From Pontibacter sp. HSC-14F20 (GTDB taxonomy: Bacteria; Bacteroidota; Bacteroidia; Cytophagales; Hymenobacteraceae), in assembly GCF_019599265.1 (NCBI RefSeq), contig NZ_JAHZTC010000016.1, positions 1 to 64,000 of the forward strand: a stretch of 64,000 bases of DNA, written 5' to 3'. The notes under the pieces were generated by a model that was not told the origin of the DNA, made no database searches, and saw nothing but the letters and a program-made list of their open reading frames with translations. Positions 1 through 64,000 of this stretch are shown one piece after another (positions within the stretch are counted from its first letter, which is position 1; each line of letters opens with the position of its first letter). The position numbers and the translations under genes are program-made.

Positions 1-462
1 ATTTCCACCCTCTCCCGTTATCAGGCCCGCCGGTGCCAGGGCTGCCCGCTGCGGGGGCAGTGTTTTAAGGGCCAGGGCAACCGAATGATCGAGGTCAACC
101 ACCGGCTCCAGCGCCTGAAGGCCCGGGAGCGGCTCTTGAGTGAGGAAGGGGTGCGCCACCGCAGGCGCAGGGCCATCGAGCCCGAGGCCGTCTTCGGCCA
201 GGTGAAGAGCAACAACCGCTTCACCCGCTTTAGGTTGCGAACACTGGCCAAAGCCGAAGTGGACTTCGGGCTGGCCGCCCTGGCCCATAACCTGCGCAAA
301 ATAGCTGGCAAGGGGGTAAAAGCCTTCCAGCAGGCCCTGGAAAGGACCGCCGCCGGCCTTTTACAGCCACTAAAACAGCCGACTGTGGCTCATGCCGGCC
401 TGCTGGATCAGCTGACGGCTTTTTTCAGCCCGAGAGCCACTATTTTCCAGCTGGCCGCCTGA
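1..462 (+). CDS. IS1182-family transposase, C-terminal part (cut by window start)
   Basis: The frame is open from base 1 to the TGA at 460-462, so only the last ~153 codons are present. It begins with a Cys-rich stretch (CQGCPLRGQC), followed by basic helices and a segment of the form EAVFGQVKSNN then RFRLRTLAK. This order (zinc-finger-like cysteines, then the final E-containing part of the DDE domain) is typical of the C-terminus of IS1182-type DDE transposases. The E of EAVFGQ is the likely last catalytic acid. A strong terminator follows within 30 bases. The GC-rich codon use matches the other IS genes here rather than the host genes. Whether the copy is intact upstream cannot be told. Confidence 0.75.
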   Translation: MSTLSRYQARRCQGCPLRGQCFKGQGNRMIEVNHRLQRLKARERLLSEEGVRHRRRRAIEPEAVFGQVKSNNRFTRFRLRTLAKAEVDFGLAALAHNLRKIAGKGVKAFQQALERTAAGLLQPLKQPTVAHAGLLDQLTAFFSPRATIFQLAA

Positions 463-490
463 AGACCAAAAGCAACCGGATAAACGCAAA

Positions 491-520
491 GAGGGCGCCC
501 TTTCCGGACGCCCTCTTTTC
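491..520 (+). terminator. Rho-independent terminator after the IS1182 transposase
   Basis: A GAGGGCG/CGCCCTC stem (491-497 with 509-515) closes a short loop and is followed by a T-rich run. It lies 28 bases after the transposase stop codon. Confidence 0.8.
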
Positions 521-535
521 TTTTATTTGAACTGC

Positions 536-1056
536 TTGAGTGAATGAGTGAGTTGGTGATTGAGTGAATTATTTATTCATTCATGAATTTTCGTGCTTTG
601 GCCATGGTTGATAGAACTTCAGTGAATTCCTTTTGTAGGTTTAGAACCGCGGTAGTTGAAGTGCTGCCAGACTCTTCCAGAAGCTCGAGCCAAAATAGGC
701 TTTCGTCGGCCTCTTCCACTACAATACAAAGCTTAGTATAAAATTCTGCTGATGACCGGGCTCAACAAGCCGCTCTATAATTTGCCGCAACTGATGTGGC
801 AGAGCGTAGCAATTGTCGCCTCATAATTACTGCTTCCTGTGTCTTTGGCAAGTGCTTACTAAATTTAGTTACATCTAAGGCAAGTCGTTTTGTGCGCTGC
901 CTGAACAGCTCTGCAAATTGATCTTTGGGTAAGTGTTCTTTATCCACAGTACTTTAATTTTGTTTCCTGTGAAATCAAAAAGTAACTGTTATTAGTTCAA
1001 AAACTTATCCAATCAAAATCACTCATCCTCTCAATCACTAACTCACTCACTCAATC
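536..1056. repeat. Low-complexity inverted-repeat cassette A enclosing the four-helix-bundle gene
   Basis: The left arm (536-570) is built from degenerate GAGTGA/TGATTGA units. The right arm (1021-1056) is the same kind of sequence on the other strand. Over 28 aligned positions about 24 match. The arms closely frame the pseudogene at 573-947, giving a cassette of ~520 bp. Loci of the same design without a gene occur at 2513-2650, 17597-17751, 18437-18561 and 40187-40340. I infer a small mobile or formerly mobile unit. No transposase is inside. Confidence 0.6.
573..947 (-). pseudogene. Four-helix-bundle protein (S23/TIGR02436 type), interrupted by one in-frame stop
   Basis: From a GTG at 947 the frame encodes LALDVTKFSKHLPK, then SATSVAANYRAAC, then a TGA at 762-764, and resumes in the same frame with ARSSAEFYTKL and VVEEADESLFWLELL before a TAA at 573. 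Read through, it is 124 codons, the normal length of four-helix-bundle proteins related to the 23S rRNA intervening-sequence protein and to Avd of diversity-generating retroelements. The family usually has Arg right after AAC (AACRARS), so a single CGA-to-TGA transition explains the stop. No reverse transcriptase or rRNA is nearby. The gene sits between inverted low-complexity arms. It was probably functional until recently, as no other damage is visible. Confidence 0.8.
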
Positions 1057-1059
1057 CCC

Positions 1060-1533
1060 TTAGCTCCAAAACGGATAATCTGGCTTAGTTAGCAGATAGA
1101 CGGTATAGGTCAGCACCACGCCATAAACGATGTGCGCAAAAATGAGTGTGATCAGGTAGGTGCGAAGCGCTATGAGAGGTGGTCTGAGATGCACCAGAAA
1201 AAACAGGTACCAGATGAACATTGCCATCAGACCATGGGCTAATCCAAAAAGGAAACCCCAGGAAACATTGATAAGCCCGACACCTGAGTGCCACAGCGCG
1301 ATGTAGAAAAGAGCGAAAATAATCCCGACCAGGTAGTGCGCTACGGTGCCGTATACCTTGGTGCTGGTGGCCTCCGAAAGTGAGCCATCAGGTTGGGTGC
1401 GGTTCGTGAGCATAGTGCCCAGTATCCGGATCACCTTCATAACACGGTGCGTCGCAAATGAGAGCAGGTATAGGAAGGCGGTCATGGCGGCGGTGGCGGC
1501 AAGTCCGCCTATTACAGCGTGGAGAAATTTCAT
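1060..1533 (-). CDS. Small multi-pass membrane protein, unknown function
   Basis: The protein has 157 residues. It has an N-terminal hydrophobic helix (GGLAATAAMTAFLYLLSF) and about three further membrane helices, with a polar stretch at roughly residues 40-60 (RTQPDGSLSEATSTK). The C-terminus is short and polar. I do not recognise a named family with certainty; it resembles small DUF-type membrane proteins with a GTVAHYLVGIIFA-like helix. It lies 69 bases downstream of the UbiA-family gene on the same strand and may be the last gene of a three-gene lipid-modifying unit. That role is inferred from position only. Confidence 0.6.
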   Translation of the reverse strand: MKFLHAVIGGLAATAAMTAFLYLLSFATHRVMKVIRILGTMLTNRTQPDGSLSEATSTKVYGTVAHYLVGIIFALFYIALWHSGVGLINVSWGFLFGLAHGLMAMFIWYLFFLVHLRPPLIALRTYLITLIFAHIVYGVVLTYTVYLLTKPDYPFWS

Positions 1534-1602
1534 GTGGAGACGGTTTTTGCTGTTATACGAAATCAGGCTATGTAGTTATAAGAGGCTGGCCTACATGGGG
1601 TT

Positions 1603-2508
1603 TTACGAGGTATAAACAGCGCGTAGCAGAAGTATCAGAAAAAACGCCAAGCTGATACAAAGTGACGAGATCTTGTTCATGCGCATCGTGTTTTCGAAGT
1701 TTACCTCCTCGGGGTTCTGCCATGACCTTCGCACCCAACTCAGGAAAAAATAAGTAATTGGAGCGGTGAAAAGTAGGAAGACCAGAATGTTGAGCAACTG
1801 ACCCAACGCCAGGTATAGCCCGATCAGAAGGGCTGCTCCCAAGCTCAGGGCTATACCTGCAAATACAAAAGTGCCCCGTATACCTAGCAGCAAACTCAGT
1901 GTTTTGTCTCCTCGTGCGCTGTCTTCCTGGTGCTGGTAAATTTGTGTGAGCGGATACGAACCGCAGAGAAAAGACGTGCTTACCAGGGCAAACCAAATAT
2001 TGGGTGCTTGCAGAACCTGGCGAAACTCCAGATCAGATCCCACCTGTACCATCAAAAAAGTGAAGGCTCCCTGAAAAATTGTGACAACCAGTGTGCTGAT
2101 GACCGGGTATTTCTTGAGCCGAATGTCACGGTTGCTGTAAGCCTTGGAAACCAGCAGGTATAGCGCAACCATCAGGGCAAACAGAGGAGAAAGTAAGAAA
2201 CTGAGCAACAGGGCCAGCACATCAAATAGCAGCACCAGGTGAAACAACTCCTGCGTGACTTTGGGCGGTTGCCGCAGCCCACCGATGCTGCCTTCGTCCC
2301 GGTCGTGGTATGAGTTGTAACCGTTGCTGGCAGGGTATACCAACACATGCAGAATCAGGAATACGGCCGCTGCCCGCCACCAGGCATAGCCGTCTGTCAC
2401 GCTAAGCGCAAACCAGTACACCGGCATCAGGTATACCGAAAACGGAATCCGCATGAGGGTCAGGGCGCTGCCGTATTTTCCGATGACAGGTATAGCGACT
2501 GGTTTCAA
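1603..2508 (-). CDS. UbiA-family prenyltransferase
   Basis: An integral membrane protein of 301 residues with about nine hydrophobic segments. The first Asp-rich motif appears as NGYNSYHDRDEG (near residue 63) and the second as HQEDSARGDKTL (near residue 195). These acidic motifs bind Mg-diphosphate of the prenyl donor in UbiA enzymes, which attach isoprenoid chains to aromatic or lipid acceptors in the inner membrane. The start is a TTG, since no in-frame ATG lies nearby upstream. It is followed by a small membrane protein and preceded, across a low-complexity inverted repeat, by a methyltransferase-like gene. The substrate is not evident. It is not clearly MenA or UbiA itself. Confidence 0.85.
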   Translation of the reverse strand: MKPVAIPVIGKYGSALTLMRIPFSVYLMPVYWFALSVTDGYAWWRAAAVFLILHVLVYPASNGYNSYHDRDEGSIGGLRQPPKVTQELFHLVLLFDVLALLLSFLLSPLFALMVALYLLVSKAYSNRDIRLKKYPVISTLVVTIFQGAFTFLMVQVGSDLEFRQVLQAPNIWFALVSTSFLCGSYPLTQIYQHQEDSARGDKTLSLLLGIRGTFVFAGIALSLGAALLIGLYLALGQLLNILVFLLFTAPITYFFLSWVRRSWQNPEEVNFENTMRMNKISSLCISLAFFLILLLRAVYTS

Positions 2509-2512
2509 GGTG

Positions 2513-2650
2513 TGAATTGTTGATTGTTATTTGTTGATTGTTTTTGTCTCATTTACCAAAACTCTTTCATCTTAGGTTTTTAATTCTCAGATCAGACTTT
2601 ACTCTTTTTTAATGTTGAAACCTGCCTATACAGCAATCAGCAATTTTATT
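2513..2650. repeat. Low-complexity inverted-repeat locus B
   Basis: TTGTTGATTG-type units at 2513-2543 face CAATCAGCAATT-type units at 2631-2650. The inner 14 bases match at 12 positions when one arm is reversed and complemented. It fills the gap between the methyltransferase and UbiA genes. It is weaker than the other loci of this kind. Confidence 0.4.
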
Positions 2651-3461
2651 AATCCGGATAGCCAAGCAGATAAATAACCTGCTGACCCGGTCCGGTACCG
2701 ACAATGCCGCTGCGCCAGGTATAGCCGGGCGGCGTATGAACGTGCGCCAGCAACTCGTCGAGCATCCGTGGGTTGTAAAGCCTGAAAAGCGATACCAGGC
2801 CATCCCACATGATGCCCAGCGGGATAATTGGTATAAGGTACGTGAACAGGTGTCGGCTGAGTTTAAAAGGCCTGATAAAAGGTGTTACCAGCAGAATGAC
2901 GATCGGGAAGGTAAGTAGGAAAATGATCAGTTCGGCCCATGTCTTGCCACCCCCCTCGAAGATGCCGATAGGTGCCCGTTGGTCGGCGGCATTTTGCAAA
3001 ATGGCCGCTGCCTGCTGCGGTCTGAAATGATGAAATGAGGAAAAGATGGTGCGTAAGCCTTTTACCTGCGGCGGTACATTGGTGACATCCACTGGAGAGG
3101 CAATGAAATCGATCAGACCACCGGACTCGGCTTGCAGAAATTCGTAGGCGCCGATGTTAGGGTATAAGTCAGATAAGGTGACATGCACAGGCACTCCCAT
3201 GCGCTGGCTCAGTGCTTCGCGTATACCTGCTATGCCGCCGCCGGCGCCGGAGCAAAGGTCAGTGAAGTGCGTCTGGCCGCTGCGACGGAGCAGATCCTCC
3301 AGCAAAGGTATAGCGGGTCCATAGGCTCCGAGATTCGAGATCATGAAGCGCAGGAAATCGAGCATGCCCTGGCGGAAAATGTGCGGAAACCAGGGCTGGT
3401 CTTCTAGCTCAAATAGGTGCAGGCGGAAGTTCAAGGGCAGCAGCGATTGTTTTGTTCGCAT
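2649..3461 (-). CDS. SAM-dependent methyltransferase-like protein with C-terminal membrane helices
   Basis: The protein has 270 residues. Residues ~65-75 (TDLCSGAGGG) match the glycine-rich SAM-binding motif I, followed by VTLSDLYPN, the usual acidic end of strand beta-2. A SSFHHF segment corresponds to the post-motif region of class I methyltransferases. The C-terminal third has two strongly hydrophobic helices (ELIIFLLTFPIVILLV; LFTYLIPIIPLGI), so the enzyme is probably membrane-anchored. It lies upstream of a UbiA prenyltransferase on the same strand, which suggests modification of a prenylated lipid or quinone-like compound. That pathway is inference. Confidence 0.7.
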   Translation of the reverse strand: MRTKQSLLPLNFRLHLFELEDQPWFPHIFRQGMLDFLRFMISNLGAYGPAIPLLEDLLRRSGQTHFTDLCSGAGGGIAGIREALSQRMGVPVHVTLSDLYPNIGAYEFLQAESGGLIDFIASPVDVTNVPPQVKGLRTIFSSFHHFRPQQAAAILQNAADQRAPIGIFEGGGKTWAELIIFLLTFPIVILLVTPFIRPFKLSRHLFTYLIPIIPLGIMWDGLVSLFRLYNPRMLDELLAHVHTPPGYTWRSGIVGTGPGQQVIYLLGYPD

Positions 3462-3485
3462 ACTGCCCTCTTCTTATAAAGGTTG

Positions 3486-3947
3486 CTAGGGTAGCGTCGT
3501 GCCGCGCTGGCTCATCCAGGGATGCAGCTCCATGATCAGCTTGCCGGCTTTTACGGCCGGATCTGCCTCTGTCAACGCCTGCGCTTCCTCCAAAGTGGCT
3601 ACATCAAAAATGAAAATACCACGCAGCTCACCATTGTCCAAGAACGGGCCAGCCATAACCAGTTTACCATCGGCGGCCATCTTCTGGATATGCGCCATGT
3701 GGCCACGCTGGATGCTGTTCACTTCGGCTGTGTCGGTTGGCTGGTAAGGGCCTTTTTTGAGCAAAGCCATGTAATAAGTTTTCATCTGGCTCATGTCCAT
3801 CTCACCAGACTTTTTAGGAGCTTCCTGCGCTGTAGTAGCCGGAGCCTTTTTGGCAATAGGCTTTGCTTTGGATTGTGCCTGGGCACCTAACGTGCAGCAA
3901 AGGCAGAGTGCCAGGGCTATACCTGTGGTCAGTAGCAGTTTTTTCAT
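3486..3947 (-). CDS. Exported YciI-domain protein
   Basis: I place the start at the ATG at 3947, which gives MKKLLL and a clean signal peptide ending near GAQAQ. A longer frame from 3995 exists but adds an uncharacteristic N-terminus. After a Lys/Ala/Pro linker, the C-terminal ~90 residues carry the YCII-like fold: GHMAHIQKMAADGKLVMAGPF, then GIFIFDVATLEEA, then a terminal helix with DPAVKAGKL. YciI-like proteins are small ferredoxin-fold proteins with a conserved His (here in RGHMAHI); their activities are mostly unknown. An exported version is common in Bacteroidetes. It sits 24 bases from the start of the methyltransferase gene but need not be functionally linked. Confidence 0.75.
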   Translation of the reverse strand: MKKLLLTTGIALALCLCCTLGAQAQSKAKPIAKKAPATTAQEAPKKSGEMDMSQMKTYYMALLKKGPYQPTDTAEVNSIQRGHMAHIQKMAADGKLVMAGPFLDNGELRGIFIFDVATLEEAQALTEADPAVKAGKLIMELHPWMSQRGTTLP

Positions 3948-4046
3948 GGGGTGAGTTGGGTTTGATGTTTTGGAATAGGTAAACGATTGTGCCACTATGC
4001 GGTGGTAATTGCAAGTAGAGGAATGATATGAGCTTAAATTGCCATC

Positions 4047-4691
4047 CTAGTGAATAGCGATTTTTTGACTGCTCTTTACGAAAAGTAACGAATCAACTGG
4101 CACTCTTTCCAGCTTAATTTTATATAATATGTAGCCTGACTGGGTAGCTGAACTTAGTGGTTGACTCAGGACAAAATTTGCTTTCTTGACGTAGAGCTTT
4201 ATCGTATCTACTTTAGTGTAATCTGTAAAAGTAAAAGGTTGCCATTTTGGTCAACCAGGCTGTCATCCAGGGAATAAGTTTTCAATTGTGTTAACTCATC
4301 TTGCAAAAAAAAATTGTTCTCTAGAAGCTGTATCATTTCTTGCGTTGGTAAGCATGGATCCATTTGTCGTACTACCTGCTGTATATTTCAATTCAGGCTT
4401 TCCCGAAGGAGATTTGACATAGTAACTATTAAAGATGAAAAGTCGATGCTTCAATTTGATAGGCTCATGAACCCATATGCTACCAGGGTTAAAATCTAAA
4501 GAATCACTTATTAAAAGTTTACTTATAATAGGCAAGTATTCCGCTGCAAGAAACCCGTTTTCTTTAGCTAGTTCTCTGTCTAACCAGATACTATAACTTT
4601 CAGCATTTCTAACACTATTCACTCTAAGTGCTAGCAGCATTAGAAGTATCATAGCAATGGCTACAAGAAATGCTCTTTTAAGTTTAGCCAT
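4047..4691 (-). pseudogene. Frameshifted gene for a membrane-anchored or exported protein
   Basis: The frame from the ATG at 4691 has an N-terminal hydrophobic anchor (LVAIAMILLMLLAL) and runs 131 codons to a TGA just after a run of nine T (minus strand) at ~4305-4313. Dropping one T lets the reading continue as LQDELTQLKTYSLDDSLVD. A second shift near 4250 of opposite sign then gives KWQPFTFTDYTKVDTIKLYV and further well-formed sequence to a TAG at 4047. Together they make a plausible ~215-residue protein. Base composition is clearly more AT-rich than the neighbours, suggesting foreign origin. Alternatives are a truncated but expressed 131-residue protein, slippage at the T9 tract, or sequencing error. 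No family is recognised. Confidence 0.55.
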
Positions 4692-4766
4692 TATTCAGAC
4701 TTTCTAAAGTACACTATAAGTGATAATCATGCTAAGCTAGTACTGATGTTAGCTAAAAGCAATTCT

Positions 4767-5276
4767 CTACTTCGTCACAACTCCCGCAGCGCCAGCCCCA
4801 ATGCTGAAACCTTCACCGGAGTTGCTGAATAGCTGCCAGTATTCTTCCTGCGGCTTGCCCAGATCCGGCTTTAGCACCAAGCGGTCACCATTTACAAAAG
4901 TCAGGGCTATACCGTATGCGTCTTTTATTTCCGCGCTTTCCACCGCCAGTGCCTGGCTGCTGATCACAAGCCCTTGCAGACGCTGGTCGCGGAGGTTGGC
5001 ACCGGGCACTTTCCAATCAAATTTGGGTGAGGGGAGGCCGGGCTCACGCTTGCGCATGAACACCTCGCTGTGTTTGATGGTCTCGCCGTTGGCAAGCTCA
5101 AAGGTCCAGGGGCAGTTCACAGCCAGGGTATAGAGGCCCACGTCCAGAATCAATCCGTGTGGCGTGGTATAGCTGGTTTTGCCGAAGTGGAAGTATTGCA
5201 CCAGTTCGCTGCGGGTGGTTTTGGTAAGTGGCAGCCCATTGATCTTGTCGAATGCCGCCTGTAGTTGCTCTTGCAT
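4767..5276 (-). CDS. Conserved-looking hypothetical protein
   Basis: I choose the ATG at 5276 (MQEQLQAAFDKI), giving 169 residues; an earlier ATG at 5321 would add 15 residues with no signal-peptide character. There is no evident signal peptide or membrane helix. The sequence has alternating strand-like segments (GLILDVGLYTLAV, WTFELANGETIKHSEVF, AYGIALTFVNGDRLVLKP), suggesting a small beta-rich cytosolic protein. It is transcribed divergently from the PBP1A gene across a ~180-base gap. I do not recognise a family and infer no function. Confidence 0.6.
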   Translation of the reverse strand: MQEQLQAAFDKINGLPLTKTTRSELVQYFHFGKTSYTTPHGLILDVGLYTLAVNCPWTFELANGETIKHSEVFMRKREPGLPSPKFDWKVPGANLRDQRLQGLVISSQALAVESAEIKDAYGIALTFVNGDRLVLKPDLGKPQEEYWQLFSNSGEGFSIGAGAAGVVTK

Positions 5277-5459
5277 GGGGGTATAGGGAATGCTATGCAC
5301 AAAGATAGGCAGGGCTGCCAAACTTATAACAGCTTCTGTATATCCCTAACTAAGTTTTATGCGTTTCTGGGAAAGTATTTGTACACAAAAGGTATATTTG
5401 CAGTAGATTAGAGAGAAGTGTTCCGGTAAAAAACGGGCAATCTGCCCCGATAATAAAAC

Positions 5460-7805
5460 ATGCTGCAAGAGCAAGAAAAAGAACAAGAAAAGCCACAGGT
5501 TAAGAAGAAGAGGAGGTCGGTTTACGGCAGTGTGATCGGCTATACCTGGAAACTGTTTCTGCTGGGGTTGATGGTGGTGATCGGGTACCTGGTGAGTGTG
5601 GAGTATAACTTCTTTTACCTTTTCGGCTCATCCCCAAGTCTGGACAGGCTGGAAAATCCGCGTAGCGACCAGGCCTCGGAACTATACACTGCCGATGGGC
5701 AGCTGATCGGGAAATATTTCCGTGAAAACCGCAGTCCGGTGAGCTACAAAGAGATGTCGCCTACGCTGATCAATGCGCTTATTGCCACCGAGGATGTTCG
5801 TTTTTACGAGCACGCAGGTATAGATCCGACGGCCATTTTCGGAGCCGTATACGACAACCTGCGCGGCGAAAGCCGCGGAGGCAGTACCATTACGCAACAG
5901 CTGGCCAAAAACCTGTACAAGACCCGCACCGACGATGCAAAGGGAGTGCTGGGCCACATACCTGGTCTGAACATCGTGATCTCCAAAACGAAGGAATGGC
6001 TCACGGCCATTAAGCTGGAGCAGCGCTATACCAAGGAAGAGATCCTGGCCATGTACCTCAACACCGTGGATTTTGGCAGTAACTCCTTTGGTATACAGGT
6101 AGCCTCCAAAACCTTCTTCAATACCTCGCCTGACAGCCTGAAGCCCGAGCAGGCCGCTGTACTGGTGGGATTACTCAAAGCCCCGACCTACTATAGTCCG
6201 CGCTTCAATCCGGAGAACTCTACCCGCCGACGCAACACCGTGCTGGGGCAGATGGCCAAGTATAATTACCTCACGCAACCTCAGGCTGACTCGCTGAGCA
6301 AGCTGCCACTGGAACTGGTATACAAAGTAGAAAATCACTACGACGGCCCCGCCACTTATTTCCGGGGAGCTGTGGCCGATTTCATGAAGGAATGGTGCAA
6401 GCAGAACGGCTACGACCTCTACCGCGACGGCCTCAAGGTATACACCACCATCGATTCGCGTGTACAGGCCCATGCCGAGGCGGCCATGGAGCAGCAGATG
6501 CGCACCCTGCAGCGCCGCTTCGACAATCACTGGCAGGGCAAAAACCCTTGGGTAGACGAGAAGAACAACGAGATACCGGGCTTTATTGAAGAAACCATCA
6601 AGCGCACTGACTATTACAAGCGCCTCAAAAAGAAGCACGGCGACAATGTAGCCGCCATCAACAAAGAACTGAACACCCCTCGCGACATGATGGTGTTTAC
6701 CTGGGAAAACCCGGAGCGTGAAAAGAAAATGACCTTGTCCCCGCTCGATTCGCTGCGTTACTACAAGCGTTTCCTGCACGGCGGTATGATGACCATGGAT
6801 CCCTTCTCTGGTGAGATTAAGGCCTGGGTGGGTGGTATCAACTACAAGTACTTTAAGTACGACCATGTGAAGCAGGCGCGTCGCCAGCCGGGTTCTACCT
6901 TTAAACCCTTCGTGTATGTGGCGGCCATCGATAACGGCTACTCGCCCTGTGACAAAATTGTGGACACGCGCATCACCATCAATTATGTTGAAAAAGGGGA
7001 GAAGAAAAGCTGGTCACCTACCAATGCTGACTGGGAATATACCGGAGCACCTATGACGCTTCGCCGTGGCATGGGTAAATCGGTGAACTCTGTTACAGCT
7101 CAACTCACCGAACTGGTTGGCTGGGAAACAGTGGTTGACTATGCCCACAAACTAGGTATAAGCAGTCCGCTGGATAAGGTGCCGTCTATTGGCCTGGGTC
7201 CAAGCGACGTGTCGGTTTATGAGATGGTAGGAGCCTATGGTACGTTCCCTAACCACGGTTTCCATACCGCGCCGCGTTTCATCACCCGCATCGAAGACCG
7301 TGATGGCAACCTGATCGAGCAGTTTGTGCCGGAACAGAAGAAGGTATTGAGTGAAGAAACGGCTTTCCTGATGATGCACATGCTCAAAGGAGGTATAGAA
7401 GAACCAGGCGGCACTTCACAAGCGCTCTGGGAATACGACCTTTGGAAAGGAAATGAGATTGGTGGCAAAACCGGTACCACCTCCAATCACTCCGATGGCT
7501 GGTTTATGGGCGTAACCAAAGATCTGGTAACTGGCGTGTGGGTAGGCGGCGAAGATCGAAGCATTCACTTCCGTACTTCCAATCTGGGCGAAGGGTCCAA
7601 AACGGCGCTGCCGGTATACGGGCTATTCATGGAGCGCCTCTATAAAGACAAAGACCTCGGCTATACCATGGGTCGTTTCCCGGGTCCGACCGTTAAGATC
7701 AGCAAGAAGTATAATTGCACCACTGTGCTTCCAAAAGCGGAGGAACCCGACTCCATTTTCTTCGATCTGAATTTTGAGATTCCGGAGTTAATAGATACTT
7801 TCTAA
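5460..7805 (+). CDS. mrcA: Class A penicillin-binding protein 1A (glycosyltransferase/transpeptidase)
   Basis: The protein has 781 residues with a cytoplasmic Lys/Arg-rich tail, one membrane anchor at ~30-48 and two periplasmic catalytic domains. The GT51 domain shows ATEDVRFYEHAG (catalytic Glu111) and GGSTITQQLAKNLY, and further on EEILAMYLN. The transpeptidase domain shows PGSTFKPF with the nucleophile Ser479, an SVN-type second motif (GKSVNS) and KTGTT with Lys670. It polymerises and crosslinks peptidoglycan. Length and motif order are normal for PBP1A. A TATATTTG -7-like element lies at 5393-5400 but lacks a convincing -33 partner. A strong terminator follows the gene. Confidence 0.95.
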   Translation: MLQEQEKEQEKPQVKKKRRSVYGSVIGYTWKLFLLGLMVVIGYLVSVEYNFFYLFGSSPSLDRLENPRSDQASELYTADGQLIGKYFRENRSPVSYKEMSPTLINALIATEDVRFYEHAGIDPTAIFGAVYDNLRGESRGGSTITQQLAKNLYKTRTDDAKGVLGHIPGLNIVISKTKEWLTAIKLEQRYTKEEILAMYLNTVDFGSNSFGIQVASKTFFNTSPDSLKPEQAAVLVGLLKAPTYYSPRFNPENSTRRRNTVLGQMAKYNYLTQPQADSLSKLPLELVYKVENHYDGPATYFRGAVADFMKEWCKQNGYDLYRDGLKVYTTIDSRVQAHAEAAMEQQMRTLQRRFDNHWQGKNPWVDEKNNEIPGFIEETIKRTDYYKRLKKKHGDNVAAINKELNTPRDMMVFTWENPEREKKMTLSPLDSLRYYKRFLHGGMMTMDPFSGEIKAWVGGINYKYFKYDHVKQARRQPGSTFKPFVYVAAIDNGYSPCDKIVDTRITINYVEKGEKKSWSPTNADWEYTGAPMTLRRGMGKSVNSVTAQLTELVGWETVVDYAHKLGISSPLDKVPSIGLGPSDVSVYEMVGAYGTFPNHGFHTAPRFITRIEDRDGNLIEQFVPEQKKVLSEETAFLMMHMLKGGIEEPGGTSQALWEYDLWKGNEIGGKTGTTSNHSDGWFMGVTKDLVTGVWVGGEDRSIHFRTSNLGEGSKTALPVYGLFMERLYKDKDLGYTMGRFPGPTVKISKKYNCTTVLPKAEEPDSIFFDLNFEIPELIDTF

Positions 7806-7825
7806 GCTATACCTGAATCTGGGAA

Positions 7826-7866
7826 AACAACAACGCCGGCTATGCCTATTAGCCGGCGTTGTTGTT
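7826..7866. terminator. Strong terminator between convergent genes
   Basis: A perfect 17-bp stem (7826-7842 with 7850-7866) encloses a 7-base loop. One flank has an A run and the other a T run, so it can serve both the PBP1A gene and the convergent epimerase gene. Confidence 0.85.
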
Positions 7867-7876
7867 TAGTTATATG

Positions 7877-7908
7877 CTATACCTGTGTCACCTGTCGGAC
7901 AGGTATAG
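7877..7908. repeat. Inverted pair of the genome-wide octamer
   Basis: CTATACCTGT (7877-7886) and ACAGGTATAG (7899-7908) are exact reverse complements separated by 12 bases. They lie directly after the bidirectional terminator and five bases before the epimerase stop codon. Paired uptake words in terminator position are known from Neisseria and Haemophilus, which is why the arrangement is notable. Confidence 0.7.
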
Positions 7909-7912
7909 GGAA

Positions 7913-8836
7913 TCAGCTTTTGTCTTTGCTCTTGCTGTAAAACGACTCCAGTGCCTCATCCAGGTAATTGTACTCGAAGGTAAAACCGGTCTGCAGCACT
8001 TTGTTAGCGCTCACACGCTGGCCACTTAATACTACATCACTCATCTCACCGAGCATCAGGTTAAGAGCAAAAGATGGCACTTTAGGCAATACCAGCGGTT
8101 TGTTCATGGCTTCAGCCAAAGCTTCGGTAAACTCCTGGTTCGTGATAGGGTGGGGGGCGACAGCATTGTATACACCAGCAAACTGCGTGTCTTCAATGGC
8201 CCGGATGTAAAGGCGGCACAGGTCGTCGATGTGGATCCAGGACATGTATTGTTTGCCGCTGCCGAGCGGAGCACCTGCCATCATTTTGATCGGCCGGGCC
8301 ATCTGCGGCAGTGCGCCTCCTTTTTCGCTCAGCGCTATACCTGTGCGCAGGATGACGGTGCGTATGCCCAGGTCTTTGATTTGCCAGACAGCCCCTTCCC
8401 AGGCTTTGCATACTTCGGCCATAAAGTCCTCGCCATAGCTGCTCTCCTCCGACATCAGCTGGTCGCCTGAGTTACCGTAAATACCGATAGCAGAAGCCGA
8501 AATAAAGCCTTTGACGTGGTGATTTTGCTGGCGAAGGCCATTGAGTAGCAGTTGTGTGCTGTCTACCCGACTGCGCAGAATTTCCTGTTTCCGTTCTTTG
8601 GTCCATTTCTCCTCTGCCAGACCAGCACCTGCCAAGTGAATGATGTAGTCAGCGTGCGTGATGGCATTCTCATCAATAGTAGCTTTCTCTATATTCCAGC
8701 GAAAAGTCTTGTAGTGAGAGAATTTGTCGGGATTCCGGGACAGGTGCGCTACCTCATAGCCCTGATCAATCAGCATCTCCGAAAGACGTAACCCGATTAG
8801 TCCTGAACCACCTGATATGAGTATTTTCTCAGCCAT
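7913..8836 (-). CDS. yfcH: TIGR01777 family NAD(P)-binding epimerase-like protein
   Basis: The protein has 307 residues. The N-terminus (ILISGGSGLIGLRL) is the glycine-rich dinucleotide-binding motif of extended SDR enzymes. It is followed by the subfamily hallmarks DYIIHLAGAGLAEEKW and SRVDSTQLL, then SASAIGIYGN and a GIALSEKGGALPQM segment. The last ~50 residues match the DUF1731-like C-terminal cap (VLPKVPSFALNLMLGEMS). Members such as YfcH are soluble; the substrate is unknown, though plant homologues act in plastid division or FtsZ placement. The gene converges on the PBP1A gene. Confidence 0.9.
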   Translation of the reverse strand: MAEKILISGGSGLIGLRLSEMLIDQGYEVAHLSRNPDKFSHYKTFRWNIEKATIDENAITHADYIIHLAGAGLAEEKWTKERKQEILRSRVDSTQLLLNGLRQQNHHVKGFISASAIGIYGNSGDQLMSEESSYGEDFMAEVCKAWEGAVWQIKDLGIRTVILRTGIALSEKGGALPQMARPIKMMAGAPLGSGKQYMSWIHIDDLCRLYIRAIEDTQFAGVYNAVAPHPITNQEFTEALAEAMNKPLVLPKVPSFALNLMLGEMSDVVLSGQRVSANKVLQTGFTFEYNYLDEALESFYSKSKDKS

Positions 8837-8957
8837 AAGTACTAATCGTCGTTATAAATTATATAGAAATATATCTATACGGGTAAGGACTAACTGAAAG
8901 TTGCTTTCAACGATCAAAACCGGCAGGCAGCGCAAAGGTTCGCTCTAGCAGCGGGTT

Positions 8958-9623
8958 TTATTTCTTGCGGATGTGGTTCAGGAACTCGTTGCGGTACTGG
9001 TCCTGCTCAAACAAGCCGGAGTACTCCGCTGTGATGGTGCTGCTGCTCACATCGTTTACACCACGACTCATCACGCAAAGGTGATCCGCCTCAATCAGCA
9101 CGGCCACATTTTCGGTCTTCAGCGCCTGCTTCAGCTCATTGGCGATCTGCATGGTCATGCGCTCCTGCACCTGCGGGCGGCGGGCAAAGTATTGCACAAT
9201 ACGGTTAAGTTTGGAGAGGCCGATCACATGCTCATTGGGCATATAGGCCACATGGGCCTTCCCGATAATCGGCACAAAGTGGTGCTCGCAGGAAGAGTAC
9301 ACGGTTATATCGCGCTCCACCAGCATCTGGGTGTACTTGTACTTATTCTCAAAACGGCGGATAACCGGCTTGTTTTCGGGGTGCAGGCCACTGAAAATTT
9401 CCTGCACATACATTTTGGCAACACGCAGCGGTGTGCCTTTTAGGCTGTCGTCTGTCAGGTCGAGGCCCATGGTATGCATAATTTCACGGAAATGCCTTTC
9501 AATGATCACAATCTTTTCTGCGTCAGAAAGGTCAAATGCGTCAGGGCGCAGCGGCGTTTCCAGAGAGCCCATCATGTGGTCATCCATCTCTTCCGCTTCG
9601 GTGCCCAGGTCCTGGTTATCCAT
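8958..9623 (-). CDS. folE: GTP cyclohydrolase I
   Basis: Converts GTP to 7,8-dihydroneopterin triphosphate, the entry step of folate and, with QueD, queuosine synthesis. The core motifs are intact: YSSCEHHFVPIIGKAH (zinc-binding Cys and His residues), IGLSKLNRIVQYFARRPQVQER and EADHLCVMSRGV. I place the start at the ATG at 9623, which overlaps the queD stop as ATGGATAA and suggests translational coupling. A frame opening at 9653 is possible but overlaps queD by 38 bases. The C-terminus is full length. FolB, the later dihydroneopterin step, is encoded at 31792. Confidence 0.93.
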   Translation of the reverse strand: MDNQDLGTEAEEMDDHMMGSLETPLRPDAFDLSDAEKIVIIERHFREIMHTMGLDLTDDSLKGTPLRVAKMYVQEIFSGLHPENKPVIRRFENKYKYTQMLVERDITVYSSCEHHFVPIIGKAHVAYMPNEHVIGLSKLNRIVQYFARRPQVQERMTMQIANELKQALKTENVAVLIEADHLCVMSRGVNDVSSSTITAEYSGLFEQDQYRNEFLNHIRKK

Positions 9624-10023
9624 TATATTCAACAAAGTTTCGTTCAGTTTCATAAAGCGTTACCGCCAATTCATATTCCCGGCTTATTTTATCACGCAAT
9701 CGCTCCCAGATGACAACAGCAATGTTCTCGGCGGTGGGGTTCAGCTGCCTGAACTCCTCTGTGTCGAGGTTGAGATTCTTGTGGTCAAACCTGTCGATTA
9801 CCTCTTCTTTTACCAACTCGCTAAGCTTTTTCATGTCGTACACATACCCGGTTTCCTCGTCCACGGCGCCCGTCAGTTTCACAATAAGCTCGTAGTTGTG
9901 CCCGTGGTAGTTGGGGTTGTTGCACAGCCCGAAAACCTCCGCGTTTTGCTCGTCGCTCCAGGCCGAATTGTGAAGGCGGTGTGCGGCGTTGAAGTGCTCT
10001 TTTCTGCAGATCGTTATTTTCAT
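9616..10023 (-). CDS. queD: 6-carboxy-5,6,7,8-tetrahydropterin synthase (PTPS/QueD family)
   Basis: The protein has 135 residues. The zinc ligands are visible as HRLH (near residue 15) and NYHGHNY (near residue 38), and the catalytic Cys sits in FGLCNNPNYHGH. The C-terminal ETERNFVEY holds the substrate-binding Glu. QueD converts dihydroneopterin triphosphate, the FolE product, to 6-carboxytetrahydropterin on the way to queuosine. The two genes overlap by 8 bases, matching consecutive steps. A well-formed Bacteroidetes promoter lies ~80 bases upstream. PTPS-type activity (6-pyruvoyl-tetrahydropterin) cannot be excluded from sequence alone. Confidence 0.92.
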   Translation of the reverse strand: MKITICRKEHFNAAHRLHNSAWSDEQNAEVFGLCNNPNYHGHNYELIVKLTGAVDEETGYVYDMKKLSELVKEEVIDRFDHKNLNLDTEEFRQLNPTAENIAVVIWERLRDKISREYELAVTLYETERNFVEYNG

Positions 10024-10102
10024 TGCGGTTTCAACAGTTGGGCCTGTGTTATTGTTCGCGTACGTGAAAAATTCACATTGGGCTAGCCGGGCTGTAAACT
10101 TA

Positions 10103-10134
10103 CAAAGGTAAGCTTCGTGGTATCCAAACCCAAA
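10103..10134 (-). promoter_or_regulatory. Bacteroidetes-type promoter of queD-folE
   Basis: Read on the minus strand, TTTG (10134-10131) is followed after 20 bases by TACCTTTG (10110-10103). This matches the TTTG-N19-21-TAnnTTTG consensus of the Bacteroidetes primary sigma factor. Confidence 0.7.
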
Positions 10135-10244
10135 CAGAACAGCTGCTAAATTAATCCTGCTCTATATATCTGAAATCTGCTATGGATTAGCTATTTTCGT
10201 AGGTATACGATTGTTCCTGTCAAATCATTATTTCTAAGTAGAGT

Positions 10245-10949
10245 ATGCGAGTAAAAGGATTGTTGGTAGCGGCCATGTTGCTGGTATCAGGTATGGCGAG
10301 TGCGCAGGTGATGCGTGTAGAAGAAAACGAACAGGTGGTAAGCGGCATAAAGCGCAGCGGTCAGCAGCTGAGCGTGCAACTGGACCCTAAGTTTGTAGAG
10401 AAGATCTGGAAAGACCATTTATCGAAGGAAGCGGGTAAGGTGAAGCACTCCAAAGGCGTTTATACGGTAGAGGAGGCAAAGCTCATCAGCATCAGCAAGC
10501 AGCCTGTGCGCGTTATTTCTACGGTTGGAACACATGCCAAGGGAAGCTACGTGTGGTGGTCGCTTGACATGGGCACAACTCACCTTGATAAAAACGAGAC
10601 ACCGGAGGTATACGCGGCGGCTGAGCAGTTTATGGAAAGCTTCGGCAAAAAGCTGTACCAGGAAGACGTGCTGTTGCAGATCAATGAAGCCGAAGCGGTG
10701 CTGCGCAGCACCAAGAAAGAGCAGGACCGTGTCGTGAAGCAAGCCAACGATTTGCAACTGAGCATCGAGCGAAACAAGAAACGCAAGCTGGAGCTGGAAG
10801 CTGAACTGGTGCGCAATGCCGACGAACTGCGCCAACTGGAGCAGAATGTGGAGTTGAACGTGAAGCAGCAGGAAGCCAGCCGCCAGCAGGTGCAATCTAT
10901 GGAGAAAGCTGTAGATGAGGTGAGAACAAAATTGCGCGACATCAAATAA
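10245..10949 (+). CDS. Exported protein with C-terminal coiled coil, unknown function
   Basis: The protein has 234 residues. The N-terminus (VKGLLVAAMLLVSGMASAQ) is a signal peptide with an AxA-type cleavage site near residue 20. Residues ~30-130 form a mixed domain containing WWSLDMGTTHL. Residues ~140-234 are a long charged coiled coil rich in Glu, Lys and Gln with heptad-like spacing (EAEAVLRSTKKEQDRVVKQ and later VQSMEKAVDEVRTKL). It is probably periplasmic. No family is recognised. The stop codon's last base starts a 16-base palindrome made of two opposed octamers, and an IS remnant follows 20 bases later. Confidence 0.65.
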   Translation: MRVKGLLVAAMLLVSGMASAQVMRVEENEQVVSGIKRSGQQLSVQLDPKFVEKIWKDHLSKEAGKVKHSKGVYTVEEAKLISISKQPVRVISTVGTHAKGSYVWWSLDMGTTHLDKNETPEVYAAAEQFMESFGKKLYQEDVLLQINEAEAVLRSTKKEQDRVVKQANDLQLSIERNKKRKLELEAELVRNADELRQLEQNVELNVKQQEASRQQVQSMEKAVDEVRTKLRDIK

Positions 10950-10964
10950 GGTATAGCTATACCT
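10949..10964. repeat. Perfect palindrome formed by two opposed octamers
   Basis: AGGTATAG and CTATACCT are joined head to head into a 16-base perfect palindrome starting at the last base of the stop codon of the preceding gene. It stands five bases from the end of an IS4-family remnant. Confidence 0.75.
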
Positions 10965-10969
10965 GTGTA

Positions 10970-11920
10970 AACATGACTCATCCCCGGAGTTTGAATCAGG
11001 GATAAGTAGAGCAGATTCCATAAGTTGGCCAGTGCCAGGCGGATGCGGTAAAGCGGTGTGGGAGTTTTCCTGCACCGCTTTCCTGTTCTATGGCAGCCCT
11101 GCCGGAGCAGGTTGGAGATGGCCTGGCGCAGCTCCTTTTCCAGCAGCGAGAGCAGGAAGGCGTAGACGAGCGTGACGATCTGCAAGAGTTTCATTCTATT
11201 GTCCCAGAACCAGAGCCTGCAGCTCTCCATGCCCATCTCCGACTTGTTGAAGCGGAAGGCCTGCTCGACCTGCCAGCGGCGGGCGTAGGCAAAGACCAAC
11301 CGCCAGGCGTCCCGATCCGTGTGCACCTCCTCATTGGTGAGCAAATACCGGGCTTGATGCGCAGGGTTCGCTTGGCCTTCATGCTGCGCACAGCACACAG
11401 GCCCTGGCTTTTGAGGCTTTCGGTTTTCTCCTGCACGCTCTCGTCCCAGAGCAAGAGGGGCAGCTCCCGCTCCTGCTCCAGGAGCCTATCCACATACGTT
11501 TGGGCTTCACCCGTCAGGTAATCAGTGATGGCTTCGGCCGACCATTTTTTGCTCCTCAACAGGTTGGAGAGGCGCTTGGTGCCGGCCGGCGCCTTGTGGG
11601 GGGAGAGCAGCACCCCGCCCAGCTCGCTCAAAAGCAGGCCCGAGGAGCGGCTGCGGTGGCGCACCAGTGCCTGGCACAGGGCCTGGAAGGTCAAAACAAG
11701 GCGGTGGTCCAGCAGCCGGTCGAGCTGCACCAGGAAGGGAGCGAGGAAATCCTCCAGGCGGTGGGAGAAAAAACGGGCCTGGGAGAGAACCTCAGCCTGG
11801 AAAGATGCGTTTTTAGAAGTAGGAAACATAAAAACCTCCTGTTTTTAAATGGCCTTACAACCACAAAACAGGAGGTTCTTCTTTTTCATCCCATTCCTAA
11901 ACTTCGGGATGAGTCATGTT
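10970..11920 (-). mobile_element. Internally deleted copy of the IS4-family element
   Basis: The ends AACATGACTCATCCC (10970 onward) and its complement at 11906-11920 match the ends of the full element at 27007-28461. The copy is 951 bp against 1455 bp. The missing ~505 bp correspond to about 27577-28082 of the full copy. At the junction both parent sequences share a CC-GG-TA-like microhomology, suggesting a simple recombination or replication-slippage deletion. With both ends kept, it could still be mobilised in trans. I see no clear target duplication. Confidence 0.85.
10978..11829 (-). pseudogene. IS4-family transposase with internal deletion
   Basis: The start at 11829 and the first ~160 codons (MFPTSKNASFQAEV, WDESVQEK) parallel the intact transposase at 27098. 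After RIKPG the sequence jumps to the region of YLLTNEEVHTDRD in another frame. The second catalytic Asp is lost, and the reading frame is broken because the deletion is not a multiple of three. The C-terminal part keeps the YARRWQVEQAFRFNK signature. One extra C near the 3' end also removes the normal stop. The product cannot be an active transposase. The start is preceded by the same SD-sequestering hairpin (11833-11876) as in the intact copy. Confidence 0.85.
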
Positions 11921-11934
11921 TTAAGGACAATACG

Positions 11935-12522
11935 TTAGAGTTTCATCCAGCGCTGTATTTCCTGTTCGGCGAACTGTTCGTTGCGCCAGCCTACAAACTT
12001 GCTTTTGGAGGTTGGGTTGTGATGCACAAACCATTGCTGCAAAATGGCTTTAGCAGCAGGGTAGTCGGCCGTGAAGCTGTTATAGTCTGCAGCGTTTATG
12101 GACCGTTCGCTCGGCCTGGCTGGTACTGCTATGATCTTGTGGTCCAACTCACCGGCCGTTTCCAGTTGCAGCACCCCCACCGGGATTACTTCCATCACGG
12201 TGCCTGTAGCTACACCTCCGGCCAGCACGACTACTTCCAAAGGTTTTTTCTGTGCGTTGGTTTCGGTAGAAGGTATAAAACCGAAATTGGCCGGGTAGGG
12301 CAGGAAAGATATGATGCGATCCTGGCCGGCCTGCTGCTCTGCTTCAAATGTCTTGGTCTGTTGGTTATAGTGGTGTTTTATAGCACTGCCAGCCGGCACC
12401 TCGATCACGGCCTGCAACTGTTTCTTGGCGTTGTAAGTGGGTAGGGATGCATAGTCTGTCTGACAGGACGCCAGCAGGGCCAGTAGTAGCAACAGGAAGG
12501 TATAGCGTTGTAGTGTTATCAT
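11935..12522 (-). CDS. Lipoprotein homologous to family I inorganic pyrophosphatase, active site altered
   Basis: The protein has 195 residues. The N-terminus ends in LLALLASC, a lipobox, so the mature protein is probably anchored in the outer or inner membrane facing the periplasm. The body follows soluble pyrophosphatase: VIEVPAGSAIKHHY, DRIISFLPYPANFGFIP, then VVVLAGG, VIPVGVLQL and ELDHKIIAVPARP. In active enzymes the loop before VLV reads DGDPxD; here it reads AQKKPLE, so two metal-binding aspartates are replaced and a third is Glu. The later Asp (ELDHK) is kept. I infer either loss of hydrolysis or a different activity. The gene lies between an IS remnant and the rplS terminator. Confidence 0.8.
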   Translation of the reverse strand: MITLQRYTFLLLLLALLASCQTDYASLPTYNAKKQLQAVIEVPAGSAIKHHYNQQTKTFEAEQQAGQDRIISFLPYPANFGFIPSTETNAQKKPLEVVVLAGGVATGTVMEVIPVGVLQLETAGELDHKIIAVPARPSERSINAADYNSFTADYPAAKAILQQWFVHHNPTSKSKFVGWRNEQFAEQEIQRWMKL

Positions 12523-12614
12523 GGGTAAAGGGGAGGCAAAGGGTAGAGAGGTATAGCTGCAAATATAGCAAGCCTGGCCATAGCAGGTATAGCTTGGCTG
12601 GCAAAGCAGGTATA

Positions 12615-12652
12615 AAAAAGGGAGCCGTTTGCTAACAAACGGCTCCCTTTTT
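12615..12652 (-). terminator. Terminator of rplS
   Basis: A GGGAGCCGTTTG stem with its complement, a 4-base loop and A and T runs on either side. It lies ~40 bases past the rplS stop. The symmetric flanks could stop transcription in both directions. Confidence 0.85.
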
Positions 12653-12691
12653 ACTAAAACTATGGAAAACTTATGAAAACAGGTTCTTCAA

Positions 12692-13045
12692 TTATCTTCT
12701 TTCCTTGATACGAGCAGCCTTACCTTGCAGCCCTCTCAGGTAGTATAGTCTAGCTCTTCTAACACGGCCTTTTCTTACAAGCTCAATCTTCTCGATAGAT
12801 GGAGAAAGCAGTGGGAAAATACGTTCCAGACCGATCTGGTTAGACACTTTTCTTACAGTGAAAGTCTCACCGTTTGTGTTAACGTTCTTGCGCTGAATAA
12901 CAACGCCCTGGAACTGCTGGATACGCTCTTTGTTCCCCTCACGGATTTTCACGTGGATGTTGATGGTATCACCAGACTGGAAAGTAGGGAAAGAGGCGCG
13001 CTTGTCTGTAGATTCCTGCTCGATAAATTTAAGTAATTCGCTCAT
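12692..13045 (-). CDS. rplS: 50S ribosomal protein L19
   Basis: The protein has 117 residues from the ATG at 13045 ([10 protein letters not shown]). The family core is present: [33 protein letters not shown] and [11 protein letters not shown], ending in [15 protein letters not shown]19 sits at the 30S-50S interface. An upstream frame from 13078 would add 11 unconserved residues and I reject it. Unlike the usual rpsP-rimM-trmD-rplS operon, here a terminator and a promoter-like palindrome lie between trmD and rplS. Separate transcription is therefore likely. Confidence 0.95.
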
Positions 13046-13086
13046 GGCTATGTTGTTAAAGCTAAATATCTTCTTCAAAATTCGGA

Positions 13087-13129
13087 CTGCAAAGATATGT
13101 AATTATTTATTACATAAGAATCTTTGCAG
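13087..13129 (-). promoter_or_regulatory. Palindrome overlapping the rplS promoter region
   Basis: CTGCAAAGAT (13087-13096) pairs with ATCTTTGCAG (13120-13129), and ATGTAAT (13097-13103) pairs with ATTACAT (13109-13115). This leaves a 4-base bulge and a 5-base loop. On the minus strand TATCTTTG (13096-13089) fits a -7 element, so the symmetry lies over the promoter. It could be an operator or a leader hairpin. Confidence 0.45.
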
Positions 13130-13161
13130 AAAAAAAATGTAAGTTTTTGAAACTTATACCT

Positions 13162-13186
13162 AAAAAGCGCAAAAGAAACGCTTTTT
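13162..13186 (-). terminator. Terminator after trmD
   Basis: AAAAAGCG (13162-13169) and CGCTTTTT (13179-13186) form a short stem ending in a T run on the minus strand, ~25 bases past the trmD stop. Confidence 0.65.
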
Positions 13187-13208
13187 ACAATGTTATGAAG
13201 CTGTTTTG

Positions 13209-13886
13209 CTACTCGTTCAGTAAATCGGGTCTGCGTTGTCTGGTGCGCTCCACCGCCTGCTCAAAGCGCCACTGCTCTATCTTAGGCCCGTCTCCGGAAA
13301 GCAAGATGTCTGGCACGGTCATGCCTTTGTAATCTGCCGGTCGGGTATAAACCGGCGGTGCCAGCAGCCCATCCTGAAAAGAATCCGTCAGGGCAGAGGA
13401 CTCGTCGTTGAGCACACCCGGTATGATCCGGATAATGGCATCGGCCAATACAGCCGCTCCCAACTCGCCGCCAGACAATACATAGTCACCTATGCTGATC
13501 TCGTGGGTTACGTAATGCTGCCGCACCCGCTCGTCTACACCTTTGTAGTGGCCACACAGGATGATCACGTTACGCATCAGCGAGAACTGATTCACTATCT
13601 GCTGGTTCAGTGTTTGCCCGTCAGGAGTCATGTAAATAACAGCATCATACTCCCGTTCCGCCTTCAGCTCCGTGAGGAGTTTATCAATTGGTTCGATCAT
13701 CATCACCATACCTGCTCCGCCGCCAAAAGCATAGTCGTCTATCTGACCATGTTTGTTGATGGCATATTTGCGAAGATCGTGTATGTGGATTTCTACCAGG
13801 TTTTTTTGCTGTGCTCTCTTAACGATGGAATGGCTAAAAGGACTGTCCAGCAGGTCGGGCTGGCAACTGATAATGTCAAATCGCAT
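13209..13886 (-). CDS. trmD: tRNA (guanine-37-N1)-methyltransferase
   Basis: The protein has 225 residues, the usual length. The trefoil-knot SAM-binding region is clear: [31 protein letters not shown] and [28 protein letters not shown] near residue 50 is the other family hallmark. TrmD methylates G37 of tRNAs next to the anticodon to prevent frameshifting. It sits 11 bases after rimM within the ribosomal operon, the conserved order across bacteria. Confidence 0.97.
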
Positions 13887-13897
13887 GATAAAGGGGG

Positions 13898-14461
13898 CTA
13901 CTCGTCGCGGTCGTCAGCGTCATCAGGGGTGCCGGGCTGTGTGTATACCTCCAGCAAACCTTCCGGCAAGTTCACGTGAAGCACTTTGGCTTCGTGGTCG
14001 GCTCTCACAAATACTTCATCCAGCACAGGAACCAGCATTTCCTGACCGTTATACTCCATGGCCATCAGCTGTTGCTGCGGCATGTCGTAAAAGTCTTTCA
14101 CGGTGCCAAGCGGGCCGTGGTTCTGGTCCACCACCTGGTAGCCGATCACTTCATGGAAATAGAACTGTCCTTCTTCCAGCTCCGGGAGCTCGTCGAGTGG
14201 CAGGTATAGGCTGACATTGCGGAGCTTTTCGGCTTGCTCTATCGTTTTAATATCCTCAAACGTGATAATAAAACGGCCTTTTTGCACGGGCTCCATCTTG
14301 TCAATAAAAAAAGGAATCAGCCTTCCTTGTTGTTCAAGAAAGACTGATTCCAGATCATCATAATCTTCGGGGTAGTCTACGTCGAAAAACGCAACCACTT
14401 GTCCCTTGATGCCATGGGTTTTGACGATATGACCTAACAGGAAGCAGTCATCAATGTTCAT
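13898..14461 (-). CDS. rimM: Ribosome maturation factor RimM
   Basis: The protein has 187 residues. The N-terminal RimM domain begins [15 protein letters not shown], with the conserved G-x-H-G-x-x-G pattern. The C-terminal PRC-barrel part contains [14 protein letters not shown], then [19 protein letters not shown]. It assists 16S 3'-domain folding and binds S19. It lies 12 bases after rpsP and 11 before trmD. The acidic tail (DDADDRDE) is unremarkable. Confidence 0.95.
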
Positions 14462-14473
14462 GGCCGATGTAAT

Positions 14474-15022
14474 TTATGCTTGCTCTTCAGTAGACTCACC
14501 TTCAGCAGCTGGTGCCTCAGGAGCTTCTTCAGCTTCAGCAGCAGGAGCGTCAGCAGCAACTTTGGCAGCTTCACGCTGACGGATAGCCTCTGCACGAGCT
14601 TCTTTCACTTTCGTTTCAGCATCAAGAGCAGCCTTACGCTTCGCATCTTTTTCAGAGCCAAGGGTAGTACGCTTGCTTTCGATTTTAGCTTCTTTCTCTT
14701 TCTTCCACTCTTCGAAACGAGCATCAGCTGTTTCTTGTGTGATAGCGCCTTTTACAACACCGATCTGCAGGTGCTTCTTGTACAGAATACCTCTGTAAGA
14801 AAGCATCGCTTTCACTGTGTCAGTTGGCTGAGCACCGTTCATTAACCACTGGAACGCCTTCTCCTCACTGAAATCGATAGAAGCAGGGTTCGTGTTTGGG
14901 TTGTAAGTACCCAGTTTCTCGATAAACTTACCATCACGTGGTGATCGAGCGTCAGCTACTACGATATCGTAGATAGCGGCTTTTTTGCGGCCTCTGCGGG
15001 CCAGTCTGATTTTAACAGCCAT
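14474..15022 (-). CDS. rpsP: 30S ribosomal protein S16 with extended tail
   Basis: The first ~85 residues are canonical S16: [34 protein letters not shown] and [15 protein letters not shown]. The tail of about 95 residues is rich in Ala, Glu and Lys and probably helical then disordered ([15 protein letters not shown] near the end). Such tails are usual in Bacteroidetes S16. It is the first gene of the rpsP-rimM-trmD operon, with a good promoter 54-86 bases upstream. Confidence 0.96.
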
Positions 15023-15075
15023 TTTTTATATAAAATTTAAAGTCGGCGAAACCCGTCCGCCAGTTTTTAGAACCG

Positions 15076-15108
15076 CAAAGGTAATGATTTTGTGCCGATT
15101 AATGCAAG
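15076..15108 (-). promoter_or_regulatory. Promoter of the rpsP operon
   Basis: On the minus strand, CTTG (15108-15105) is followed after 21 bases by TACCTTTG (15083-15076), close to the Bacteroidetes -33/-7 consensus. Confidence 0.6.
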
Positions 15109-15216
15109 ATATTTAGAAACTGATTTAAAAGACTCTGTAGGCGATGAGTAAGGAATAGGTATAGTGAGTAAGGTATAAGCTTAGGTATAGGCAGGACTAA
15201 GGAGCTATGACGTTAG

Positions 15217-15518
15217 ATTGTACAAAGCCGCGCAACAACTGTCATCCTATCTTTGAAGCGTTGATTGGGAGTACAATTTAGAGGACTTGCCAGTTGTAGG
15301 ATGAAGTGGTAGTTTTAAAGCAAAAGAAGAAGGGGAAAAGAGCAAGGCAGCGATGATTCATGGGTCCCTTAAGAGACCGTTCGAGATGCTGGTCCCTTTT
15401 CCCCCTCCTCTCCACCAGAGCTTGAACAGTTCATTAGGCCTTAGGAGCCTGCATGTAGGATTGATAAGCCCCGTGGAGCAGGATTTCTTCTTTCACTCTC
15501 TTAAACTACAGGAAAGAT
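15217..15518 (+). ncRNA. Candidate bridge RNA / structured left end of the IS110-family element
   Basis: The ~300 bases before the IS110 recombinase hold no gene but many pairings. ATTGTAC (15217) pairs with GTACAAT (15271). CAACTG and TCATCCTA (15236-15249) pair with CAGTTG and TAGGATGA (15291-15304). A long stem pairs GTTC (15379) with GAAC (15424) and CTGGT (15389) with ACCAG (15414), leaving internal loops on both sides. IS110-group elements encode a bridge RNA in a long non-coding end upstream of the recombinase, whose internal loops pair with target and donor. The position and loop-within-stem layout fit. The exact RNA ends and guides cannot be set from one copy. Confidence 0.45.
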
Positions 15519-16503
15519 ATGGAATCTATGGCAAAAGCCAAACACTATGTGGGCATTGACATCTCCAAGGACTACTTCGATGTGGCCCTGCCCCAGCAAG
15601 AGAAGTACCGGCACCTGAAGCTAAGCAACAGCCTGAAGGGCTTTGGGAAGCTACTCGAGGCTCTACAGGGACTACAGGCCTGCTGTGTGATGGAAGCCTC
15701 AGGCCCTTATTACCTGCAGCTGGCCACCTACCTGCACGCCAAAGGGATAGAAGTAAGTGTAGTGAACCCACTCTCTATCCGTCGCTTCTGCCAGATGCGC
15801 CTCACCCGGGCCAAGACAGACAAGGCCAAGACAGACAAGAAGGATGCCCAGATGATCGCCCGCTACGGCCTCTCTGAGCAGCCAGCGCTTTGGGTGCCGG
15901 AGGCAGGACACCTGTTGGAGCTACGCCAGCTGCAGATGGTGGCCGAGAGCCTGGAGAAGACCCTGCACCAGTACCGACGCCAGCTGGAGGCCCTTGCAGC
16001 GGCCCCACAAGTGAATAGACAGGCCAGAAAGAGCCTGGAGCAGTCGCTACACTACATCGAAAAGCAGGTGGAGAAAATAGAGGCCCAGATGCTTTTGCTT
16101 ATTAAACAGCACCACCAGGAGCTCTTTGAGCAGGTGACCAGCATTCCAGGACTGGGCAAAAAGAGCGCCCTGTTGCTGGTGGTCATCACCGGCGGCTTCA
16201 CCCGCTTTGCCCACTACAAGCAGCTGGTCAGCTACCTGGGCCTGAGCCCGAGGATCTACGAGTCGGGTACCAGCGTCAGGGGCCGGAGCAGGATCTGCAA
16301 GATGGGCATGAGCCGGGTCAGGGCTGTACGTGTGCTCCTGGTCGGCCATCAAGGCCAACCGGGCCTGCCGGGAGCTCTACGAGCGGCTCCTGGCCAAGGG
16401 GAAGGCCAAGCGCCTGGCTTTGATTGCGGTGGTAAACAAGCTCCTGCGCCAGGCCTTTGCCGTGGCGACTAAACAAGAGTTCTACTTAGAAAAAACATAT
16501 TAA
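15519..16503 (+). pseudogene. IS110-family recombinase, frameshifted near the C-terminus
   Basis: The frame from ATG 15519 (or 15528) begins HYVGIDISKDYFDVAL, the DEDD-type RuvC-like catalytic start. It has TDKKDAQMIARY further on and a transposase-20 domain with SIPGLGKKSALLL and YLGLSPRIYESG. After MSRVRA (~16322) the frame goes wrong. The +1 frame then gives LYVCSWSAIKANRAC, YERLLAKGKAKRLALIAVVNKLL and a TAA at 16501-16503, the normal family ending. The conserved Ser region lies around this point, so the enzyme is probably inactive. A sequencing error is the alternative. Length if repaired is ~328 residues, normal for IS110. Confidence 0.85.
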
Positions 16504-16525
16504 ATGCATTGCTTTTTAACACAGT

Positions 16526-16593
16526 TCATCTCGACGGCATGGAGAGATCTGGGGTATTTCAAGAGTTCAGATTTCACACTTTGTTCGAAATGA
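16526..16593. repeat. REP-like palindromic unit next to the IS110 end
   Basis: TCATCTCGACGG-type sequence (16526-16551) and an inverted, similar arm ending TTCGAAATGA (16568-16593) match at about 17 of 26 positions across a 16-base spacer. From memory this resembles the dispersed GTCATTTCGA...AGAAATCT palindromes common in Bacteroidetes genomes. Some IS110 elements insert into or next to such repeats. Confidence 0.45.
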
Positions 16594-16631
16594 CAATGAT
16601 TACCAATACTAGGCAGGCAACACCAAACAAA

Positions 16632-16657
16632 AAAGCCCTCCGTTTCCGAAGGGCTTT
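16632..16657 (-). terminator. Terminator of the desaturase gene
   Basis: AAAGCCCT and AGGGCTTT arms close a 10-base loop, with a T run on the minus strand, 9 bases past the stop. Confidence 0.75.
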
Positions 16658-16665
16658 CTGTATGA

Positions 16666-17436
16666 TTAAGCGTTGGCTTTTACTCTGGGTGGTCTGGCTG
16701 CTTTTACTTTCACAGGCTTCAGCTTGATGATACTCAGCTTATCCAGTGTCCAGATTACAGGCCAGGTTGGGTCTACTTCCCACCACTTCACACCGAAGTT
16801 CACACGGTTAGGCAGTTTGTGGTGGTTGTTTTGGAACAATTCGCCGCCTGTCAGGAAATCAAAGAAAAGCGAGTTGCGTGATTTGTCGTTGTTGTCGAAA
16901 TTCTGGTAACCATACTTGTGTCCGCTCCAGTTTACGATAGCACCGTGCACCGGGCCCATCAGGAAGTGGATTGGCAAAAGCAGGAACATCCACCACTGCG
17001 TAGCGAAGGAGATGTAGAACATCACATAGAACACACCCCAGCCAATGCGTGAGAAATAGCTGTCGCCTAGTTTTTCGAGAGCTGACCAAAGCGGGTAGTC
17101 GCCATCGAAGCGGCGCTCCGGTTCCACGCGGTGGTTGAGCACGTCGTTGTAAATATTTTTGGTCTTCCACATCATCGAGAACGCATTGTTAGAGTAATGC
17201 GGCGAGTGTGGATCACGCTCCGTATCAGAGAAGGCGTGGTGCATGCGGTGCAAAATAGCATAGGCACGTGGCGATAGGAAAGAGGAACCCTGCGAAATGT
17301 ACGTCAGCAGGTAGAAAGCCTTTTCCCAGAAAGGATTCATGGTGAACATCTTGTGCGCTGCATAGCGATGCAGGAAAAACGTCTGCACGAACAGCGAAAG
17401 GTACCAGTGCACTACGAAGAAAATAAGTATGGCCAT
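16666..17436 (-). CDS. Acyl-CoA / fatty acid delta-9-type desaturase
   Basis: The protein has 256 residues and is membrane-bound. The histidine boxes that hold the di-iron centre are visible: HRYAAH (near residue 23), HRMHH (near 63) and NNHHKLP (near 205). Hydrophobic segments precede and follow them. Members introduce a cis double bond into acyl chains using O2 and an electron donor, keeping membranes fluid in the cold. The Lys/Pro/Arg-rich C-terminus (KPVKVKAARPPRVK) is unusual but short. The gene is alone, with a terminator behind it and low-complexity repeats upstream. Confidence 0.88.
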   Translation of the reverse strand: MAILIFFVVHWYLSLFVQTFFLHRYAAHKMFTMNPFWEKAFYLLTYISQGSSFLSPRAYAILHRMHHAFSDTERDPHSPHYSNNAFSMMWKTKNIYNDVLNHRVEPERRFDGDYPLWSALEKLGDSYFSRIGWGVFYVMFYISFATQWWMFLLLPIHFLMGPVHGAIVNWSGHKYGYQNFDNNDKSRNSLFFDFLTGGELFQNNHHKLPNRVNFGVKWWEVDPTWPVIWTLDKLSIIKLKPVKVKAARPPRVKANA

Positions 17437-17596
17437 TAAGCAATGAGTAGGTTGAAGTGATTATTACAGGTTCAGGTATAGCGGTACTAAAAGTAGGTAC
17501 TAAGCCTTCGCAAAATTACGATCTGTTTTTATAGAAATAATAAAAACAGGTATAAAAGTTCAGAAAGATGATGAATATCAATTTTTGCTAATAAAG

Positions 17597-17751
17597 AATG
17601 AGGAATGAATAGCGGATAAATAATGAATGATGAACAATGAGGAATAGTATCGTCCAATGAGCTGAGCACAACGATCAATGAATAAGGAATGCCTGAGGTA
17701 GGGAGCTAAACTAAGGTATAAGTTAGTCGAACTTAGTATTCATTACTCACT
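17597..17751. repeat. Low-complexity inverted-repeat locus C
   Basis: AATGAGGAATGAATA (17597-17611) faces TATTCATTACTCACT (17737-17751); 13 of 15 positions match on inversion. The interior carries more AATGA-type units. It occupies most of the 313-base gap between the desaturase and RluA genes, with no gene inside. The right arm touches the rluA stop codon. Confidence 0.45.
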
Positions 17752-18427
17752 ATTTGTTAAACGGCGCCCAGATAGTAGCAGCAGGGAGCGGGGCGGTAGC
17801 GGTAATCATGGTTTTGAGGGTAGGGTGCTCAAATTGCAGGCTGCGGGCGTGCAACGCGATGCTCTTGTCAGGCAAGGGCTTGCTGGCGCCATACCGGAGG
17901 TCTCCTACAATGGGGCAGTTCATGGAGGCCAGCTGTACCCGTATCTGGTGCGGACGACCGGTAACGGGCTTTACCTCCAGTAGATAATTTTTGTCATGTT
18001 GCCCGACTAAACGATAGCTCAGTTCGGAGCGTAGACCGCTTTTGTTTTCACGGGCATAGGCTTTGGTTACATTGCGACTGCTGTCCTTAATGAGCCAGTG
18101 CACGAGCGTCTGCTCAGGTATAGCAGGCCGGTTGAACACGATGGCCCAGTAGGTTTTTACAGTCTTTTTGCTTCGGAAGAGTTCGTTGAGGCGGGTAAGG
18201 GCCTTTGAGGTTTTGGCCAGCAACACCACACCACTCACCGGACGGTCGAGCCGATGCACCACGCCAATGTAGACATTGCCCGGCTTGTTATACTTTTCTT
18301 TGATGTGGGCTTTGGCCAGGTCGGCAAGACATTCATCGCCTGTTTCATCGCCATGCACCAGCAAGCCAGCCGGCTTGTTTACCACCAGCACATGATTATC
18401 CTCAAAAAGAACATCTAGAAAAGCCAT
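17750..18427 (-). CDS. RluA-family pseudouridine synthase
   Basis: The protein has 225 residues. The catalytic motif is VHRLDRPVSGVVLLAK with the nucleophilic Asp near residue 64, preceded by NKPAGLLVHGD and followed by PVTGRPHQIRVQLA. There is no S4 domain, and the protein is shorter than RluC/RluD, so it is closer to the RluA/TruC-like short forms. It isomerises uridine in rRNA or tRNA; the exact site cannot be told. It is flanked on both sides by low-complexity inverted-repeat loci. Confidence 0.92.
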   Translation of the reverse strand: MAFLDVLFEDNHVLVVNKPAGLLVHGDETGDECLADLAKAHIKEKYNKPGNVYIGVVHRLDRPVSGVVLLAKTSKALTRLNELFRSKKTVKTYWAIVFNRPAIPEQTLVHWLIKDSSRNVTKAYARENKSGLRSELSYRLVGQHDKNYLLEVKPVTGRPHQIRVQLASMNCPIVGDLRYGASKPLPDKSIALHARSLQFEHPTLKTMITATAPLPAATIWAPFNK

Positions 18428-18436
18428 TGTGTTTAA

Positions 18437-18561
18437 TTAGAAATTAAGAATTAGAAATTGTGGTTTTACGCCTCACCATTTTGCAAGGTGAAGCTTGTAT
18501 ACCTGCCTGATGGTATGAGCTTCTAATAATCACAATATCATTTCTAATTCTTAATTTCTAA
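18437..18561. repeat. Low-complexity inverted-repeat locus D (near-perfect arms)
   Basis: The arm at 18437-18458, made of TTAGAAA/TTAAGAA units, is an exact reverse complement of 18540-18561, a 22-base perfect inverted repeat with an 81-base interior. It lies between panB and the RluA gene. An RNA copy would form a long hairpin, but the arms are AT-rich without a T tract, so a plain terminator is unlikely. Confidence 0.65.
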
Positions 18562-18566
18562 ATGAT

Positions 18567-19385
18567 TTAATACGCTTCTTTCTCGTTCGGGAAATCTTTG
18601 CTCTTTATGTCTTTCACGTAGTTCTGCACAGCGTCGGTCATAATGGTATGCAGGTCGGCGTAGCGACGCAGGAAGCGGGGCTTGAATTCTTTGTTGATAC
18701 CCAGCATGTCGTGCACCACCAGCACCTGACCGTCTACGTGCGGGCCTGCGCCTATACCTATAATCGGGATCTCCAGCTTCTCGGCAACACGTTTGGCCAG
18801 TTCAGAAGGAATTTTCTCCAGTACGATCGAGAAGCAGCCTAGTTCCTGCAGCAGCAATGCGTCGTCAATTAGCTTTTGAGCCTCAGCGTCTTCTTTTGCC
18901 CGCACGGTATAGGTGCCAAATTTATAGATAGACTGCGGGGTCAGGCCCAGGTGTCCCATCACGGGTACGCCGGCGCTCAGGATGCGCACAATCGATTCCT
19001 TAATTTCAGCACCGCCTTCCAGCTTAATGCCATGCGCGCCTGACTCTTTCATAATGCGGATAGTAGAGCGCAGTGCTTCCGAAGAATTGCCCTGGTATGA
19101 GCCGAAAGGCAGGTCCACCACCACAAAGGCACGGTTCACGCCGCGAATCACCGAGGAGGCATGGTAGATCATTTGGTCCAGGGTGATGGGCAGCGTTGTC
19201 TCGTGGCCGGCCATTACGTTAGAGGCCGAGTCACCGACAAGCAGTACATCTACGCCGGCAGCGTCCAGAATGGTGGCCATGGAATAGTCGTAAGCCGTGA
19301 GCATGGAGATCTTCTCACCGCGCTCTTTCATATTCTGCAGCTGGTGCGTGGTAACTTTTTTTACGTCGCTTTTATGAACAGACAT
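18567..19385 (-). CDS. panB: 3-methyl-2-oxobutanoate hydroxymethyltransferase
   Basis: The protein has 272 residues from the ATG at 19385 ([13 protein letters not shown]). An upstream frame to 19445 adds residues that are not family-like. Motifs: [56 protein letters not shown] and [16 protein letters not shown]. PanB adds a hydroxymethyl group from methylene-THF to alpha-ketoisovalerate, the first committed step of pantothenate and CoA synthesis. Mg ligands (Asp in GDSAS, Asp in VVDLPF) are in place. No other pan genes are in the window. Confidence 0.95.
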
Positions 19386-19432
19386 AGGATGCTGGTTTGA
19401 GTTTGATTCAAAATTATAAAAATCAAAGCAAA

Positions 19433-19463
19433 AACAGCCACCCAATTTGCTGGTGTGGCTGTT
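19433..19463 (-). terminator. Terminator-like hairpin after lptD
   Basis: AACAGCCAC (19433-19441) and GTGGCTGTT (19455-19463) form a 9-bp stem directly past the lptD stop on the minus strand. A short T run follows. Confidence 0.55.
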
Positions 19464-19469
19464 CGGGGT

Positions 19470-22172
19470 TTATCTGAAGTTCATACCTGATCTGTTTCTG
19501 GTCAGGCGTAAATCGCGCAGCAAAGCAGATCGGGCGTTGATAGTTACATTATAGCCGCGCATCTGGCCGAAAGGTCGCCAGCCGATGCTCATCTCCCAGC
19601 AGTGCAGGTCGCGGTAAATGTCGAGGCTAGCGTTGGAAATGTTCTGGTTCGTAAAGTCATACCCGGCCATGTAGCCAAACTTCCACTTTTCAGTAAGGTT
19701 AAGCGTGCCCTGCATGCCAATGTTCTGCGTAATCGTTCCCGGGTTCAATGGTGTGCCCCCGGTATAGAAGATCGTGTAGTCCAGGTTCAGCGTCCAGGGG
19801 ATGTTGAAATCTACATAGTCCGGCAGGAACTGGTCATTCGGGTTCAGCATACCGGGCAGGTTGGTCGGCGGTGGCGTGTTGGTTGACCGTGCTTCAGGGT
19901 TAAAGTTGGCCCGTACACTCAGGTTCGCATTAGTGAGTCTGGCAAGTTTAAAACCAGGAGACTCCAGCATAAAGCGGTCGATGCGGCGGTTGCCATCCGG
20001 ACTAAGCTGATAAGGATCAAGGGTAGACGTAAAGTTGACATCAAACACTTTGAACAGGCGTGTGTTCATGCTGATGTTAATATTAGAAAGGCGCAGCGAG
20101 TCGGCAGCCAGGTTGTAAGAAGCCCCTATGTTCAGGTTATCGATCAAACTCACCTTTTCAGATTTAGCCTCTGTAGAGTCGCTGCGCGAGCGCACTTTCA
20201 TCTCCACACGGTTGTTTATCTGCATGCTCAGGTTACTAGCCAGCCCTCCTGAAGGCACGTTGCCATTGAAGCGAGGCAGCGTCTGGAAGATCGGCTGGTT
20301 TGTCAGTGAGTCTATGGCTACCTGTGTGGTCTGCGTAAAGCCGTAGCGGCTCTCGTCACCGAAATTAGGGCGGTAGCCGTAGCTGATGCTCGGGATCATG
20401 GTATGGCGGATGGCCTCTACACGCTTGCTCTTCGGAAACTGCACGGTGCCGTACACAGTCGTGTTAAGAGAGGCGCCTGCCCCATACTCGTATACCCTGC
20501 CAAAGCTCGCTGTGTCGATGCGCACTGCCTGCTGCTCTTCGTCGTAGGTATAGGTCAGTTTGTTGTCGAACCAGGACTCGCGGTAGTTTACGTTCGGTGT
20601 CAGGTTGAAAAAGCGGAACACCTTGTAGTTACCCAGCCCGATGCTGAAGTTATGGTCGGCGCTCTTACGTCCGTTGCGCCACAGGCGATCCAGGTTGTTT
20701 AAATTAAGCGCAAAAGAGGTGTCGGTTTCTGTGCCATTGACTACAGGAATAGTACCCAGCCTGCGGGCCTGTACCTGGTTTGATACCTCATTACGAACCC
20801 GCACGTTGTAGCCGAACGTGAAGTTTTCGTACCATTTGCCTGTAGGCACTTCCTTCGAGAAGAGTTCATACAAGCTCGTCTGCGTCATGGCAAAGTTAAG
20901 GTCCGGCAGCGTGAAGCGCATAATGGTAGGCTGCGGTTTGCCGTCTTCTGTAAAACCACCGTTGTTCTGGCCCTGACTCAGCGTAGCAGTATAGCTAAAA
21001 GGGGAGTTCTGTATGTTCTTCTGGTAAGTGATGGTAGAGTTAAAGGTCGGGGCCAGGTATTCGTTCGGGCTGTTGTAGTTTACGCGGTTGTGCTGGCTGC
21101 TACCAGCACGCACGTTTGCCGAAAAGCGACCGCGACCCGGTTTCTGCACCGGACTATGCGACCAGTTAATGAAAGCCGTGCGCTGAGTAGGCGGCAGACC
21201 GGCCAGACTGTTCGTAGAGCGGTTCGGGTCAGCCACATCCGCTTCGTCATTTTTAAAGTAATCGTAGCTGATGTTTAGATTGCCACGGTACGAGTAGCGT
21301 TTGATGTACGTATTGTCTACAGTCACCTTATACCCGCCCAATGAATAGATGTCGCCGGTGATGCGGGTGCCAATGTAGTCATTGAGGGCCAGGTAGTATC
21401 CCCCGTTGCTCAGGTAAAAGCCCCGCGCACGCGATTCGCCGAAGGTCGGCACAATCACACCAGATGAGCGTTGATTCTTCGGTGTAGGGAAGAGGCCAAA
21501 CAGAAAGCCGAGCGGCGTAGGTATATCAGCGATCACGAGGTTGAACGGACCCGACATAATCTTGTCGTTAGGTATAGCTTTGATCTTGCCGGCACTGATG
21601 TAGAAGTGCGGGTGCTCCAGATTACAGGTGGTGTACTTGTTGTGCAGACCGAAAATTTCGTTCGCTTCATTTTTTTTCACCACCTCGGAATGTATATACC
21701 CTTCGCCTTGTTGCGTTACTACTTCAGAGATCCGGCCACGCCTGGTCTTGTAGTTATAGGCAATGCGCTTAGCAGCGTAACTTTCCGCGCCGTCCTTAAA
21801 TACCGGAGTACCAGTCTCCTGGCCCGCTGAGTCAGCGAGTGTCGTAGCCGTCAGGGTGTTGAGGTCGTAGTCGATCTGGATGTACGCCGCGGAAAGCTCC
21901 ATGGTACCGTAATCAATTTTGGCATCTCCGTACAGATGCACTACTTTGCGGTCTACTTCAAACAGAATGGAATCTCTGGCAGAGTAATTGATTGTGGTCT
22001 CGATGTCGCCCTGGGGTGCCGTGGTCACAAGCGAATCCTGAGGTGGAGAGATGTTGACAGTGTCTTTTGGTGTAGCAGTACCGGGCGCACGACGTAACCT
22101 TTGGCCCAGTACAGGCTGGGCAGAAAGTACGGCGAGCTGCACCAGCAGCAAAAAGATTAAAATGTAGCGCAA
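19470..22172 (-). CDS. lptD: LPS-assembly outer-membrane protein LptD (Bacteroidetes type)
   Basis: The protein has 900 residues. The N-terminal signal peptide (YILIFLLLVQLAVLSAQPVLGQ) is followed by an OstA-like periplasmic beta-jellyroll domain at ~60-200 (VHLYGDAKIDYGTMELSA). The C-terminal barrel has many alternating aromatic strands (GYYLALNDYIGTRITGDIYSLGG; MSIGWRPFGQMRGYNVTI). It ends in F-R near the membrane-anchoring strand. It inserts LPS in the outer leaflet with LptE. The start is a TTG with no nearby ATG. A TAACTTTG -7-like element lies at 22217-22210 on the minus strand. The amidase gene is divergent, 73 bases away. Confidence 0.9.
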   Translation of the reverse strand: MRYILIFLLLVQLAVLSAQPVLGQRLRRAPGTATPKDTVNISPPQDSLVTTAPQGDIETTINYSARDSILFEVDRKVVHLYGDAKIDYGTMELSAAYIQIDYDLNTLTATTLADSAGQETGTPVFKDGAESYAAKRIAYNYKTRRGRISEVVTQQGEGYIHSEVVKKNEANEIFGLHNKYTTCNLEHPHFYISAGKIKAIPNDKIMSGPFNLVIADIPTPLGFLFGLFPTPKNQRSSGVIVPTFGESRARGFYLSNGGYYLALNDYIGTRITGDIYSLGGYKVTVDNTYIKRYSYRGNLNISYDYFKNDEADVADPNRSTNSLAGLPPTQRTAFINWSHSPVQKPGRGRFSANVRAGSSQHNRVNYNSPNEYLAPTFNSTITYQKNIQNSPFSYTATLSQGQNNGGFTEDGKPQPTIMRFTLPDLNFAMTQTSLYELFSKEVPTGKWYENFTFGYNVRVRNEVSNQVQARRLGTIPVVNGTETDTSFALNLNNLDRLWRNGRKSADHNFSIGLGNYKVFRFFNLTPNVNYRESWFDNKLTYTYDEEQQAVRIDTASFGRVYEYGAGASLNTTVYGTVQFPKSKRVEAIRHTMIPSISYGYRPNFGDESRYGFTQTTQVAIDSLTNQPIFQTLPRFNGNVPSGGLASNLSMQINNRVEMKVRSRSDSTEAKSEKVSLIDNLNIGASYNLAADSLRLSNINISMNTRLFKVFDVNFTSTLDPYQLSPDGNRRIDRFMLESPGFKLARLTNANLSVRANFNPEARSTNTPPPTNLPGMLNPNDQFLPDYVDFNIPWTLNLDYTIFYTGGTPLNPGTITQNIGMQGTLNLTEKWKFGYMAGYDFTNQNISNASLDIYRDLHCWEMSIGWRPFGQMRGYNVTINARSALLRDLRLTRNRSGMNFR

Positions 22173-22245
22173 CTTCTTCAGACTTCCCTAAAGTTTTATT
22201 TATTTTGTACAAAGTTATTGTTTTAGCTTTTAACTAACGAGCGTT

Positions 22246-23028
22246 GTGAGAAATATTGTTACTATTTCAATTCTGGCCCTAAGTTTACTTCTACTCTCTT
22301 CCAGCAAGCTCGAATTCCGCGAGGCATACAAGCTGCGAACAGTGGTAATCGATGCGGGTCATGGCGGCAAAGACATAGGCTGTAACGGCAAAGTTTCGCA
22401 TGAGGCTGATGTAGCCCTAAAATTGGCCCTGCAGGTTGGCGGGTTAATTGAGAAGAACGTGCCCGACGTGAAAGTTGTTTACACCCGTAAGGACGACACG
22501 TTTGTAGAACTGATCGACCGGGCCGGAATTGCAAACAAAAACAACGCAGACCTGTTTATCTCCATTCACCTTAATGCCGGACCTCCTGCTGCTTACGGTA
22601 CTGAGACGTATACTATGGGGCTCCATACCTCCAATAACAACCTGGCCGTTGCCAAGCGCGAAAACGCTGTTATTCTACAGGAAGACGACTACAAAGAAAA
22701 ATACGGTGGTTTTGATCCGAACTCACCACAGAGCCACATCATGTTCGCGCTGCACCAAAGTGCCTACATCGAAAATAGTCTGCGCTTTGCCCAGAAAGTA
22801 GAAAATGAGTTTAAAACACGTGTCGGCCGCACGAGCCGCGGTGTGAAACAAGCGGGTTTTCTGGTGCTCTGGAAATCCTACATGCCAAGTGTGCTGATCG
22901 AAGCAGGTTTCCTTACAAACCCTGCCGAAGAAAAATTCCTTAACGATAAAACCGGTCAGACGTATATGGCATCAGGTATATATCGTGCCTTCAAGGAATA
23001 CAAGCAAGAGCTTGAAGCCATGAACTAA
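22246..23028 (+). CDS. N-acetylmuramoyl-L-alanine amidase (Amidase_3)
   Basis: The protein has 260 residues from a GTG start. A short signal peptide or anchor (TISILALSLLLLSSSK) precedes the zinc amidase domain. Motifs: VVIDAGHGGKDIG (His ligand), KVSHEADVALKLA (Glu ligand), DLFISIHLNAG (His ligand) and VLIEAGFLTNPAEEK (catalytic Glu). It cuts the bond between MurNAc and the stem peptide, usually in daughter-cell separation. A MlaD-like gene follows 22 bases later and also starts with GTG, so the two are probably co-transcribed. Confidence 0.92.
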   Translation: MRNIVTISILALSLLLLSSSKLEFREAYKLRTVVIDAGHGGKDIGCNGKVSHEADVALKLALQVGGLIEKNVPDVKVVYTRKDDTFVELIDRAGIANKNNADLFISIHLNAGPPAAYGTETYTMGLHTSNNNLAVAKRENAVILQEDDYKEKYGGFDPNSPQSHIMFALHQSAYIENSLRFAQKVENEFKTRVGRTSRGVKQAGFLVLWKSYMPSVLIEAGFLTNPAEEKFLNDKTGQTYMASGIYRAFKEYKQELEAMN

Positions 23029-23050
23029 TGCATAACGCAAACTCACCTAC

Positions 23051-24106
23051 GTGAAAATATCAAAGGAAATTAAGGTTGCCCTGCTAGGTATAGCAGCAAT
23101 TGTAATACTATATTTCGGGTATGACTTCCTGAAAGGATCCACAATCTTCTCCAAATCCAATACCTACTATGTCGTTTATGACAATGTGGATGGACTGACC
23201 ATTTCTAATCCCGTGTTTCTGAATGGTATACAGGTTGGCCATGTAAAGGAACTGCGCCTGCTCACGGATCGTGCTAACATGGTACGCGTGGACGTTGAAG
23301 TCCGCAAGGACCTGCAGATCGGGGACTCGACTATTGCCAGTCTGGGTAACGCCGACCTCTTGGGTAGCAAAGCCATTACGCTGTACCTGGGCAATAGCGG
23401 CAAACCTTACAATGGTGGCGAAGAACTGATCGCCTTCAAAGAAACCAGCATTACCGACATGCTTTCTTCCAAGTCGGTGCCGGTAATCGATAAGGTAGAC
23501 ACCACGCTGGCCCGCGTCAACCGCCTCCTCGACAGCGAGGCAAAAGGTAACCTGCAGCAGATACTGGCCAACTCGAATAAAACGACGGAGATGGTGAACG
23601 AGATTCTGCGGGAGAACCAGCGCAACATCAACCAGATCACAGGCAACCTGAGCGAACTGACTTTGGCCCTGAAGCAAACGCAGCGTAACATCGACCGCCT
23701 TACACTGAATATGGCGGAGATAACGGATACGCTGAAGCGCGTGGAGATAAACAAACTGGTACGCGACGCCAACTCAACTGTGAACGAACTGGGGAATACG
23801 ATTGCAAAGCTCAACTCCAACGAGGGCTCCCTGGGCCGTCTGATGAACGACGAGCAACTATATCAGAACATGAACCGCTCTACAGAAGCACTCAATCTGC
23901 TGCTGCGCGATATACAAGCCTATCCGAAACGCTATGTGCAGTTCTCCCTTATCGGTCGCAAAGACAGGTATAAAGTGGATGCCACGGGTCGCGTGATCAC
24001 GCTGGAGGAAGTAAAAGAGCTACAGGATGAGAACCCGGACAAGTTCTACCAACCGGCGCCTGACTCTGTGAAGGTAGTGCCTGTTGATACCACAAAAAGG
24101 CAATAG
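23051..24106 (+). CDS. MlaD/MCE-domain protein
   Basis: The protein has 351 residues from a GTG start. It has one N-terminal membrane anchor (VALLGIAAIVILYFGYDFL) and an MCE domain at ~35-120 (YYVVYDNVDGLTISNPVFLNGIQVG; GSKAITLYLG). After that comes a long helical region (~150-290) with many Asn, Gln and Leu (ENQRNINQITGNLSEL). The domain is the periplasmic lipid-binding part of MCE/Mla phospholipid transport. MlaE and MlaF are not beside it here. The partner is an amidase upstream, a pairing frequent in Cytophagales by my recollection. A terminator follows. Confidence 0.88.
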   Translation: MKISKEIKVALLGIAAIVILYFGYDFLKGSTIFSKSNTYYVVYDNVDGLTISNPVFLNGIQVGHVKELRLLTDRANMVRVDVEVRKDLQIGDSTIASLGNADLLGSKAITLYLGNSGKPYNGGEELIAFKETSITDMLSSKSVPVIDKVDTTLARVNRLLDSEAKGNLQQILANSNKTTEMVNEILRENQRNINQITGNLSELTLALKQTQRNIDRLTLNMAEITDTLKRVEINKLVRDANSTVNELGNTIAKLNSNEGSLGRLMNDEQLYQNMNRSTEALNLLLRDIQAYPKRYVQFSLIGRKDRYKVDATGRVITLEEVKELQDENPDKFYQPAPDSVKVVPVDTTKRQ

Positions 24107-24134
24107 TGCATCTTATAAAAATTGTATATTTGTG

Positions 24135-24157
24135 AAATCCGCCCTTAAAGCGGATTT
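24135..24157 (+). terminator. Terminator after the MlaD-like gene
   Basis: AAATCCGC and GCGGATTT arms, 7-base loop, then TTTC. It is 29 bases past the stop. A TATATTTG -7-like element (24125-24132) just before it would place its transcript start inside the hairpin, so that element is doubtful. Confidence 0.7.
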
Positions 24158-24196
24158 TTCATTGTAAGTAGTCCCCTTATTTATAATAACCCCTTC

Positions 24197-25825
24197 ATGG
24201 ATATCGAATTCAATAAGAACGAAGACTCCCTCAAACAGCTGAGTTTCCAGCTGAAAAGCAAACTGAAAAAAGTACACCTGGGCGGCGGCGAAAAGCGCAT
24301 CGCAAAAGAGCATGCCAAAGGTAAAATGACAGCTCGTGAACGCATTGACTACCTGCTCGACGAAGGAACCGAGTTTCTGGAAGTAGGCGCCTTTGCCGGC
24401 GAAGGTATGTACGAAGAAGTTGGCGGTTGCCCGAGCGGCGGCGTGGTGACAGGAATAGGTTACATCAAAGGCCGTCAGTGTGTAGTGGTTGCTAACGACG
24501 CGACCGTGAAAGCCGGTGCCTGGTTTCCGATCACAGCTAAGAAAAATCTGAGAGCACAGGAGATCTCGATTGAGAACAAACTGCCGATCGTATACCTGGT
24601 GGACAGTGCCGGCGTTTTTTTGCCGATGCAGGACGAGATTTTCCCGGACAAAGAGCACTTCGGGCGCATGTTCCGCAACAACGCTGTGATGAGTTCCATG
24701 GGCATTGTGCAGATTGCCGCGATTATGGGTAGCTGTGTGGCCGGTGGAGCTTACCTGCCGATCATGAGCGACGAAGCTTTGATCGTGGAAGGTACAGGCT
24801 CCGTATTTCTGGGTGGCTCATACCTGGTGAAATCAGCTATTGGCGAGAGCATCGACAACGAAACGTTGGGCGGAGCTTCTACCCACTGCGAGATTTCAGG
24901 CGTTACCGACTACAAGTGCAAAGACGATAAAGAAGCGCTGGATCATATCCGCACCATTTTTGATAAGCTGGGTGATAACCCGAAGGCTGGCTTCAGTCGC
25001 GTGGAGCCTGCTGCTCCGAAACTGGACGAAAAGGAAATCTACGGCATGCTGCCAGCCGATCGCACCAAGCCTTACGACATGATGGACATCATCCATCGCC
25101 TGGTTGATAACTCCGAATTTGAGCCTTACAAAGACCTCTATGGTCAGACGCTGATCTGCGGACTGGGCCGGATCGATGGCTGGGCGGTAGGTATAGTGGC
25201 TAACCAGCGCAAGATCGTGAAGAGCAAAAAAGGCGAAATGCAGATGGGCGGCGTGATCTACTCCGACTCAGCTGACAAGGCAGCCCGCTTTATCATGAAC
25301 TGCAACCAGAAGAAGATTCCGCTGGTGTTCCTGCACGATGTGTCTGGCTTTATGGTGGGCAGCAAGGCCGAGCACGGCGGCATTATTAAAGACGGCGCAA
25401 AAATGGTGAACGCCATGGCCAACTCTGTCGTGCCGAAATTTACAGTCATTCTGGGTAACAGCTACGGTGCCGGCAACTACGCTATGTGCGGCAAGGCCTA
25501 TGATCCGCGTCTGATCTACGCCTGGCCATCGGCGCAACTGGCGGTTATGAGCGGTGCAGCGGCAGCTAATACATTGTTGCAAATTCAGGTATCAGCCTTG
25601 AAAGCCAAAGGTGAGGAAATTACCCCGGAAGCGGAGAAAGAACTGCTCGAACGCATCACAGCCAAGTATAATGAGGAACTCTCGCCGTACTATGCGGCAG
25701 CCCGTTTGTGGGTCGACGGCATCATCGATCCGCTGGAAACCCGCAAGGTGATCTCGATGGGTATAGAAGCCGCTAATCATGCTCCGATCGAGAAACCGTA
25801 TAATGTAGGTGTTATCCAAACCTAA
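24197..25825 (+). CDS. Acyl-CoA carboxylase beta (carboxyltransferase) subunit, methylcrotonyl-CoA-like
   Basis: The protein has 542 residues with two crotonase-like halves. Hallmarks: GKMTARERIDYLLD, GVVTGIGYIKGRQCVVVANDATVKAG, MGSCVAGGAYLP and GNSYGAGNYAMCGKAYDP. The segment DEIFPDKEHFGRMF and the AMCGKAYDPRLIYAWP region resemble methylcrotonoyl-CoA carboxylase more than the propionyl type, though the usual DSGGANLP appears as DSAGVFLP. It transfers CO2 from carboxybiotin to an acyl-CoA. No biotin-carboxylase subunit is adjacent. With scpA, mutA and meaB in the window a propionyl-CoA role is also possible. Substrate is uncertain. Confidence 0.85.
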   Translation: MDIEFNKNEDSLKQLSFQLKSKLKKVHLGGGEKRIAKEHAKGKMTARERIDYLLDEGTEFLEVGAFAGEGMYEEVGGCPSGGVVTGIGYIKGRQCVVVANDATVKAGAWFPITAKKNLRAQEISIENKLPIVYLVDSAGVFLPMQDEIFPDKEHFGRMFRNNAVMSSMGIVQIAAIMGSCVAGGAYLPIMSDEALIVEGTGSVFLGGSYLVKSAIGESIDNETLGGASTHCEISGVTDYKCKDDKEALDHIRTIFDKLGDNPKAGFSRVEPAAPKLDEKEIYGMLPADRTKPYDMMDIIHRLVDNSEFEPYKDLYGQTLICGLGRIDGWAVGIVANQRKIVKSKKGEMQMGGVIYSDSADKAARFIMNCNQKKIPLVFLHDVSGFMVGSKAEHGGIIKDGAKMVNAMANSVVPKFTVILGNSYGAGNYAMCGKAYDPRLIYAWPSAQLAVMSGAAAANTLLQIQVSALKAKGEEITPEAEKELLERITAKYNEELSPYYAAARLWVDGIIDPLETRKVISMGIEAANHAPIEKPYNVGVIQT

Positions 25826-26137
25826 GAATCAACGCGTGCTGGAGGTATGGTTACTAAGCAATTGTTCCTCCATCCCTATACCTGTCTGACAAAGCCGGAT
25901 TCAGTTCGAACGTTAGAATGGTTATGGCTTCAGTTGACCATACTAAAATCTAACTGGGAAAGAAAAGCTTCGGCAGTGCACAGCGGACTTACGTAGAAAT
26001 AAATTGGATTATATTTTACGTTCTGAAATCTTCCGGAAGAATCGGGGGTTAGTCTTAAGAAGGGCGGGGCTGCAAGTGATTGTGGCATTCGTGCTCTTCA
26101 ATTATTATTGATTACGCTTTAACCATTTTGCATTATT
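25826..26137. other. 312-base intergenic region without a recognisable gene
   Basis: It holds one CTATACCT octamer (near 25877) and otherwise unremarkable, moderately AT-rich sequence with no convincing hairpin, promoter pair or small reading frame. Confidence 0.5.
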
Positions 26138-26986
26138 TTGACAAAGAAGGAGATAAAGGCGATGATCTCGCTGTTGGATGATATAGATTATGAGGTCGCA
26201 TCGCACGTAGAGCAGAAGATTGTGTCGCTGGGGGAGAGCATTATTCCGTTTCTGGAAGAAGAGTGGGAGGAAACTCTGAACTCGGACCTGCAGAAGCGAA
26301 TAGAAGACCTGATCCATAGTTTGCAGTTTGACGGGCTTTTGCAGCGCATCAAGGACTGGAAAGAGCGTGGAGGACAGGACCTGGTAGAGGGCATGTGGCT
26401 CGTGAATACCTACCTGTACCCGGACACTGAACTGGCTACCTTATCGAAAGGATTGGATCAGTTGTACTTCGACGCCTGGACGAACATGAAGGAGAATATG
26501 CACCCTTATGACCAGGTGAAGTCGCTGAACAACTCGCTTTTCCGTGAAAAGAAGTTCTCGGCCAATACCAAGAACTTTCACTCTCCGTCTAACTCCATGA
26601 TGCACCTGGCGCTGGAAACAAGGCGGGGAAACCCACTGACGCTTTGTGTGATCTACATGACCATTGCGCAACGGTTAGGAATGCCGGTTTATGGTGTGAA
26701 CCTGCCAAATCTATTTATTTTGACCTATAAACTAGGTGAGGTGCAGTTCTACATCAATGTGTACAACAAAGGCCTGATGCTCTCGAAAGCAGACATCGAC
26801 AACTACATCGTGCAGCTCAACCTCAACCCGGTAGATATTTTCTACGAACCATGCTCTAACATCGAGATTGTGAAAAGAGCGCTGCGCAACCTGGCATTTT
26901 CATTCGAAAAGACCAATGACCTGGAAAAGGCAACCGAAGTAACAAAACTACTAACGGCGATTACGGACGAGGATCCGACGGTATAA
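26138..26986 (+). CDS. SirB1-like transglutaminase-fold protein
   Basis: The protein has 282 residues. The start is a TTG at 26138, kept because KKEIKAMISLLDD fits the family N-terminus. An ATG at 26162, preceded by AAGGAG at good spacing, is the alternative. The N-terminal ~90 residues look like a helical repeat (SYIIPFLEEEW type). The middle carries the transglutaminase-core-2 pattern ETRRGNPLTLCVIYMTIAQRLGMPV then GVNLPNLFIL. The C-terminus (NIEIVKRALRNLAFSFEKTNDLEKA) is TPR-like. The family lacks a clear catalytic triad. It is often described as SirB1/TPR with unknown function. The Cys normally expected in the NPLSLC context is present here as TLC. Confidence 0.8.
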   Translation: MTKKEIKAMISLLDDIDYEVASHVEQKIVSLGESIIPFLEEEWEETLNSDLQKRIEDLIHSLQFDGLLQRIKDWKERGGQDLVEGMWLVNTYLYPDTELATLSKGLDQLYFDAWTNMKENMHPYDQVKSLNNSLFREKKFSANTKNFHSPSNSMMHLALETRRGNPLTLCVIYMTIAQRLGMPVYGVNLPNLFILTYKLGEVQFYINVYNKGLMLSKADIDNYIVQLNLNPVDIFYEPCSNIEIVKRALRNLAFSFEKTNDLEKATEVTKLLTAITDEDPTV

Positions 26987-27049
26987 GCGCTGAGCGTTCA
27001 GGTATAAACATGAAACATCCCGGAGTTTAGGAATGGGATGAAAAAGGAA

Positions 27050-27094
27050 AACCTCCTGTTTTGTGGTTGTATGACCATTTAAAAACAGGAGGTT
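27050..27094 (+). promoter_or_regulatory. Hairpin that can hide the transposase Shine-Dalgarno sequence
   Basis: AACCTCCTGTTTT (27050-27062) pairs perfectly with AAAACAGGAGGTT (27082-27094), a 13-bp stem. The right arm contains AGGAGG, spaced correctly before the ATG at 27098. Transcripts entering from outside would fold and block translation, while a promoter inside the loop would leave the SD free. The same hairpin is kept at 11833-11876. Confidence 0.7.
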
Positions 27095-27097
27095 CTT

Positions 27098-28453
27098 ATG
27101 TTTCCTACTTCTAAAAACGCATCTTCCCAGGCTGAGGTTCTCTCCCAGGCCCGTTTTTTCTCCCGCCGCCTCGAAGATTTTCTTTCCCCTTTCCTGCTCA
27201 CCCTCGACAAGCTGCTGGACCGGCGCCTGGTGGCAACGTTTCTGGGGCTCTGTCAGGCACTGATCCGCCACCGCAGCCGCTCCTCGGGCCTGCTGCTCTC
27301 GGAACTGGGCGGGGTGCTGCTCTCGCCCGGCAAGGCCCCTGCCGGCACCAAGCGCCTCTCTAATTTGCTCCGAAGCAAGAAGTGGTCTTCCCAGGTGATC
27401 GCCGACTATCTGGCCGAAGGGGCCCGGCAGTATGTGGAGCGGCTCCTGGAGCAAGCCCCTGAGCTGCCCCTCTTGCTCTGGGACGAGAGCGTGCAGGAGA
27501 AGACAGAGCGTATCAAAAGCCAGGGTTTGTGCGCCGTGCGCAGCACAAAGGCCAAACGGGCGCTCAGAATCAAGCCTGGCTATTATGATCCCCCTACCCG
27601 CCAGCCGGTGCACGTGCCGGGCTTGCGGTGGGTGGGGCTCTTGTGCTGCGGCCTGTGGCAGGCCCCGCAGCTGGCCCGCTTTGCCTGGTGGAGTAGCCGG
27701 GGCGAGCAGGCCACCTCCCTGGCCCAGGTGCGCCTCTGGCTGCTGTTATGGGCCAGGGAAACCTTCGGCAAGGCCGTCTTGCATGTCTTTGACCGCGGCT
27801 ACGCCTCGGCCAGGTGGCTGGGCCTGCTGCTGGCCCGCTCGGATCGCTTTTTGCTGCGCTGGCCCTCAAATTACAAGCTGCTGGACGTGAAGGGGCTTTT
27901 GAAGAATGCCTACCGCTTCTCGGTGGGCAAGAAAGCCACCTCCTCCAAAGTAGTGCGCGACATGGTGCGCCAGCTCACCTACCGCCGCAGCCTGGTGTGG
28001 ATGCGCTGCCTGCACCCCGACTACCCCGACCAGCCGCTGACGCTGATCATCTGCCGGCCGGGCAAAAAGGGCCGCCCGCCCTGGTACCTGCTCACAAACG
28101 AGGAGGTGCACACGGACCGGGATGCCTGGCGCCTGGTCTTTGCCTACGCCAGAAGGTGGCAGGTGGAGCAGGCTTTCCGCTTCAACAAATCGGAGATGGG
28201 CATGGAGAGCTGCCGCCTCTGGTTCTGGGACAATAGGATGAAGCTTTTGCAGATCGTCACCCTGGTGTATGCCTTCCTGCTCTCGCTGCTGGACAAAGAG
28301 CTCCGTGAGGCGATCTCCAATCTCTTGCGGCAGGGCTGCCATAGAACAGGAAAGCGGTGCAGGAAAACCCCCACACCGCTTTACCGAATCCGGTTGGCAT
28401 TGGCCAACCTCTGGAATCTGCTCTTTCTATCCCTGACTCAAAGTTCGGGATGA
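27098..28453 (+). CDS. IS4-family DDE transposase
   Basis: The protein has 451 residues and is intact. The catalytic acids fit the IS4 pattern: Asp129 in LLLWDESVQ, Asp232 in LHVFDRGYAS and Glu357 within YARRWQVEQAFRFNK. The latter keeps the Y-x2-R-x3-E-x6-K signature. The N-terminal ~100 residues are basic and helical, probably DNA-binding. It cuts and joins the element ends. It has a strong SD (AGGAGG), unlike host genes here. The stop lies 8 bases inside the right end. Confidence 0.92.
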   Translation: MFPTSKNASSQAEVLSQARFFSRRLEDFLSPFLLTLDKLLDRRLVATFLGLCQALIRHRSRSSGLLLSELGGVLLSPGKAPAGTKRLSNLLRSKKWSSQVIADYLAEGARQYVERLLEQAPELPLLLWDESVQEKTERIKSQGLCAVRSTKAKRALRIKPGYYDPPTRQPVHVPGLRWVGLLCCGLWQAPQLARFAWWSSRGEQATSLAQVRLWLLLWARETFGKAVLHVFDRGYASARWLGLLLARSDRFLLRWPSNYKLLDVKGLLKNAYRFSVGKKATSSKVVRDMVRQLTYRRSLVWMRCLHPDYPDQPLTLIICRPGKKGRPPWYLLTNEEVHTDRDAWRLVFAYARRWQVEQAFRFNKSEMGMESCRLWFWDNRMKLLQIVTLVYAFLLSLLDKELREAISNLLRQGCHRTGKRCRKTPTPLYRIRLALANLWNLLFLSLTQSSG

Positions 28454-28524
28454 TCCATGTTTTATCAACTCCAGGTATAGGACTGCTTTCCCGTTTCAGA
28501 AAGATGCCAGGTATAGCGTAACGA

Positions 28525-29112
28525 TTAATAGCGCTTGATCATACAGCCTGTCGCGCGTTTATCGGTTGTGCTGATGTTTTTATTCGCCAGCACATCGTCA
28601 ATTACGGTTTTAAGGTAATTGCTGCGTACGCCGCTTTCTACCTGTGGGCTGTCATCAATAGCGCCTTTATACTTCAGCACGAATTCGCCACCCATGTTGT
28701 GCAGCACAAATACTTCCGGGGTTTTAGTAGCCCCGAATTTCTGACTGATGCGCTGCCCTTCGTCTGCCAGGTATGGGAAACTGTAGTTTTTAGCCGCCAG
28801 ATCCTGCATGGTATCGCTGCCTTCGCCCGCACCAACACCCGGATTAATGAAGATGAACTGCACGCCCCGCGCCGCATACGTACTCGACATAGTAACCAAT
28901 CGGTTTTCGTAGAGTTTGGCGTAAGGACATTTGTTATCCGTAAATACCACAACCACAGTCTTGCTATCGGCAAAATTGCTAAGCGATACAGCATTTCCCT
29001 GCCCGTCTTTGAGCGAGAAGTCGGCCACTTTACTGCCCAACTGGTAGCTGCCCTGCGCAAATACACTGGCCGTGACCAGGAATGCTACGACTAAAGAAGC
29101 CAGATATTTCAT
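28525..29112 (-). CDS. Exported thioredoxin-fold (redoxin) protein
   Basis: The protein has 195 residues. The signal peptide (MKYLASLVVAFLVTASVFAQ) leads to a thioredoxin-like domain: VADFSLKDGQGNAVSLSNFA, VVVVFTDNKCPYAKLYE, and the cis-Pro region ATKTPEVFVLHN. The active-site Cys is single (NKCPYA, not CxxC), as in thioredoxin-like relatives of peroxiredoxins. A second Cys lies near the C-terminus (ATGCMIKRY). It is probably periplasmic and involved in thiol redox or in redox-linked maturation. The PPTase gene follows upstream at 31 bases on the same strand. Confidence 0.82.
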   Translation of the reverse strand: MKYLASLVVAFLVTASVFAQGSYQLGSKVADFSLKDGQGNAVSLSNFADSKTVVVVFTDNKCPYAKLYENRLVTMSSTYAARGVQFIFINPGVGAGEGSDTMQDLAAKNYSFPYLADEGQRISQKFGATKTPEVFVLHNMGGEFVLKYKGAIDDSPQVESGVRSNYLKTVIDDVLANKNISTTDKRATGCMIKRY

Positions 29113-29142
29113 GTTTGTTTGTTTAGGTGAGTGTAAGGAGTA

Positions 29143-29781
29143 TCAACGATCCACACTATAAGTTAGTACGTGGTTATGAAGCACTTCGTGATGGATCTGG
29201 TACAATTTAGAAAAATTATCGGTAATAACATGTCCCTGCAATAAGTTGTTTTCAGGGCTATGAGAAGGCTCCACCAATAAGTTTTCCTTAAAAATAAGTC
29301 GTTTTTGGCTGTACATCTTGTACAAAGTTTCTTTGGCACTCCAGTACAGACAAGTCTGCTGTTCATCGTCAGCGGTATAAACCTTTTCCTGATCAGTCAA
29401 GAACTTGTCGGCTACCCGCAGCGCCTTCGCGCTTACTAGTTCAATATCTATGCCAACATCATACTTTTCAGATAGTATAACGGCAGCCATGCGGGAAGAG
29501 TGCGTAATGGAGAGCTGAAATTCAGTGCCTGCAAACACGGGTTTGCCTGTGGCGTCGCGTAACAAAGGCAGGGGCTCGCTGGTGAAATGTTGCAACAGTT
29601 GGTAAGTAAGCGCACGGCTGGCCAGCCATTCGCGCTGCCGTCTTGGGTGTGCCAGTTGCAGGCTCTCGTCAGGTATAAGATGGGCCGGCAGCAGTAGGCG
29701 CAATGCATCCGGGGCTTCGTCAAGAAGCCACACACCCAGCAGGGTATAGGAATCAAGTTCGCGGGTCTGGAGCAGGGGCAT
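29143..29781 (-). CDS. 4'-phosphopantetheinyl transferase superfamily protein
   Basis: The protein has 212 residues. The Sfp-type motifs are visible: FQLSITHSSRMAAV, VGIDIELVSAK (Mg-binding Asp and Glu) and YWSAKETLYKMYS (WxxKEA-like motif). It transfers the phosphopantetheine arm from CoA to a Ser of a carrier protein. Length and motif order fit the Sfp/EntD/HetI group rather than AcpS. It ends 31 bases before the redoxin gene and is divergent from the WD40 gene, so it may serve a general ACP. The target is not evident. Confidence 0.88.
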   Translation of the reverse strand: MPLLQTRELDSYTLLGVWLLDEAPDALRLLLPAHLIPDESLQLAHPRRQREWLASRALTYQLLQHFTSEPLPLLRDATGKPVFAGTEFQLSITHSSRMAAVILSEKYDVGIDIELVSAKALRVADKFLTDQEKVYTADDEQQTCLYWSAKETLYKMYSQKRLIFKENLLVEPSHSPENNLLQGHVITDNFSKLYQIHHEVLHNHVLTYSVDR

Positions 29782-29869
29782 GGCGGTAATTTTTGGTAAG
29801 CAACGGATGGGTTCGCTGCGTTATTTGTTGTAAATTTAACTAAAATTAAGTGTAACAGACCAAGTACAG

Positions 29870-30838
29870 ATGGCTAGCAAGATAGAAGTACAGAAAGTCG
29901 CCACCCTGACAGGCCACCGCGATTGTGTGTATACCCTGGAAGGCGGTGCTGCACCTGCCACCATTTATTCGGCGGGCAGCGATGGTATGGTGGCTTCCTG
30001 GGACCTGAACCAGCCCGATAACGGTGAACTGGTAGCGAATGTCACCACGTCGGTATATGCCCTGCGGTTGATGCCGGAGCGCAACCTGCTCCTGATCGGG
30101 CAGAACCAGGAAGGCCTGCAGATCATCGACCTGAAGAGCAAAGCCATCCATAAATCTGTGGCGCTACCCAAGGTGGCGATTTTCGACATTGCCTATGTGC
30201 CGGAAACAGGCCAGGTATACGTGGGGATGGGCAACGGAGGTATAGCCGTGATCGGGGCTGAAGACTTTGAACTGCGCAGCATGGTACGTAAATCGGACAA
30301 GAGTGTGCGCTGCCTTGCCTACAATAAAATTACCAACGAGCTGGCCGCCGGGTATAGTGATCATCTGGTGCGCATATTCGATGCCGGCACAATGGAGATG
30401 AAGTATGAACTGCCCGCGCATACCAACTCCGTGTTTACAGTCGTTTACTCTCCGGATGGCTCTCAATTGCTCACTGCGGGCCGCGATGCCCACCTGCGGG
30501 TATGGCAGGTACAGGAAAAATACAAGGAACGCGGCTATGTGATCGCCCATATGTATACCGTCAATCACATAACCTACAGCCCCGACGGACGCTATTTTGC
30601 GACCTGCAGCATGGATAAGTCCATAAAAGTGTGGGACGCGCAAACCTTTAAGCTGCTCAAGGTTATTGATAAAGTCCGAAATGCGAGCCACGGCACCTCG
30701 GTCAATAAATTATTTTGGTCGGCTCATCAGAATCAGTTAGTTTCGTGTAGTGATGACCGCACCATTTCGGTGTGGGATATAAAATTCAGTTTGGATCATG
30801 AAGATTACACCCTTAGAAATCAGACAAAAAACATTTGA
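29870..30838 (+). CDS. WD40-repeat protein
   Basis: The protein has 322 residues and no signal peptide. About seven WD-type blades are visible, e.g. ATLTGHRDCVYTLEG then GMVASWDL, PAHTNSVFTVVYSPDGSQLLTAGRDAHLRVWQV, and a last one ending DDRTISVWDI. It is probably a cytosolic propeller scaffold. The last 41 bases overlap the start of the DivIVA-domain gene, which suggests coupled translation and a shared job in cell growth or division. This link is positional inference. Confidence 0.85.
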   Translation: MASKIEVQKVATLTGHRDCVYTLEGGAAPATIYSAGSDGMVASWDLNQPDNGELVANVTTSVYALRLMPERNLLLIGQNQEGLQIIDLKSKAIHKSVALPKVAIFDIAYVPETGQVYVGMGNGGIAVIGAEDFELRSMVRKSDKSVRCLAYNKITNELAAGYSDHLVRIFDAGTMEMKYELPAHTNSVFTVVYSPDGSQLLTAGRDAHLRVWQVQEKYKERGYVIAHMYTVNHITYSPDGRYFATCSMDKSIKVWDAQTFKLLKVIDKVRNASHGTSVNKLFWSAHQNQLVSCSDDRTISVWDIKFSLDHEDYTLRNQTKNI

Positions 30839-31781
30839 GAAGGCATTTAGAGGGCTTGACAAGGACGAAGTAAATGCTTTTTTGCTGACCTTATCGCAGC
30901 AGTGGGAAAAGTTGCTCGATGAGAACAAAGACCTGCGCGGCAAGCTGGAATCGGCTCATCGTGAGACGCAGAAGCTGCGTGAGGTGGAATCTTCTTTATA
31001 CAAAACACTGAAAACTGCCGAAGACACCGGTAACTCTATACTGGAGCAGGCTAACAAATCGTCGGAACTTAAGATTCGCGAGGCGCAGTTGCAGGCCGAC
31101 CAATTGCTGAATACAGCCCGCAATCAGGCTCGCGTGGTGCTGGAGGACAGCCAGAAACAGGCCGAGCGTATGGTGAGCGAAATGCAGCAGGAGGTAAAAG
31201 CCCTGGAGCAGGATTACCAGCGTATGGAGTCGTACCTGGAGAGCATGGTGCGTGACCTGCGTAACCTGGCGAATGAGGCGCTGGAGAAAGCCGAGAAGAC
31301 AAAGTCAAAACCTAAAACCAGTACTGCCAGTATTCTTTCAAGAGCGGCCGAACTTCGGGTAGAACAGCCCGAGCTGCTGCGTAACATGAAAGATATGGAA
31401 ACGACAACAAACCGAACAATACAACTGCCAGAGGCTACGGCCACTGCAGCAACTGCTATACCTGCCATAGCCAGCACTGCTGGCTACGAGCCACTTGGCG
31501 ATCCGGCCCCGGACGTGACACAGCCGCACCCGGAAATCCCGAACCCGGTAACGCCAGTGCCAAATGTGCCATCTCCGGAGATCGAGCAGCCAAAGCCAGA
31601 CTACCCGGGTACTATACCTGCTCCGGAAATTGAGCAGCCTATACCGGAAATTCAGCCTGTAAAACCTGATCAACCGGAGATTCAACCGCCGATGACAGAG
31701 CCTTCGCGCAATAGCCTTTCAGACTGGGCGCAGAACCGACAGCCAAAAACGGCAAGTTCTTTTTTTGACGAGATTGGCTAG
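30798..31781 (+). CDS. DivIVA-domain protein with proline-rich tail
   Basis: The protein has 327 residues. The N-terminus (MKITPLEIRQKTFEKAFRGLDKDEVNAFL) is the DivIVA/GpsB membrane-binding motif, followed by coiled coil to ~175. The C-terminal ~100 residues are rich in Pro, Glu and Thr with PEIEQP/PEIQP repeats and end in a short conserved-looking NSLSDWAQNRQ... SFFDEIG peptide. DivIVA proteins mark curved membranes and recruit division or wall enzymes. The gene starts inside the WD40 gene and ends just before folB. Confidence 0.85.
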   Translation: MKITPLEIRQKTFEKAFRGLDKDEVNAFLLTLSQQWEKLLDENKDLRGKLESAHRETQKLREVESSLYKTLKTAEDTGNSILEQANKSSELKIREAQLQADQLLNTARNQARVVLEDSQKQAERMVSEMQQEVKALEQDYQRMESYLESMVRDLRNLANEALEKAEKTKSKPKTSTASILSRAAELRVEQPELLRNMKDMETTTNRTIQLPEATATAATAIPAIASTAGYEPLGDPAPDVTQPHPEIPNPVTPVPNVPSPEIEQPKPDYPGTIPAPEIEQPIPEIQPVKPDQPEIQPPMTEPSRNSLSDWAQNRQPKTASSFFDEIG

Positions 31782-31791
31782 TTTAGGGCGA

Positions 31792-32148
31792 ATGGGACAG
31801 ATTGCACTGGAAGGGATGGAGTTCTTCGCCTTCCACGGTTTTTACGACGAGGAGCAAAAGATCGGCAATAAGTACGGCATCGACCTGTTCATTGAAACCG
31901 ATCTGAGACGCGCCGCCGAAAGTGATGAATTAGGGGAAACCGTGAACTACGAAGTGCTGTATGCGCTGGCGCTGGAAGAGATGAAAGTCCCGGCCCGCCT
32001 GCTGGAGCACCTGGGCCACCGGATCATCGACAAAATCTATGATCGGTTCCCTTTTGTGCAGTCCATCAAAATAAATGTGTACAAGTTCAATCCTCCGCTA
32101 GGAGGAATCTGCAAGTGGGCCAAAGTGACATTAGAAGAGGCCCGATAA
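31792..32148 (+). CDS. folB: Dihydroneopterin aldolase
   Basis: The protein has 118 residues from the ATG at 31792 (MGQIALEGMEFFAFHGFYDEE). Family motifs: FAFHGFYDEEQKIGNKY, the active Tyr and Glu in NYEVLYALA, LLEHLGHRIID and INVYKFNPPLGG. It cleaves dihydroneopterin to 6-hydroxymethyldihydropterin in folate synthesis. It lies 10 bases behind the DivIVA-domain gene, an unusual partner. A terminator follows. Confidence 0.92.
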   Translation: MGQIALEGMEFFAFHGFYDEEQKIGNKYGIDLFIETDLRRAAESDELGETVNYEVLYALALEEMKVPARLLEHLGHRIIDKIYDRFPFVQSIKINVYKFNPPLGGICKWAKVTLEEAR

Positions 32149-32166
32149 ATTTACTTATTGATGAAG

Positions 32167-32198
32167 AGCAGCCGGTGCAGCAATGTGCCGGCTGTTTT
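32167..32198 (+). terminator. Terminator after folB
   Basis: CAGCCGG (32169-32175) and CCGGCTG (32188-32194) form a stem followed by TTTT, ~20 bases past the folB stop. Confidence 0.7.
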
Positions 32199-32303
32199 CG
32201 TTTCTATCTTTCCAATTTTGAATTGGGATTCCCTCAGAGAGTAACAAGGCTCTTATAGGATGCTAAACAAGGTATAACGAACCTGTAATAGGCTCGGGGG
32301 AAG

Positions 32304-33284
32304 TTACACCAATTTCAAAAGCTCCGAAGCCGCTGCAAAAGCTGACTTCCTGCCTGCTGTTACTTCATCGGCTATACCTGGCAGTTGTTCTTTTACCTGC
32401 TGGTGTGCGAAAAAATTATCCTCTAGTCCCTGACGTATGGCTTCGTACATCCATTGCAGGTTCTGATCGTGGCGCTTCTTCTCGAAAAATCCATTTTTTT
32501 GCGTCAATTCCAGGTATGCGGCTACGGTTTGCCAGATGGTATCGAGGCCGGTTTGCTCCACTGCGGAACATACGGATACTTTCGGGAGCCAGCCAGAGGC
32601 GGCCATCGGGTATAGGTGCAGGGCATTTTGGTATTCGGCACGGGCGGCCTTGGCTTTCATGGCGTTCTCGCCGTCGGCTTTGGTAATGGCAATCGCGTCG
32701 GCCATCTCCATGATGCCGCGCTTTATACCTTGCAGTTCGTCGCCGGCACCCGCCAGCATCAGCAACAGGAAAAAGTCGACCATGGCATGCACCGCCGTCT
32801 CGGATTGGCCTACGCCTACAGTCTCCACAATAATGGCATCAAAACCAGCTGCTTCGCAAAGGATGATGGATTCGCGGGTGCTGCGCGTTACGCCACCCAG
32901 CGATTTACCAGCAGGAGAGGGGCGTATATAAGCCTGTGGATTGATGGAAAGTAACTCCATGCGCGTCTTGTCACCGAGTATGCTGCCGCCGGTACGCTGT
33001 GAGGTCGGGTCGATGGCCAGTACGGCCAGTTTTTTGCCTTGCTCCTGAATCAGGTAGTTGCCGAAAGATTCAATAAACGTGCTCTTGCCCACGCCTGGCA
33101 CGCCGGTTATACCTATCCGCACCGATTTGCCGGCATGCGGCAGCACCTGGTTGATAACGTCCTGCGCCAGATCCAGGTCAGAAGCCAACCGGCTTTCCAC
33201 CAACGTAATGGCACGACTCAGCATCACACGGTCGCCGGCCAGAATGCCCTCTACATACTTATCAGCACTGAAACGTTTTGCCAA
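32304..33284 (-). CDS. meaB: Methylmalonyl-CoA mutase-associated GTPase
   Basis: The protein has 326 residues from a TTG start. G3E-type P-loop: GITGVPGVGKSTFIESFG (near residue 58). Further on VLAIDPTSQRTGGSILGDKTRM, PSPAGKSLGGVTR and IVETVGVGQSETAV (switch region), then TKADGEN as the NKxD equivalent. The C-terminus has a helical dimerisation part. MeaB gates adenosylcobalamin loading of methylmalonyl-CoA mutase. Its partner subunits are encoded at 38023-42635, 5 kb away on the same strand but not contiguous. Confidence 0.94.
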   Translation of the reverse strand: MAKRFSADKYVEGILAGDRVMLSRAITLVESRLASDLDLAQDVINQVLPHAGKSVRIGITGVPGVGKSTFIESFGNYLIQEQGKKLAVLAIDPTSQRTGGSILGDKTRMELLSINPQAYIRPSPAGKSLGGVTRSTRESIILCEAAGFDAIIVETVGVGQSETAVHAMVDFFLLLMLAGAGDELQGIKRGIMEMADAIAITKADGENAMKAKAARAEYQNALHLYPMAASGWLPKVSVCSAVEQTGLDTIWQTVAAYLELTQKNGFFEKKRHDQNLQWMYEAIRQGLEDNFFAHQQVKEQLPGIADEVTAGRKSAFAAASELLKLV

Positions 33285-33369
33285 GGCGGTATAGCGTTAG
33301 GTATAGAATCGATTGCCTTACAAATTTAGAATATATGCATTACCAAGCCAGTTATTTGTGCGAAACAAA

Positions 33370-33395
33370 AAAGCCGGACATCGCTGCCCGGCTTT
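33370..33395 (-). terminator. Terminator of the propeller gene
   Basis: AAAGCCGG and CCGGCTTT with a 10-base loop and a T run on the minus strand, 19 bases past the stop. Confidence 0.75.
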
Positions 33396-33413
33396 AAAAG
33401 TCCATTCTATACC

Positions 33414-34565
33414 TTATTTCACGTTTGCAGATCTGGCTGTGCCCGATCGTATACCTTGCGGAAAGTTCGGCAGACCAAGATCACTCTTGCGACCACCTAA
33501 ATGCAGTCCCGTGTCTACATAGCCACTTTCCTTGCCCAAAGCATCCGGGTTATTGATCACGCCTAAGTGAATGTTATCCTGACGTGCTACATACATTTTG
33601 CCATCCGCACCCATTTGTATAGCGCCGATGCGCGGACTGCCGGAAGTGCCAACCACTACAGCTGATTTGGCAATAGCATCCTCAACACCAGCCTGCAGAT
33701 CGAATTGGATAATCTGTGCCTTACCGCCGCCTTTGCCGTTCGCGGATCCGTATAGTTTGGTGCCATCCGGAGAAAAGCAGACGCCATAAGCCTCTTCATA
33801 GCCTTTCAACAAAATGGGATCCGATACCACGCCGGTATTGCGGTCGAAACGGAGTACTTCAAAATTGCTGTCGCTGTCCCAGAGGGCGGCAGCCAGGCGG
33901 GTGCCGTCAGGAGAGGGAACGAGGTAGCCAATGGCTTTGCGGTGCGCGCCGCCATGTACGGTGCCCACATTGCTCATCACAGGCTCCACATTCACACCCT
34001 CGGCTGTCACCAGGTAGGCCATGTAAGCGTTGCTATTCCAGCGGTGCGCGATCACCCACCAGTCGCGGTTGTTGCTGTGGCGTATGGCCGTGAGTTTTTC
34101 GGTAGCTGGTGCGATCATGAACACGTTACGAGCCGTAATAGCACCATTGCCATCATCCTTGTTCATGTTCACCACACTGTAGCGCAAACCGTTAGACTGT
34201 GCCTGTATGTCGGTTGTGAAGATGTAAAAGACGCTGTCAGCAGCAGGCTTAGGTATAATCAATGCAGATTGGGTGGAGGACTTCATACCCATCAGGCCAT
34301 TGCCGTTTGGCATCACGCGGTGGTGCTTATTCCAGACAGTGATGCCGTTGGTATAAAACAACAGGTTGCCCGCATTGTCAGAGATGGTGGCGCTGCCTTC
34401 TTCGGTTTGCAGCCTACTGTTAACTACCGCTGTTACTGTGTCGCCCCTAAAGATCAGACCGGCTCCTTTGCCGAAGTACCAGTTCGACGTCTCACCCTGC
34501 GCAAAAGTTGTGAAGGAACCTAAGAGTAGGGTAAATGCCGCTATCGTATGTTTAAACTGAATCAT
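33414..34565 (-). CDS. Secreted beta-propeller protein (PD40-like, T9SS-type N-domain)
   Basis: The protein has 383 residues. The signal peptide (HTIAAFTLLLGSFTTFAQ) is followed by the pattern NWYFGKGAGLIF, EGSATISDNAGNLLFYTNG and MKSSTQSALIIPKP. This is the typical start of large gliding/T9SS-associated Bacteroidetes proteins. Blades with SPDGTRLAAALW and SPDGTKLYGSANG follow. The usual PKD and C-terminal sorting domains are absent, so it is a short stand-alone propeller. Probably periplasmic or surface; function unknown. Confidence 0.75.
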   Translation of the reverse strand: MIQFKHTIAAFTLLLGSFTTFAQGETSNWYFGKGAGLIFRGDTVTAVVNSRLQTEEGSATISDNAGNLLFYTNGITVWNKHHRVMPNGNGLMGMKSSTQSALIIPKPAADSVFYIFTTDIQAQSNGLRYSVVNMNKDDGNGAITARNVFMIAPATEKLTAIRHSNNRDWWVIAHRWNSNAYMAYLVTAEGVNVEPVMSNVGTVHGGAHRKAIGYLVPSPDGTRLAAALWDSDSNFEVLRFDRNTGVVSDPILLKGYEEAYGVCFSPDGTKLYGSANGKGGGKAQIIQFDLQAGVEDAIAKSAVVVGTSGSPRIGAIQMGADGKMYVARQDNIHLGVINNPDALGKESGYVDTGLHLGGRKSDLGLPNFPQGIRSGTARSANVK

Positions 34566-34710
34566 ATCCTGTTTTCTGTATAACGCTGACTTTGCAAACT
34601 GAGTGCCAGTTTCTGAAGCAATCGGTAGATCAAGTATAGCAGGTGCTTTTTATACCTGATCTCTATAACGGAATACCCGCCTTACATAGCGCCGTGGTTC
34701 AGCTATAGTT

Positions 34711-36342
34711 TTACTGTTTTTGCAATAAGGTGGGTTCCTGCTCTGCAATTGGTCGCAGTTCAGGGTATAGGGCTATCAGTTTCAGGAATACACCATTGGT
34801 CCATCCGAAGCCGTCCTGGTTGGGGTACTCACCGCCGCCTGCGTCGAGCTCAAGGTTTTCCACGTTATACTTCTCCACCATTCTGCCTGTGTTCTCGTGC
34901 ACTTCGGTACCGAGGGTGATCCAGCGCGTGGCGATGGTACGGGCCAGCTCTTCGTGCTCGTAATTGCGAAGCGCCTGAATACTCATCCACTGCAAAGGTG
35001 CCCAGCCATTCGGAGCATCCCACTGCTGATCGGTATGAACCAAAGTCGTGGCCAAGCCACCGGCCTTCAGGAAATCGTTTTGCAGACGCTCGGCTACAGC
35101 CCCGGCTTGTTTGCGTTTGGCCATGCAAAAGTAAAGCGGAAAAACGGCAGCCAGCGTAGGAATATCGGTGGATTTGCCCTGCACGAAATCATAATCGTAG
35201 AAGAAGCCATCACCATCGTGCCACATGTGCTGCAGTAGTGCTTTGCGACGGGCTTTGGCTTTCTGGCGGAACATCTTAGCCTCAACCGGATCACGCTCCA
35301 GTTCGGCCATCTCAGCCAATGTCAGTTCCATGTGGAAAAGCAGTGAGTTGAGGTCTACGGGCAGAATGTCGGTGGTGTGTATCGTACTGAGATTTTGCTT
35401 GTCAGCGAACCAGCGGCTGCTAAAATCCCAGCCAGATTCGGCAGCTGCCCTGATGTGGCGGTATACCTCTTCCGGATTTCGGCCGGACTCCTGCGCGATA
35501 TGAACGTCTTCTTTGTAAGACTCGGGGCGTGGAGCAGGTTGGTCATCCCAGTAGCGGTTGAGGATGCTGCCATCCGGTAAGCGCACGACCCGCCGGTGCG
35601 TTGGATTGGCAGAGGTGAGTTGCTCAACTCCATCCATCCAGAAAGCATACTCCTTGCGCAGCGCGGAAGCATATTTTACCAACACATCGCGGCCTAGTTC
35701 CTGGGTGAGCAGGTGCAGCATGAGCGCATAAAAGGGTGGCTGGGAACGACTCAGGTAATAGCTGCGGTTGCCATTGGGTATATGACCGGTAGTATGGATC
35801 AGGTGCGTGAAGTTGTCGACCATGTGCTGGATCAGCGCTTTTTCGCCGCTTACCTGCAACCCCAGCATCGTAAAAAAGCTATCCCAGTAGTAGATTTCCT
35901 GGAAGCGACCGCCCGGCACTACATAAGCGTGGGGGAGAGGCAGTAGCGATCCGCCGCCATCTCCCGGCATACGGGTGAGCACAGGCCATAGCTGCCGTAT
36001 ATGTGCTGTTACAGATAAGCTGGTATCAGTTGTGAAGTTAGAGGACGGTTGCGTGGGCAGCAGAAAATGCTCCAGTACAAAGTCTTTCAGATCAAAGCCA
36101 GGCTGCTGGCGCTGCTCCCGGTAAGCCTGCAGAATATATGCCGGCTCCTGCAGGGGCACGCAGTCTGCAAAGGTTTTGGAATCCGGAAACACAGGCAGCA
36201 ACTGCACATCACGAAAAAGCTCCTGTAAATCGGTCTCCGGTCGGTACTGCGCCTGTACCGGCAGAGGGGAGAAAATATAAGATAAAAGCAAAAGAATCAG
36301 ATTTAGTACGAAGTATGATTTTTTTGATTTGCCTTGCCTCAT
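34711..36342 (-). CDS. treA: Periplasmic alpha,alpha-trehalase (GH37)
   Basis: The protein has 543 residues. The hydrophobic leader (YFVLNLILLLLSYIFSPLPVQAQ) is a signal peptide. The two trehalase signatures are intact: PGGRFQEIYYWDSFF (143-157) and QWDAPNGWAPLQ (near 455). The general acid Asp lies in SGWDFSSRW and the base in GRMVEKYNVE. It splits trehalose into two glucose units in the periplasm. No trehalose transporter or regulator is adjacent. The start at 36342 is the only ATG that keeps the leader. Confidence 0.92.
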   Translation of the reverse strand: MRQGKSKKSYFVLNLILLLLSYIFSPLPVQAQYRPETDLQELFRDVQLLPVFPDSKTFADCVPLQEPAYILQAYREQRQQPGFDLKDFVLEHFLLPTQPSSNFTTDTSLSVTAHIRQLWPVLTRMPGDGGGSLLPLPHAYVVPGGRFQEIYYWDSFFTMLGLQVSGEKALIQHMVDNFTHLIHTTGHIPNGNRSYYLSRSQPPFYALMLHLLTQELGRDVLVKYASALRKEYAFWMDGVEQLTSANPTHRRVVRLPDGSILNRYWDDQPAPRPESYKEDVHIAQESGRNPEEVYRHIRAAAESGWDFSSRWFADKQNLSTIHTTDILPVDLNSLLFHMELTLAEMAELERDPVEAKMFRQKAKARRKALLQHMWHDGDGFFYDYDFVQGKSTDIPTLAAVFPLYFCMAKRKQAGAVAERLQNDFLKAGGLATTLVHTDQQWDAPNGWAPLQWMSIQALRNYEHEELARTIATRWITLGTEVHENTGRMVEKYNVENLELDAGGGEYPNQDGFGWTNGVFLKLIALYPELRPIAEQEPTLLQKQ

Positions 36343-36528
36343 AGTCAGCGCTTATTATATGAATGTGTATTCATACGAAATAAGGAAACAAGGGGCCAAG
36401 TATACTATTATACTGCCTGTTACACAAGCTCTAAACCCAGAAGATTATCTGTTTCCTCTATACCTGCAGGAAAATCTTGAAATTGTATGAAGAGTTGTGT
36501 TCGTCTGAAAGTGTTGCTTTTGTAATAT

Positions 36529-36567
36529 AAAAAAGCGGGAGACAGCCTGAATAGCCTCCCACTTTTT
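36529..36567 (-). terminator. Terminator after the small lipoprotein gene
   Basis: AAAAAG and GGGAG arms face CTCCC and CTTTTT with one mismatch, and a T run on the minus strand. It lies ~35 bases past the stop at 36601. Confidence 0.7.
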
Positions 36568-36600
36568 GTTGAATTTTATACCTGATTGAATTACAGATAC

Positions 36601-36837
36601 TTACATGGTGGTGCCCCCTGTGGTGCTACCACTTGTAGTGCCGGAGGCATCTGTGCCTGTACCGCCACTGGCATCTTCAGCCCGGTTGTCTTCCAGCGAG
36701 TCGCTGTCTATGTCCCGGGTCTCGATAGATTGATTATCCGGTACAGATTGCTGATTATCGCTACCGCAAGATGTTAACAGCAAGGAAGCTGAGCCTAAGC
36801 AGAAAGCGGCAGTTAGTGAGATCCATTGTTTTTTCAT
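36601..36837 (-). CDS. Small Ser/Thr/Gly-rich lipoprotein
   Basis: The protein has 78 residues. The leader (SLTAAFCLGSASLLLTSCGS) ends in a lipobox TSC. The mature part is acidic (DIDSDSLEDNRAED) and ends in a short run of Thr, Ser and Gly. It is like a short version of the neighbour at 36924, from which it is separated by a hairpin. A surface or periplasmic anchored peptide; function unknown. Confidence 0.65.
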   Translation of the reverse strand: MKKQWISLTAAFCLGSASLLLTSCGSDNQQSVPDNQSIETRDIDSDSLEDNRAEDASGGTGTDASGTTSGSTTGGTTM

Positions 36838-36874
36838 AGTCTGTTTTCAGTTGTAGTGAATTGTAGGAGATATA

Positions 36875-36912
36875 TTCTGGTTGCGGCAATCAGAAAAGTG
36901 CCGCAACCAGAA
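36875..36912 (-). terminator. Hairpin between the two Thr/Gly-rich lipoprotein genes
   Basis: TTCTGGTTGCGGCA (36875-36888) pairs perfectly with 36899-36912 around a 10-base loop. No T run follows, so it may be an attenuator or an mRNA-stabilising hairpin rather than a full terminator. Confidence 0.5.
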
Positions 36913-36923
36913 CGTGGTTATAA

Positions 36924-37307
36924 CTAGTTGCCAGAGGTCGTGCCAGTTGTTGTGCCTGTATTAGTCCCGCCGGTGGTCGTTCCGGTCGTGGTACCAGTCG
37001 TGGTTCCGGTTGTTGTACCCGTAGTGGTTCCACTTGTTGTGCCTCCTGTCGTACCGCCAGTAGTTGTCATACCTCCGGTGGTAGTTCCGGTCGTCGTTCC
37101 GGTCGTCGTGCCCATCGTAGTATCCATTCCGGCAGTATCTTCAGGCATTACATAACCGTTACCTTCTATGCCGGTTTCCTGTGTGTTGCCCTCCATCGTT
37201 TCAGGTGGCATTTCTGAGTTACCACCCTGTTCTCCGCCGCAGGAGGACATAAGAAGAGCCGAACTTATAAAAAGAGAGGCAGCTGCTGTTTTCCAAATCA
37301 TTTTCAT
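36924..37307 (-). CDS. Thr/Gly-repeat lipoprotein
   Basis: The protein has 127 residues. The leader (KTAAASLFISSALLMSSCGG) ends in a lipobox SSC. After an acidic, Glu/Pro-rich stretch, the C-terminal ~65 residues are almost only Thr and Gly in TTTG-like four-residue units (e.g. GTTTGTTTG). In the DNA this is a 12-base tandem array, which could expand or contract by slippage. The opposite strand has an open frame of Val-Pro repeats that I regard as a shadow. Probably surface-exposed. Confidence 0.7.
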   Translation of the reverse strand: MKMIWKTAAASLFISSALLMSSCGGEQGGNSEMPPETMEGNTQETGIEGNGYVMPEDTAGMDTTMGTTTGTTTGTTTGGMTTTGGTTGGTTSGTTTGTTTGTTTGTTTGTTTGGTNTGTTTGTTSGN

Positions 37308-37440
37308 AGCATATAGATTTTAAGTTACACATTCTCTCTTTTACGAATAATCTGGAGATGCACCGAATGAATATGCCGGTATAATATGGTGGTGACTACT
37401 TAATTATCAATAAGTAGTAATGCCAAAACAAAACAACAAT

Positions 37441-37848
37441 TTAACGACTGAATGGATGCCGCATAAAGGATACCTGCCCCATGGCGTCTTTTTCGAAGCG
37501 GGCTAAGGTATAGGGCTCAAATTGAGAAGGGAAGTTCTGCTGGCCAGGTTGCACCTGATCGGGTGCCGGTTGATTATTCAGAAAGAAATAAACTCTTGTG
37601 GTGCCATACTTGGTATGCGGCATGTAATTGCCGTATTGCTCCATTTCCTTCCACAAGGTATCGGCTACGGTCACGGCATAAATCCTGACAATTGGGCCGG
37701 TATTATTCTCGTTTCGGTAAAAAGCCACTTCTTTAAAATCACCCTTTAGGTCGTCTACGCTGGGCAGTGAAAACGAGTCGTAAACGAAGTAGATAACAAG
37801 CGCAGCTGTGATGGTGAGGAGAAGGTATTTCGTTGATTTTGATGACAT
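37441..37848 (-). CDS. Membrane-anchored hypothetical protein
   Basis: The protein has 135 residues with a single N-terminal membrane anchor (YLLLTITAALVIYFVYDSF), then a soluble domain with VAFYRNENNTGPIVRIYAV and YGTTRVYFFLNNQP. I see no known motif. It is probably inner-membrane-anchored facing the periplasm. Alone between a lipoprotein gene and the scpA terminator. Confidence 0.6.
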   Translation of the reverse strand: MSSKSTKYLLLTITAALVIYFVYDSFSLPSVDDLKGDFKEVAFYRNENNTGPIVRIYAVTVADTLWKEMEQYGNYMPHTKYGTTRVYFFLNNQPAPDQVQPGQQNFPSQFEPYTLARFEKDAMGQVSFMRHPFSR

Positions 37849-37969
37849 GAGTTACATTAATTAGCGTTGCAAAGGTACGGCTTAAAAAGGGCTGTAGCAA
37901 AGTACCGGCCCGCCGTATACCCTTCAAAAGAAGGCGTGTGCCTGAAAAACATCCCTCCCTGGAAAAGAA

Positions 37970-38002
37970 AAAGCTGCAGCCGACTAATGCAGCTGCAGCT
38001 TT
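37970..38002 (-). terminator. Terminator of scpA
   Basis: AAAGCTGCAGC (37970-37980) and its exact complement (37992-38002) around an 11-base loop. A T-rich run follows on the minus strand. Confidence 0.75.
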
Positions 38003-38022
38003 CAATTTCTAACTCTGAACGC

Positions 38023-40176
38023 TTAACTTCCGGATTCCACGGCTCTCCTGATCAATTGCTCCAGGATATTCTGAGCTGCTACGGAGATGATCGTGCCCGG
38101 TCCGAACACACCTGTAGCGCCGGCCTTGAACAGGAAATCATAATCCTGGGCAGGTATAACGCCACCTACGATTACCATGATATCTTCGCGGCCGAGCTTG
38201 CGGAGTTCCCCGATCAGCTGCGGCACCAGCGTTTTGTGGCCGGCTGCCAGCGAAGATACTCCCACTACGTGCACGTCGTTTTCGGCGGCTTGCATCGCTA
38301 CTTCGGCCGGAGTCTGGAACAGTGGGCCGATGTCCACGTCGAAGCCGAGGTCGGCGAAGGAGGTAGCGATCACCTTAGAGCCACGGTCGTGACCATCCTG
38401 GCCCATTTTGGCGACCATAATGCGTGGCCGGCGACCTTCTAGTTCCTCGAACTGATCAGCCAGCACTTTTGCCCGCTCAAAGTTCTCGTCATCGGAGAGT
38501 TCGGCAGAGTATATACCTGATATGGAGCGTATCACAGCTTTGTGTCTTCCGTAAATTTTCTCTAATGCATCAGAAATTTCGCCCAGTGTAGCGCGGTAGC
38601 GGGCCGCGTTCACAGCCAGCCCCAGCAGGTTGCCTTCCCCGGATTCCGCAGCGATGGTCAGTGCTTGCAGTGCTTCATTCACGGCCTGGTTATCGCGGCT
38701 TTCTTTTACCTGCGCCAGTCTGCGGAGTTGTGACTCACGCACCACCGTGTTGTCGATGTCAAGGATGTCGATTTCCTGAATCTGATCCGGGCGGTACTTG
38801 TTTATCCCCACGATCACATCCTTGCCAGAGTCGATACGGGCCTGCTTGCGGGCAGCAGCTTCCTCGATACGCATTTTGGGCAGACCAGTCTCAATGGCTT
38901 TGGCCATACCACCCAGCGCTTCTACTTCCTGAATCAGCTCCCAGGCTTTGTGTGCAATCTCGTGTGTAAGGGCTTCTACATAGTAAGAGCCACCCCATGG
39001 GTCCACCACTTTGTTGATGTTCGTTTCCTGTTGCAGGTATATCTGCGTGTTACGGGCAATGCGGGCCGAGAAGTCGGTTGGCAGCGCGATGGCCTCGTCG
39101 AGTGCGTTGGTATGCAAGCTTTGGGTGCCCCCCAGGGCAGCGGCCAATGCTTCCACGCAGGTACGGGTCACATTATTGAAAGGGTCCTGTTCGGTAAGGC
39201 TCCAGCCGGAAGTCTGGCAGTGTGTGCGTAGTGCCAGCGATTTCGGGTTTATCGGGTTGAACTGCTGGATCAGCTTGGCCCACAACATACGGGCAGCGCG
39301 CATTTTGGCGATTTCCATAAAGTGGTTCATGCCGATGGCCCAGAAGAAGGAGAGTCGCGGTGCAAATACATCGATGTCCATACCTGCCTTCAAACCGGTG
39401 CGCACATATTCCAGACCGTCAGCCAAGGTATAGGCCAGCTCAATGTCGGCAGTAGCGCCGGCTTCCTGCATGTGGTAGCCCGAAATGGAAATCGAGTTGA
39501 AGCGCGGCATGTTCTGCGAGGTATACTCAAAGATATCCGCAATGATTTTCATGCTCGGTTCCGGCGGGTAGATGTAGGTGTTGCGCACCATAAACTCCTT
39601 GAGGATGTCGTTCTGGATCGTGCCACTGAGCTGCTCCGGCGCTACGCCCTGCTCCTCTGCTGCCACAATGTAAAAGGCCATGATCGGTAACACGGCACCA
39701 TTCATTGTCATCGACACCGACATCTCGTTCAGCGGAATCTGGTCGAAGAGAATCTTCATGTCCTCCACCGAATCGATGGCCACGCCGGCCTTGCCCACGT
39801 CGCCTACCACACGCGGGTGATCGGAGTCGTAGCCGCGGTGCGTAGCCAGGTCAAATGCTACCGAGAGCCCTTTCTGTCCGCCGGCCAGGTTACGGCGATA
39901 GAAAGCGTTGGATTCTTCAGCGGTGGAGAATCCGGCATACTGGCGGATGGTCCACGGCTTCTGCACATACATGGTGCTATAAGGCCCGCGCAGGTATGGT
40001 GGCAGACCAGCGGCAAAGTCCAGGTGCTCGAAGTGTTGCACATCCTCGGAGGTATAGTAGCTCTTGAGCGGAATTTGCTCGGCCGTTTTCCAGTCCTTCG
40101 GCTGCAGCGGGCCTTTCGGCCCGTGCTCTGCCTTGGCGACTCTGTTGATGTCTATGTTCGAAAAGTCAGGTTTCAT
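38023..40176 (-). CDS. scpA: Methylmalonyl-CoA mutase large (catalytic) subunit
   Basis: The protein has 717 residues. The N-terminal TIM barrel has [21 protein letters not shown] and [16 protein letters not shown]. The C-terminal cobalamin domain has the DxHxxG motif as DGHDRG (~594-599; His596 is the lower cobalt ligand), then [14 protein letters not shown] and [11 protein letters not shown]. It interconverts methylmalonyl-CoA and succinyl-CoA with adenosylcobalamin. The small subunit (40797-42635) lies upstream on the same strand, separated by an NTF2-like gene and a low-complexity inverted repeat. A strong terminator follows. Confidence 0.96.
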
Positions 40177-40186
40177 GGGTTAATTT

Positions 40187-40340
40187 TTGAATGAGTGATT
40201 GAGTGAAGGAGTGAATAGGTATACAGTCAATTCAAACTCTCATCAATCTCCATTTATCTTTTATATTTCAGAATGAGCCAGCGCGTGAAATCATTTAAAA
40301 AATCAATTCGCTCAAACACTCATTCACTAATTCAGTCATT
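40187..40340. repeat. Low-complexity inverted-repeat locus E (no gene inside)
   Basis: GAATGAGTGATTGAGTGA-type sequence (40187-40216) faces an inverted copy at 40309-40340; roughly 20 of 26 positions match. The unit is the same GAGTGA family as cassette A at 536-1056, but the interior is only ~90 bases without a gene. It lies between scpA and the NTF2-like gene. Confidence 0.55.
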
Positions 40341-40342
40341 TT

Positions 40343-40822
40343 CTAACTCGCGTGCTCGGAGGTGATGACCCAACGGCCATTTACCTTTTTCCAGAGCTGC
40401 GACGATACACCGCCCATCAGTTTTTTGCCTTGCAAGTCTATCTTCCAGCGGTACACATAGTACACGGCTTCCGGTCCTACCTGCTCGATGTGCAACGGTT
40501 CGTAGGTATAGTCGCCCATTTTGCTGCGGTCGGTGAAGTCGGTTTTGAACATCTCCAGCACTTCCTGCCAGCCTTTTTCGGTGCCGTTACGGCTTATCCA
40601 GAGCATGTCCGGCGACTCCCAGTAAAAGTCCATCGCCTTTTCCAGTTCGCCTTTGTTCCAGGCAGCTACTTGTCCGTCAAGGGCTTGCTTAACTTCTGTT
40701 ATCGCGTCGATCATGGTTGCTGGTTTGTTGTTTTTGAATGTAAAGGCTGTTACGGTCATCACCAGTATACCTGCTAACAGGTATAGCAGGCGGCTTCTAA
40801 TGCTTATCGCCATTGTTTTCAT
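40343..40822 (-). CDS. NTF2-like (SnoaL/DUF4440-type) protein with membrane leader
   Basis: The protein has 159 residues. A hydrophobic leader (RLLYLLAGILVMTVTAFTF) precedes an NTF2-like domain: VKQALDGQVAAWNKGELEKAMDFYWES, DMLWISRNG and a terminal strand SQLWKKVNGRWVITSEHAS. Such domains are cone-shaped and often bind small molecules. It overlaps the 3' end of mutA by 26 bases, so translation is probably coupled. The link to methylmalonyl metabolism is positional only. An ATG three codons later is an alternative start. Confidence 0.75.
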   Translation of the reverse strand: MKTMAISIRSRLLYLLAGILVMTVTAFTFKNNKPATMIDAITEVKQALDGQVAAWNKGELEKAMDFYWESPDMLWISRNGTEKGWQEVLEMFKTDFTDRSKMGDYTYEPLHIEQVGPEAVYYVYRWKIDLQGKKLMGGVSSQLWKKVNGRWVITSEHAS

Positions 40823-42635
40823 CCCGTTCCAGGCGCCTCTGCACTAACTCTAAGATAGTCGACATGTCGCAGTCTTCGAAAATAAACTCGTCATACCCGT
40901 GGGCTACCAGTTCGTCTTTCATATGCTGCGGATCGTCGGCCATGATGATAGTCGACTTGGATTCGTGCTGACGAATCTTGGGTCCAAACTCGCGGGCATA
41001 GGTTGCTTCGGAAGTAGACACAACCACTACCTCGGCGGCTGCATGCAACAAGCGATCGGCAGCTGTTTCTACGTTATCATACTGTTGCATATCGGTTTCG
41101 AAACCGGCGCAGGTGAAAAATTCTTTTGCAAATGAGGCGTTGATATGGAGCTTGGCAGCCTGTCCGATCACGGCGATAACGGCCCGCGGACGACGTTTGC
41201 GCTTACGCAGGTGCAGTTCTGTGGCCATGCGCATCACCTCAGTCGGGTAGGCGGCGCGAGTTGTGTCGAACTCAGCGCGCTGGATCAGCTCCTCCGGGTC
41301 AAAATCAATCTTCTCTTTCGGGTTCGGAAATTTGTTAGTACCTACCAGCACCATGCGGCCTGTGGCGATGTCGCGGAACTTCTGGCGGTTTACTTCGGTG
41401 ATTGAGCCCAAAATGAAACCATTTTCATAAGCGACCTCAAATCCTCCCTGTGCTTCCACTTCTTTAAACAAATCCCATGCTTTGGTGGCCAGTTCGTTGG
41501 TGAGCGACTCCAGGTAGTAAGAACCGGCGGCTGGGTCAACAGCTTTGTCCAGATAAGACTCTTCTTTCAGGATGATAGACACGTTGCGGGCAATGCGCTC
41601 CGAGAACTCATCTGAATCCTTAAAGGTGCTGTCAAATGGCAGTACAGTAAGCGAATCAGCGCCGGAGAGAACTGCCGACATGGCCTCAGTGGTCACGCGC
41701 AGCATGTTCACGTACGGGTCGAGCGTAGTTTGGTACCAACTGGAAGTCGTGCTGTGGATGCGCAGTTTGCCGGCCAGCGCCGGATCGGCCTGGTAGGCCT
41801 CCACTACGGCAGCCCAAAGCAGGCGCAGAGCCCGCAATTTGGCGATCTCAAAAAAGTAGTTGGTGCCGGCCCCCATGCAAAACAGCATGTTGCGTAACAC
41901 CGATTCCAGAGGCTCACCAGCTGTGGTAAGACGATCGGTATAAGCTACGGCAGCACTCAGGGTATAGGCTACTTCCTGTGTGAGCGATGCGCCGATGCTG
42001 CTGAAACTGGTGCCACAAACCGTAACGCCGTAAAAGTCTGGGCTGTCTTTGGTAAGTTCGAGCACCTGGGTGATAATCTTGTTTTCGTCCTCGGTGAGCT
42101 GGCCTTTTCCTGACATCGGGTCGTAGTTCATAAAACCCTTCAGGTTGCGGTGCGAGATGTTCTGCTCAGAAAGCGAGGTATAGAGTCCTCTGAGAAAATC
42201 TGCCGGGTCGCTACCCAAGGTATAACTGACAGACTGCGAGGTCAGGTCGAGTTGCTCGGTCAGGTAGGCAACGTCGAAAGCCTGCGGATCTTCCACAATA
42301 AAGAGCACACCATCAGCGCCTCTGCTTAGGGCATCAGCGGCTTTGTCAATGGCTGTTATGCCGTTGCCATACGCTTTTATTTTCTGGATGTTCTGCCAGT
42401 TGTTGTCGCTGCCGGTGTTGCCGCGCAGAAAAGGGAAGTCACCCGGTTTCTGCTGAGCAAATGGCAGGTGTTGCGTGTCTTCGCGGGTATAGTAGGGCTT
42501 AATCGTGATGCCTTCGTAGGTATGCCAGTTCAGGCTTTCGAGTGGGGTTTCGCGCAGGTCTTTCTGTGTACGACTTGCCCAATCGGCTGCCGTGCCCGGC
42601 TTGAATTCTGAAAATAGCTTCTGCTCGTCAGTCAT
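40797..42635 (-). CDS. mutA: Methylmalonyl-CoA mutase small subunit
   Basis: The protein has 612 residues. It aligns with the large subunit over the TIM barrel (YYTREDTQHLPFAQQKPGDFPFLRG; SILKEESYLDKAVDPAAGSYYLE) but its C-terminal cobalamin-like domain lacks the DxHxxG motif, as expected of the non-catalytic chain. It stabilises the heterodimer with ScpA. The gene is first in the order mutA, NTF2-like, scpA. An untranslated region with a decayed DUF1232 gene lies upstream. Confidence 0.94.
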   Translation of the reverse strand: MTDEQKLFSEFKPGTAADWASRTQKDLRETPLESLNWHTYEGITIKPYYTREDTQHLPFAQQKPGDFPFLRGNTGSDNNWQNIQKIKAYGNGITAIDKAADALSRGADGVLFIVEDPQAFDVAYLTEQLDLTSQSVSYTLGSDPADFLRGLYTSLSEQNISHRNLKGFMNYDPMSGKGQLTEDENKIITQVLELTKDSPDFYGVTVCGTSFSSIGASLTQEVAYTLSAAVAYTDRLTTAGEPLESVLRNMLFCMGAGTNYFFEIAKLRALRLLWAAVVEAYQADPALAGKLRIHSTTSSWYQTTLDPYVNMLRVTTEAMSAVLSGADSLTVLPFDSTFKDSDEFSERIARNVSIILKEESYLDKAVDPAAGSYYLESLTNELATKAWDLFKEVEAQGGFEVAYENGFILGSITEVNRQKFRDIATGRMVLVGTNKFPNPKEKIDFDPEELIQRAEFDTTRAAYPTEVMRMATELHLRKRKRRPRAVIAVIGQAAKLHINASFAKEFFTCAGFETDMQQYDNVETAADRLLHAAAEVVVVSTSEATYAREFGPKIRQHESKSTIIMADDPQHMKDELVAHGYDEFIFEDCDMSTILELVQRRLERDENNGDKH

Positions 42636-42726
42636 CGTGTATGGGTGTTATTTCCTGTAAATATATACTTTCTATTGCAGCTTATGAAAACGGGGAGAAG
42701 GTCTGGTGGTTTTTATCACGGCGTTT

Positions 42727-42966
42727 CTAGTTTACGTGAACCATAAAGCGCCGGTATAGCCAATTACCCAAAAGTAGCCAGATCGCTATAATGCAGACGG
42801 CCATGAGGTAATTGGATTTCCGCTTCAGCAGCTCGTTTTTTGTCTTTTGGCGATACTCCTGCACCACGTCGGCTTAGAAAGTTACCCGCGGATCGCGCTA
42901 GGCGAGGTACAGGGTATAAATATCCTCTTTTAATTTTCGAACTATGGCTTTCCACTGCTGCAGCAT
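42727..42966 (-). pseudogene. Decayed YkvA/DUF1232-family membrane protein gene
   Basis: From an ATG at 42966 one frame reads LQQWKAIVRKLKEDIYTLYLA, a TAG (42898-42900), RDPRVTF, a TAA (42874-42876), then ADVVQEYRQKTKNELLKRK and a final hydrophobic helix to a TAG at 42727. The start (LKxxIYxLYLAYRDPRVxxYA) is the YkvA/DUF1232 N-terminus. Both stops fall where the family has Tyr, so each is one base from sense. The central SPIDLIPDFIP-containing part (~45 residues) is missing by an in-frame deletion. It is thus a three-hit pseudogene. The intergenic stretch 42636-43031 holds nothing else. Confidence 0.75.
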
Positions 42967-43031
42967 AGAATGTTGTTGGGCTGTTCCAAAAATTATGTAG
43001 CTTTAAAGGAAGCAAACCGTTGATCTTAAAA

Positions 43032-44363
43032 ATGATACACCCTTATACCTTCCTTCAAAAAACACTGCCTCTCTGCCTGGGACTGCTGGTTACCATACCT
43101 GCTCTCGCACAGAACTCAAAACTGTTGACGAAGGCCAACACCATGGCCGACAAACTGGAACCGAAAGTGATTGAGTGGCGTCGTGACTTTCACCAATACC
43201 CTGAGCTAGGCAACCGCGAAACCAAGACAGCCGAAAAAATTGCAGACCACCTCCGAAAGCTAGGTATAGAGGTACAAACCGGCGTAGCTCATACCGGTGT
43301 GGTGGGCATCCTGAAAGGTGGAAAGCCCGGTCCTGTCGTGGCCCTGCGCGCGGATATTGACGGCTTGCCTGTAACAGAGCGTACGGATGTGCCATTTGCC
43401 TCTAAAGAGCGCAGTACTTACAACGGGCAGGAAGTAGGTGTGATGCATGCCTGTGGCCACGACACGCACATTGCCATGCTGATGGGTGCCGCCGAGGTGC
43501 TGGCAGGTATGAAAAGCGACCTGAAGGGAACCGTGAAGTTTATTTTTCAGCCTGCTGAGGAGGGATCTCCGGTAGGGGAGGAAGGCGGTGCGGCTCTGAT
43601 GGTAAAAGAAGGCGTGCTCGACAAGGGACCTAAGCCGGAAGTGATTTTTGGGCTGCACATCAACTCACAGACGGAGGTCGGCACCATTAAGTATACGCCG
43701 GGCGGGACCATGGCGAGCGCCGATATGTTCCGCATTAAAGTAAAAGGCAAGCAGGTACACGGTGCCTACCCGTGGTCAGGTATAGACCCGATTGTGGTGT
43801 CAGCGCAGATCATAAACGGTCTGCAGACGATCATTAGCCGGCAGACGCACTTGCCGGAAGCTGCCGCTGTGATCACGGTTGGAAGCATCCACGGTGGTGT
43901 ACGTAACAACATTATTCCGGAGGAGGTGCTGATGGAGGGCACGATCCGGGCTTTGGATGTGGAAATGCAAAAGAAGCTGCACGAGAAACTGAAGCTCACC
44001 GCCACTAAAATTGCGGAAAGCAGTGGCGCTGTAGCCGAAGTAGAGATCATCCCGCAAACCCCTGTTACCTACAACGACCTGGCCTTAACGGAGCGCATGC
44101 TGCCTACCTTGCATACCGTAGCAGGCCGCGATAAAGTGGTACTGGCCAAAGCTGTGACCGGAGCTGAGGATTTTGCTTTCTATCAGGAGAAGATTCCCGG
44201 ATTGTTTCTGTTTGTAGGAGGTATGCCGAAAGGTGAAAATCCGGAAGCAGCCCCCCCGCACCATACACCTGATTTCTTTATAGATGAAAGCGGCCTGAAA
44301 CTTGGCGTGAAGACCCTGACCAGCCTGACATTAAACTATATGGAAGGGAAAGGTAAAAAGTAG
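43032..44363 (+). CDS. Exported M20-family metal-dependent amidohydrolase
   Basis: The protein has 443 residues from the ATG at 43032, which gives a signal peptide (YTFLQKTLPLCLGLLVTIPALAQ). A TTG at 43020 is less likely. M20D hallmarks: LRADIDGLPVTE, MHACGHDTHIAMLMGAAEVL, FIFQPAEEG (catalytic Glu pair), IFGLHIN and GAEDFAFYQEKIPGLF. These bind two metal ions. The family cleaves N-acyl amino acids, hippurate or similar amides; the substrate is unknown. Export to the periplasm is common for Bacteroidetes members. It converges on the T9SS cargo gene. Confidence 0.9.
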   Translation: MIHPYTFLQKTLPLCLGLLVTIPALAQNSKLLTKANTMADKLEPKVIEWRRDFHQYPELGNRETKTAEKIADHLRKLGIEVQTGVAHTGVVGILKGGKPGPVVALRADIDGLPVTERTDVPFASKERSTYNGQEVGVMHACGHDTHIAMLMGAAEVLAGMKSDLKGTVKFIFQPAEEGSPVGEEGGAALMVKEGVLDKGPKPEVIFGLHINSQTEVGTIKYTPGGTMASADMFRIKVKGKQVHGAYPWSGIDPIVVSAQIINGLQTIISRQTHLPEAAAVITVGSIHGGVRNNIIPEEVLMEGTIRALDVEMQKKLHEKLKLTATKIAESSGAVAEVEIIPQTPVTYNDLALTERMLPTLHTVAGRDKVVLAKAVTGAEDFAFYQEKIPGLFLFVGGMPKGENPEAAPPHHTPDFFIDESGLKLGVKTLTSLTLNYMEGKGKK

Positions 44364-44388
44364 GCAGGTATAGTATAGACAGGTATAG

Positions 44389-44424
44389 AAAAGCCTCCCT
44401 CAGCACCAACTGAGGGAGGCTTTT
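44389..44424. terminator. Bidirectional terminator
   Basis: AAAGCCTCCCTCAG and CTGAGGGAGGCTTT close a 6-base loop, with A and T runs. It lies between the convergent M20 and T9SS cargo genes. Two AGGTATAG octamers stand just before it (44366-44388). Confidence 0.85.
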
Positions 44425-44435
44425 TATTGAATAAT

Positions 44436-45842
44436 TTATTGCAGCACGAGTTTTCCCGTTTCGATGGGCGAGAGCTGGCTGGTTAAGGTATAGGTATAGA
44501 GTCCCGAGGCCAGTTTGGCCGGACGGGCAAAGTCGTTTCTTCCCGGCCTCAAGGTATAGCTCGCCACCACCTTGCCCGTGATGTCGCGCACCAGCAGGTG
44601 GAGGGCCGGCAGATCGGGTGCCTCGATAGTGAATTCGCCCCGCGCCGGGTTCGGGTATAGCTTCGGCTTTTCAGTTGGGAAATCGTCACCGGAAGAGAGC
44701 GGACGCCGCTGCTCGCCCACATAAATGTACGCGAATGCCCAGGCATCCTCCACTTTGCTATAAGGGAGCCTGTCTGCCGTAAATTCTTCTACCGGTCTGC
44801 CTCGCATGCCAATAAGGTAGGGTTCTGTACGCTCCATGTCAGGGCCGGGCGTGAAGGAATAAGTAATGGCAAAACCATCCGCAGTATCGCGGAAAGTAAG
44901 CGACGTGTTGATCAGTTCTAAGGTATCAATCTCCCCGAATGGCCTGGCACTTAGTGGCAAGTCACTGGCCGGATTCTTTTTCAGGTAAAATTCCAGCTTC
45001 ACCGGTTGGCCTGGCCAGGTCTGAATTGAACCATCGCCGTTCACCGTCAGGCGGTTCTTGTTCAGGAGACTCATTTTCGGTTGATCCGCCCGCTCGGTCA
45101 CCTGGAAAGCCATATCGACTATCATATGGCCTATTTCCCTGCCGTCACGCATTTCTGTTACTTTCAAAGCGATCACATATTCTCCTTTTTGAACGGGATT
45201 TGGCCAATGGATTTCTCCAAACTCGCTCACTGTTAACCCCTCCGGAGGCCAATAACCGGGAACATCTGCAATCTCGAAAGAAGAAGATCTGTGTTTGGGA
45301 GTCACCAACTCATACACCAGGTAATCGCCATCTTCGTCATAGGCTAAGAAATTGTGGGTCCAGGGCTCACCCGTATAGGCTCCAGTAATTGGTGCGCCGG
45401 CAAGCTTCGCCCCATGCAGATTTTGAGTAGCGGTACCTGCCTTCACGCGTGTAATTATTTTTAAATTTATCAAGTCAGTGGGTGCTGCCATATTCATGAT
45501 TCCCCCGTTCCGGTTCTCGCCAGTCCAATGCACGGTATAGTTTCCAGGCGCATCGTAGGTATGGCTCCAGGTAAAAATTTCCTTATCATAACGACTGGAG
45601 TAATGAGTAACGCTGCCTCTTTCAACCCTCGCGACCTTGCTATCACCCATACTTATGAATGCAAAAGGATCATCGGCAGATGAGGCGGCTTTTGTGTAAA
45701 GCGTAAACACAAAATCAAACTTTAGCGGATTCTCTGGATCGGCTGTATAGCTGATGTAGCCGCTGTAAATGTGTGTGGCCTGTACTAGCAACGGCGCAAA
45801 AAGCAAGGTAGCTAAACATAGAAGCAGGTATATTTTCTTCAT
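44436..45842 (-). CDS. T9SS-secreted cargo protein with type A sorting domain
   Basis: The protein has 468 residues. A signal peptide (IYLLLCLATLLFAPLLVQA) is followed by Ig-like/PKD-like beta-rich domains (GNYTVHWTGENRNGG; GEYVIALKVTEMRDG). The C-terminal ~75 residues are a type A T9SS sorting domain: KLYPNPARGEFTIEA, LLVRDITGKVVASY and ASGLYTYTL, ending in GKLVLQ. It is exported across the outer membrane by the type IX system and cleaved at the sorting domain. Ligand or activity unknown. Confidence 0.88.
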   Translation of the reverse strand: MKKIYLLLCLATLLFAPLLVQATHIYSGYISYTADPENPLKFDFVFTLYTKAASSADDPFAFISMGDSKVARVERGSVTHYSSRYDKEIFTWSHTYDAPGNYTVHWTGENRNGGIMNMAAPTDLINLKIITRVKAGTATQNLHGAKLAGAPITGAYTGEPWTHNFLAYDEDGDYLVYELVTPKHRSSSFEIADVPGYWPPEGLTVSEFGEIHWPNPVQKGEYVIALKVTEMRDGREIGHMIVDMAFQVTERADQPKMSLLNKNRLTVNGDGSIQTWPGQPVKLEFYLKKNPASDLPLSARPFGEIDTLELINTSLTFRDTADGFAITYSFTPGPDMERTEPYLIGMRGRPVEEFTADRLPYSKVEDAWAFAYIYVGEQRRPLSSGDDFPTEKPKLYPNPARGEFTIEAPDLPALHLLVRDITGKVVASYTLRPGRNDFARPAKLASGLYTYTLTSQLSPIETGKLVLQ

Positions 45843-46101
45843 ATCCAGGTAGTTATAGGTGAAGGTTTATAAGAATACGATTTATAGGTATATTTTAGTA
45901 TTATTTGTCTAATTATTTGACTATCTATTGCTTGTTCTATTCATACACTGTTTCCTAAAAGATAAATAAATGGCTATAGAGAATCTGGTTGATGCAGGTA
46001 TAAAAATTAGACCTCAAAAATATAGCCAAAATCTTATATAACTGGGTGACAACGTGTAAGTTTTTAGTAATCGCGAAAGAAAAATTAATCCGCCTATTCT
46101 T

Positions 46102-46133
46102 TTTGCCCGGGCCCGACAATGTTGATAACTTTG
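46102..46133 (+). promoter_or_regulatory. Bacteroidetes-type promoter of the 5'-nucleotidase pair
   Basis: TTTG (46102-46105), 20 bases, then TAACTTTG (46126-46133), the full consensus. The ATG is 23 bases downstream. The remainder of the 313-base gap 45843-46155 is AT-rich with no gene or hairpin that I can support. Confidence 0.75.
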
Positions 46134-46155
46134 GGGATAATTACAGCAGCATCCC

Positions 46156-46911
46156 ATGAAGCGCCCTTTCCTAAAATACATCTCCGGACTGGCTCTGGCC
46201 CTAAGTCTGGTCGCCTGCCAGCAGCCCTTGCAACCCTCCGCCAACCTGAGCGAGACGGACGTAGCCGTTGACCATAACATCAAGGCCGATTCGGCTGTGG
46301 AGGCCCTGGTTGCCCCATACCGCGAAGAAGTGACCGTGAAAATGTCGGAGGTGGTGGGTTCGGCGCCGGTTGCCTTGGGCAAAGGCGACTACGAATCGCC
46401 GCTCGGCAACTTTGTAGTAGACCTGCAGCTGGCGCAGAGCGAACCAGTTTACGGAAAACCCATCAACATGTCCGTAACCACAGAAGGCGGTCTGCGCGTG
46501 CCGCTACCAGAAGGCAATATTACCACCGGCCATATTTTTGAGCTGATGCCGTTTGAGAACGAGATGGTCGTACTCACCCTCAGTGGCGAGTCCGTAAAGC
46601 AGCTGTTCGACGATGCTGCGGCCCGCAAGATCACCTACATCGGCAACGCAACCTATACCGTGGCTAACGGCAAAGCACAGGATATCAAAATCAAAGGCCA
46701 GCCCCTTGATCTCAACAAAACTTATACCTTGGTTACTTCCGACTATCTGGCCGGAGGCGGCGATAAACTCGACATGCTCAAGAATCCGATCCAATACGAG
46801 AAGCTGGGCCTTTTGCTACGCGACGCTATTCACCAGCACATACAGCAGCTCACCGCCGCCGGCAAGCAAGTGACCGTCCCGGCCGAAAAACGCGTGACCA
46901 TCCTTCCATAA
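46156..46911 (+). CDS. Lipoprotein carrying the 5'-nucleotidase C-terminal domain
   Basis: The protein has 251 residues. Lipobox LALSLVAC near residue 21. The rest matches the C-terminal substrate-binding domain of UshA-type nucleotidases: ESPLGNFVVDLQL, NMSVTTEGGLRVPLPEGNITTG, FENEMVVLTLSGESVKQLFD and YTLVTSDYLAGGGDKL. This domain normally follows the metallophosphatase domain in one chain. Here the phosphatase is encoded separately by the next gene, 15 bases downstream. Together they probably form a two-part periplasmic nucleotidase. Confidence 0.88.
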   Translation: MKRPFLKYISGLALALSLVACQQPLQPSANLSETDVAVDHNIKADSAVEALVAPYREEVTVKMSEVVGSAPVALGKGDYESPLGNFVVDLQLAQSEPVYGKPINMSVTTEGGLRVPLPEGNITTGHIFELMPFENEMVVLTLSGESVKQLFDDAAARKITYIGNATYTVANGKAQDIKIKGQPLDLNKTYTLVTSDYLAGGGDKLDMLKNPIQYEKLGLLLRDAIHQHIQQLTAAGKQVTVPAEKRVTILP

Positions 46912-46926
46912 GCTATACCTGAACAC

Positions 46927-47862
46927 ATGAAGAGAAGAGACTTTTTGAAGCACACGGCCCTCGGCGCGGCAGGTATAAGCATGCTGGGTTTGCCTTTTTC
47001 GGCAGAGGCCGCCCGTGAAGGTATAAAACTGACCATCCTGCATACCAACGACCAGCACTCGCGCATCGACCCTTTCCCGGACGATGGGCGCAAGTATGGC
47101 GGTATGGGCGGTATGGCTCGTCGCGCGACACTCATCGAGCGCATCCGGCAACAGGAGCCGAACGTGCTTTTGCTCGACTCCGGCGACATCTGGCAGGGCA
47201 CACCCTACTTCAATTTTTTTGAGGGCGAGCTCGAGTACAAACTCATGACCAAGATGGGCTACGACGCCGCCACACTCGGCAACCACGATTTCGATATCGG
47301 ATTGGAAGGGCTCCAGAAGCAATTGCCGCTGGCTGGTTTCCCGTTCCTCACGGCTAACTACGATTTCTCCAACACGATCCTGAAAGATCGCTTTCAGCCT
47401 TACAAGGTGTTCGAAAAGCAAGGTATACGGGTAGGTATATTCGGGCTAGGTATAGAGCTCGACGGGCTGGTGAGCAAAAACATGTATGGCGAAACCGTAT
47501 ACCTGGACCCTGTTCAGAAAGCCCGCGAGACGGTGCAGGCACTGCGTGAAAAAGAGAAGTGCCACTTCGTTATCTGCCTTTCGCACCTTGGGTATAGTTA
47601 CGACACCGACAAAATAGACGACCGCAAACTGGCCGCGCAGGTCAGCGGCATCGATTTGATTTTGGGTGGCCATACCCATACCTTCATGGAAAAACCGGAA
47701 GTGTTGCGACACGAAAGCGGGCATGAGACCATGATTAACCAGGTAGGGTGGTCGGGCTTGTTTTTGGGCAGAATAGATGTTACATTCAGCAGAAAATCAA
47801 AGCGTAGGACCGACACAAGGACCGCTGTCTTGGCTGTGGATAACCCTGTATTAACTTCGTGA
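46927..47862 (+). CDS. Metallophosphatase half of a split 5'-nucleotidase, Tat signal
   Basis: The protein has 311 residues. The leader KRRDFLKHTALGAAGISML is a twin-arginine signal. Metallophosphatase motifs: LTILHTNDQHSRIDPF (metal-binding Asp and His), LLLDSGDIWQGT, AATLGNHDFDIG and the later GGHTHTFME. It lacks the C-terminal nucleotidase domain, supplied by the lipoprotein gene just upstream. Nucleotide or sugar-nucleotide hydrolysis in the periplasm is likely. A perfect DnaA box lies near its 3' end, 125 bases before dnaA. Confidence 0.9.
   Translation: MKRRDFLKHTALGAAGISMLGLPFSAEAAREGIKLTILHTNDQHSRIDPFPDDGRKYGGMGGMARRATLIERIRQQEPNVLLLDSGDIWQGTPYFNFFEGELEYKLMTKMGYDAATLGNHDFDIGLEGLQKQLPLAGFPFLTANYDFSNTILKDRFQPYKVFEKQGIRVGIFGLGIELDGLVSKNMYGETVYLDPVQKARETVQALREKEKCHFVICLSHLGYSYDTDKIDDRKLAAQVSGIDLILGGHTHTFMEKPEVLRHESGHETMINQVGWSGLFLGRIDVTFSRKSKRRTDTRTAVLAVDNPVLTS
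47835..47843 (-). promoter_or_regulatory. DnaA box consensus upstream of dnaA
   Basis: TGTGGATAA is the exact complement of the TTATCCACA consensus. It is followed by AT-rich sequence before dnaA. Only one box is seen, so autoregulation of dnaA is more likely than a full origin. Confidence 0.4.
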
Positions 47863-47967
47863 ATAAATAATTTTTTGTTTAGAATAAATTGGTCAAATTT
47901 GTAACCCCCCTGCCGTCAAGGTTAGGTTTGTTACACCCAACGGATCTTTTGTGTTTTGGAAAATTGG

Positions 47968-49392
47968 ATGATAAAAGACTGTTCAACAGTATGGAGTAAC
48001 TGTCTACAGGTAATTAAGGAAAGTATTGGCGAGCAGAGCTTTAAAACTTGGTTCGAACCGATCAAGCCTTTGTCCCTGCGTGACAATGTGCTCACCATAC
48101 AGGTGCCTAGCCAATTCTTTTATGAGTGGCTGGAGGAGCACTATGTAGGTTTGCTGAAGAAGGTAATTTACCAGGAGATGGGCAGTGAGGGGCGCCTGGA
48201 GTACTCTATTATCGTGGATCGTGGAAACGAGTCTAACAAGCCGCAGACGGTCAACATCCCGACCAAGAAAATTCCGCAGGCTGTCGTTAATTCTTACCGG
48301 CCGGAGCAGAACTTCATCAAGAGCCCGTTCGAGTCGAAGACAATCGACCGCAACTTCCTGAACTCACAGCTGAACGGCGCCTATACCTTCGAAAACTACA
48401 TTGAGGGAGATTGTAACCGCCTGGCGCGGTCGGCAGGTTATGCCGTGGCCAACAAGCCGGGTACTACTTCGTTTAACCCGCTGATGGTATACGGCGGTGT
48501 GGGACTTGGCAAAACGCACCTGGTGCAGGCCATTGGCAACCACATCAAAAACAGCAACCCGGATAAGTTCGTGCTCTACGTGTCTTCCGAGAAATTCGTG
48601 AACCAGTTCATCGAGTCGCTCAAGACCAACAACGTGCAGGACTTTGCCAACTTCTATTTGCTGGTAGACATCCTGATCATCGACGACGTGCAGTTTTTGA
48701 GCGGCAAGGAGAAGACGCAGGAAATGTTCTTCCACATTTTCAACCATCTGCACCAGTCCGGCAAACAGATCGTGATGACCTCCGACTGTCCGCCACGCGA
48801 CCTCAAAGGCTTAGAGGAGCGTCTGTTGTCCCGCTTTAAGTGGGGCCTCACCGCCGATTTGCAGAGCCCGGATTTTGAGACACGTATGGCCATCATCCAG
48901 AAAAAGATGCAGGGCGACGGAATTGATATACCTGACAACGTAGTGGAGTACCTGGCCTACAGCGTAGACACCAACGTGCGTGAACTGGAAGGTGTACTTA
49001 TCTCGCTTATTGCGCAGTCCTCGCTAAACAGAAAAGAGATTGACTTGGAGCTTGCCAAGCAGGCCCTGAAGCATATTATTGAGGATGTAGAGACGGAAGT
49101 AAACCTTGACTTCATCCAGAAAACGGTGGCCGAGTACTTCCAGGTGAGCCTGGACTCGCTCAAAGCCAAGACCCGTAAGAAAGAAATCGTGACAGCGCGT
49201 CAGGTGGCCATGTACTTTGCCAAAGAGTTTACCAGCCATTCGCTCAAGTCAATCGGTTACCATTTTGGTGGCCGCGACCACAGTACGGTGATCCACTCGG
49301 TGCAGACTGTTTCTGATCTGATTGATACCGACAAGAAGTTTAAAGTGAGCATTCAGGAACTACAGAAGAAATTCAAGTCCAAGGCGGGTTAA
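47968..49392 (+). CDS. dnaA: Chromosomal replication initiator protein DnaA
   Basis: The protein has 474 residues from the ATG at 47968 (MIKDCSTVWSNCL); a TTG four codons earlier is less likely. Domain I: SFKTWFEPIKPLSL. Domain III AAA+: Walker A GGVGLGKTHL (176-185), Walker B LIIDDVQFLSGK and the sensor region LSRFKWGLTADL. Domain IV helix-turn-helix: ARQVAMYFAKEF and GRDHSTVIHSV, the DnaA-box-binding signature. It opens the origin. dnaN and gyrB are not adjacent, as is common in this phylum. Five octamers and two terminators follow within 150 bases. Confidence 0.97.
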   Translation: MIKDCSTVWSNCLQVIKESIGEQSFKTWFEPIKPLSLRDNVLTIQVPSQFFYEWLEEHYVGLLKKVIYQEMGSEGRLEYSIIVDRGNESNKPQTVNIPTKKIPQAVVNSYRPEQNFIKSPFESKTIDRNFLNSQLNGAYTFENYIEGDCNRLARSAGYAVANKPGTTSFNPLMVYGGVGLGKTHLVQAIGNHIKNSNPDKFVLYVSSEKFVNQFIESLKTNNVQDFANFYLLVDILIIDDVQFLSGKEKTQEMFFHIFNHLHQSGKQIVMTSDCPPRDLKGLEERLLSRFKWGLTADLQSPDFETRMAIIQKKMQGDGIDIPDNVVEYLAYSVDTNVRELEGVLISLIAQSSLNRKEIDLELAKQALKHIIEDVETEVNLDFIQKTVAEYFQVSLDSLKAKTRKKEIVTARQVAMYFAKEFTSHSLKSIGYHFGGRDHSTVIHSVQTVSDLIDTDKKFKVSIQELQKKFKSKAG

Positions 49393-49393
49393 G

Positions 49394-49514
49394 CTATACC
49401 TAACTGAAACGCTATACCTAAAACAAAACTGCCGCTACTATACCTGAGTAGCGGCAGTTTTTGTTTTAAAGCTATACCTGTCGGGCTGGTTCTAAAAAGG
49501 AGAGGGCTATACCT
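49394..49514. repeat. Cluster of five CTATACCT octamers after dnaA
   Basis: Copies start at 49394, 49412, 49438, 49472 and 49507, all in the same orientation. The third and fifth lie at the loops of the two terminators here. This is the densest intergenic cluster in the window. Confidence 0.85.
49425..49466 (+). terminator. dnaA terminator with an octamer in the loop
   Basis: AAAACTGCCGCTACT (49425-49439) pairs with 49447-49461, followed by T-rich sequence. The apex contains CTATACCT (49438-49445). Confidence 0.8.
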
Positions 49515-49540
49515 GCGCAGATATAGCCCTCTCCTTTTAT
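49494..49540. terminator. Second terminator with an octamer in its apex
   Basis: AAAAGGAGAGGGCTAT (49495-49510) pairs with 49523-49538. A and T runs lie on both sides, so it can serve the minus-strand membrane-protein genes. CTATACCT (49507-49514) is at the apex. Confidence 0.75.
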
Positions 49541-49553
49541 TGATTATCGTATG

Positions 49554-49736
49554 CTAGTTCACTTTTTTTGCCTTTTGCAAAAGGCGTATACCTAAAGTTG
49601 CTACAATTATGGTGGGCACTAGCAGCATCACTAAAGTCGCAGTATTGGTATACGGATTGAATATTTGATAAGCAAAACCAACTACCAAAATGGTAGCGGC
49701 TAGGCAAAAACGGAACAGCTCGGATGACATTTTCAT
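49554..49736 (-). CDS. Small two-helix membrane protein
   Basis: The protein has 60 residues with two membrane helices (FRFCLAATILVVGFAYQIF; LVMLLVPTIIVATLGI) and a basic tail (LQKAKKVN). It lies 11 bases behind the next membrane protein gene and probably forms a unit with it. Family not recognised. Confidence 0.55.
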   Translation of the reverse strand: MKMSSELFRFCLAATILVVGFAYQIFNPYTNTATLVMLLVPTIIVATLGIRLLQKAKKVN

Positions 49737-49747
49737 CAGTGTATACC

Positions 49748-50248
49748 TTATGCCAGATTGGCTTCTGTTACTTCAAAATTATGCACTGCTGCCAGTTCAC
49801 GTATTCTGCTTTTCACTTTCTCGATGTCACGCTTCTTGCGCACTTGCTTCAGGTCGAGGTATACCTTGTTGCCGTCGCGTTGGGTGATGCGCAGGGCCAT
49901 AAGTGATACGTGCACCGCTTCGATGTCAGGTATAGCCGTGATCATTTTGGTGCGAAACACGCCATTCTTCTGCACGATGTACTCCTGCGTTACTTCAATG
50001 TAAGATTGTATACCAAACACAGAGGTGTTCTGCAGGATCACGTAGCCCAGAAAAACAACAGACAAACCGAAAAATATGTAGTACAGGTAATTCTGGTCGC
50101 CAGTCGGGTTTTCGCTTACAAGCAGCATAGTAGCCCAGGCCAGCCAGAAAAGGGTGAGCACTAGTTGTACCGTAAACGAAAGCTTAGCATTGCGCGAAGG
50201 GCTTAACTGGACTAAAAGCGACGATCTTGCATTACCGGCTGTTGGCAT
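49748..50248 (-). CDS. Membrane protein with a PH-like cytosolic part, unknown function
   Basis: The protein has 166 residues. Two membrane helices (VQLVLTLFWLAWATMLLV; YIFFGLSVVFLGYVIL) are followed by a strand-rich region (SYIEVTQEYIVQKNG; ALRITQRDGNKVYLDLKQV) that looks like the bacterial PH/YcxB-type fold. It ends in a basic helix. It precedes the 60-residue membrane protein. Function unknown. Confidence 0.6.
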   Translation of the reverse strand: MPTAGNARSSLLVQLSPSRNAKLSFTVQLVLTLFWLAWATMLLVSENPTGDQNYLYYIFFGLSVVFLGYVILQNTSVFGIQSYIEVTQEYIVQKNGVFRTKMITAIPDIEAVHVSLMALRITQRDGNKVYLDLKQVRKKRDIEKVKSRIRELAAVHNFEVTEANLA

Positions 50249-50309
50249 ATAGGCGTATTAAAGTGAAACAAACGAGCACAGTTTAGGTGCAAGCTGCAAT
50301 ATAGTAATT

Positions 50310-50744
50310 TTATTTTTTTAGTGAAGCTGTTAATGTGATCTCAGGCACGGCACCCAGCGCCTTCGAAATAGGGCACTTGGCTTTTGATTCTTCGGCTAGT
50401 TTCTGAAATTCATCGTCGCTTATACCTGCCACACTAGCCTCGGTGTTCAGTTCGATCTTCATCACGTGCGGTCCGCCGTCTTTTTCGCCCAGGTGCACGG
50501 TGGCAGTTGTCCGAACTGACTCCGGCTCGTAGTTGGCCTTCTCGAGCAGTGCACTCAGGAACATGGAGTAGCAGCCGGCATGCGCCGCACCGATCAGTTC
50601 TTCGGGGTTGGTGGCCGACGCGTCGTTTTCGAAGCGCGAGGCGAAGGTATAGCCTGCTTTAAAGTTACCGGTGCCTGACTCAACTTCTCCATTACCGTTT
50701 TTCAGGCCTTTGTTCCATTGGGCCTTTGCTGTGCTTTTTTTCAT
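50310..50744 (-). CDS. OsmC-family peroxide-resistance protein
   Basis: The protein has 144 residues from the ATG at 50744 (MKKSTAKAQWNKGLKNGNG). A longer upstream frame is not family-like. The two redox Cys are in HAGCYSMFLS and AKCPISKALG, and the Arg/Glu of the hydroperoxide pocket are in FASRFE and NPEELIGAAHAG. OsmC reduces organic hydroperoxides. It matches OsmC proper more than Ohr. It is divergent from the GH3 gene. Confidence 0.93.
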   Translation of the reverse strand: MKKSTAKAQWNKGLKNGNGEVESGTGNFKAGYTFASRFENDASATNPEELIGAAHAGCYSMFLSALLEKANYEPESVRTTATVHLGEKDGGPHVMKIELNTEASVAGISDDEFQKLAEESKAKCPISKALGAVPEITLTASLKK

Positions 50745-50911
50745 AATTCTTGCTGTTAGTGTTGTTTTTAGATAAATCCAATACCTATAAACTACAGCGG
50801 GACGTTTTTTGTTAACCCTAAAAAAATAGAGCGGAGTTAAAACATGGCGAACAGCTATGGCAAAGCCCGTTAATCTGGCTATATTTACCCCTCCAAAAAA
50901 ACAAATACCAT

Positions 50912-52432
50912 ATGGGTGTGAAAGCATGGCTCAGTAAGCCGCTAGCTGCATATGTGCACAAAAAACACCAGTCCTGGATACAGAACCCGGTAGAAGCGCA
51001 ACAGGCTGTTTTTGAGAATATCATCAAAAAAGCACAGCAGACCGCCTTTGGCCGTGACCATCATTTTTCTGAAATAAAGACCCACGCCGATTTCGTAGAG
51101 GCCGTTCCCGTGCGCGACTACGAGGGCCTTTCCTCATACTTTAACCGGGTAAAAGAAGGGGAGCAAAATATTATGTGGCCCGGCAAACCGCTCTACCTGG
51201 CCAAAACTTCCGGTACTACTTCCGGTACCAAGTACATCCCGATCACCAAAGACTCTATACCTAACCACATCAACGGAGCGAAAGACGCGCTACTTTCTTA
51301 CATCCATGAAACAGGCAATTCAAGCTTTCTGGATGGTAAAATGATCTTCCTTTCGGGTAGTCCGGTGCTCGACGAGGTAGGAGGGATCCATACCGGTCGT
51401 TTGTCAGGTATAGTGAACCACCATGTGCCGGGCTACCTGCGCACCAATCAGTTGCCGAGCTACGAAACCAACTGCATCGAAGACTGGGAAACCAAGCTCG
51501 ACCAGATCATTGAAGAAACCATTGAGCAGGACATGACGCTCATTTCAGGTATACCGCCCTGGGTGCAGATGTACTTCGATAAACTGATGCGGCAGACAGG
51601 CAAGCCGATCAAAGATATTTTCCCGAATTTCTCGTTGTTTGTGTACGGTGGCGTGAATTTTGAGCCTTACCGTAAAAAACTGTTCGAGTCGATCGGGCGC
51701 GAAGTAGATTCTGTTGAAACATTTCCGGCCTCTGAAGGGTTTTTCGCCTATCAGAACGAACAGCACGACAGGGGCCTTTTGCTTTTGCTGAACGCCGGGA
51801 TATTCTTTGAGTTTATACCTACGGATGAGTATTTCAACGAGAAGCCAACCCGTCTCACTATCGGCGAAGTGGAAACAGGCGTGAACTACGCGCTGGTGGT
51901 CAGCAGTAATGCCGGCCTCTGGGCTTACTCTATTGGCGATACCGTGAAGTTTACTTCTGTGAAGCCTTACAAACTGATCGTGAGTGGCCGCATCAAGCAC
52001 TACATTTCTGCCTTTGGCGAGCACGTAATAGGCGAGGAAGTGGAAAAGGCGATGCAACGCACCATGCAAAGTTATCCGATGGTGGAGCTGGTAGAGTTTA
52101 CAGTGGCCCCTTACGTGAGTCAGGACAAAGGACAGTCTTTTCACGAGTGGCTGGTGGAGTTCTCTATTCCGCCTGCTAACCAGGAGGCATTTGAAAAAGA
52201 GCTGAACGCGCAATTGCAGAAATTGAATACATATTACAATGACCTGATCTCGGGCCATATCCTGGCAGATCTGAAAATCAGGTCGCTGCCGCAGGGGACG
52301 TTCCGCCACTATATGAAGTCGCAGGGCAAACTTGGCGGACAAAACAAAGTGCCCCGCCTGAGCAACGACCGTAATCTGGCCGATGGCCTGATCGGGTCGG
52401 CAGGCGCTCTTAACACTAACGAAAGCGAATGA
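50912..52432 (+). CDS. GH3-family acyl-adenylate-forming enzyme
   Basis: The protein has 506 residues. ATP-binding motifs typical of the GH3 branch of the ANL superfamily: LAKTSGTTSGTKYIPIT, FVYGGVNFEPYRKK, SVETFPASEGFFAYQ and YALVVSSNAGLWAYSIGDTVKF. Plant GH3 enzymes join amino acids to jasmonate or auxin. Bacterial homologues are uncharacterised to my knowledge. The gene overlaps dxr by 4 bases (ATGA), so translation is coupled to isoprenoid synthesis. That might hint at an acid produced in lipid metabolism but is inference. Confidence 0.88.
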   Translation: MGVKAWLSKPLAAYVHKKHQSWIQNPVEAQQAVFENIIKKAQQTAFGRDHHFSEIKTHADFVEAVPVRDYEGLSSYFNRVKEGEQNIMWPGKPLYLAKTSGTTSGTKYIPITKDSIPNHINGAKDALLSYIHETGNSSFLDGKMIFLSGSPVLDEVGGIHTGRLSGIVNHHVPGYLRTNQLPSYETNCIEDWETKLDQIIEETIEQDMTLISGIPPWVQMYFDKLMRQTGKPIKDIFPNFSLFVYGGVNFEPYRKKLFESIGREVDSVETFPASEGFFAYQNEQHDRGLLLLLNAGIFFEFIPTDEYFNEKPTRLTIGEVETGVNYALVVSSNAGLWAYSIGDTVKFTSVKPYKLIVSGRIKHYISAFGEHVIGEEVEKAMQRTMQSYPMVELVEFTVAPYVSQDKGQSFHEWLVEFSIPPANQEAFEKELNAQLQKLNTYYNDLISGHILADLKIRSLPQGTFRHYMKSQGKLGGQNKVPRLSNDRNLADGLIGSAGALNTNESE

Positions 52433-53589
52433 AACGAATTGCCATACTTGGCTCCACAGGCTCCATCGGCACACAAGCCCTGGAAGTGATCGCAGCCAAT
52501 CCTGATAGTTTTGAGTTGGAGGTGATCACCGCCTTTAACAATGCCGATTTGCTAATTGCGCAGGCACTGGCTTTTAAGCCCAACGCTGTTGTAATAGCCA
52601 ACGAAGCCCTGTACGAGCAGGTGCGCGATGCCCTGCATCATGAGGACATTAAGGTATACGCCGGATCCAACGCCCTTAACTCGGTAGTGGAAATGGGCAC
52701 AGTAGATATGGTGCTAACCGCCATGATGGGCTACGCTGGTTTGCAACCGACTATCCGCGCCATTAATGCCGGTAAAGAGATCGCCTTAGCTAATAAGGAA
52801 ACCCTGGTGGTAGCCGGACAACTGATTACCGAGCTGGCACGACAGCAAGGCGTGAACATTTACCCGGTAGACTCGGAGCACAGTGCCATTTTCCAGTGCC
52901 TGGCTGGTGAATTCCATAACCCGATCGAGAAAATTATACTCACCGCTTCGGGCGGGCCTTTCAGAGGTCGCAAAGCTGACGAGCTGCGGCAGGTGACACG
53001 AGCGCAGGCGCTCAAGCACCCGAATTGGGAGATGGGAGCCAAGATCACCATCGATTCGGCTTCATTGATGAACAAAGGGCTGGAGGTGATTGAGGCGAAG
53101 TGGCTGTTTGGTCTGAAGAATGAGCAGATCGAAGTGGTGGTGCATCCGCAGTCCATCATTCACTCGCTGGTGCAGTTTGAGGATGGCTCCATCAAGGCGC
53201 AGCTCGGCCTGCCCGACATGAAACTGCCGATCCAGTATGCGCTGAGCTACCCCAACCGACTCAAAAACGACTTTCCGCGCTTCAACTTTCTGGATTACCC
53301 GCAACTTACCTTCGAACAGCCAGACCTGGAAACTTTCCGAAACCTGCAGCTGGCGTTTGATGCCATGGAGCGTGGCGGAAACATGCCCTGCATCCTGAAT
53401 GCAGCCAACGAAATCGCTGTGGCTGCCTTCCTGCGCGAGGAAGTGGGCTTCCTGGAGATGTCCGATATCATCGAAGACAGTATGGCAAAAGTTGCGTATA
53501 TTGCGAATCCTTCTTACGAAGACTATGTTACAACAGACAGAGAGACACGTGCTTATGCGACAGAAGCGGCTGGGAAACTGAGCCTCTAA
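52429..53589 (+). CDS. dxr: 1-deoxy-D-xylulose 5-phosphate reductoisomerase
   Basis: The protein has 386 residues. NADPH motif: IAILGSTGSIGTQALEVI. Metal and substrate motifs: IALANKETLVVAG, PVDSEHSAIFQCL, ASGGPFRGR and WEMGAKITIDSASLMNKGLEVIEA. This is the committed step of the MEP isoprenoid pathway. The start overlaps the stop of the GH3 gene; rseP follows after 61 bases. Confidence 0.97.
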   Translation: MKRIAILGSTGSIGTQALEVIAANPDSFELEVITAFNNADLLIAQALAFKPNAVVIANEALYEQVRDALHHEDIKVYAGSNALNSVVEMGTVDMVLTAMMGYAGLQPTIRAINAGKEIALANKETLVVAGQLITELARQQGVNIYPVDSEHSAIFQCLAGEFHNPIEKIILTASGGPFRGRKADELRQVTRAQALKHPNWEMGAKITIDSASLMNKGLEVIEAKWLFGLKNEQIEVVVHPQSIIHSLVQFEDGSIKAQLGLPDMKLPIQYALSYPNRLKNDFPRFNFLDYPQLTFEQPDLETFRNLQLAFDAMERGGNMPCILNAANEIAVAAFLREEVGFLEMSDIIEDSMAKVAYIANPSYEDYVTTDRETRAYATEAAGKLSL

Positions 53590-53650
53590 ATGTCGCTATC
53601 GGGCGTTTATTTTTTGTCAAGATCATCGATTCTAAATTTATTTCTATTAA

Positions 53651-54964
53651 ATGGATATTTTAATAATGGTGGGCCAGCTCCTTCTAGGCCTTACACTGCT
53701 AGTAGGACTGCACGAGCTGGGACACATGTTGACTGCCAAATGGTTTGGCATGCGGGTTGAGAAGTATGCAATAGGGTTTCCTCCGAAAATATTTAGTAAA
53801 AAAGTAGGCGAAACGGAGTACATACTGGGCGCCATTCCGCTCGGCGGCTTTGTGAAAATTACAGGTATGGTGGACGAATCTTTGGACACCGAGGCCCTGA
53901 AGAAAGACCCGGAGCCTTATGAGTTTCGCGCCAAACCAGCCTGGCAACGTCTTATTGTGATGATGGGTGGCATTATCGTGAACGTGATCACGGGTATTGT
54001 TATTTTCATCGGACTGAACTACTACTATGGCGAGAGCTACCTGCCGGCCAGCGAGGTGAAGTACGGGGTGCAGCCAAACGAGATGGGGCAGGAACTGGGT
54101 TTTAAGCCGGGCGACCAAATTGTGGCACTTAATGGCAAGCCACTCGAGAAGTTTGAAGACGTGTATTCCATGGATATGCTCTTGGGAAGCAACTCATACT
54201 ATACCGTGGAGCGTAATGGTGAGCAGGTAAAAATTCCGATTCCGGTAGACTTTATGGACCGCATGGCCGACAACAAAGACCGCATGCTGTTTGTGCAGCC
54301 ACGTGTGCCTTTTGTGGTGGGTGAGGTAGTGCCGAGCAGCGCAGCTTCTAAAGCGGGTTTGCAAACAGGCGACTATATTATGACGGTGGGCGGAGAGCCT
54401 ACACAGTTCTTTAGTGAGTTTCAGGAAGTTATAAAGAAACACGCGGGCAAGTCGGTAGCCCTGGAAGTGGAGCGTAACAACGAAGTGCTGACCCTGAACG
54501 CCGAAGTAAACGAAGATGGTACGCTGGGTTTTTACCAGAAGCCACTGCTATCGTACGCCACCCGCGATTACAGCATCGGGGAGGCCGTGCCACTGGGAAC
54601 CTCACAGGCATTTGCCGTTATTACAAACAACATCAAGGGCTTCGGGAAAATATTCAGAGGCGAGGCATCAGCTTCCAAGTCGTTGAGCGGACCAATAGGT
54701 ATAGCCCAGATCTTCGGCGACACGTTTAACTGGTACAAGTTCTGGTCGATCACAGGTATGCTGTCGATGGTGCTGGCCTTTATGAACTTCCTGCCGATTC
54801 CGGCGCTGGACGGTGGTCACGTTGTATTTTTAACATACGAGATGATCAGCGGACGCAAGCCTTCAGATAATTTTTTGGAGAACGCTCAAAAAGTGGGCAT
54901 GGTTTTATTGTTGGGCTTAATGGCTTTTGCTATATTTAACGATGTATTCAAGATAATCTTCTAA
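53651..54964 (+). CDS. rseP: Site-2 intramembrane metalloprotease RseP
   Basis: The protein has 437 residues. The zinc motif HELGH (21-25) lies in the first membrane helix. Central PDZ domains appear as LGFKPGDQIVALNGKPL and AGLQTGDYIMTVGG. The C-terminal NFLPIPALDGGHVVF is the second metal-binding (LDG) motif. It cleaves anti-sigma factors or signal-peptide remnants in the inner membrane. In many bacteria dxr and rseP are neighbours, as here. A LysM protein gene follows 14 bases later. Confidence 0.95.
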   Translation: MDILIMVGQLLLGLTLLVGLHELGHMLTAKWFGMRVEKYAIGFPPKIFSKKVGETEYILGAIPLGGFVKITGMVDESLDTEALKKDPEPYEFRAKPAWQRLIVMMGGIIVNVITGIVIFIGLNYYYGESYLPASEVKYGVQPNEMGQELGFKPGDQIVALNGKPLEKFEDVYSMDMLLGSNSYYTVERNGEQVKIPIPVDFMDRMADNKDRMLFVQPRVPFVVGEVVPSSAASKAGLQTGDYIMTVGGEPTQFFSEFQEVIKKHAGKSVALEVERNNEVLTLNAEVNEDGTLGFYQKPLLSYATRDYSIGEAVPLGTSQAFAVITNNIKGFGKIFRGEASASKSLSGPIGIAQIFGDTFNWYKFWSITGMLSMVLAFMNFLPIPALDGGHVVFLTYEMISGRKPSDNFLENAQKVGMVLLLGLMAFAIFNDVFKIIF

Positions 54965-54978
54965 CCAAAGATTCCTGT

Positions 54979-56223
54979 ATGAAAGCCATCGTGAAGAGCG
55001 TATTAACTTTTGCCATTCTTTTTGTTTTATTTGCATTTAATCAAGCCGGTGCTACACCAGTAGCATCGGCTTTTTCTATACCTGCGCAGTCTGCCGCCGC
55101 CGACACCGTGTACCTGGTACAGCAAGGCGATACGTATTACAGCCTCTCACGCCGGTTTAATATTCCGCTCGACTCGCTGCAGAAGTGGAACGGCACACAG
55201 CTGAACATGGGCCAGACGCTATACCTGACACGCCGCGGTGCCAAGGGAAGTACTGTAGCTGCAAAGCCTGCAACAGCTGCCCAGCAAGGTAACATGGCGA
55301 AAGCTACGCCGACAACTGCCAGTCAGCCGACAACACCAGCGAAGCAGCCAGCCATAACAAGTCAGGCTACTCCAAAGACTCAGGCCACCAAGCCAGCCGC
55401 CGCATCACCTGCACAGTCAACAAGAACGACCAGCACAGCTAATCTCACCGGCCCGGCACGCACGCAGGCAAGTACATCAGCCTCAGCTTCTACACTGCCT
55501 ACTCTGGAAAGTAAGGTGAAGCAGCGGATTCTGGTGGTACCTTTTGATCCATACCTGTATTTTTCTGACGCTGACGACGAGATCGCCCGCCATTCTAAAA
55601 TACCGCGCCAGAACGTCCGCCATGTGTTCCGTGGCAGATTGAATGCCCTGCTGGCTCCCGAAGGATACGAAACCATTAACCTGCTAGGCGGCGTGTACCG
55701 CGATAGTGTGAGCGAACTGAGTACCTTGTACAAATCCCTGAGCTATGGTTATCAGGACAACAAACAGTCCCGCTACAACCATCAACCAACCGTGAAAGCA
55801 AAAGAACGCGAAAATGCACTGGATTGGGTAAAGCGTCAGAAAGAGAAAGTGAATATCAGAGGCGGACAGCCAGCCACGGTACCTGTTGCGCAGGACGAGA
55901 ACAAGCACTTCGGGGTAAAGGTGAAAGATCCGAAATTCTTCACACACTTCAACGGGCAGTATGGCATCGATTATTACGTTTTCATCAACCAGTTTGAAGT
56001 GAAGACCAATTACGAAAATTGCCTGGACCGTGCCAGTTGGAACTACGAACGCGACTTTCTTGTACACTATTCCATTTACAACAGCAACGGCGAGCTCGTG
56101 TCTGGCAATAAAGTGAAAGTGCCTTACCAGTCCAACATGAACGACGTGCAGCGTATTGTGACCGACAACATGCCTAACATGGCAAAACGAGTACTGGCCG
56201 ATCTGCCGCAAGCTCAGAAATAA
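54979..56223 (+). CDS. LysM-domain exported protein
   Basis: The protein has 414 residues. A signal peptide (SVLTFAILFVLFAFNQAGA) is followed by one LysM module at ~44-90 (VYLVQQGDTYYSLSRRFNIPLDSLQKWNG). A low-complexity linker rich in Ala, Thr, Pro and Gln spans ~95-185. The C-terminal part (~185-414) has no recognised motif; it has RILVVPFDPYLYFSD and GIDYYVFINQFEVKTNYEN. It probably binds peptidoglycan in the periplasm. It is the last gene of the GH3-dxr-rseP run. Confidence 0.82.
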   Translation: MKAIVKSVLTFAILFVLFAFNQAGATPVASAFSIPAQSAAADTVYLVQQGDTYYSLSRRFNIPLDSLQKWNGTQLNMGQTLYLTRRGAKGSTVAAKPATAAQQGNMAKATPTTASQPTTPAKQPAITSQATPKTQATKPAAASPAQSTRTTSTANLTGPARTQASTSASASTLPTLESKVKQRILVVPFDPYLYFSDADDEIARHSKIPRQNVRHVFRGRLNALLAPEGYETINLLGGVYRDSVSELSTLYKSLSYGYQDNKQSRYNHQPTVKAKERENALDWVKRQKEKVNIRGGQPATVPVAQDENKHFGVKVKDPKFFTHFNGQYGIDYYVFINQFEVKTNYENCLDRASWNYERDFLVHYSIYNSNGELVSGNKVKVPYQSNMNDVQRIVTDNMPNMAKRVLADLPQAQK

Positions 56224-56230
56224 GCGATTC

Positions 56231-56977
56231 CTAATTCCGTTTTCTAAGCCAGCTTAGCTTAAAAACTGCACTCACGGCGATGGTGGCCATCATGGAGCCA
56301 GTCAGAAACGACACAACTATTCCCATTGGAGAACGCATAAAGGCACTGGCGTATAGAGCGTAGCCCATAAAGGCTATACCTGCTATACCTATACCTGACC
56401 AAAACACAATCTTTTGCTTAAGACTCACTTTGTCAGGTATAGCCACGGTTGGCTGGCGCCAGGTATAAAGCAGTATGAGCGGCGCGCCCACCAATGTGCT
56501 GCTATGTTGCACGATGCGGCAAAGCATAACCTCGAATCCCATCACATTTACCATGCTTGTCAGTAATGGCCATCTACTTGCAAAGTGGCCCGTCTCGTGC
56601 GTGAAAGCGTCCCAGAAAATATGTGAAGCGGCGCCTAGTATGGCTGAAAAGGCAAAGACGAACCAGCGCTCTTTTAGAGAATTTAACCAAGCTGGTTCCG
56701 GTACGGCTAAGGCGCGGCGTTTAAACCAATCGGGGAGGTGTGCTGTCGCTGGCCGCCGCACGATCAGGTGAAAGATGGTTGCTATAGCCAGCGCGACAGG
56801 CAGGTTAAAGTACAGCAAGCCCTTCAGGCTATGGCCGCTGTGCTTAAAAAAGGGGAGAAGCAGGAAATACTGAAAATCCGGTGCGATGCTGCCTGTAATA
56901 AGACCGGTAGCAGAAAACCAGCGGCTGTGTTTAAGCAAGGGCAGTACGGCAGCAGGATGCGCGGCAGTAAACGGCAT
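56231..56977 (-). CDS. DUF4184-family membrane protein
   Basis: The protein has 248 residues. It begins MPFTAAHPAAVLPLLK, the family start, followed by GSIAPDFQYFL with conserved His and Asp (TAAHP, PDF). Further on, AASHIFWDAFTHETGHF has more conserved His and Asp. These resemble the membrane-bound metal-dependent hydrolase fold. About six membrane helices. The stretch GIGIAGIAFMG is encoded by stacked octamers at 56374-56396. Function unknown. Confidence 0.8.
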   Translation of the reverse strand: MPFTAAHPAAVLPLLKHSRWFSATGLITGSIAPDFQYFLLLPFFKHSGHSLKGLLYFNLPVALAIATIFHLIVRRPATAHLPDWFKRRALAVPEPAWLNSLKERWFVFAFSAILGAASHIFWDAFTHETGHFASRWPLLTSMVNVMGFEVMLCRIVQHSSTLVGAPLILLYTWRQPTVAIPDKVSLKQKIVFWSGIGIAGIAFMGYALYASAFMRSPMGIVVSFLTGSMMATIAVSAVFKLSWLRKRN

Positions 56978-56998
56978 AAGGTATAAGAAACGATAAAG

Positions 56999-58984
56999 CT
57001 ACCTTCCTATACCTCGCCCTTGCAATACTGGTTTTATCAAACGAAATTCTACACGGCGGTTGATGCGGCGGTCTTCTTCTGTCTTTTCTTCGCGCAGGGG
57101 TTTGCTGCTTCCGTAGCCATAGGCGTCAATGCGGCCATCCTCAAGGCGCACCTTGTGCTGGATGTACTGCAAGATGGCATCAGCACGGTCTTTCGACAGA
57201 ATCTGGTTAAACTCAGAATCACCGGCGCTGTCGGTGTGGCCTGCAATTTCCAGCCGGAATCCCGGGTTTTCTACCAGAAAGTAAGCTACCTCATCTAGAA
57301 CTGCGTGCATTTCGGGTGTAATATTCGACTCGTTTGGCTCAAACTCAATGTTCCTGAACACGATCGGAATGTTGTGATCGATTACCTGGGTCATAATCTG
57401 CAGAGAAGTGTCCTGCCGCAAAGCCAGTTCCCGCTCAATCGTGAAGAAATCCGGGCTCTGAATGATCATCATGTAGCGCGAGTTATCGATCAGGTGGAAG
57501 GCAAACGAACCATCCGGCCGGATGTACTTCGATGAGATCTCGATGCCGTTGTCGAGGTCGATGATGGAAATGATGCCTGAAAGCGGTTTGTTGGAAACAG
57601 AATCGCGCAAAACACCTTCCACTTTGGTCACGGCGAGCGGGTGAGCTTCCATGGGCAGCGGGAAAGAGTAGAGATCCAGGTTCTTGAGGTCGCTTTCTTC
57701 GGAGCGGGCGTAATACAGGTTCTGCGACTGCGAATCGATGGTGAAGTAGTACTCGCTGCCCCGCCCGTTCACGAGCGGACCGATGTTGCGTGGCTCCTGC
57801 CATTTGCCGCCCACCAGGTAAGTCTTGTAGATGTCGAAATCACCGAAATTGAACAGCTGACCGCGGGAACTGAAGTACAGTACCTTATACTTTGGATGGT
57901 AGAAAGGACTCACCTCACTTTGGCGCGTGTTGATGATCGGCCCCATATTCTGCGCCTTAGCCCACTGTCCGTTCTTCAGTTTGTGCGTGAAATAAATGTC
58001 AGACAGGCCAAAGCCACCCAGGCGGTCGGAAGCAAAATAGAGCGTGTCTTCGTTAGGAGACAAGGTAGGCTGCGAGTCCCAGGATGGGCTGTTCACATTC
58101 GGACCCAGGTTCTCGATTTCGTGCCAGCTTCCGTCGGGCTGTAGACTTGCTTTGTACAGGTCGCAGTTGCCAAAGCCGTCCGGCGATTCGCAACGGGCGA
58201 AGTATAGCGTCTTGCCATCGCGGGTAAGTGTGGCGGAGCCTTCGTTGTAAATGCTGTTGATGGGCTTGCCAAAAGATTGTGCCTCGGTCCAGTAGCCGTT
58301 GCTGTTCTGGGAGTAGTACAGGTCCTCGTTTGGCTTGCTCTCTATACCTTGAAAAGTGCGCTTGGAGGTAAATATAAGTGTATTGTTGTCGGCGCTGAGG
58401 GTAGGGCCGTAGTCTTCATAAACCGAGTTGATGGTATTGCCCATGTTCAGGTATACCCCGCGTGGCGGCTGGTATGTCGAGATGGACTTGCGGTACTCTA
58501 CCAGTTCGTAATAGTAGCTGAGCGGCACGTAGTAATCCTTAGTGTTCTGCTCCAGCGAGTCATAGTAGGATTGCACCTGGCGGACGTCGCTGCGGTGGTG
58601 CTTGAGTACGAGGCGGTATACCTCCATGGCCTGGCTCAGCATACCCTGGCGTTCATAAAGCTGGCCCAGTCGCCAGAGCAGGTTGGTATCTTTGTAGAAG
58701 TTCTGTACCCCGAAATTGCGCACATAACCCTCTAGTAGCTTGAGGGCTTGTCCATACTGTTTGCGTCTTTCCAGCCGCTGAATCTCCGAAAGTTTTTTGG
58801 AGTCTTTGTAGTGGGCAATCCGGTTCAGGTTGGGGAAGTCCAGGTGCATTTCCTGGTTAGGAGCCTTTTTCTTTACCTTCATGTCAGGACCGTCTTGTAA
58901 CGGCGTATGCTTCAGCTGGCCCAGACACAGTAGCGGAGCCAGCAACATCAGCAGGAAGAGAACAAGGGCGTTAAGTCGTTTCAT
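56999..58984 (-). CDS. OmpA-family protein with TPR, beta-propeller and CRD domains (PorE-like)
   Basis: The protein has 661 residues from the ATG at 58984 (a GTG two codons earlier is possible). Order: signal peptide; TPR-like helices at ~60-150 (YGQALKLLEGYVRNFG); PD40 propeller at ~170-440 (YGPTLSADNNTLIFTSKR; QPTLSPNEDTLYFASDRLGG); a carboxypeptidase-regulatory domain at ~455-520 (VEGVLRDSVSNKPLSG); and an OmpA C-terminal domain (EIAGHTDSAGD). This is the domain order of PorE (PG1058) of the type IX secretion system, which binds peptidoglycan. No lipobox is seen here. Similar stand-alone proteins exist, so the PorE assignment is tentative. Confidence 0.8.
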   Translation of the reverse strand: MKRLNALVLFLLMLLAPLLCLGQLKHTPLQDGPDMKVKKKAPNQEMHLDFPNLNRIAHYKDSKKLSEIQRLERRKQYGQALKLLEGYVRNFGVQNFYKDTNLLWRLGQLYERQGMLSQAMEVYRLVLKHHRSDVRQVQSYYDSLEQNTKDYYVPLSYYYELVEYRKSISTYQPPRGVYLNMGNTINSVYEDYGPTLSADNNTLIFTSKRTFQGIESKPNEDLYYSQNSNGYWTEAQSFGKPINSIYNEGSATLTRDGKTLYFARCESPDGFGNCDLYKASLQPDGSWHEIENLGPNVNSPSWDSQPTLSPNEDTLYFASDRLGGFGLSDIYFTHKLKNGQWAKAQNMGPIINTRQSEVSPFYHPKYKVLYFSSRGQLFNFGDFDIYKTYLVGGKWQEPRNIGPLVNGRGSEYYFTIDSQSQNLYYARSEESDLKNLDLYSFPLPMEAHPLAVTKVEGVLRDSVSNKPLSGIISIIDLDNGIEISSKYIRPDGSFAFHLIDNSRYMMIIQSPDFFTIERELALRQDTSLQIMTQVIDHNIPIVFRNIEFEPNESNITPEMHAVLDEVAYFLVENPGFRLEIAGHTDSAGDSEFNQILSKDRADAILQYIQHKVRLEDGRIDAYGYGSSKPLREEKTEEDRRINRRVEFRLIKPVLQGRGIGR

Positions 58985-59123
58985 CGGCACAGAGCGTGAT
59001 ACCTGAAACCAAAGATATTATTTTTTAGCCTATGTTCTGAAACGATTTATTAATATTCCCTTATATTTTGGAGAGAAGTGCCAACGCTGCTACCAACGCG
59101 ACAATTTAGACGGGCATCAGCAC

Positions 59124-59140
59124 TTGGCACAGCTCTTGAC
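59124..59140 (+). promoter_or_regulatory. Sigma-54-like element upstream of lon
   Basis: TTGGCAC (59124-59130), 5 bases, then TTGAC. The -24 half is perfect, but the -12 GC is GA. Further GTGCCAA/TTGGCAC copies lie at ~59077 and ~59193. Confidence 0.3.
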
Positions 59141-59258
59141 ACTAATACACTCCACAGGCATAAAGCGGAATTTCCGTTATCTTTATGTCAATTTGGCACT
59201 GATACAACCTATGAACTATACACTGAAGAACTTCCTTAACCATCTTTTAATCGGAAAC

Positions 59259-61697
59259 ATGTCGTTAGATGATAGCGACGATCTGATTCCGGTAATCACC
59301 ACAGACCCTGACGAAGAAATGCTGCCGGAAGACATGCCGGACGAACTGCCTTTACTGGCGGTGCGCAACACAGTATTGTTTCCGGGGGTGGTATTGCCTA
59401 TTACTGTTAGCCGCAAAAAATCAGTGCGCCTCGTTCGCAAAGCCCATAAAGGCGACAAAATCATTGGCGTGGTGGCGCAGCGCAACACCAACAGCGACGA
59501 TCCATCTGCTGAAGACCTGTATGAGATCGGCACGATGGCCAAAATCCTGAAAATGTTGGTACTGCCCGATGGCAATACGACCATTATCATTCAGGGTCAA
59601 AGCCGTTTCAAAATAGAGGAGGTTACGCAGGAAGACCCCTACTTGTCGGCCAAGGTAAGTTACTGCAAAGACACTTTCCCGAACAAGAAAAGCAAAGAAG
59701 TAAAGGCGCTGGTACACTCGCTGAAAGACGCGGCTGCCAAGATGCTTAAGCTAAACCCTGAGATTCCGCAGGAGGCGCAGGTCGCCCTTGATAATATTGA
59801 CAGCCCGAGTTTCCTGACACACTTCCTTTCGAGCAACCTGAACGTGGATGTGGCACAGAAGCAGATACTGCTGGAAGTAAACGACGGTGTGGAGCGCGGC
59901 ACGCAACTCCTCGAGATCATGCTGCGCGAGATCCAGTTGCTGGAGCTCAAGCAGGAAATTCATACCAAGGTACATACTGACATCGACCAGCAGCAGCGCG
60001 ACTACTTTTTGCGCCAGCAGATCAAGGTGCTGCAGGACGAACTGGGGCAGGAGGGGCCCGATCAGGAAATCGAACGCTTCCGGGAACGTTCTATGAAAAA
60101 GAAGTGGCCGGAGCAGGTTGCCAAGCATTTTAACAAAGAGATCGAGCGACTGGCCCGCCTCAATCCGCAGGCAGCTGAGTACCCGGTGGCGGTCAACTAC
60201 CTGGAGTTTCTACTGGATCTGCCCTGGAACGAAACTACCAAGGATAACTTTAACCTGAAGCGCACTAAAAAAATACTCGACGCCGACCATTACGGTTTGG
60301 AGAAGGTAAAGGAGCGCATTATTGAGTACCTGGCTGTGCTCAAGCTGAAAAAGGACATGAAAGCGCCGATTCTGTGCCTCTATGGCCCTCCGGGTGTAGG
60401 TAAAACCTCACTGGGGCGATCTATTGCTACGGCTTTAGGCCGTAAATATGTCAGAATGTCACTGGGTGGCGTGCGCGATGAAGCAGAAATTCGTGGTCAC
60501 CGCCGTACCTATGTGGGCGCCATGCCGGGCAAGATCATTAGCCAGATCAAAAAAGTAGGATCATCTAACCCGGTTATTATCCTCGACGAGATAGACAAAC
60601 TGGCCTCTGACTTTCGTGGCGACCCGTCTTCGGCTTTACTGGAAGTGCTGGACCCAGAGCAGAACCATACCTTCATGGACAATTATCTGGACGTGGAGTA
60701 CGACCTCTCGAAAGTGCTTTTTATTGCTACAGCGAACTCACTCGATACTATACAGCCTGCCCTGCGCGACCGTATGGAGATTATTGAACTGACCGGCTAT
60801 ACCTTAGAAGAGAAGACTGAGATCGCAAAGCGCCACCTTGTGCCAAAGCAGGTAAGTGAGCATGGCCTGGAGGAGGAAGATGTGAAAATGTCGAAAGCCA
60901 CTATCCAGAAAGTAATTGACGATTATACCCGTGAGTCAGGTGTGCGCAGTCTGGAACGCAAGATCGGGCAGGTTGTGCGCAACACGGCCAAGCAAAAGGC
61001 GATGGAGGAGAAGTATACCCCAGCCATTAAACCGGAAGACGTGGTGAGGATTCTGGGGCCGGAAACTTTTGATAAAGAAATTTACCAGGATATTGACACG
61101 GCTGGTGTGGTAACAGGCCTGGCCTGGACCTCAGTAGGCGGCGATATTCTGTTTATTGAGTCTATCCTGAGCAAAGGCAAAGGCAAGCTGACGCTTTCCG
61201 GCCAGTTGGGCGATGTGATGAAAGAATCAGCCATGACCGCGATCTCATACCTGAAAGCCCATGCCGAGCTGCTGGAAATTGACTACCGTTTGTTTGACCA
61301 GTACGACCTGCACATTCACTTTCCGGAAGGCGCTGTGCCAAAAGACGGTCCGTCGGCAGGTATAGCCATCTTCACTTCCATTGCCTCGGTATTCACGCAA
61401 CGTAAAGTAAAGTCGCGCCTGGCCATGACGGGCGAGATTACGCTGCGTGGCAAGGTGCTGCCGGTAGGAGGTATAAAAGAGAAAATTCTGGCTGCCAAGC
61501 GGGCAGGTATAACCGATGTAATTCTGTGCCAGAAGAACCGCAAAGACATCACAGAAATACCAGAGCAGTACATCAAGGGTTTGCATATTCATTACGTAGA
61601 TAGAGTGGATGATGTGGTACAGATTGCTTTGCTAAAGCAGAAGGTAAAGCACCCGCTGAAATTGGTGGTGACGGAAAATGGGAAGGGTGATGAGTAA
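59259..61697 (+). CDS. lon: ATP-dependent protease Lon
   Basis: The protein has 812 residues from the ATG at 59259 ([14 protein letters not shown]). Earlier in-frame ATGs at 59211 and 59124 would add a non-conserved leader. N-domain: [22 protein letters not shown]+: [15 protein letters not shown] (Walker A), [10 protein letters not shown] (Walker B). Protease: DGPSAGIAI with Ser699 and the Lys in GGIKEK. Lon degrades misfolded and regulatory proteins. hslU follows after 55 bases, giving a stress-protease pair. A possible sigma-54-like element and repeated TTGGCAC words lie upstream in a 274-base gap without a gene. Confidence 0.96.
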
Positions 61698-61752
61698 CGG
61701 TTGCTGATTAACTTTAGTTAGTAACCGGATTTTCAATTTTTAAAAAGAGAAA

Positions 61753-63150
61753 ATGTTAGAATCAATAGAGCATTTAACACCAGCCCAGATTGTAGAGGAG
61801 CTGGATAAATATATTATCGGGCAGAAAGATGCCAAACGCAACGTAGCCATCGCGCTCCGCAACCGCTGGCGCCGCATGAATGCCGACGAAAGCATTCGCC
61901 GCGAGATCGTGCCCAACAATATCCTGATGATTGGCGCCACCGGTGTGGGTAAAACAGAAATTGCCCGCCGTCTGGCCAAGATCGCCGACGCACCTTTCAC
62001 CAAAGTGGAAGCCTCCAAGTTTACAGAAGTAGGCTACGTGGGACGCGATGTGGAAAGCATGGTGCGCGACCTGGTAGAGCAATCGGTGAACATGGTGAAA
62101 ACCAGGAAAAAGGAAGAAGTGAAGCAGAAAGCCGCCGAGGTGGTGGAAGACATCATTCTTGATGCACTTATACCTCCGATTCAGGGTGGTCGCGCGACAC
62201 CAAGTTTCTCAAGTACTTCCGAGCCAAACGGTATGCCCGATAACGATTACGAACTGAACGAGCGCACCCGCGAGAAATTCAGAGAGAAGATCCGCAATGG
62301 TGAGCTCGAGGACCGCAAAATTGAAATCAGGGTACAGCAGAGCGCCATGCCAGGTATGGGCGTGATGGGGCCAGGTATGGACGAGGCTTCAATGATGAAC
62401 ATCCAGGAGATGATCAGCGGCATGATGCCCAAGAAGACCAAAAAGCGCAAAGTAACTATTGCCGAAGCCCGCAAGATTTTGCTGGAAGAAGAAGCCGCCA
62501 AACTGATCGATATGGATGAGGTGAAGGAAGAGGCGATCTTCAAGGCAGAGAACTCTGGCGTTATCTTCATTGACGAGATTGACAAAGTAGCCAGCGCAAG
62601 CAGCAAAGGTGGCGGTGGACCTGACGTGAGCCGCGAAGGTGTGCAGCGCGACTTGTTGCCGATTGTGGAAGGCTCTACGGTGAACACCAAGTATGGCGTC
62701 ATCAACACCGACCATATTTTGTTCATCGCCGCCGGTGCATTCCACGTGGCCAAACCATCGGATCTTATACCTGAGTTGCAAGGCCGTTTCCCGATTCGTG
62801 TGGAGCTGCAGAGCCTGACCAAAGATGACTTCTACCAGATCCTGAAGTTCCCGAAAAATGCCTTAACAAAACAATACGAAGCGCTGCTGAGAGCAGAGAA
62901 CGTAGAGTTGAGCTTTGCCGACGAAGCGCTGGATGAAATCGCTTCCATCGCATTTGAAGTAAACTCAGAAGTAGAGAACATCGGTGCCCGTCGTCTGCAC
63001 ACGGTGATGAGCCGCCTGCTCAACGACATCCTCTTCGACGTGCCGGACAAAATCGGCGCTAACGCCCACATCGTCGTAAACCGCGAGATGGTGCTCGAAA
63101 GGCTGTCTGACATGGTGAAGAACCGGGATCTGAGCCAGTATATTCTTTAA
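61753..63150 (+). CDS. hslU: ATPase subunit of the HslUV protease
   Basis: The protein has 465 residues. N-terminus: YIIGQKDAKRNVAIALRNRWRR. Walker A GATGVGKTEIARRL (61-74), the I-domain with an acidic insertion near 130-230, Walker B GVIFIDEIDKVA and the sensor-2 region GARRLHTVMSRLL. The C-terminus YIL is the HslV-docking tail. The peptidase partner hslV is not in the window. HslUV degrades damaged proteins in heat shock. A terminator-like hairpin follows. Confidence 0.96.
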   Translation: MLESIEHLTPAQIVEELDKYIIGQKDAKRNVAIALRNRWRRMNADESIRREIVPNNILMIGATGVGKTEIARRLAKIADAPFTKVEASKFTEVGYVGRDVESMVRDLVEQSVNMVKTRKKEEVKQKAAEVVEDIILDALIPPIQGGRATPSFSSTSEPNGMPDNDYELNERTREKFREKIRNGELEDRKIEIRVQQSAMPGMGVMGPGMDEASMMNIQEMISGMMPKKTKKRKVTIAEARKILLEEEAAKLIDMDEVKEEAIFKAENSGVIFIDEIDKVASASSKGGGGPDVSREGVQRDLLPIVEGSTVNTKYGVINTDHILFIAAGAFHVAKPSDLIPELQGRFPIRVELQSLTKDDFYQILKFPKNALTKQYEALLRAENVELSFADEALDEIASIAFEVNSEVENIGARRLHTVMSRLLNDILFDVPDKIGANAHIVVNREMVLERLSDMVKNRDLSQYIL

Positions 63151-63172
63151 AGTTCAGGAGTTGGGATGGTAG

Positions 63173-63192
63173 GGGCAGGTCGCGACCTGTCC
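63173..63192. repeat. Palindrome with a CAGGTCGCGACCTG core
   Basis: The 14-base core (63176-63189) is a perfect palindrome, extended by partly matching G/C flanks to 20 bases. From memory GGGGCAGGTCGCGACCTG-type palindromes are dispersed repeats in several bacterial genomes. It lies 23 bases past hslU and has no T run. Confidence 0.5.
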
Positions 63193-63277
63193 GAATCTTG
63201 ACCGGTCCTTGCAGTAAAGGCGTAAGCACTAAACCCGTGGCTGATATATAAATGCGGGTCTGTGACTTGTGCAAAGA

Positions 63278-63317
63278 AAGGCTGGTGTTTCTGTGAAGGC
63301 AGAAGCACCAGCTTTTT
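63278..63317 (+). terminator. Terminator after hslU
   Basis: GCTGGTG (63281-63287) pairs with CACCAGC (63306-63312) with a second short stem (TTCTG/CAGAA) inside, then TTTTT. Confidence 0.65.
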
Positions 63318-63411
63318 GGGTTGTGAAAACCTCTGTCAACAGGTATAGGTATAACCAAATCTTGAATCCCATTCGTACTTTAAGAGAAGAACTCATAACT
63401 CCAAAACTTTC

Positions 63412-64000
63412 ATGAACTACTACTTCATCACCGGAACGAGCAAAGGTATAGGCAAAGCCATTGCGGAGGAATTGCTTCAGGACGAGAACAACGTTGTGAT
63501 TGGCGTGTGTCGTAACAGCACCATACAGCACAAAAACTACCGCCACCAACCCCTCGATTTTTCGGATATACCTGCCGTGGAGCATAACCTGCACAAGGTG
63601 TTTATTCCTTACAGTGACGCCGAAAAGCTTGTGCTGATTAACAATGCCGGCGTGTTGGGCGATATTGGTTATGTAGGAGAAGGTATGCCGAATGAACGTT
63701 TTGAGTTTGTGTTTGACGTGAACGTGATTGTGCCCGCCATGCTGATGAACAGTTTTCTGCATGTATACCAGCCGTTGCAAGTGCCCAAAGTGATTGTGAA
63801 CGTTAGCTCAGGAGCAGGGAAATACCCGATAGATGGTTGGGCCAGTTACTGTGCTTCCAAGGCAGCGATTGATATGATGTCGCAAACGGTACAGCAGGAG
63901 CAGACCGTGCGCGGCTCCGGAGTTAAGGTATTCTCCTTGTCGCCGGGTGTGGTGGATACCGCTATGCAGGAGCACATTCGGGAAAGTGATGTGGAGAAGT
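63412..64000 (+). CDS. Short-chain dehydrogenase/reductase (cut by window end)
   Basis: The frame from the ATG at 63412 stays open for 196 codons to the window end. Classical SDR motifs: YFITGTSKGIGKAIAEEL (cofactor loop), LINNAGVLGD, IVNVSSGAGK (catalytic Ser) and YCASKAA (Tyr and Lys), then SPGVVDTAM. An NAD(P)-dependent oxidoreductase near the benzil/sepiapterin reductase group by its short N-terminus. Substrate unknown. An AGGTATAG octamer lies at the cofactor loop codons. Confidence 0.85.
   Translation, partial: MNYYFITGTSKGIGKAIAEELLQDENNVVIGVCRNSTIQHKNYRHQPLDFSDIPAVEHNLHKVFIPYSDAEKLVLINNAGVLGDIGYVGEGMPNERFEFVFDVNVIVPAMLMNSFLHVYQPLQVPKVIVNVSSGAGKYPIDGWASYCASKAAIDMMSQTVQQEQTVRGSGVKVFSLSPGVVDTAMQEHIRESDVEK

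Follow-up and report, generated by a model that had tools for sequence, protein, structure and literature searches.

The genome of Pontibacter sp. HSC-14F20 is strewn with copies of one octamer, AGGTATAG, and most other Pontibacter genomes carry this word or a variant of the same shape. We consider it probable that AGGTATAG belongs, as the local dialect, to a family of words (NNNTATRR) that resemble DNA uptake sequences (DUS) and have been spread by biased transformation. In this reading, the transformation system would have a receptor, at the surface or in the periplasm, that prefers DNA bearing the word, such that word-bearing fragments would be taken up and recombined more often, and copies arising by point mutation would spread through biased allele replacement until they reached about one per kb of chromosome. 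Drift in the specificity of the receptor would then lead the same drive to rewrite the genome, giving rise to dialects and to intermediates with two dialects. Uptake may depend on ComEC, DprA and a protein with three helix-hairpin-helix (HhH) motifs and dispense with type IV pili, much as Riemerella is transformed without a pilus.

Abundance and placement of the word

The window, a stretch of 64 kb from the HSC-14F20 genome (G000; 4.64 Mb), contains 78 exact copies of AGGTATAG/CTATACCT between positions 1466 and 63451, 48 on the + strand and 30 on the - strand. Dinucleotide shuffles of the window (n = 100) gave a mean of 1.14 copies and a maximum of 4, and an order-3 Markov model predicts 5.4, a value inflated by the word itself. 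An earlier note on this DNA had counted about 75 exact copies where about two were expected and had placed them between 1800 and 63460; the recount agrees closely, with 77 of the 78 copies inside that span. CAGGTATAGC is present in 26 copies in the window, for which Rfam at gathering thresholds and a tRNA scan gave no matches. The excess extends to the whole genome, where the earlier note had wanted it followed: both strands together carry 5041 copies of AGGTATAG (2620 + and 2421 -; ~1 per kb) compared with 133 of the reversed word (68 and 65), which is far from expectation.

Several groupings of copies stand out in the window. A head-to-head pair without a spacer, AGGTATAGCTATACCT, occupies both strands at 10949..10964, just past a transposase fragment recognized by eye, and four copies fall within 69 bases (56374..56442) inside an ORF on the - strand (56231-56977). 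Three + strand copies within 95 bases (12498..12592) precede what by eye is a terminator-like hairpin; five + strand copies (44366..44559) sit at the 3' ends of two convergent ORFs (43020-44363, +; 44436-45842, -), adjoined by a hairpin of the same appearance by eye; and five - strand copies (49394..49514) follow an ORF named by eye as dnaA-like (47956-49392), some of them inside terminator-like hairpins, again judged by eye. Two transposase ORFs on the + strand hold no copies: one of IS110 type (15519..16472) and one with DDE_Tnp_1 (27098..28453), the nearest copies following the latter being at 28473 and 28509.

Reading frames and densities were counted over 464 kb of G000 (557 copies) using our own simple gene caller. 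The three sense frames hold 13, 4 and 130 copies, with Gly-Ile dominant and the frame that creates an in-frame stop nearly empty, and the antisense frames hold 65, 62 and 82 (Leu-Tyr, Ile-Pro and Tyr-Thr). The density is 2.12 per kb in intergenic DNA vs 0.95 per kb in genes, and is highest between convergent genes (3.7 per kb). The description in the earlier note, of copies in permitted frames (Gly-Ile, Ile-Pro or Tyr-Thr) and also between genes, is therefore borne out, all three frames being in use and intergenic copies being present. Codon or mutation bias, a signal at the mRNA level and the spread of a mobile repeat have next to no likelihood as explanations of the word. In their favour are the preferred Gly-Ile sense frame and the copies in or beside terminator-like hairpins (seen by eye). 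However, the word is twice as dense between genes as within them and uses every stop-free frame, which is not the pattern of a word that tracks codon bias in a single frame and is missing between genes. In addition, relatives differ at copies by substitution in ungapped alignment, and the flanks hold little information past one or two bases. Frames, alignments and flanks speak against this group of explanations as the sole cause.

Oriented words such as Chi and KOPS show a leading-strand bias. A replication-strand bias of the word was sought in a complete relative (G342) and none was seen: in 20 spaced regions oriented by the sign of GC skew, 150 copies lay on the G-rich strand vs 141 on the other, with 10-19 copies per 20 kb all around the chromosome. 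The GC-skew sum over the contigs of G000 is 295 vs 262, and its counts per 20 kb have a mean of 24 and a variance of 30. The even strands disfavour a Chi- or KOPS-like recombination word or a site for a chromosome-organizing protein, one of the alternatives offered in the earlier note.

Dialects and their mode of change

A word of the shape NNNTATRR was found in 42 of 50 Pontibacter genomes, in five dialects (AGGTATAG, AAGTATAA, AACTATAG, GGGTATAA and ATATATAA), those of G408, G297 and G417 being assigned from 40, 57.5 and 20 kb, respectively. The other eight genomes had no word in the DNA sampled (13-60 kb each) and still show a weak excess of AAGTATAA, at 1.3-3.7 times the control. Among 296 genomes of the phylum, which included HSC-14F20 as the sole Pontibacter, AGGTATAG stands out in that genome alone; within the genus it exceeds 1000 copies in 11 of 44 genomes, the remaining 33 having 173-833. 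AAGTATAA exceeds 1000 copies in 24 of 50 genomes and AACTATAG in seven of 50, with three genomes exceeding it for both. Per genome, the counts of AAGTATAA and AACTATAG are graded (6128:907, 4476:2002, 3911:2617, 2125:6288 and 788:8208), and some Pontibacter genomes are caught between two dialects. The dialects are seen in orthologous loci of named species, and their distribution follows a six-protein tree, in which forks inside the AACTATAG clade are not resolved and the fork uniting AACTATAG and AGGTATAG has 73% support. On two gene trees, each covering 30 genomes and with long branches leading to G412 and G321, the dialects need 6 changes for 5 states and 7 for 7. Two further genera of the family have, in some of their members, a separate word, ACCTAGGG.

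Copies of the word turn over by point changes. Window words were compared with 10 relatives (25 words in the stretch, of which 16-24 were left after a local-identity filter); 44-75% were identical in each relative vs 21-51% of control 8-mers, and at most one site per pair was gapped. As relatives differ at word sites in ungapped alignment, copies arise by substitution. Information in the flanks is confined to -1 and +8 (AGGTATAG and AAGTATAA) or +8 and +9 (AACTATAG), with traces elsewhere. In three relatives, word density on second contigs, which are probably plasmids, was 0.05 vs 0.72, 0.11 vs 0.50 and 0.10 vs 0.55 per kb (second contig first).

Across dialects, three of 66 alignable sites coincide (0.05 expected by chance), as counted at 11 loci whose rows are not independent and after exclusion of words where the alignment was poor or gapped. 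Thousands of sites have therefore been rewritten, and weak selection acting site by site can hardly account for this. That the word is dense, chromosomal and scarce on second contigs would fit a site for a protein that organizes or segregates the chromosome, or a Chi- or KOPS-like word, as its origin, but such mass rewriting, added to the even strands, makes such an origin highly unlikely in our judgement.

Self-complementarity is lacking in all five dialect words and in ACCTAGGG, and this bears on the HIP1-like alternative of the earlier note. On that view, as has been put forward for HIP1 and the alternate HIPs of cyanobacteria, the octamer would be made and kept by a DNA methyltransferase or by biased mismatch repair, and a change of enzyme would yield a new dialect. 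Cyanobacterial HIP1 and the alternate HIPs are described as frequent, palindromic and methyltransferase-linked octamers, with lineage-specific alternates and with single-base departures that favour the ends of the word (PMC4390886). The Pontibacter octamers are likewise frequent, lineage-specific and tolerant at their ends, one-base near-words of AGGTATAG being enriched at positions 1, 7 and 8 and forming a graded halo around it, but they are not palindromic. Moreover, a general depletion of near-words was looked for and not seen, PF01555 (N6_N4 methyltransferases) is without a match in 14 of the 42 word-bearing genomes and does not track the word, and second contigs in the same cells are word-poor, although these may be recent arrivals. 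On balance we regard a HIP-like origin as unlikely.

Transformation genes and the search for a pilus

Matches to comEC and dprA were found in all 50 Pontibacter genomes, as was an HhH gene among the matches listed; the HhH protein has 304-346 aa and three HhH motifs. All three genes are internally damaged in only two genomes, G000 and G380, the HhH damage in G000 being one early stop that a downstream start codon might bypass; in G412, comEC is split across two frames without stops. Because the three genes are damaged together in its own genome, the window's species has probably lost competence recently. No decay of the word was seen in it (two of 17 shared sites missing vs 2-7 of 17-19 in relatives), and words kept by a competence-damaged species look like a point against the uptake reading. 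In the eight word-less genomes the comEC, dprA and HhH matches are all stop-free; these genes therefore do not predict the word, and were rejected as the cause of its lack there.

The receptor for DUS is a sequence-specific pilin of the type IV pilus machinery. A search of the 50 genomes with PF00437 (PilB/PilT/GspE), which in most of them scored 31 of the 32-45 first-look candidates, gave no credible type IV pilus ATPase: the weak matches covered at most 66 of 370 positions, and those in three genomes passed the cut-off by at most 1 bit. The known DUS/USS receptor system seems to be missing from Pontibacter, and with no credible pilus ATPase in 50 genomes any uptake machinery would not be the classical one. 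No receptor for the word was found in Pontibacter. DUF5689 (PF18942) was rejected as a reader of the word, being patchy in 18 of the 42 word-bearing and four of the eight word-less genomes (22 of 50) and missing from G000. Three of the 22 DUF5689 loci were viewed by eye: one adjoins a SusC-like gene, one a SusD-like gene and one lies within a long nuclease-like protein. The SusC-like gene at the first of these loci is reminiscent of Riemerella, in which a surface protein is paired with a barrel that has a carboxypeptidase-like domain.

Relation to known uptake words

Uptake signal sequences (USS) have a density of ~1 per kb, and are longer than the Pontibacter word, with AT-rich flanks. In Pasteurellaceae they are described as a short word over-represented in Gram-negative chromosomes (PMC1626085, PMC1939737, PMC12616744); Pontibacter has a similar density, but flank information limited to the few positions given above. 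The DUS of Neisseriaceae, counted as 10-mers, are reported in thousands of copies and in dialects a few bases apart that have a fixed core and are consistent with phylogeny, with two dialects in one genome and no word in some members (PMC3630211). Pontibacter is alike in its thousands of copies, its dialects with a core, their fit to phylogeny, its two-dialect genomes and its word-less members; it differs in the word and the phylum, in the length of eight bases and in having no credible pilus ATPase. In Riemerella anatipestifer, natural transformation is pilus-less and ComEC, DprA and an HhH protein are among the products of its essential genes (PMC8459023). Pontibacter is also a member of the Bacteroidota with ComEC, DprA and an HhH protein (the HhH proteins compared by domain description only); by contrast, the parts of that account consulted make no mention of a genome word, and DUF5689, the surface candidate from the Riemerella screen, does not follow the word in Pontibacter.

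Like DUS and USS, the Pontibacter word shows a chromosome-wide excess on both strands, in and between genes, with substitution turnover, poverty on second contigs, dialects that fit phylogeny, and ComEC and DprA in the same genomes; type IV pilus machinery is the feature that the PF00437 search did not recover. Of the three options in the earlier note, an uptake-like word has the best support, on account of the density, the non-palindromic word, the substitution turnover, the near-word halo, the scarcity on second contigs and, most of all, the lineage-specific dialects with mixed intermediates. That option is supported in part, uptake being the presumed function of the word and no credible type IV pilus ATPase having been found in the 50 genomes. 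Searches of the open-access literature yielded neither an uptake word in Bacteroidota nor data on transformation or uptake in these Pontibacter species, and a text search for the octamer gave nothing related among the matches listed.

The chances seem to us about even that Pontibacter has a pilus-less, sequence-specific uptake system, which would be the first in Bacteroidota, with a drifting receptor that reads eight bases, at least five dialects, genomes in mid-switch and ACCTAGGG as a separate word in some members of two other genera. To our knowledge, known uptake words come from just two families of Proteobacteria, both of which take up DNA by means of pili. If true, the Bacteroidota dialect family would represent an independent origin of uptake words and would offer a handle on how DNA crosses the outer membrane in pilus-less bacteria, and the genomes in mid-switch from AAGTATAA to AACTATAG would be test cases for models of the co-evolution of uptake specificity and genome content.

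Abundance, placement and specificity of the octamer

The octamer AGGTATAG is the most over-represented 8-mer in the window, where it occurs 78 times (48 copies on the plus strand, 30 on the minus) against 1.14 expected (mean of 100 shuffles); CAGGTATAGC, with 26 copies, is the most over-represented 10-mer. The whole genome (G000) carries 5041 copies; the reversed word occurs there 133 times. Placement was assessed over 464 kb (the window and further stretches, 557 copies) using our own simple codon-usage gene caller, by which 187 copies were intergenic (2.12/kb, the 19% of bases called intergenic being probably an overestimate), 147 sense and 209 antisense copies were genic (0.95/kb) and 14 lay at gene edges. 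Genic copies were distributed over the three frames as 13/4/130 (sense) and 65/62/82 (antisense). Within gaps of 10–1500 bases, densities were 3.71/kb for convergent, 2.06/kb for tandem and 2.19/kb for divergent gene pairs, with 3.75/kb found at up to 50 bases from gene 3′ ends; by eye, some window copies are contained in or adjoin terminator-like hairpins. Spacing was close to random except for a surplus at 20–50 bases (47 against 19.5 expected), and counts per 20 kb had a mean of 24 and a variance of 30 (23 windows). ORF 10580–11398 was seen by eye to contain a fragment of the transposase encoded by ORF 27098–28453; directly past this fragment lies a head-to-head pair of the octamer (10949–10964).

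The stringent bases of AGGTATAG are positions 3–5, whilst positions 1, 7 and 8 are tolerant, their variants being enriched up to 12-fold. C is preferred at bases −1 and +8. Next to the related word AAGTATAA, C is favoured at −1 and A at +8; for AACTATAG, base choice is biased at both +8 and +9, and the halo of near-words is wider, extending to positions 1–3. Depletion relative to expectation is confined to a minority of rare variants.

Dialects across Pontibacter and beyond

A window protein matched 31 named loci (25 Pontibacter, 5 Hymenobacter and 1 Solirubrum). Among the 25, the top word is AGGTATAG in 10, which form one supported clade with the window in a six-protein tree (closest rows Pontibacter sp. 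HSC-36F09 and P. amylolyticus), AAGTATAA in 8, AACTATAG in 3 (P. populi, fetidus and burrus) and GGGTATAA in 1 (E15-1); 3 had no top word (P. diazotrophicus, pamirensis and ummariensis), and in isolate 903 AACTATAA and AAGTATAA coexist as top words. At the genome level, more than 1000 copies were counted of AAGTATAA in 24 of 50 Pontibacter genomes, of AACTATAG in 7 of 50 (3 of which also exceed 1000 for AAGTATAA) and of AGGTATAG in 11 of the 44 counted. G417 joined the AGGTATAG group on the strength of a 20-kb sample, and weaker, sample-based assignments were made for G408 (GGGTATAA, 12 in 40 kb against 1.0 expected) and G297 (ATATATAA and ATATATGG, 30 in 57.5 kb against 4.1); G414 has a weak AAGTATAA signal (1201 copies, control 252). 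Overall, 42 of the 50 genomes bear a word, and no strong word was found in the samples of eight (G306, G321, G366, G388, G402, G406, G416 and G418), where residual AAGTATAA stands at 1.3–3.7 times control. Across four genomes (G336, G348, G326 and G311) the balance shifts by degrees from one dialect to another, resembling the situation in S. muelleri, for which a genome with two dialects at once has been described (PMC3630211). By raw count, the comEC tree requires 6 changes for 5 dialect states and that of a 750–815 aa HhH protein 7 changes for 7 states (30 genomes each, in overlapping but not identical sets). The median end branch is 0.17 for comEC and 0.063 for the HhH protein (L148–L177; L244–L273).

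Beyond the genus, AGGTATAG was not prominent in any other of 296 phylum genomes; in 76 genomes from other genera of the family its totals were 31–212, at most about 2.6 times control. All five Hymenobacter loci lacked a strong word. The word of the Solirubrum locus is ACCTAGGG, a dense non-palindromic octamer: of eight genomes of genus g143, three (G299, G308 and G323) have 2808–3106 copies, and three of genus g2 (G430, G373 and G352) have 2643, 896 and 337, with controls of 0–11. Single 20-kb samples (L113, L102, L114 and L112, from G397, G296, G407 and G361) yielded the further iterated words TGACGTCA and CGCATGCG, which are palindromes, CCCTACCC and TATTACAA.

Proposed biased uptake and a HIP-like rival

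When a window stretch was compared with ten AGGTATAG relatives, 16–24 of its 25 words were alignable; 44–75% of these words were identical, against 21–51% of control 8-mers, and no pair showed more than a single gapped site. Between dialects, 3 of 66 alignable sites coincided (0.05 expected). By GC-skew sign, the word divides 150:141 in the complete genome G342 (10–19 copies per 20 kb region), and AGGTATAG divides 295:262 over the summed contigs of G000, individual contigs being uneven (C2, 69:35). The main contigs of G342, G364 and G415 (420, 60 and 20 kb read) hold 0.72, 0.50 and 0.55 copies/kb, and their second contigs (60, 80 and 40 kb read) 0.05, 0.11 and 0.10.

The thousands of rewritten sites, the genomes caught mid-switch, the halo and the scarcity of words on second contigs lead us to favour biased uptake, in which word-bearing DNA would be preferred and transformation would drive the spread of the word. 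The main rival is maintenance by a HIP-like drive; the one methyltransferase family covered here, PF01555, is absent from 14 of the 42 word-bearing genomes. Counting against biased uptake are the missing pili and receptor, and the word-less genomes whose competence genes look intact. Matches to PF00437 (PilB/PilT/GspE, the type IV pilus ATPase) in the 50 Pontibacter genomes span at most 66 of 370 positions, 3 of the 50 being barely above cut-off, and the same search was positive in 14 of 14 control genomes. Searches of the open-access literature, which in several cases covered the best 10–20 entries of longer lists, brought up no Bacteroidota uptake word. In Riemerella anatipestifer, ComEC, DprA, ComF, RecA and an HhH protein are reported among the essential transformation genes, further ones being described as resembling no well-characterised uptake machinery (PMC8459023). 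Both comEC and dprA were matched in 50 of 50 Pontibacter genomes, and a 304–346 aa HhH protein, with three HhH_3 stretches in G386, has an open frame in 49 of the 50 by our tally of the matches listed, the exception being the broken copy in G380.

Decay of the competence genes

In the window's own genome, both dprA and comEC are disrupted and a stop occurs early in the HhH gene, with adjacent genes that look intact (L214, C13:10001–26000; L215, C76; L275, C9). The dprA gene is interrupted by a stop at residue 131 and also changes frame. In comEC the frame changes too, residues 202 and 294 are stops and part of the interior is absent. The HhH gene is interrupted once, by a stop about 15 codons past its initial Met that initiation further downstream might circumvent. 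G380, whose dialect differs from that of G000, carries internal stops and frame changes in all three genes. Sequencing error is an unlikely source of this damage. Other G386 ORFs matched in the same stretches were clean in 28 of 28 cases (G000) and 16 of 17 (G380, the exception at a stretch edge), a count in which two antisense ORFs were swapped for opposite-strand genes and stops before the first Met (in one case, before the conserved part) were discounted. In G412, the genome richest in AACTATAG, comEC is split across two frames with no stops (L159). The joint damage in G000 and G380 suggests that comEC, dprA and the HhH gene work as one functional module, and that competence was lost from the window's species recently, too recently for its words to have eroded.
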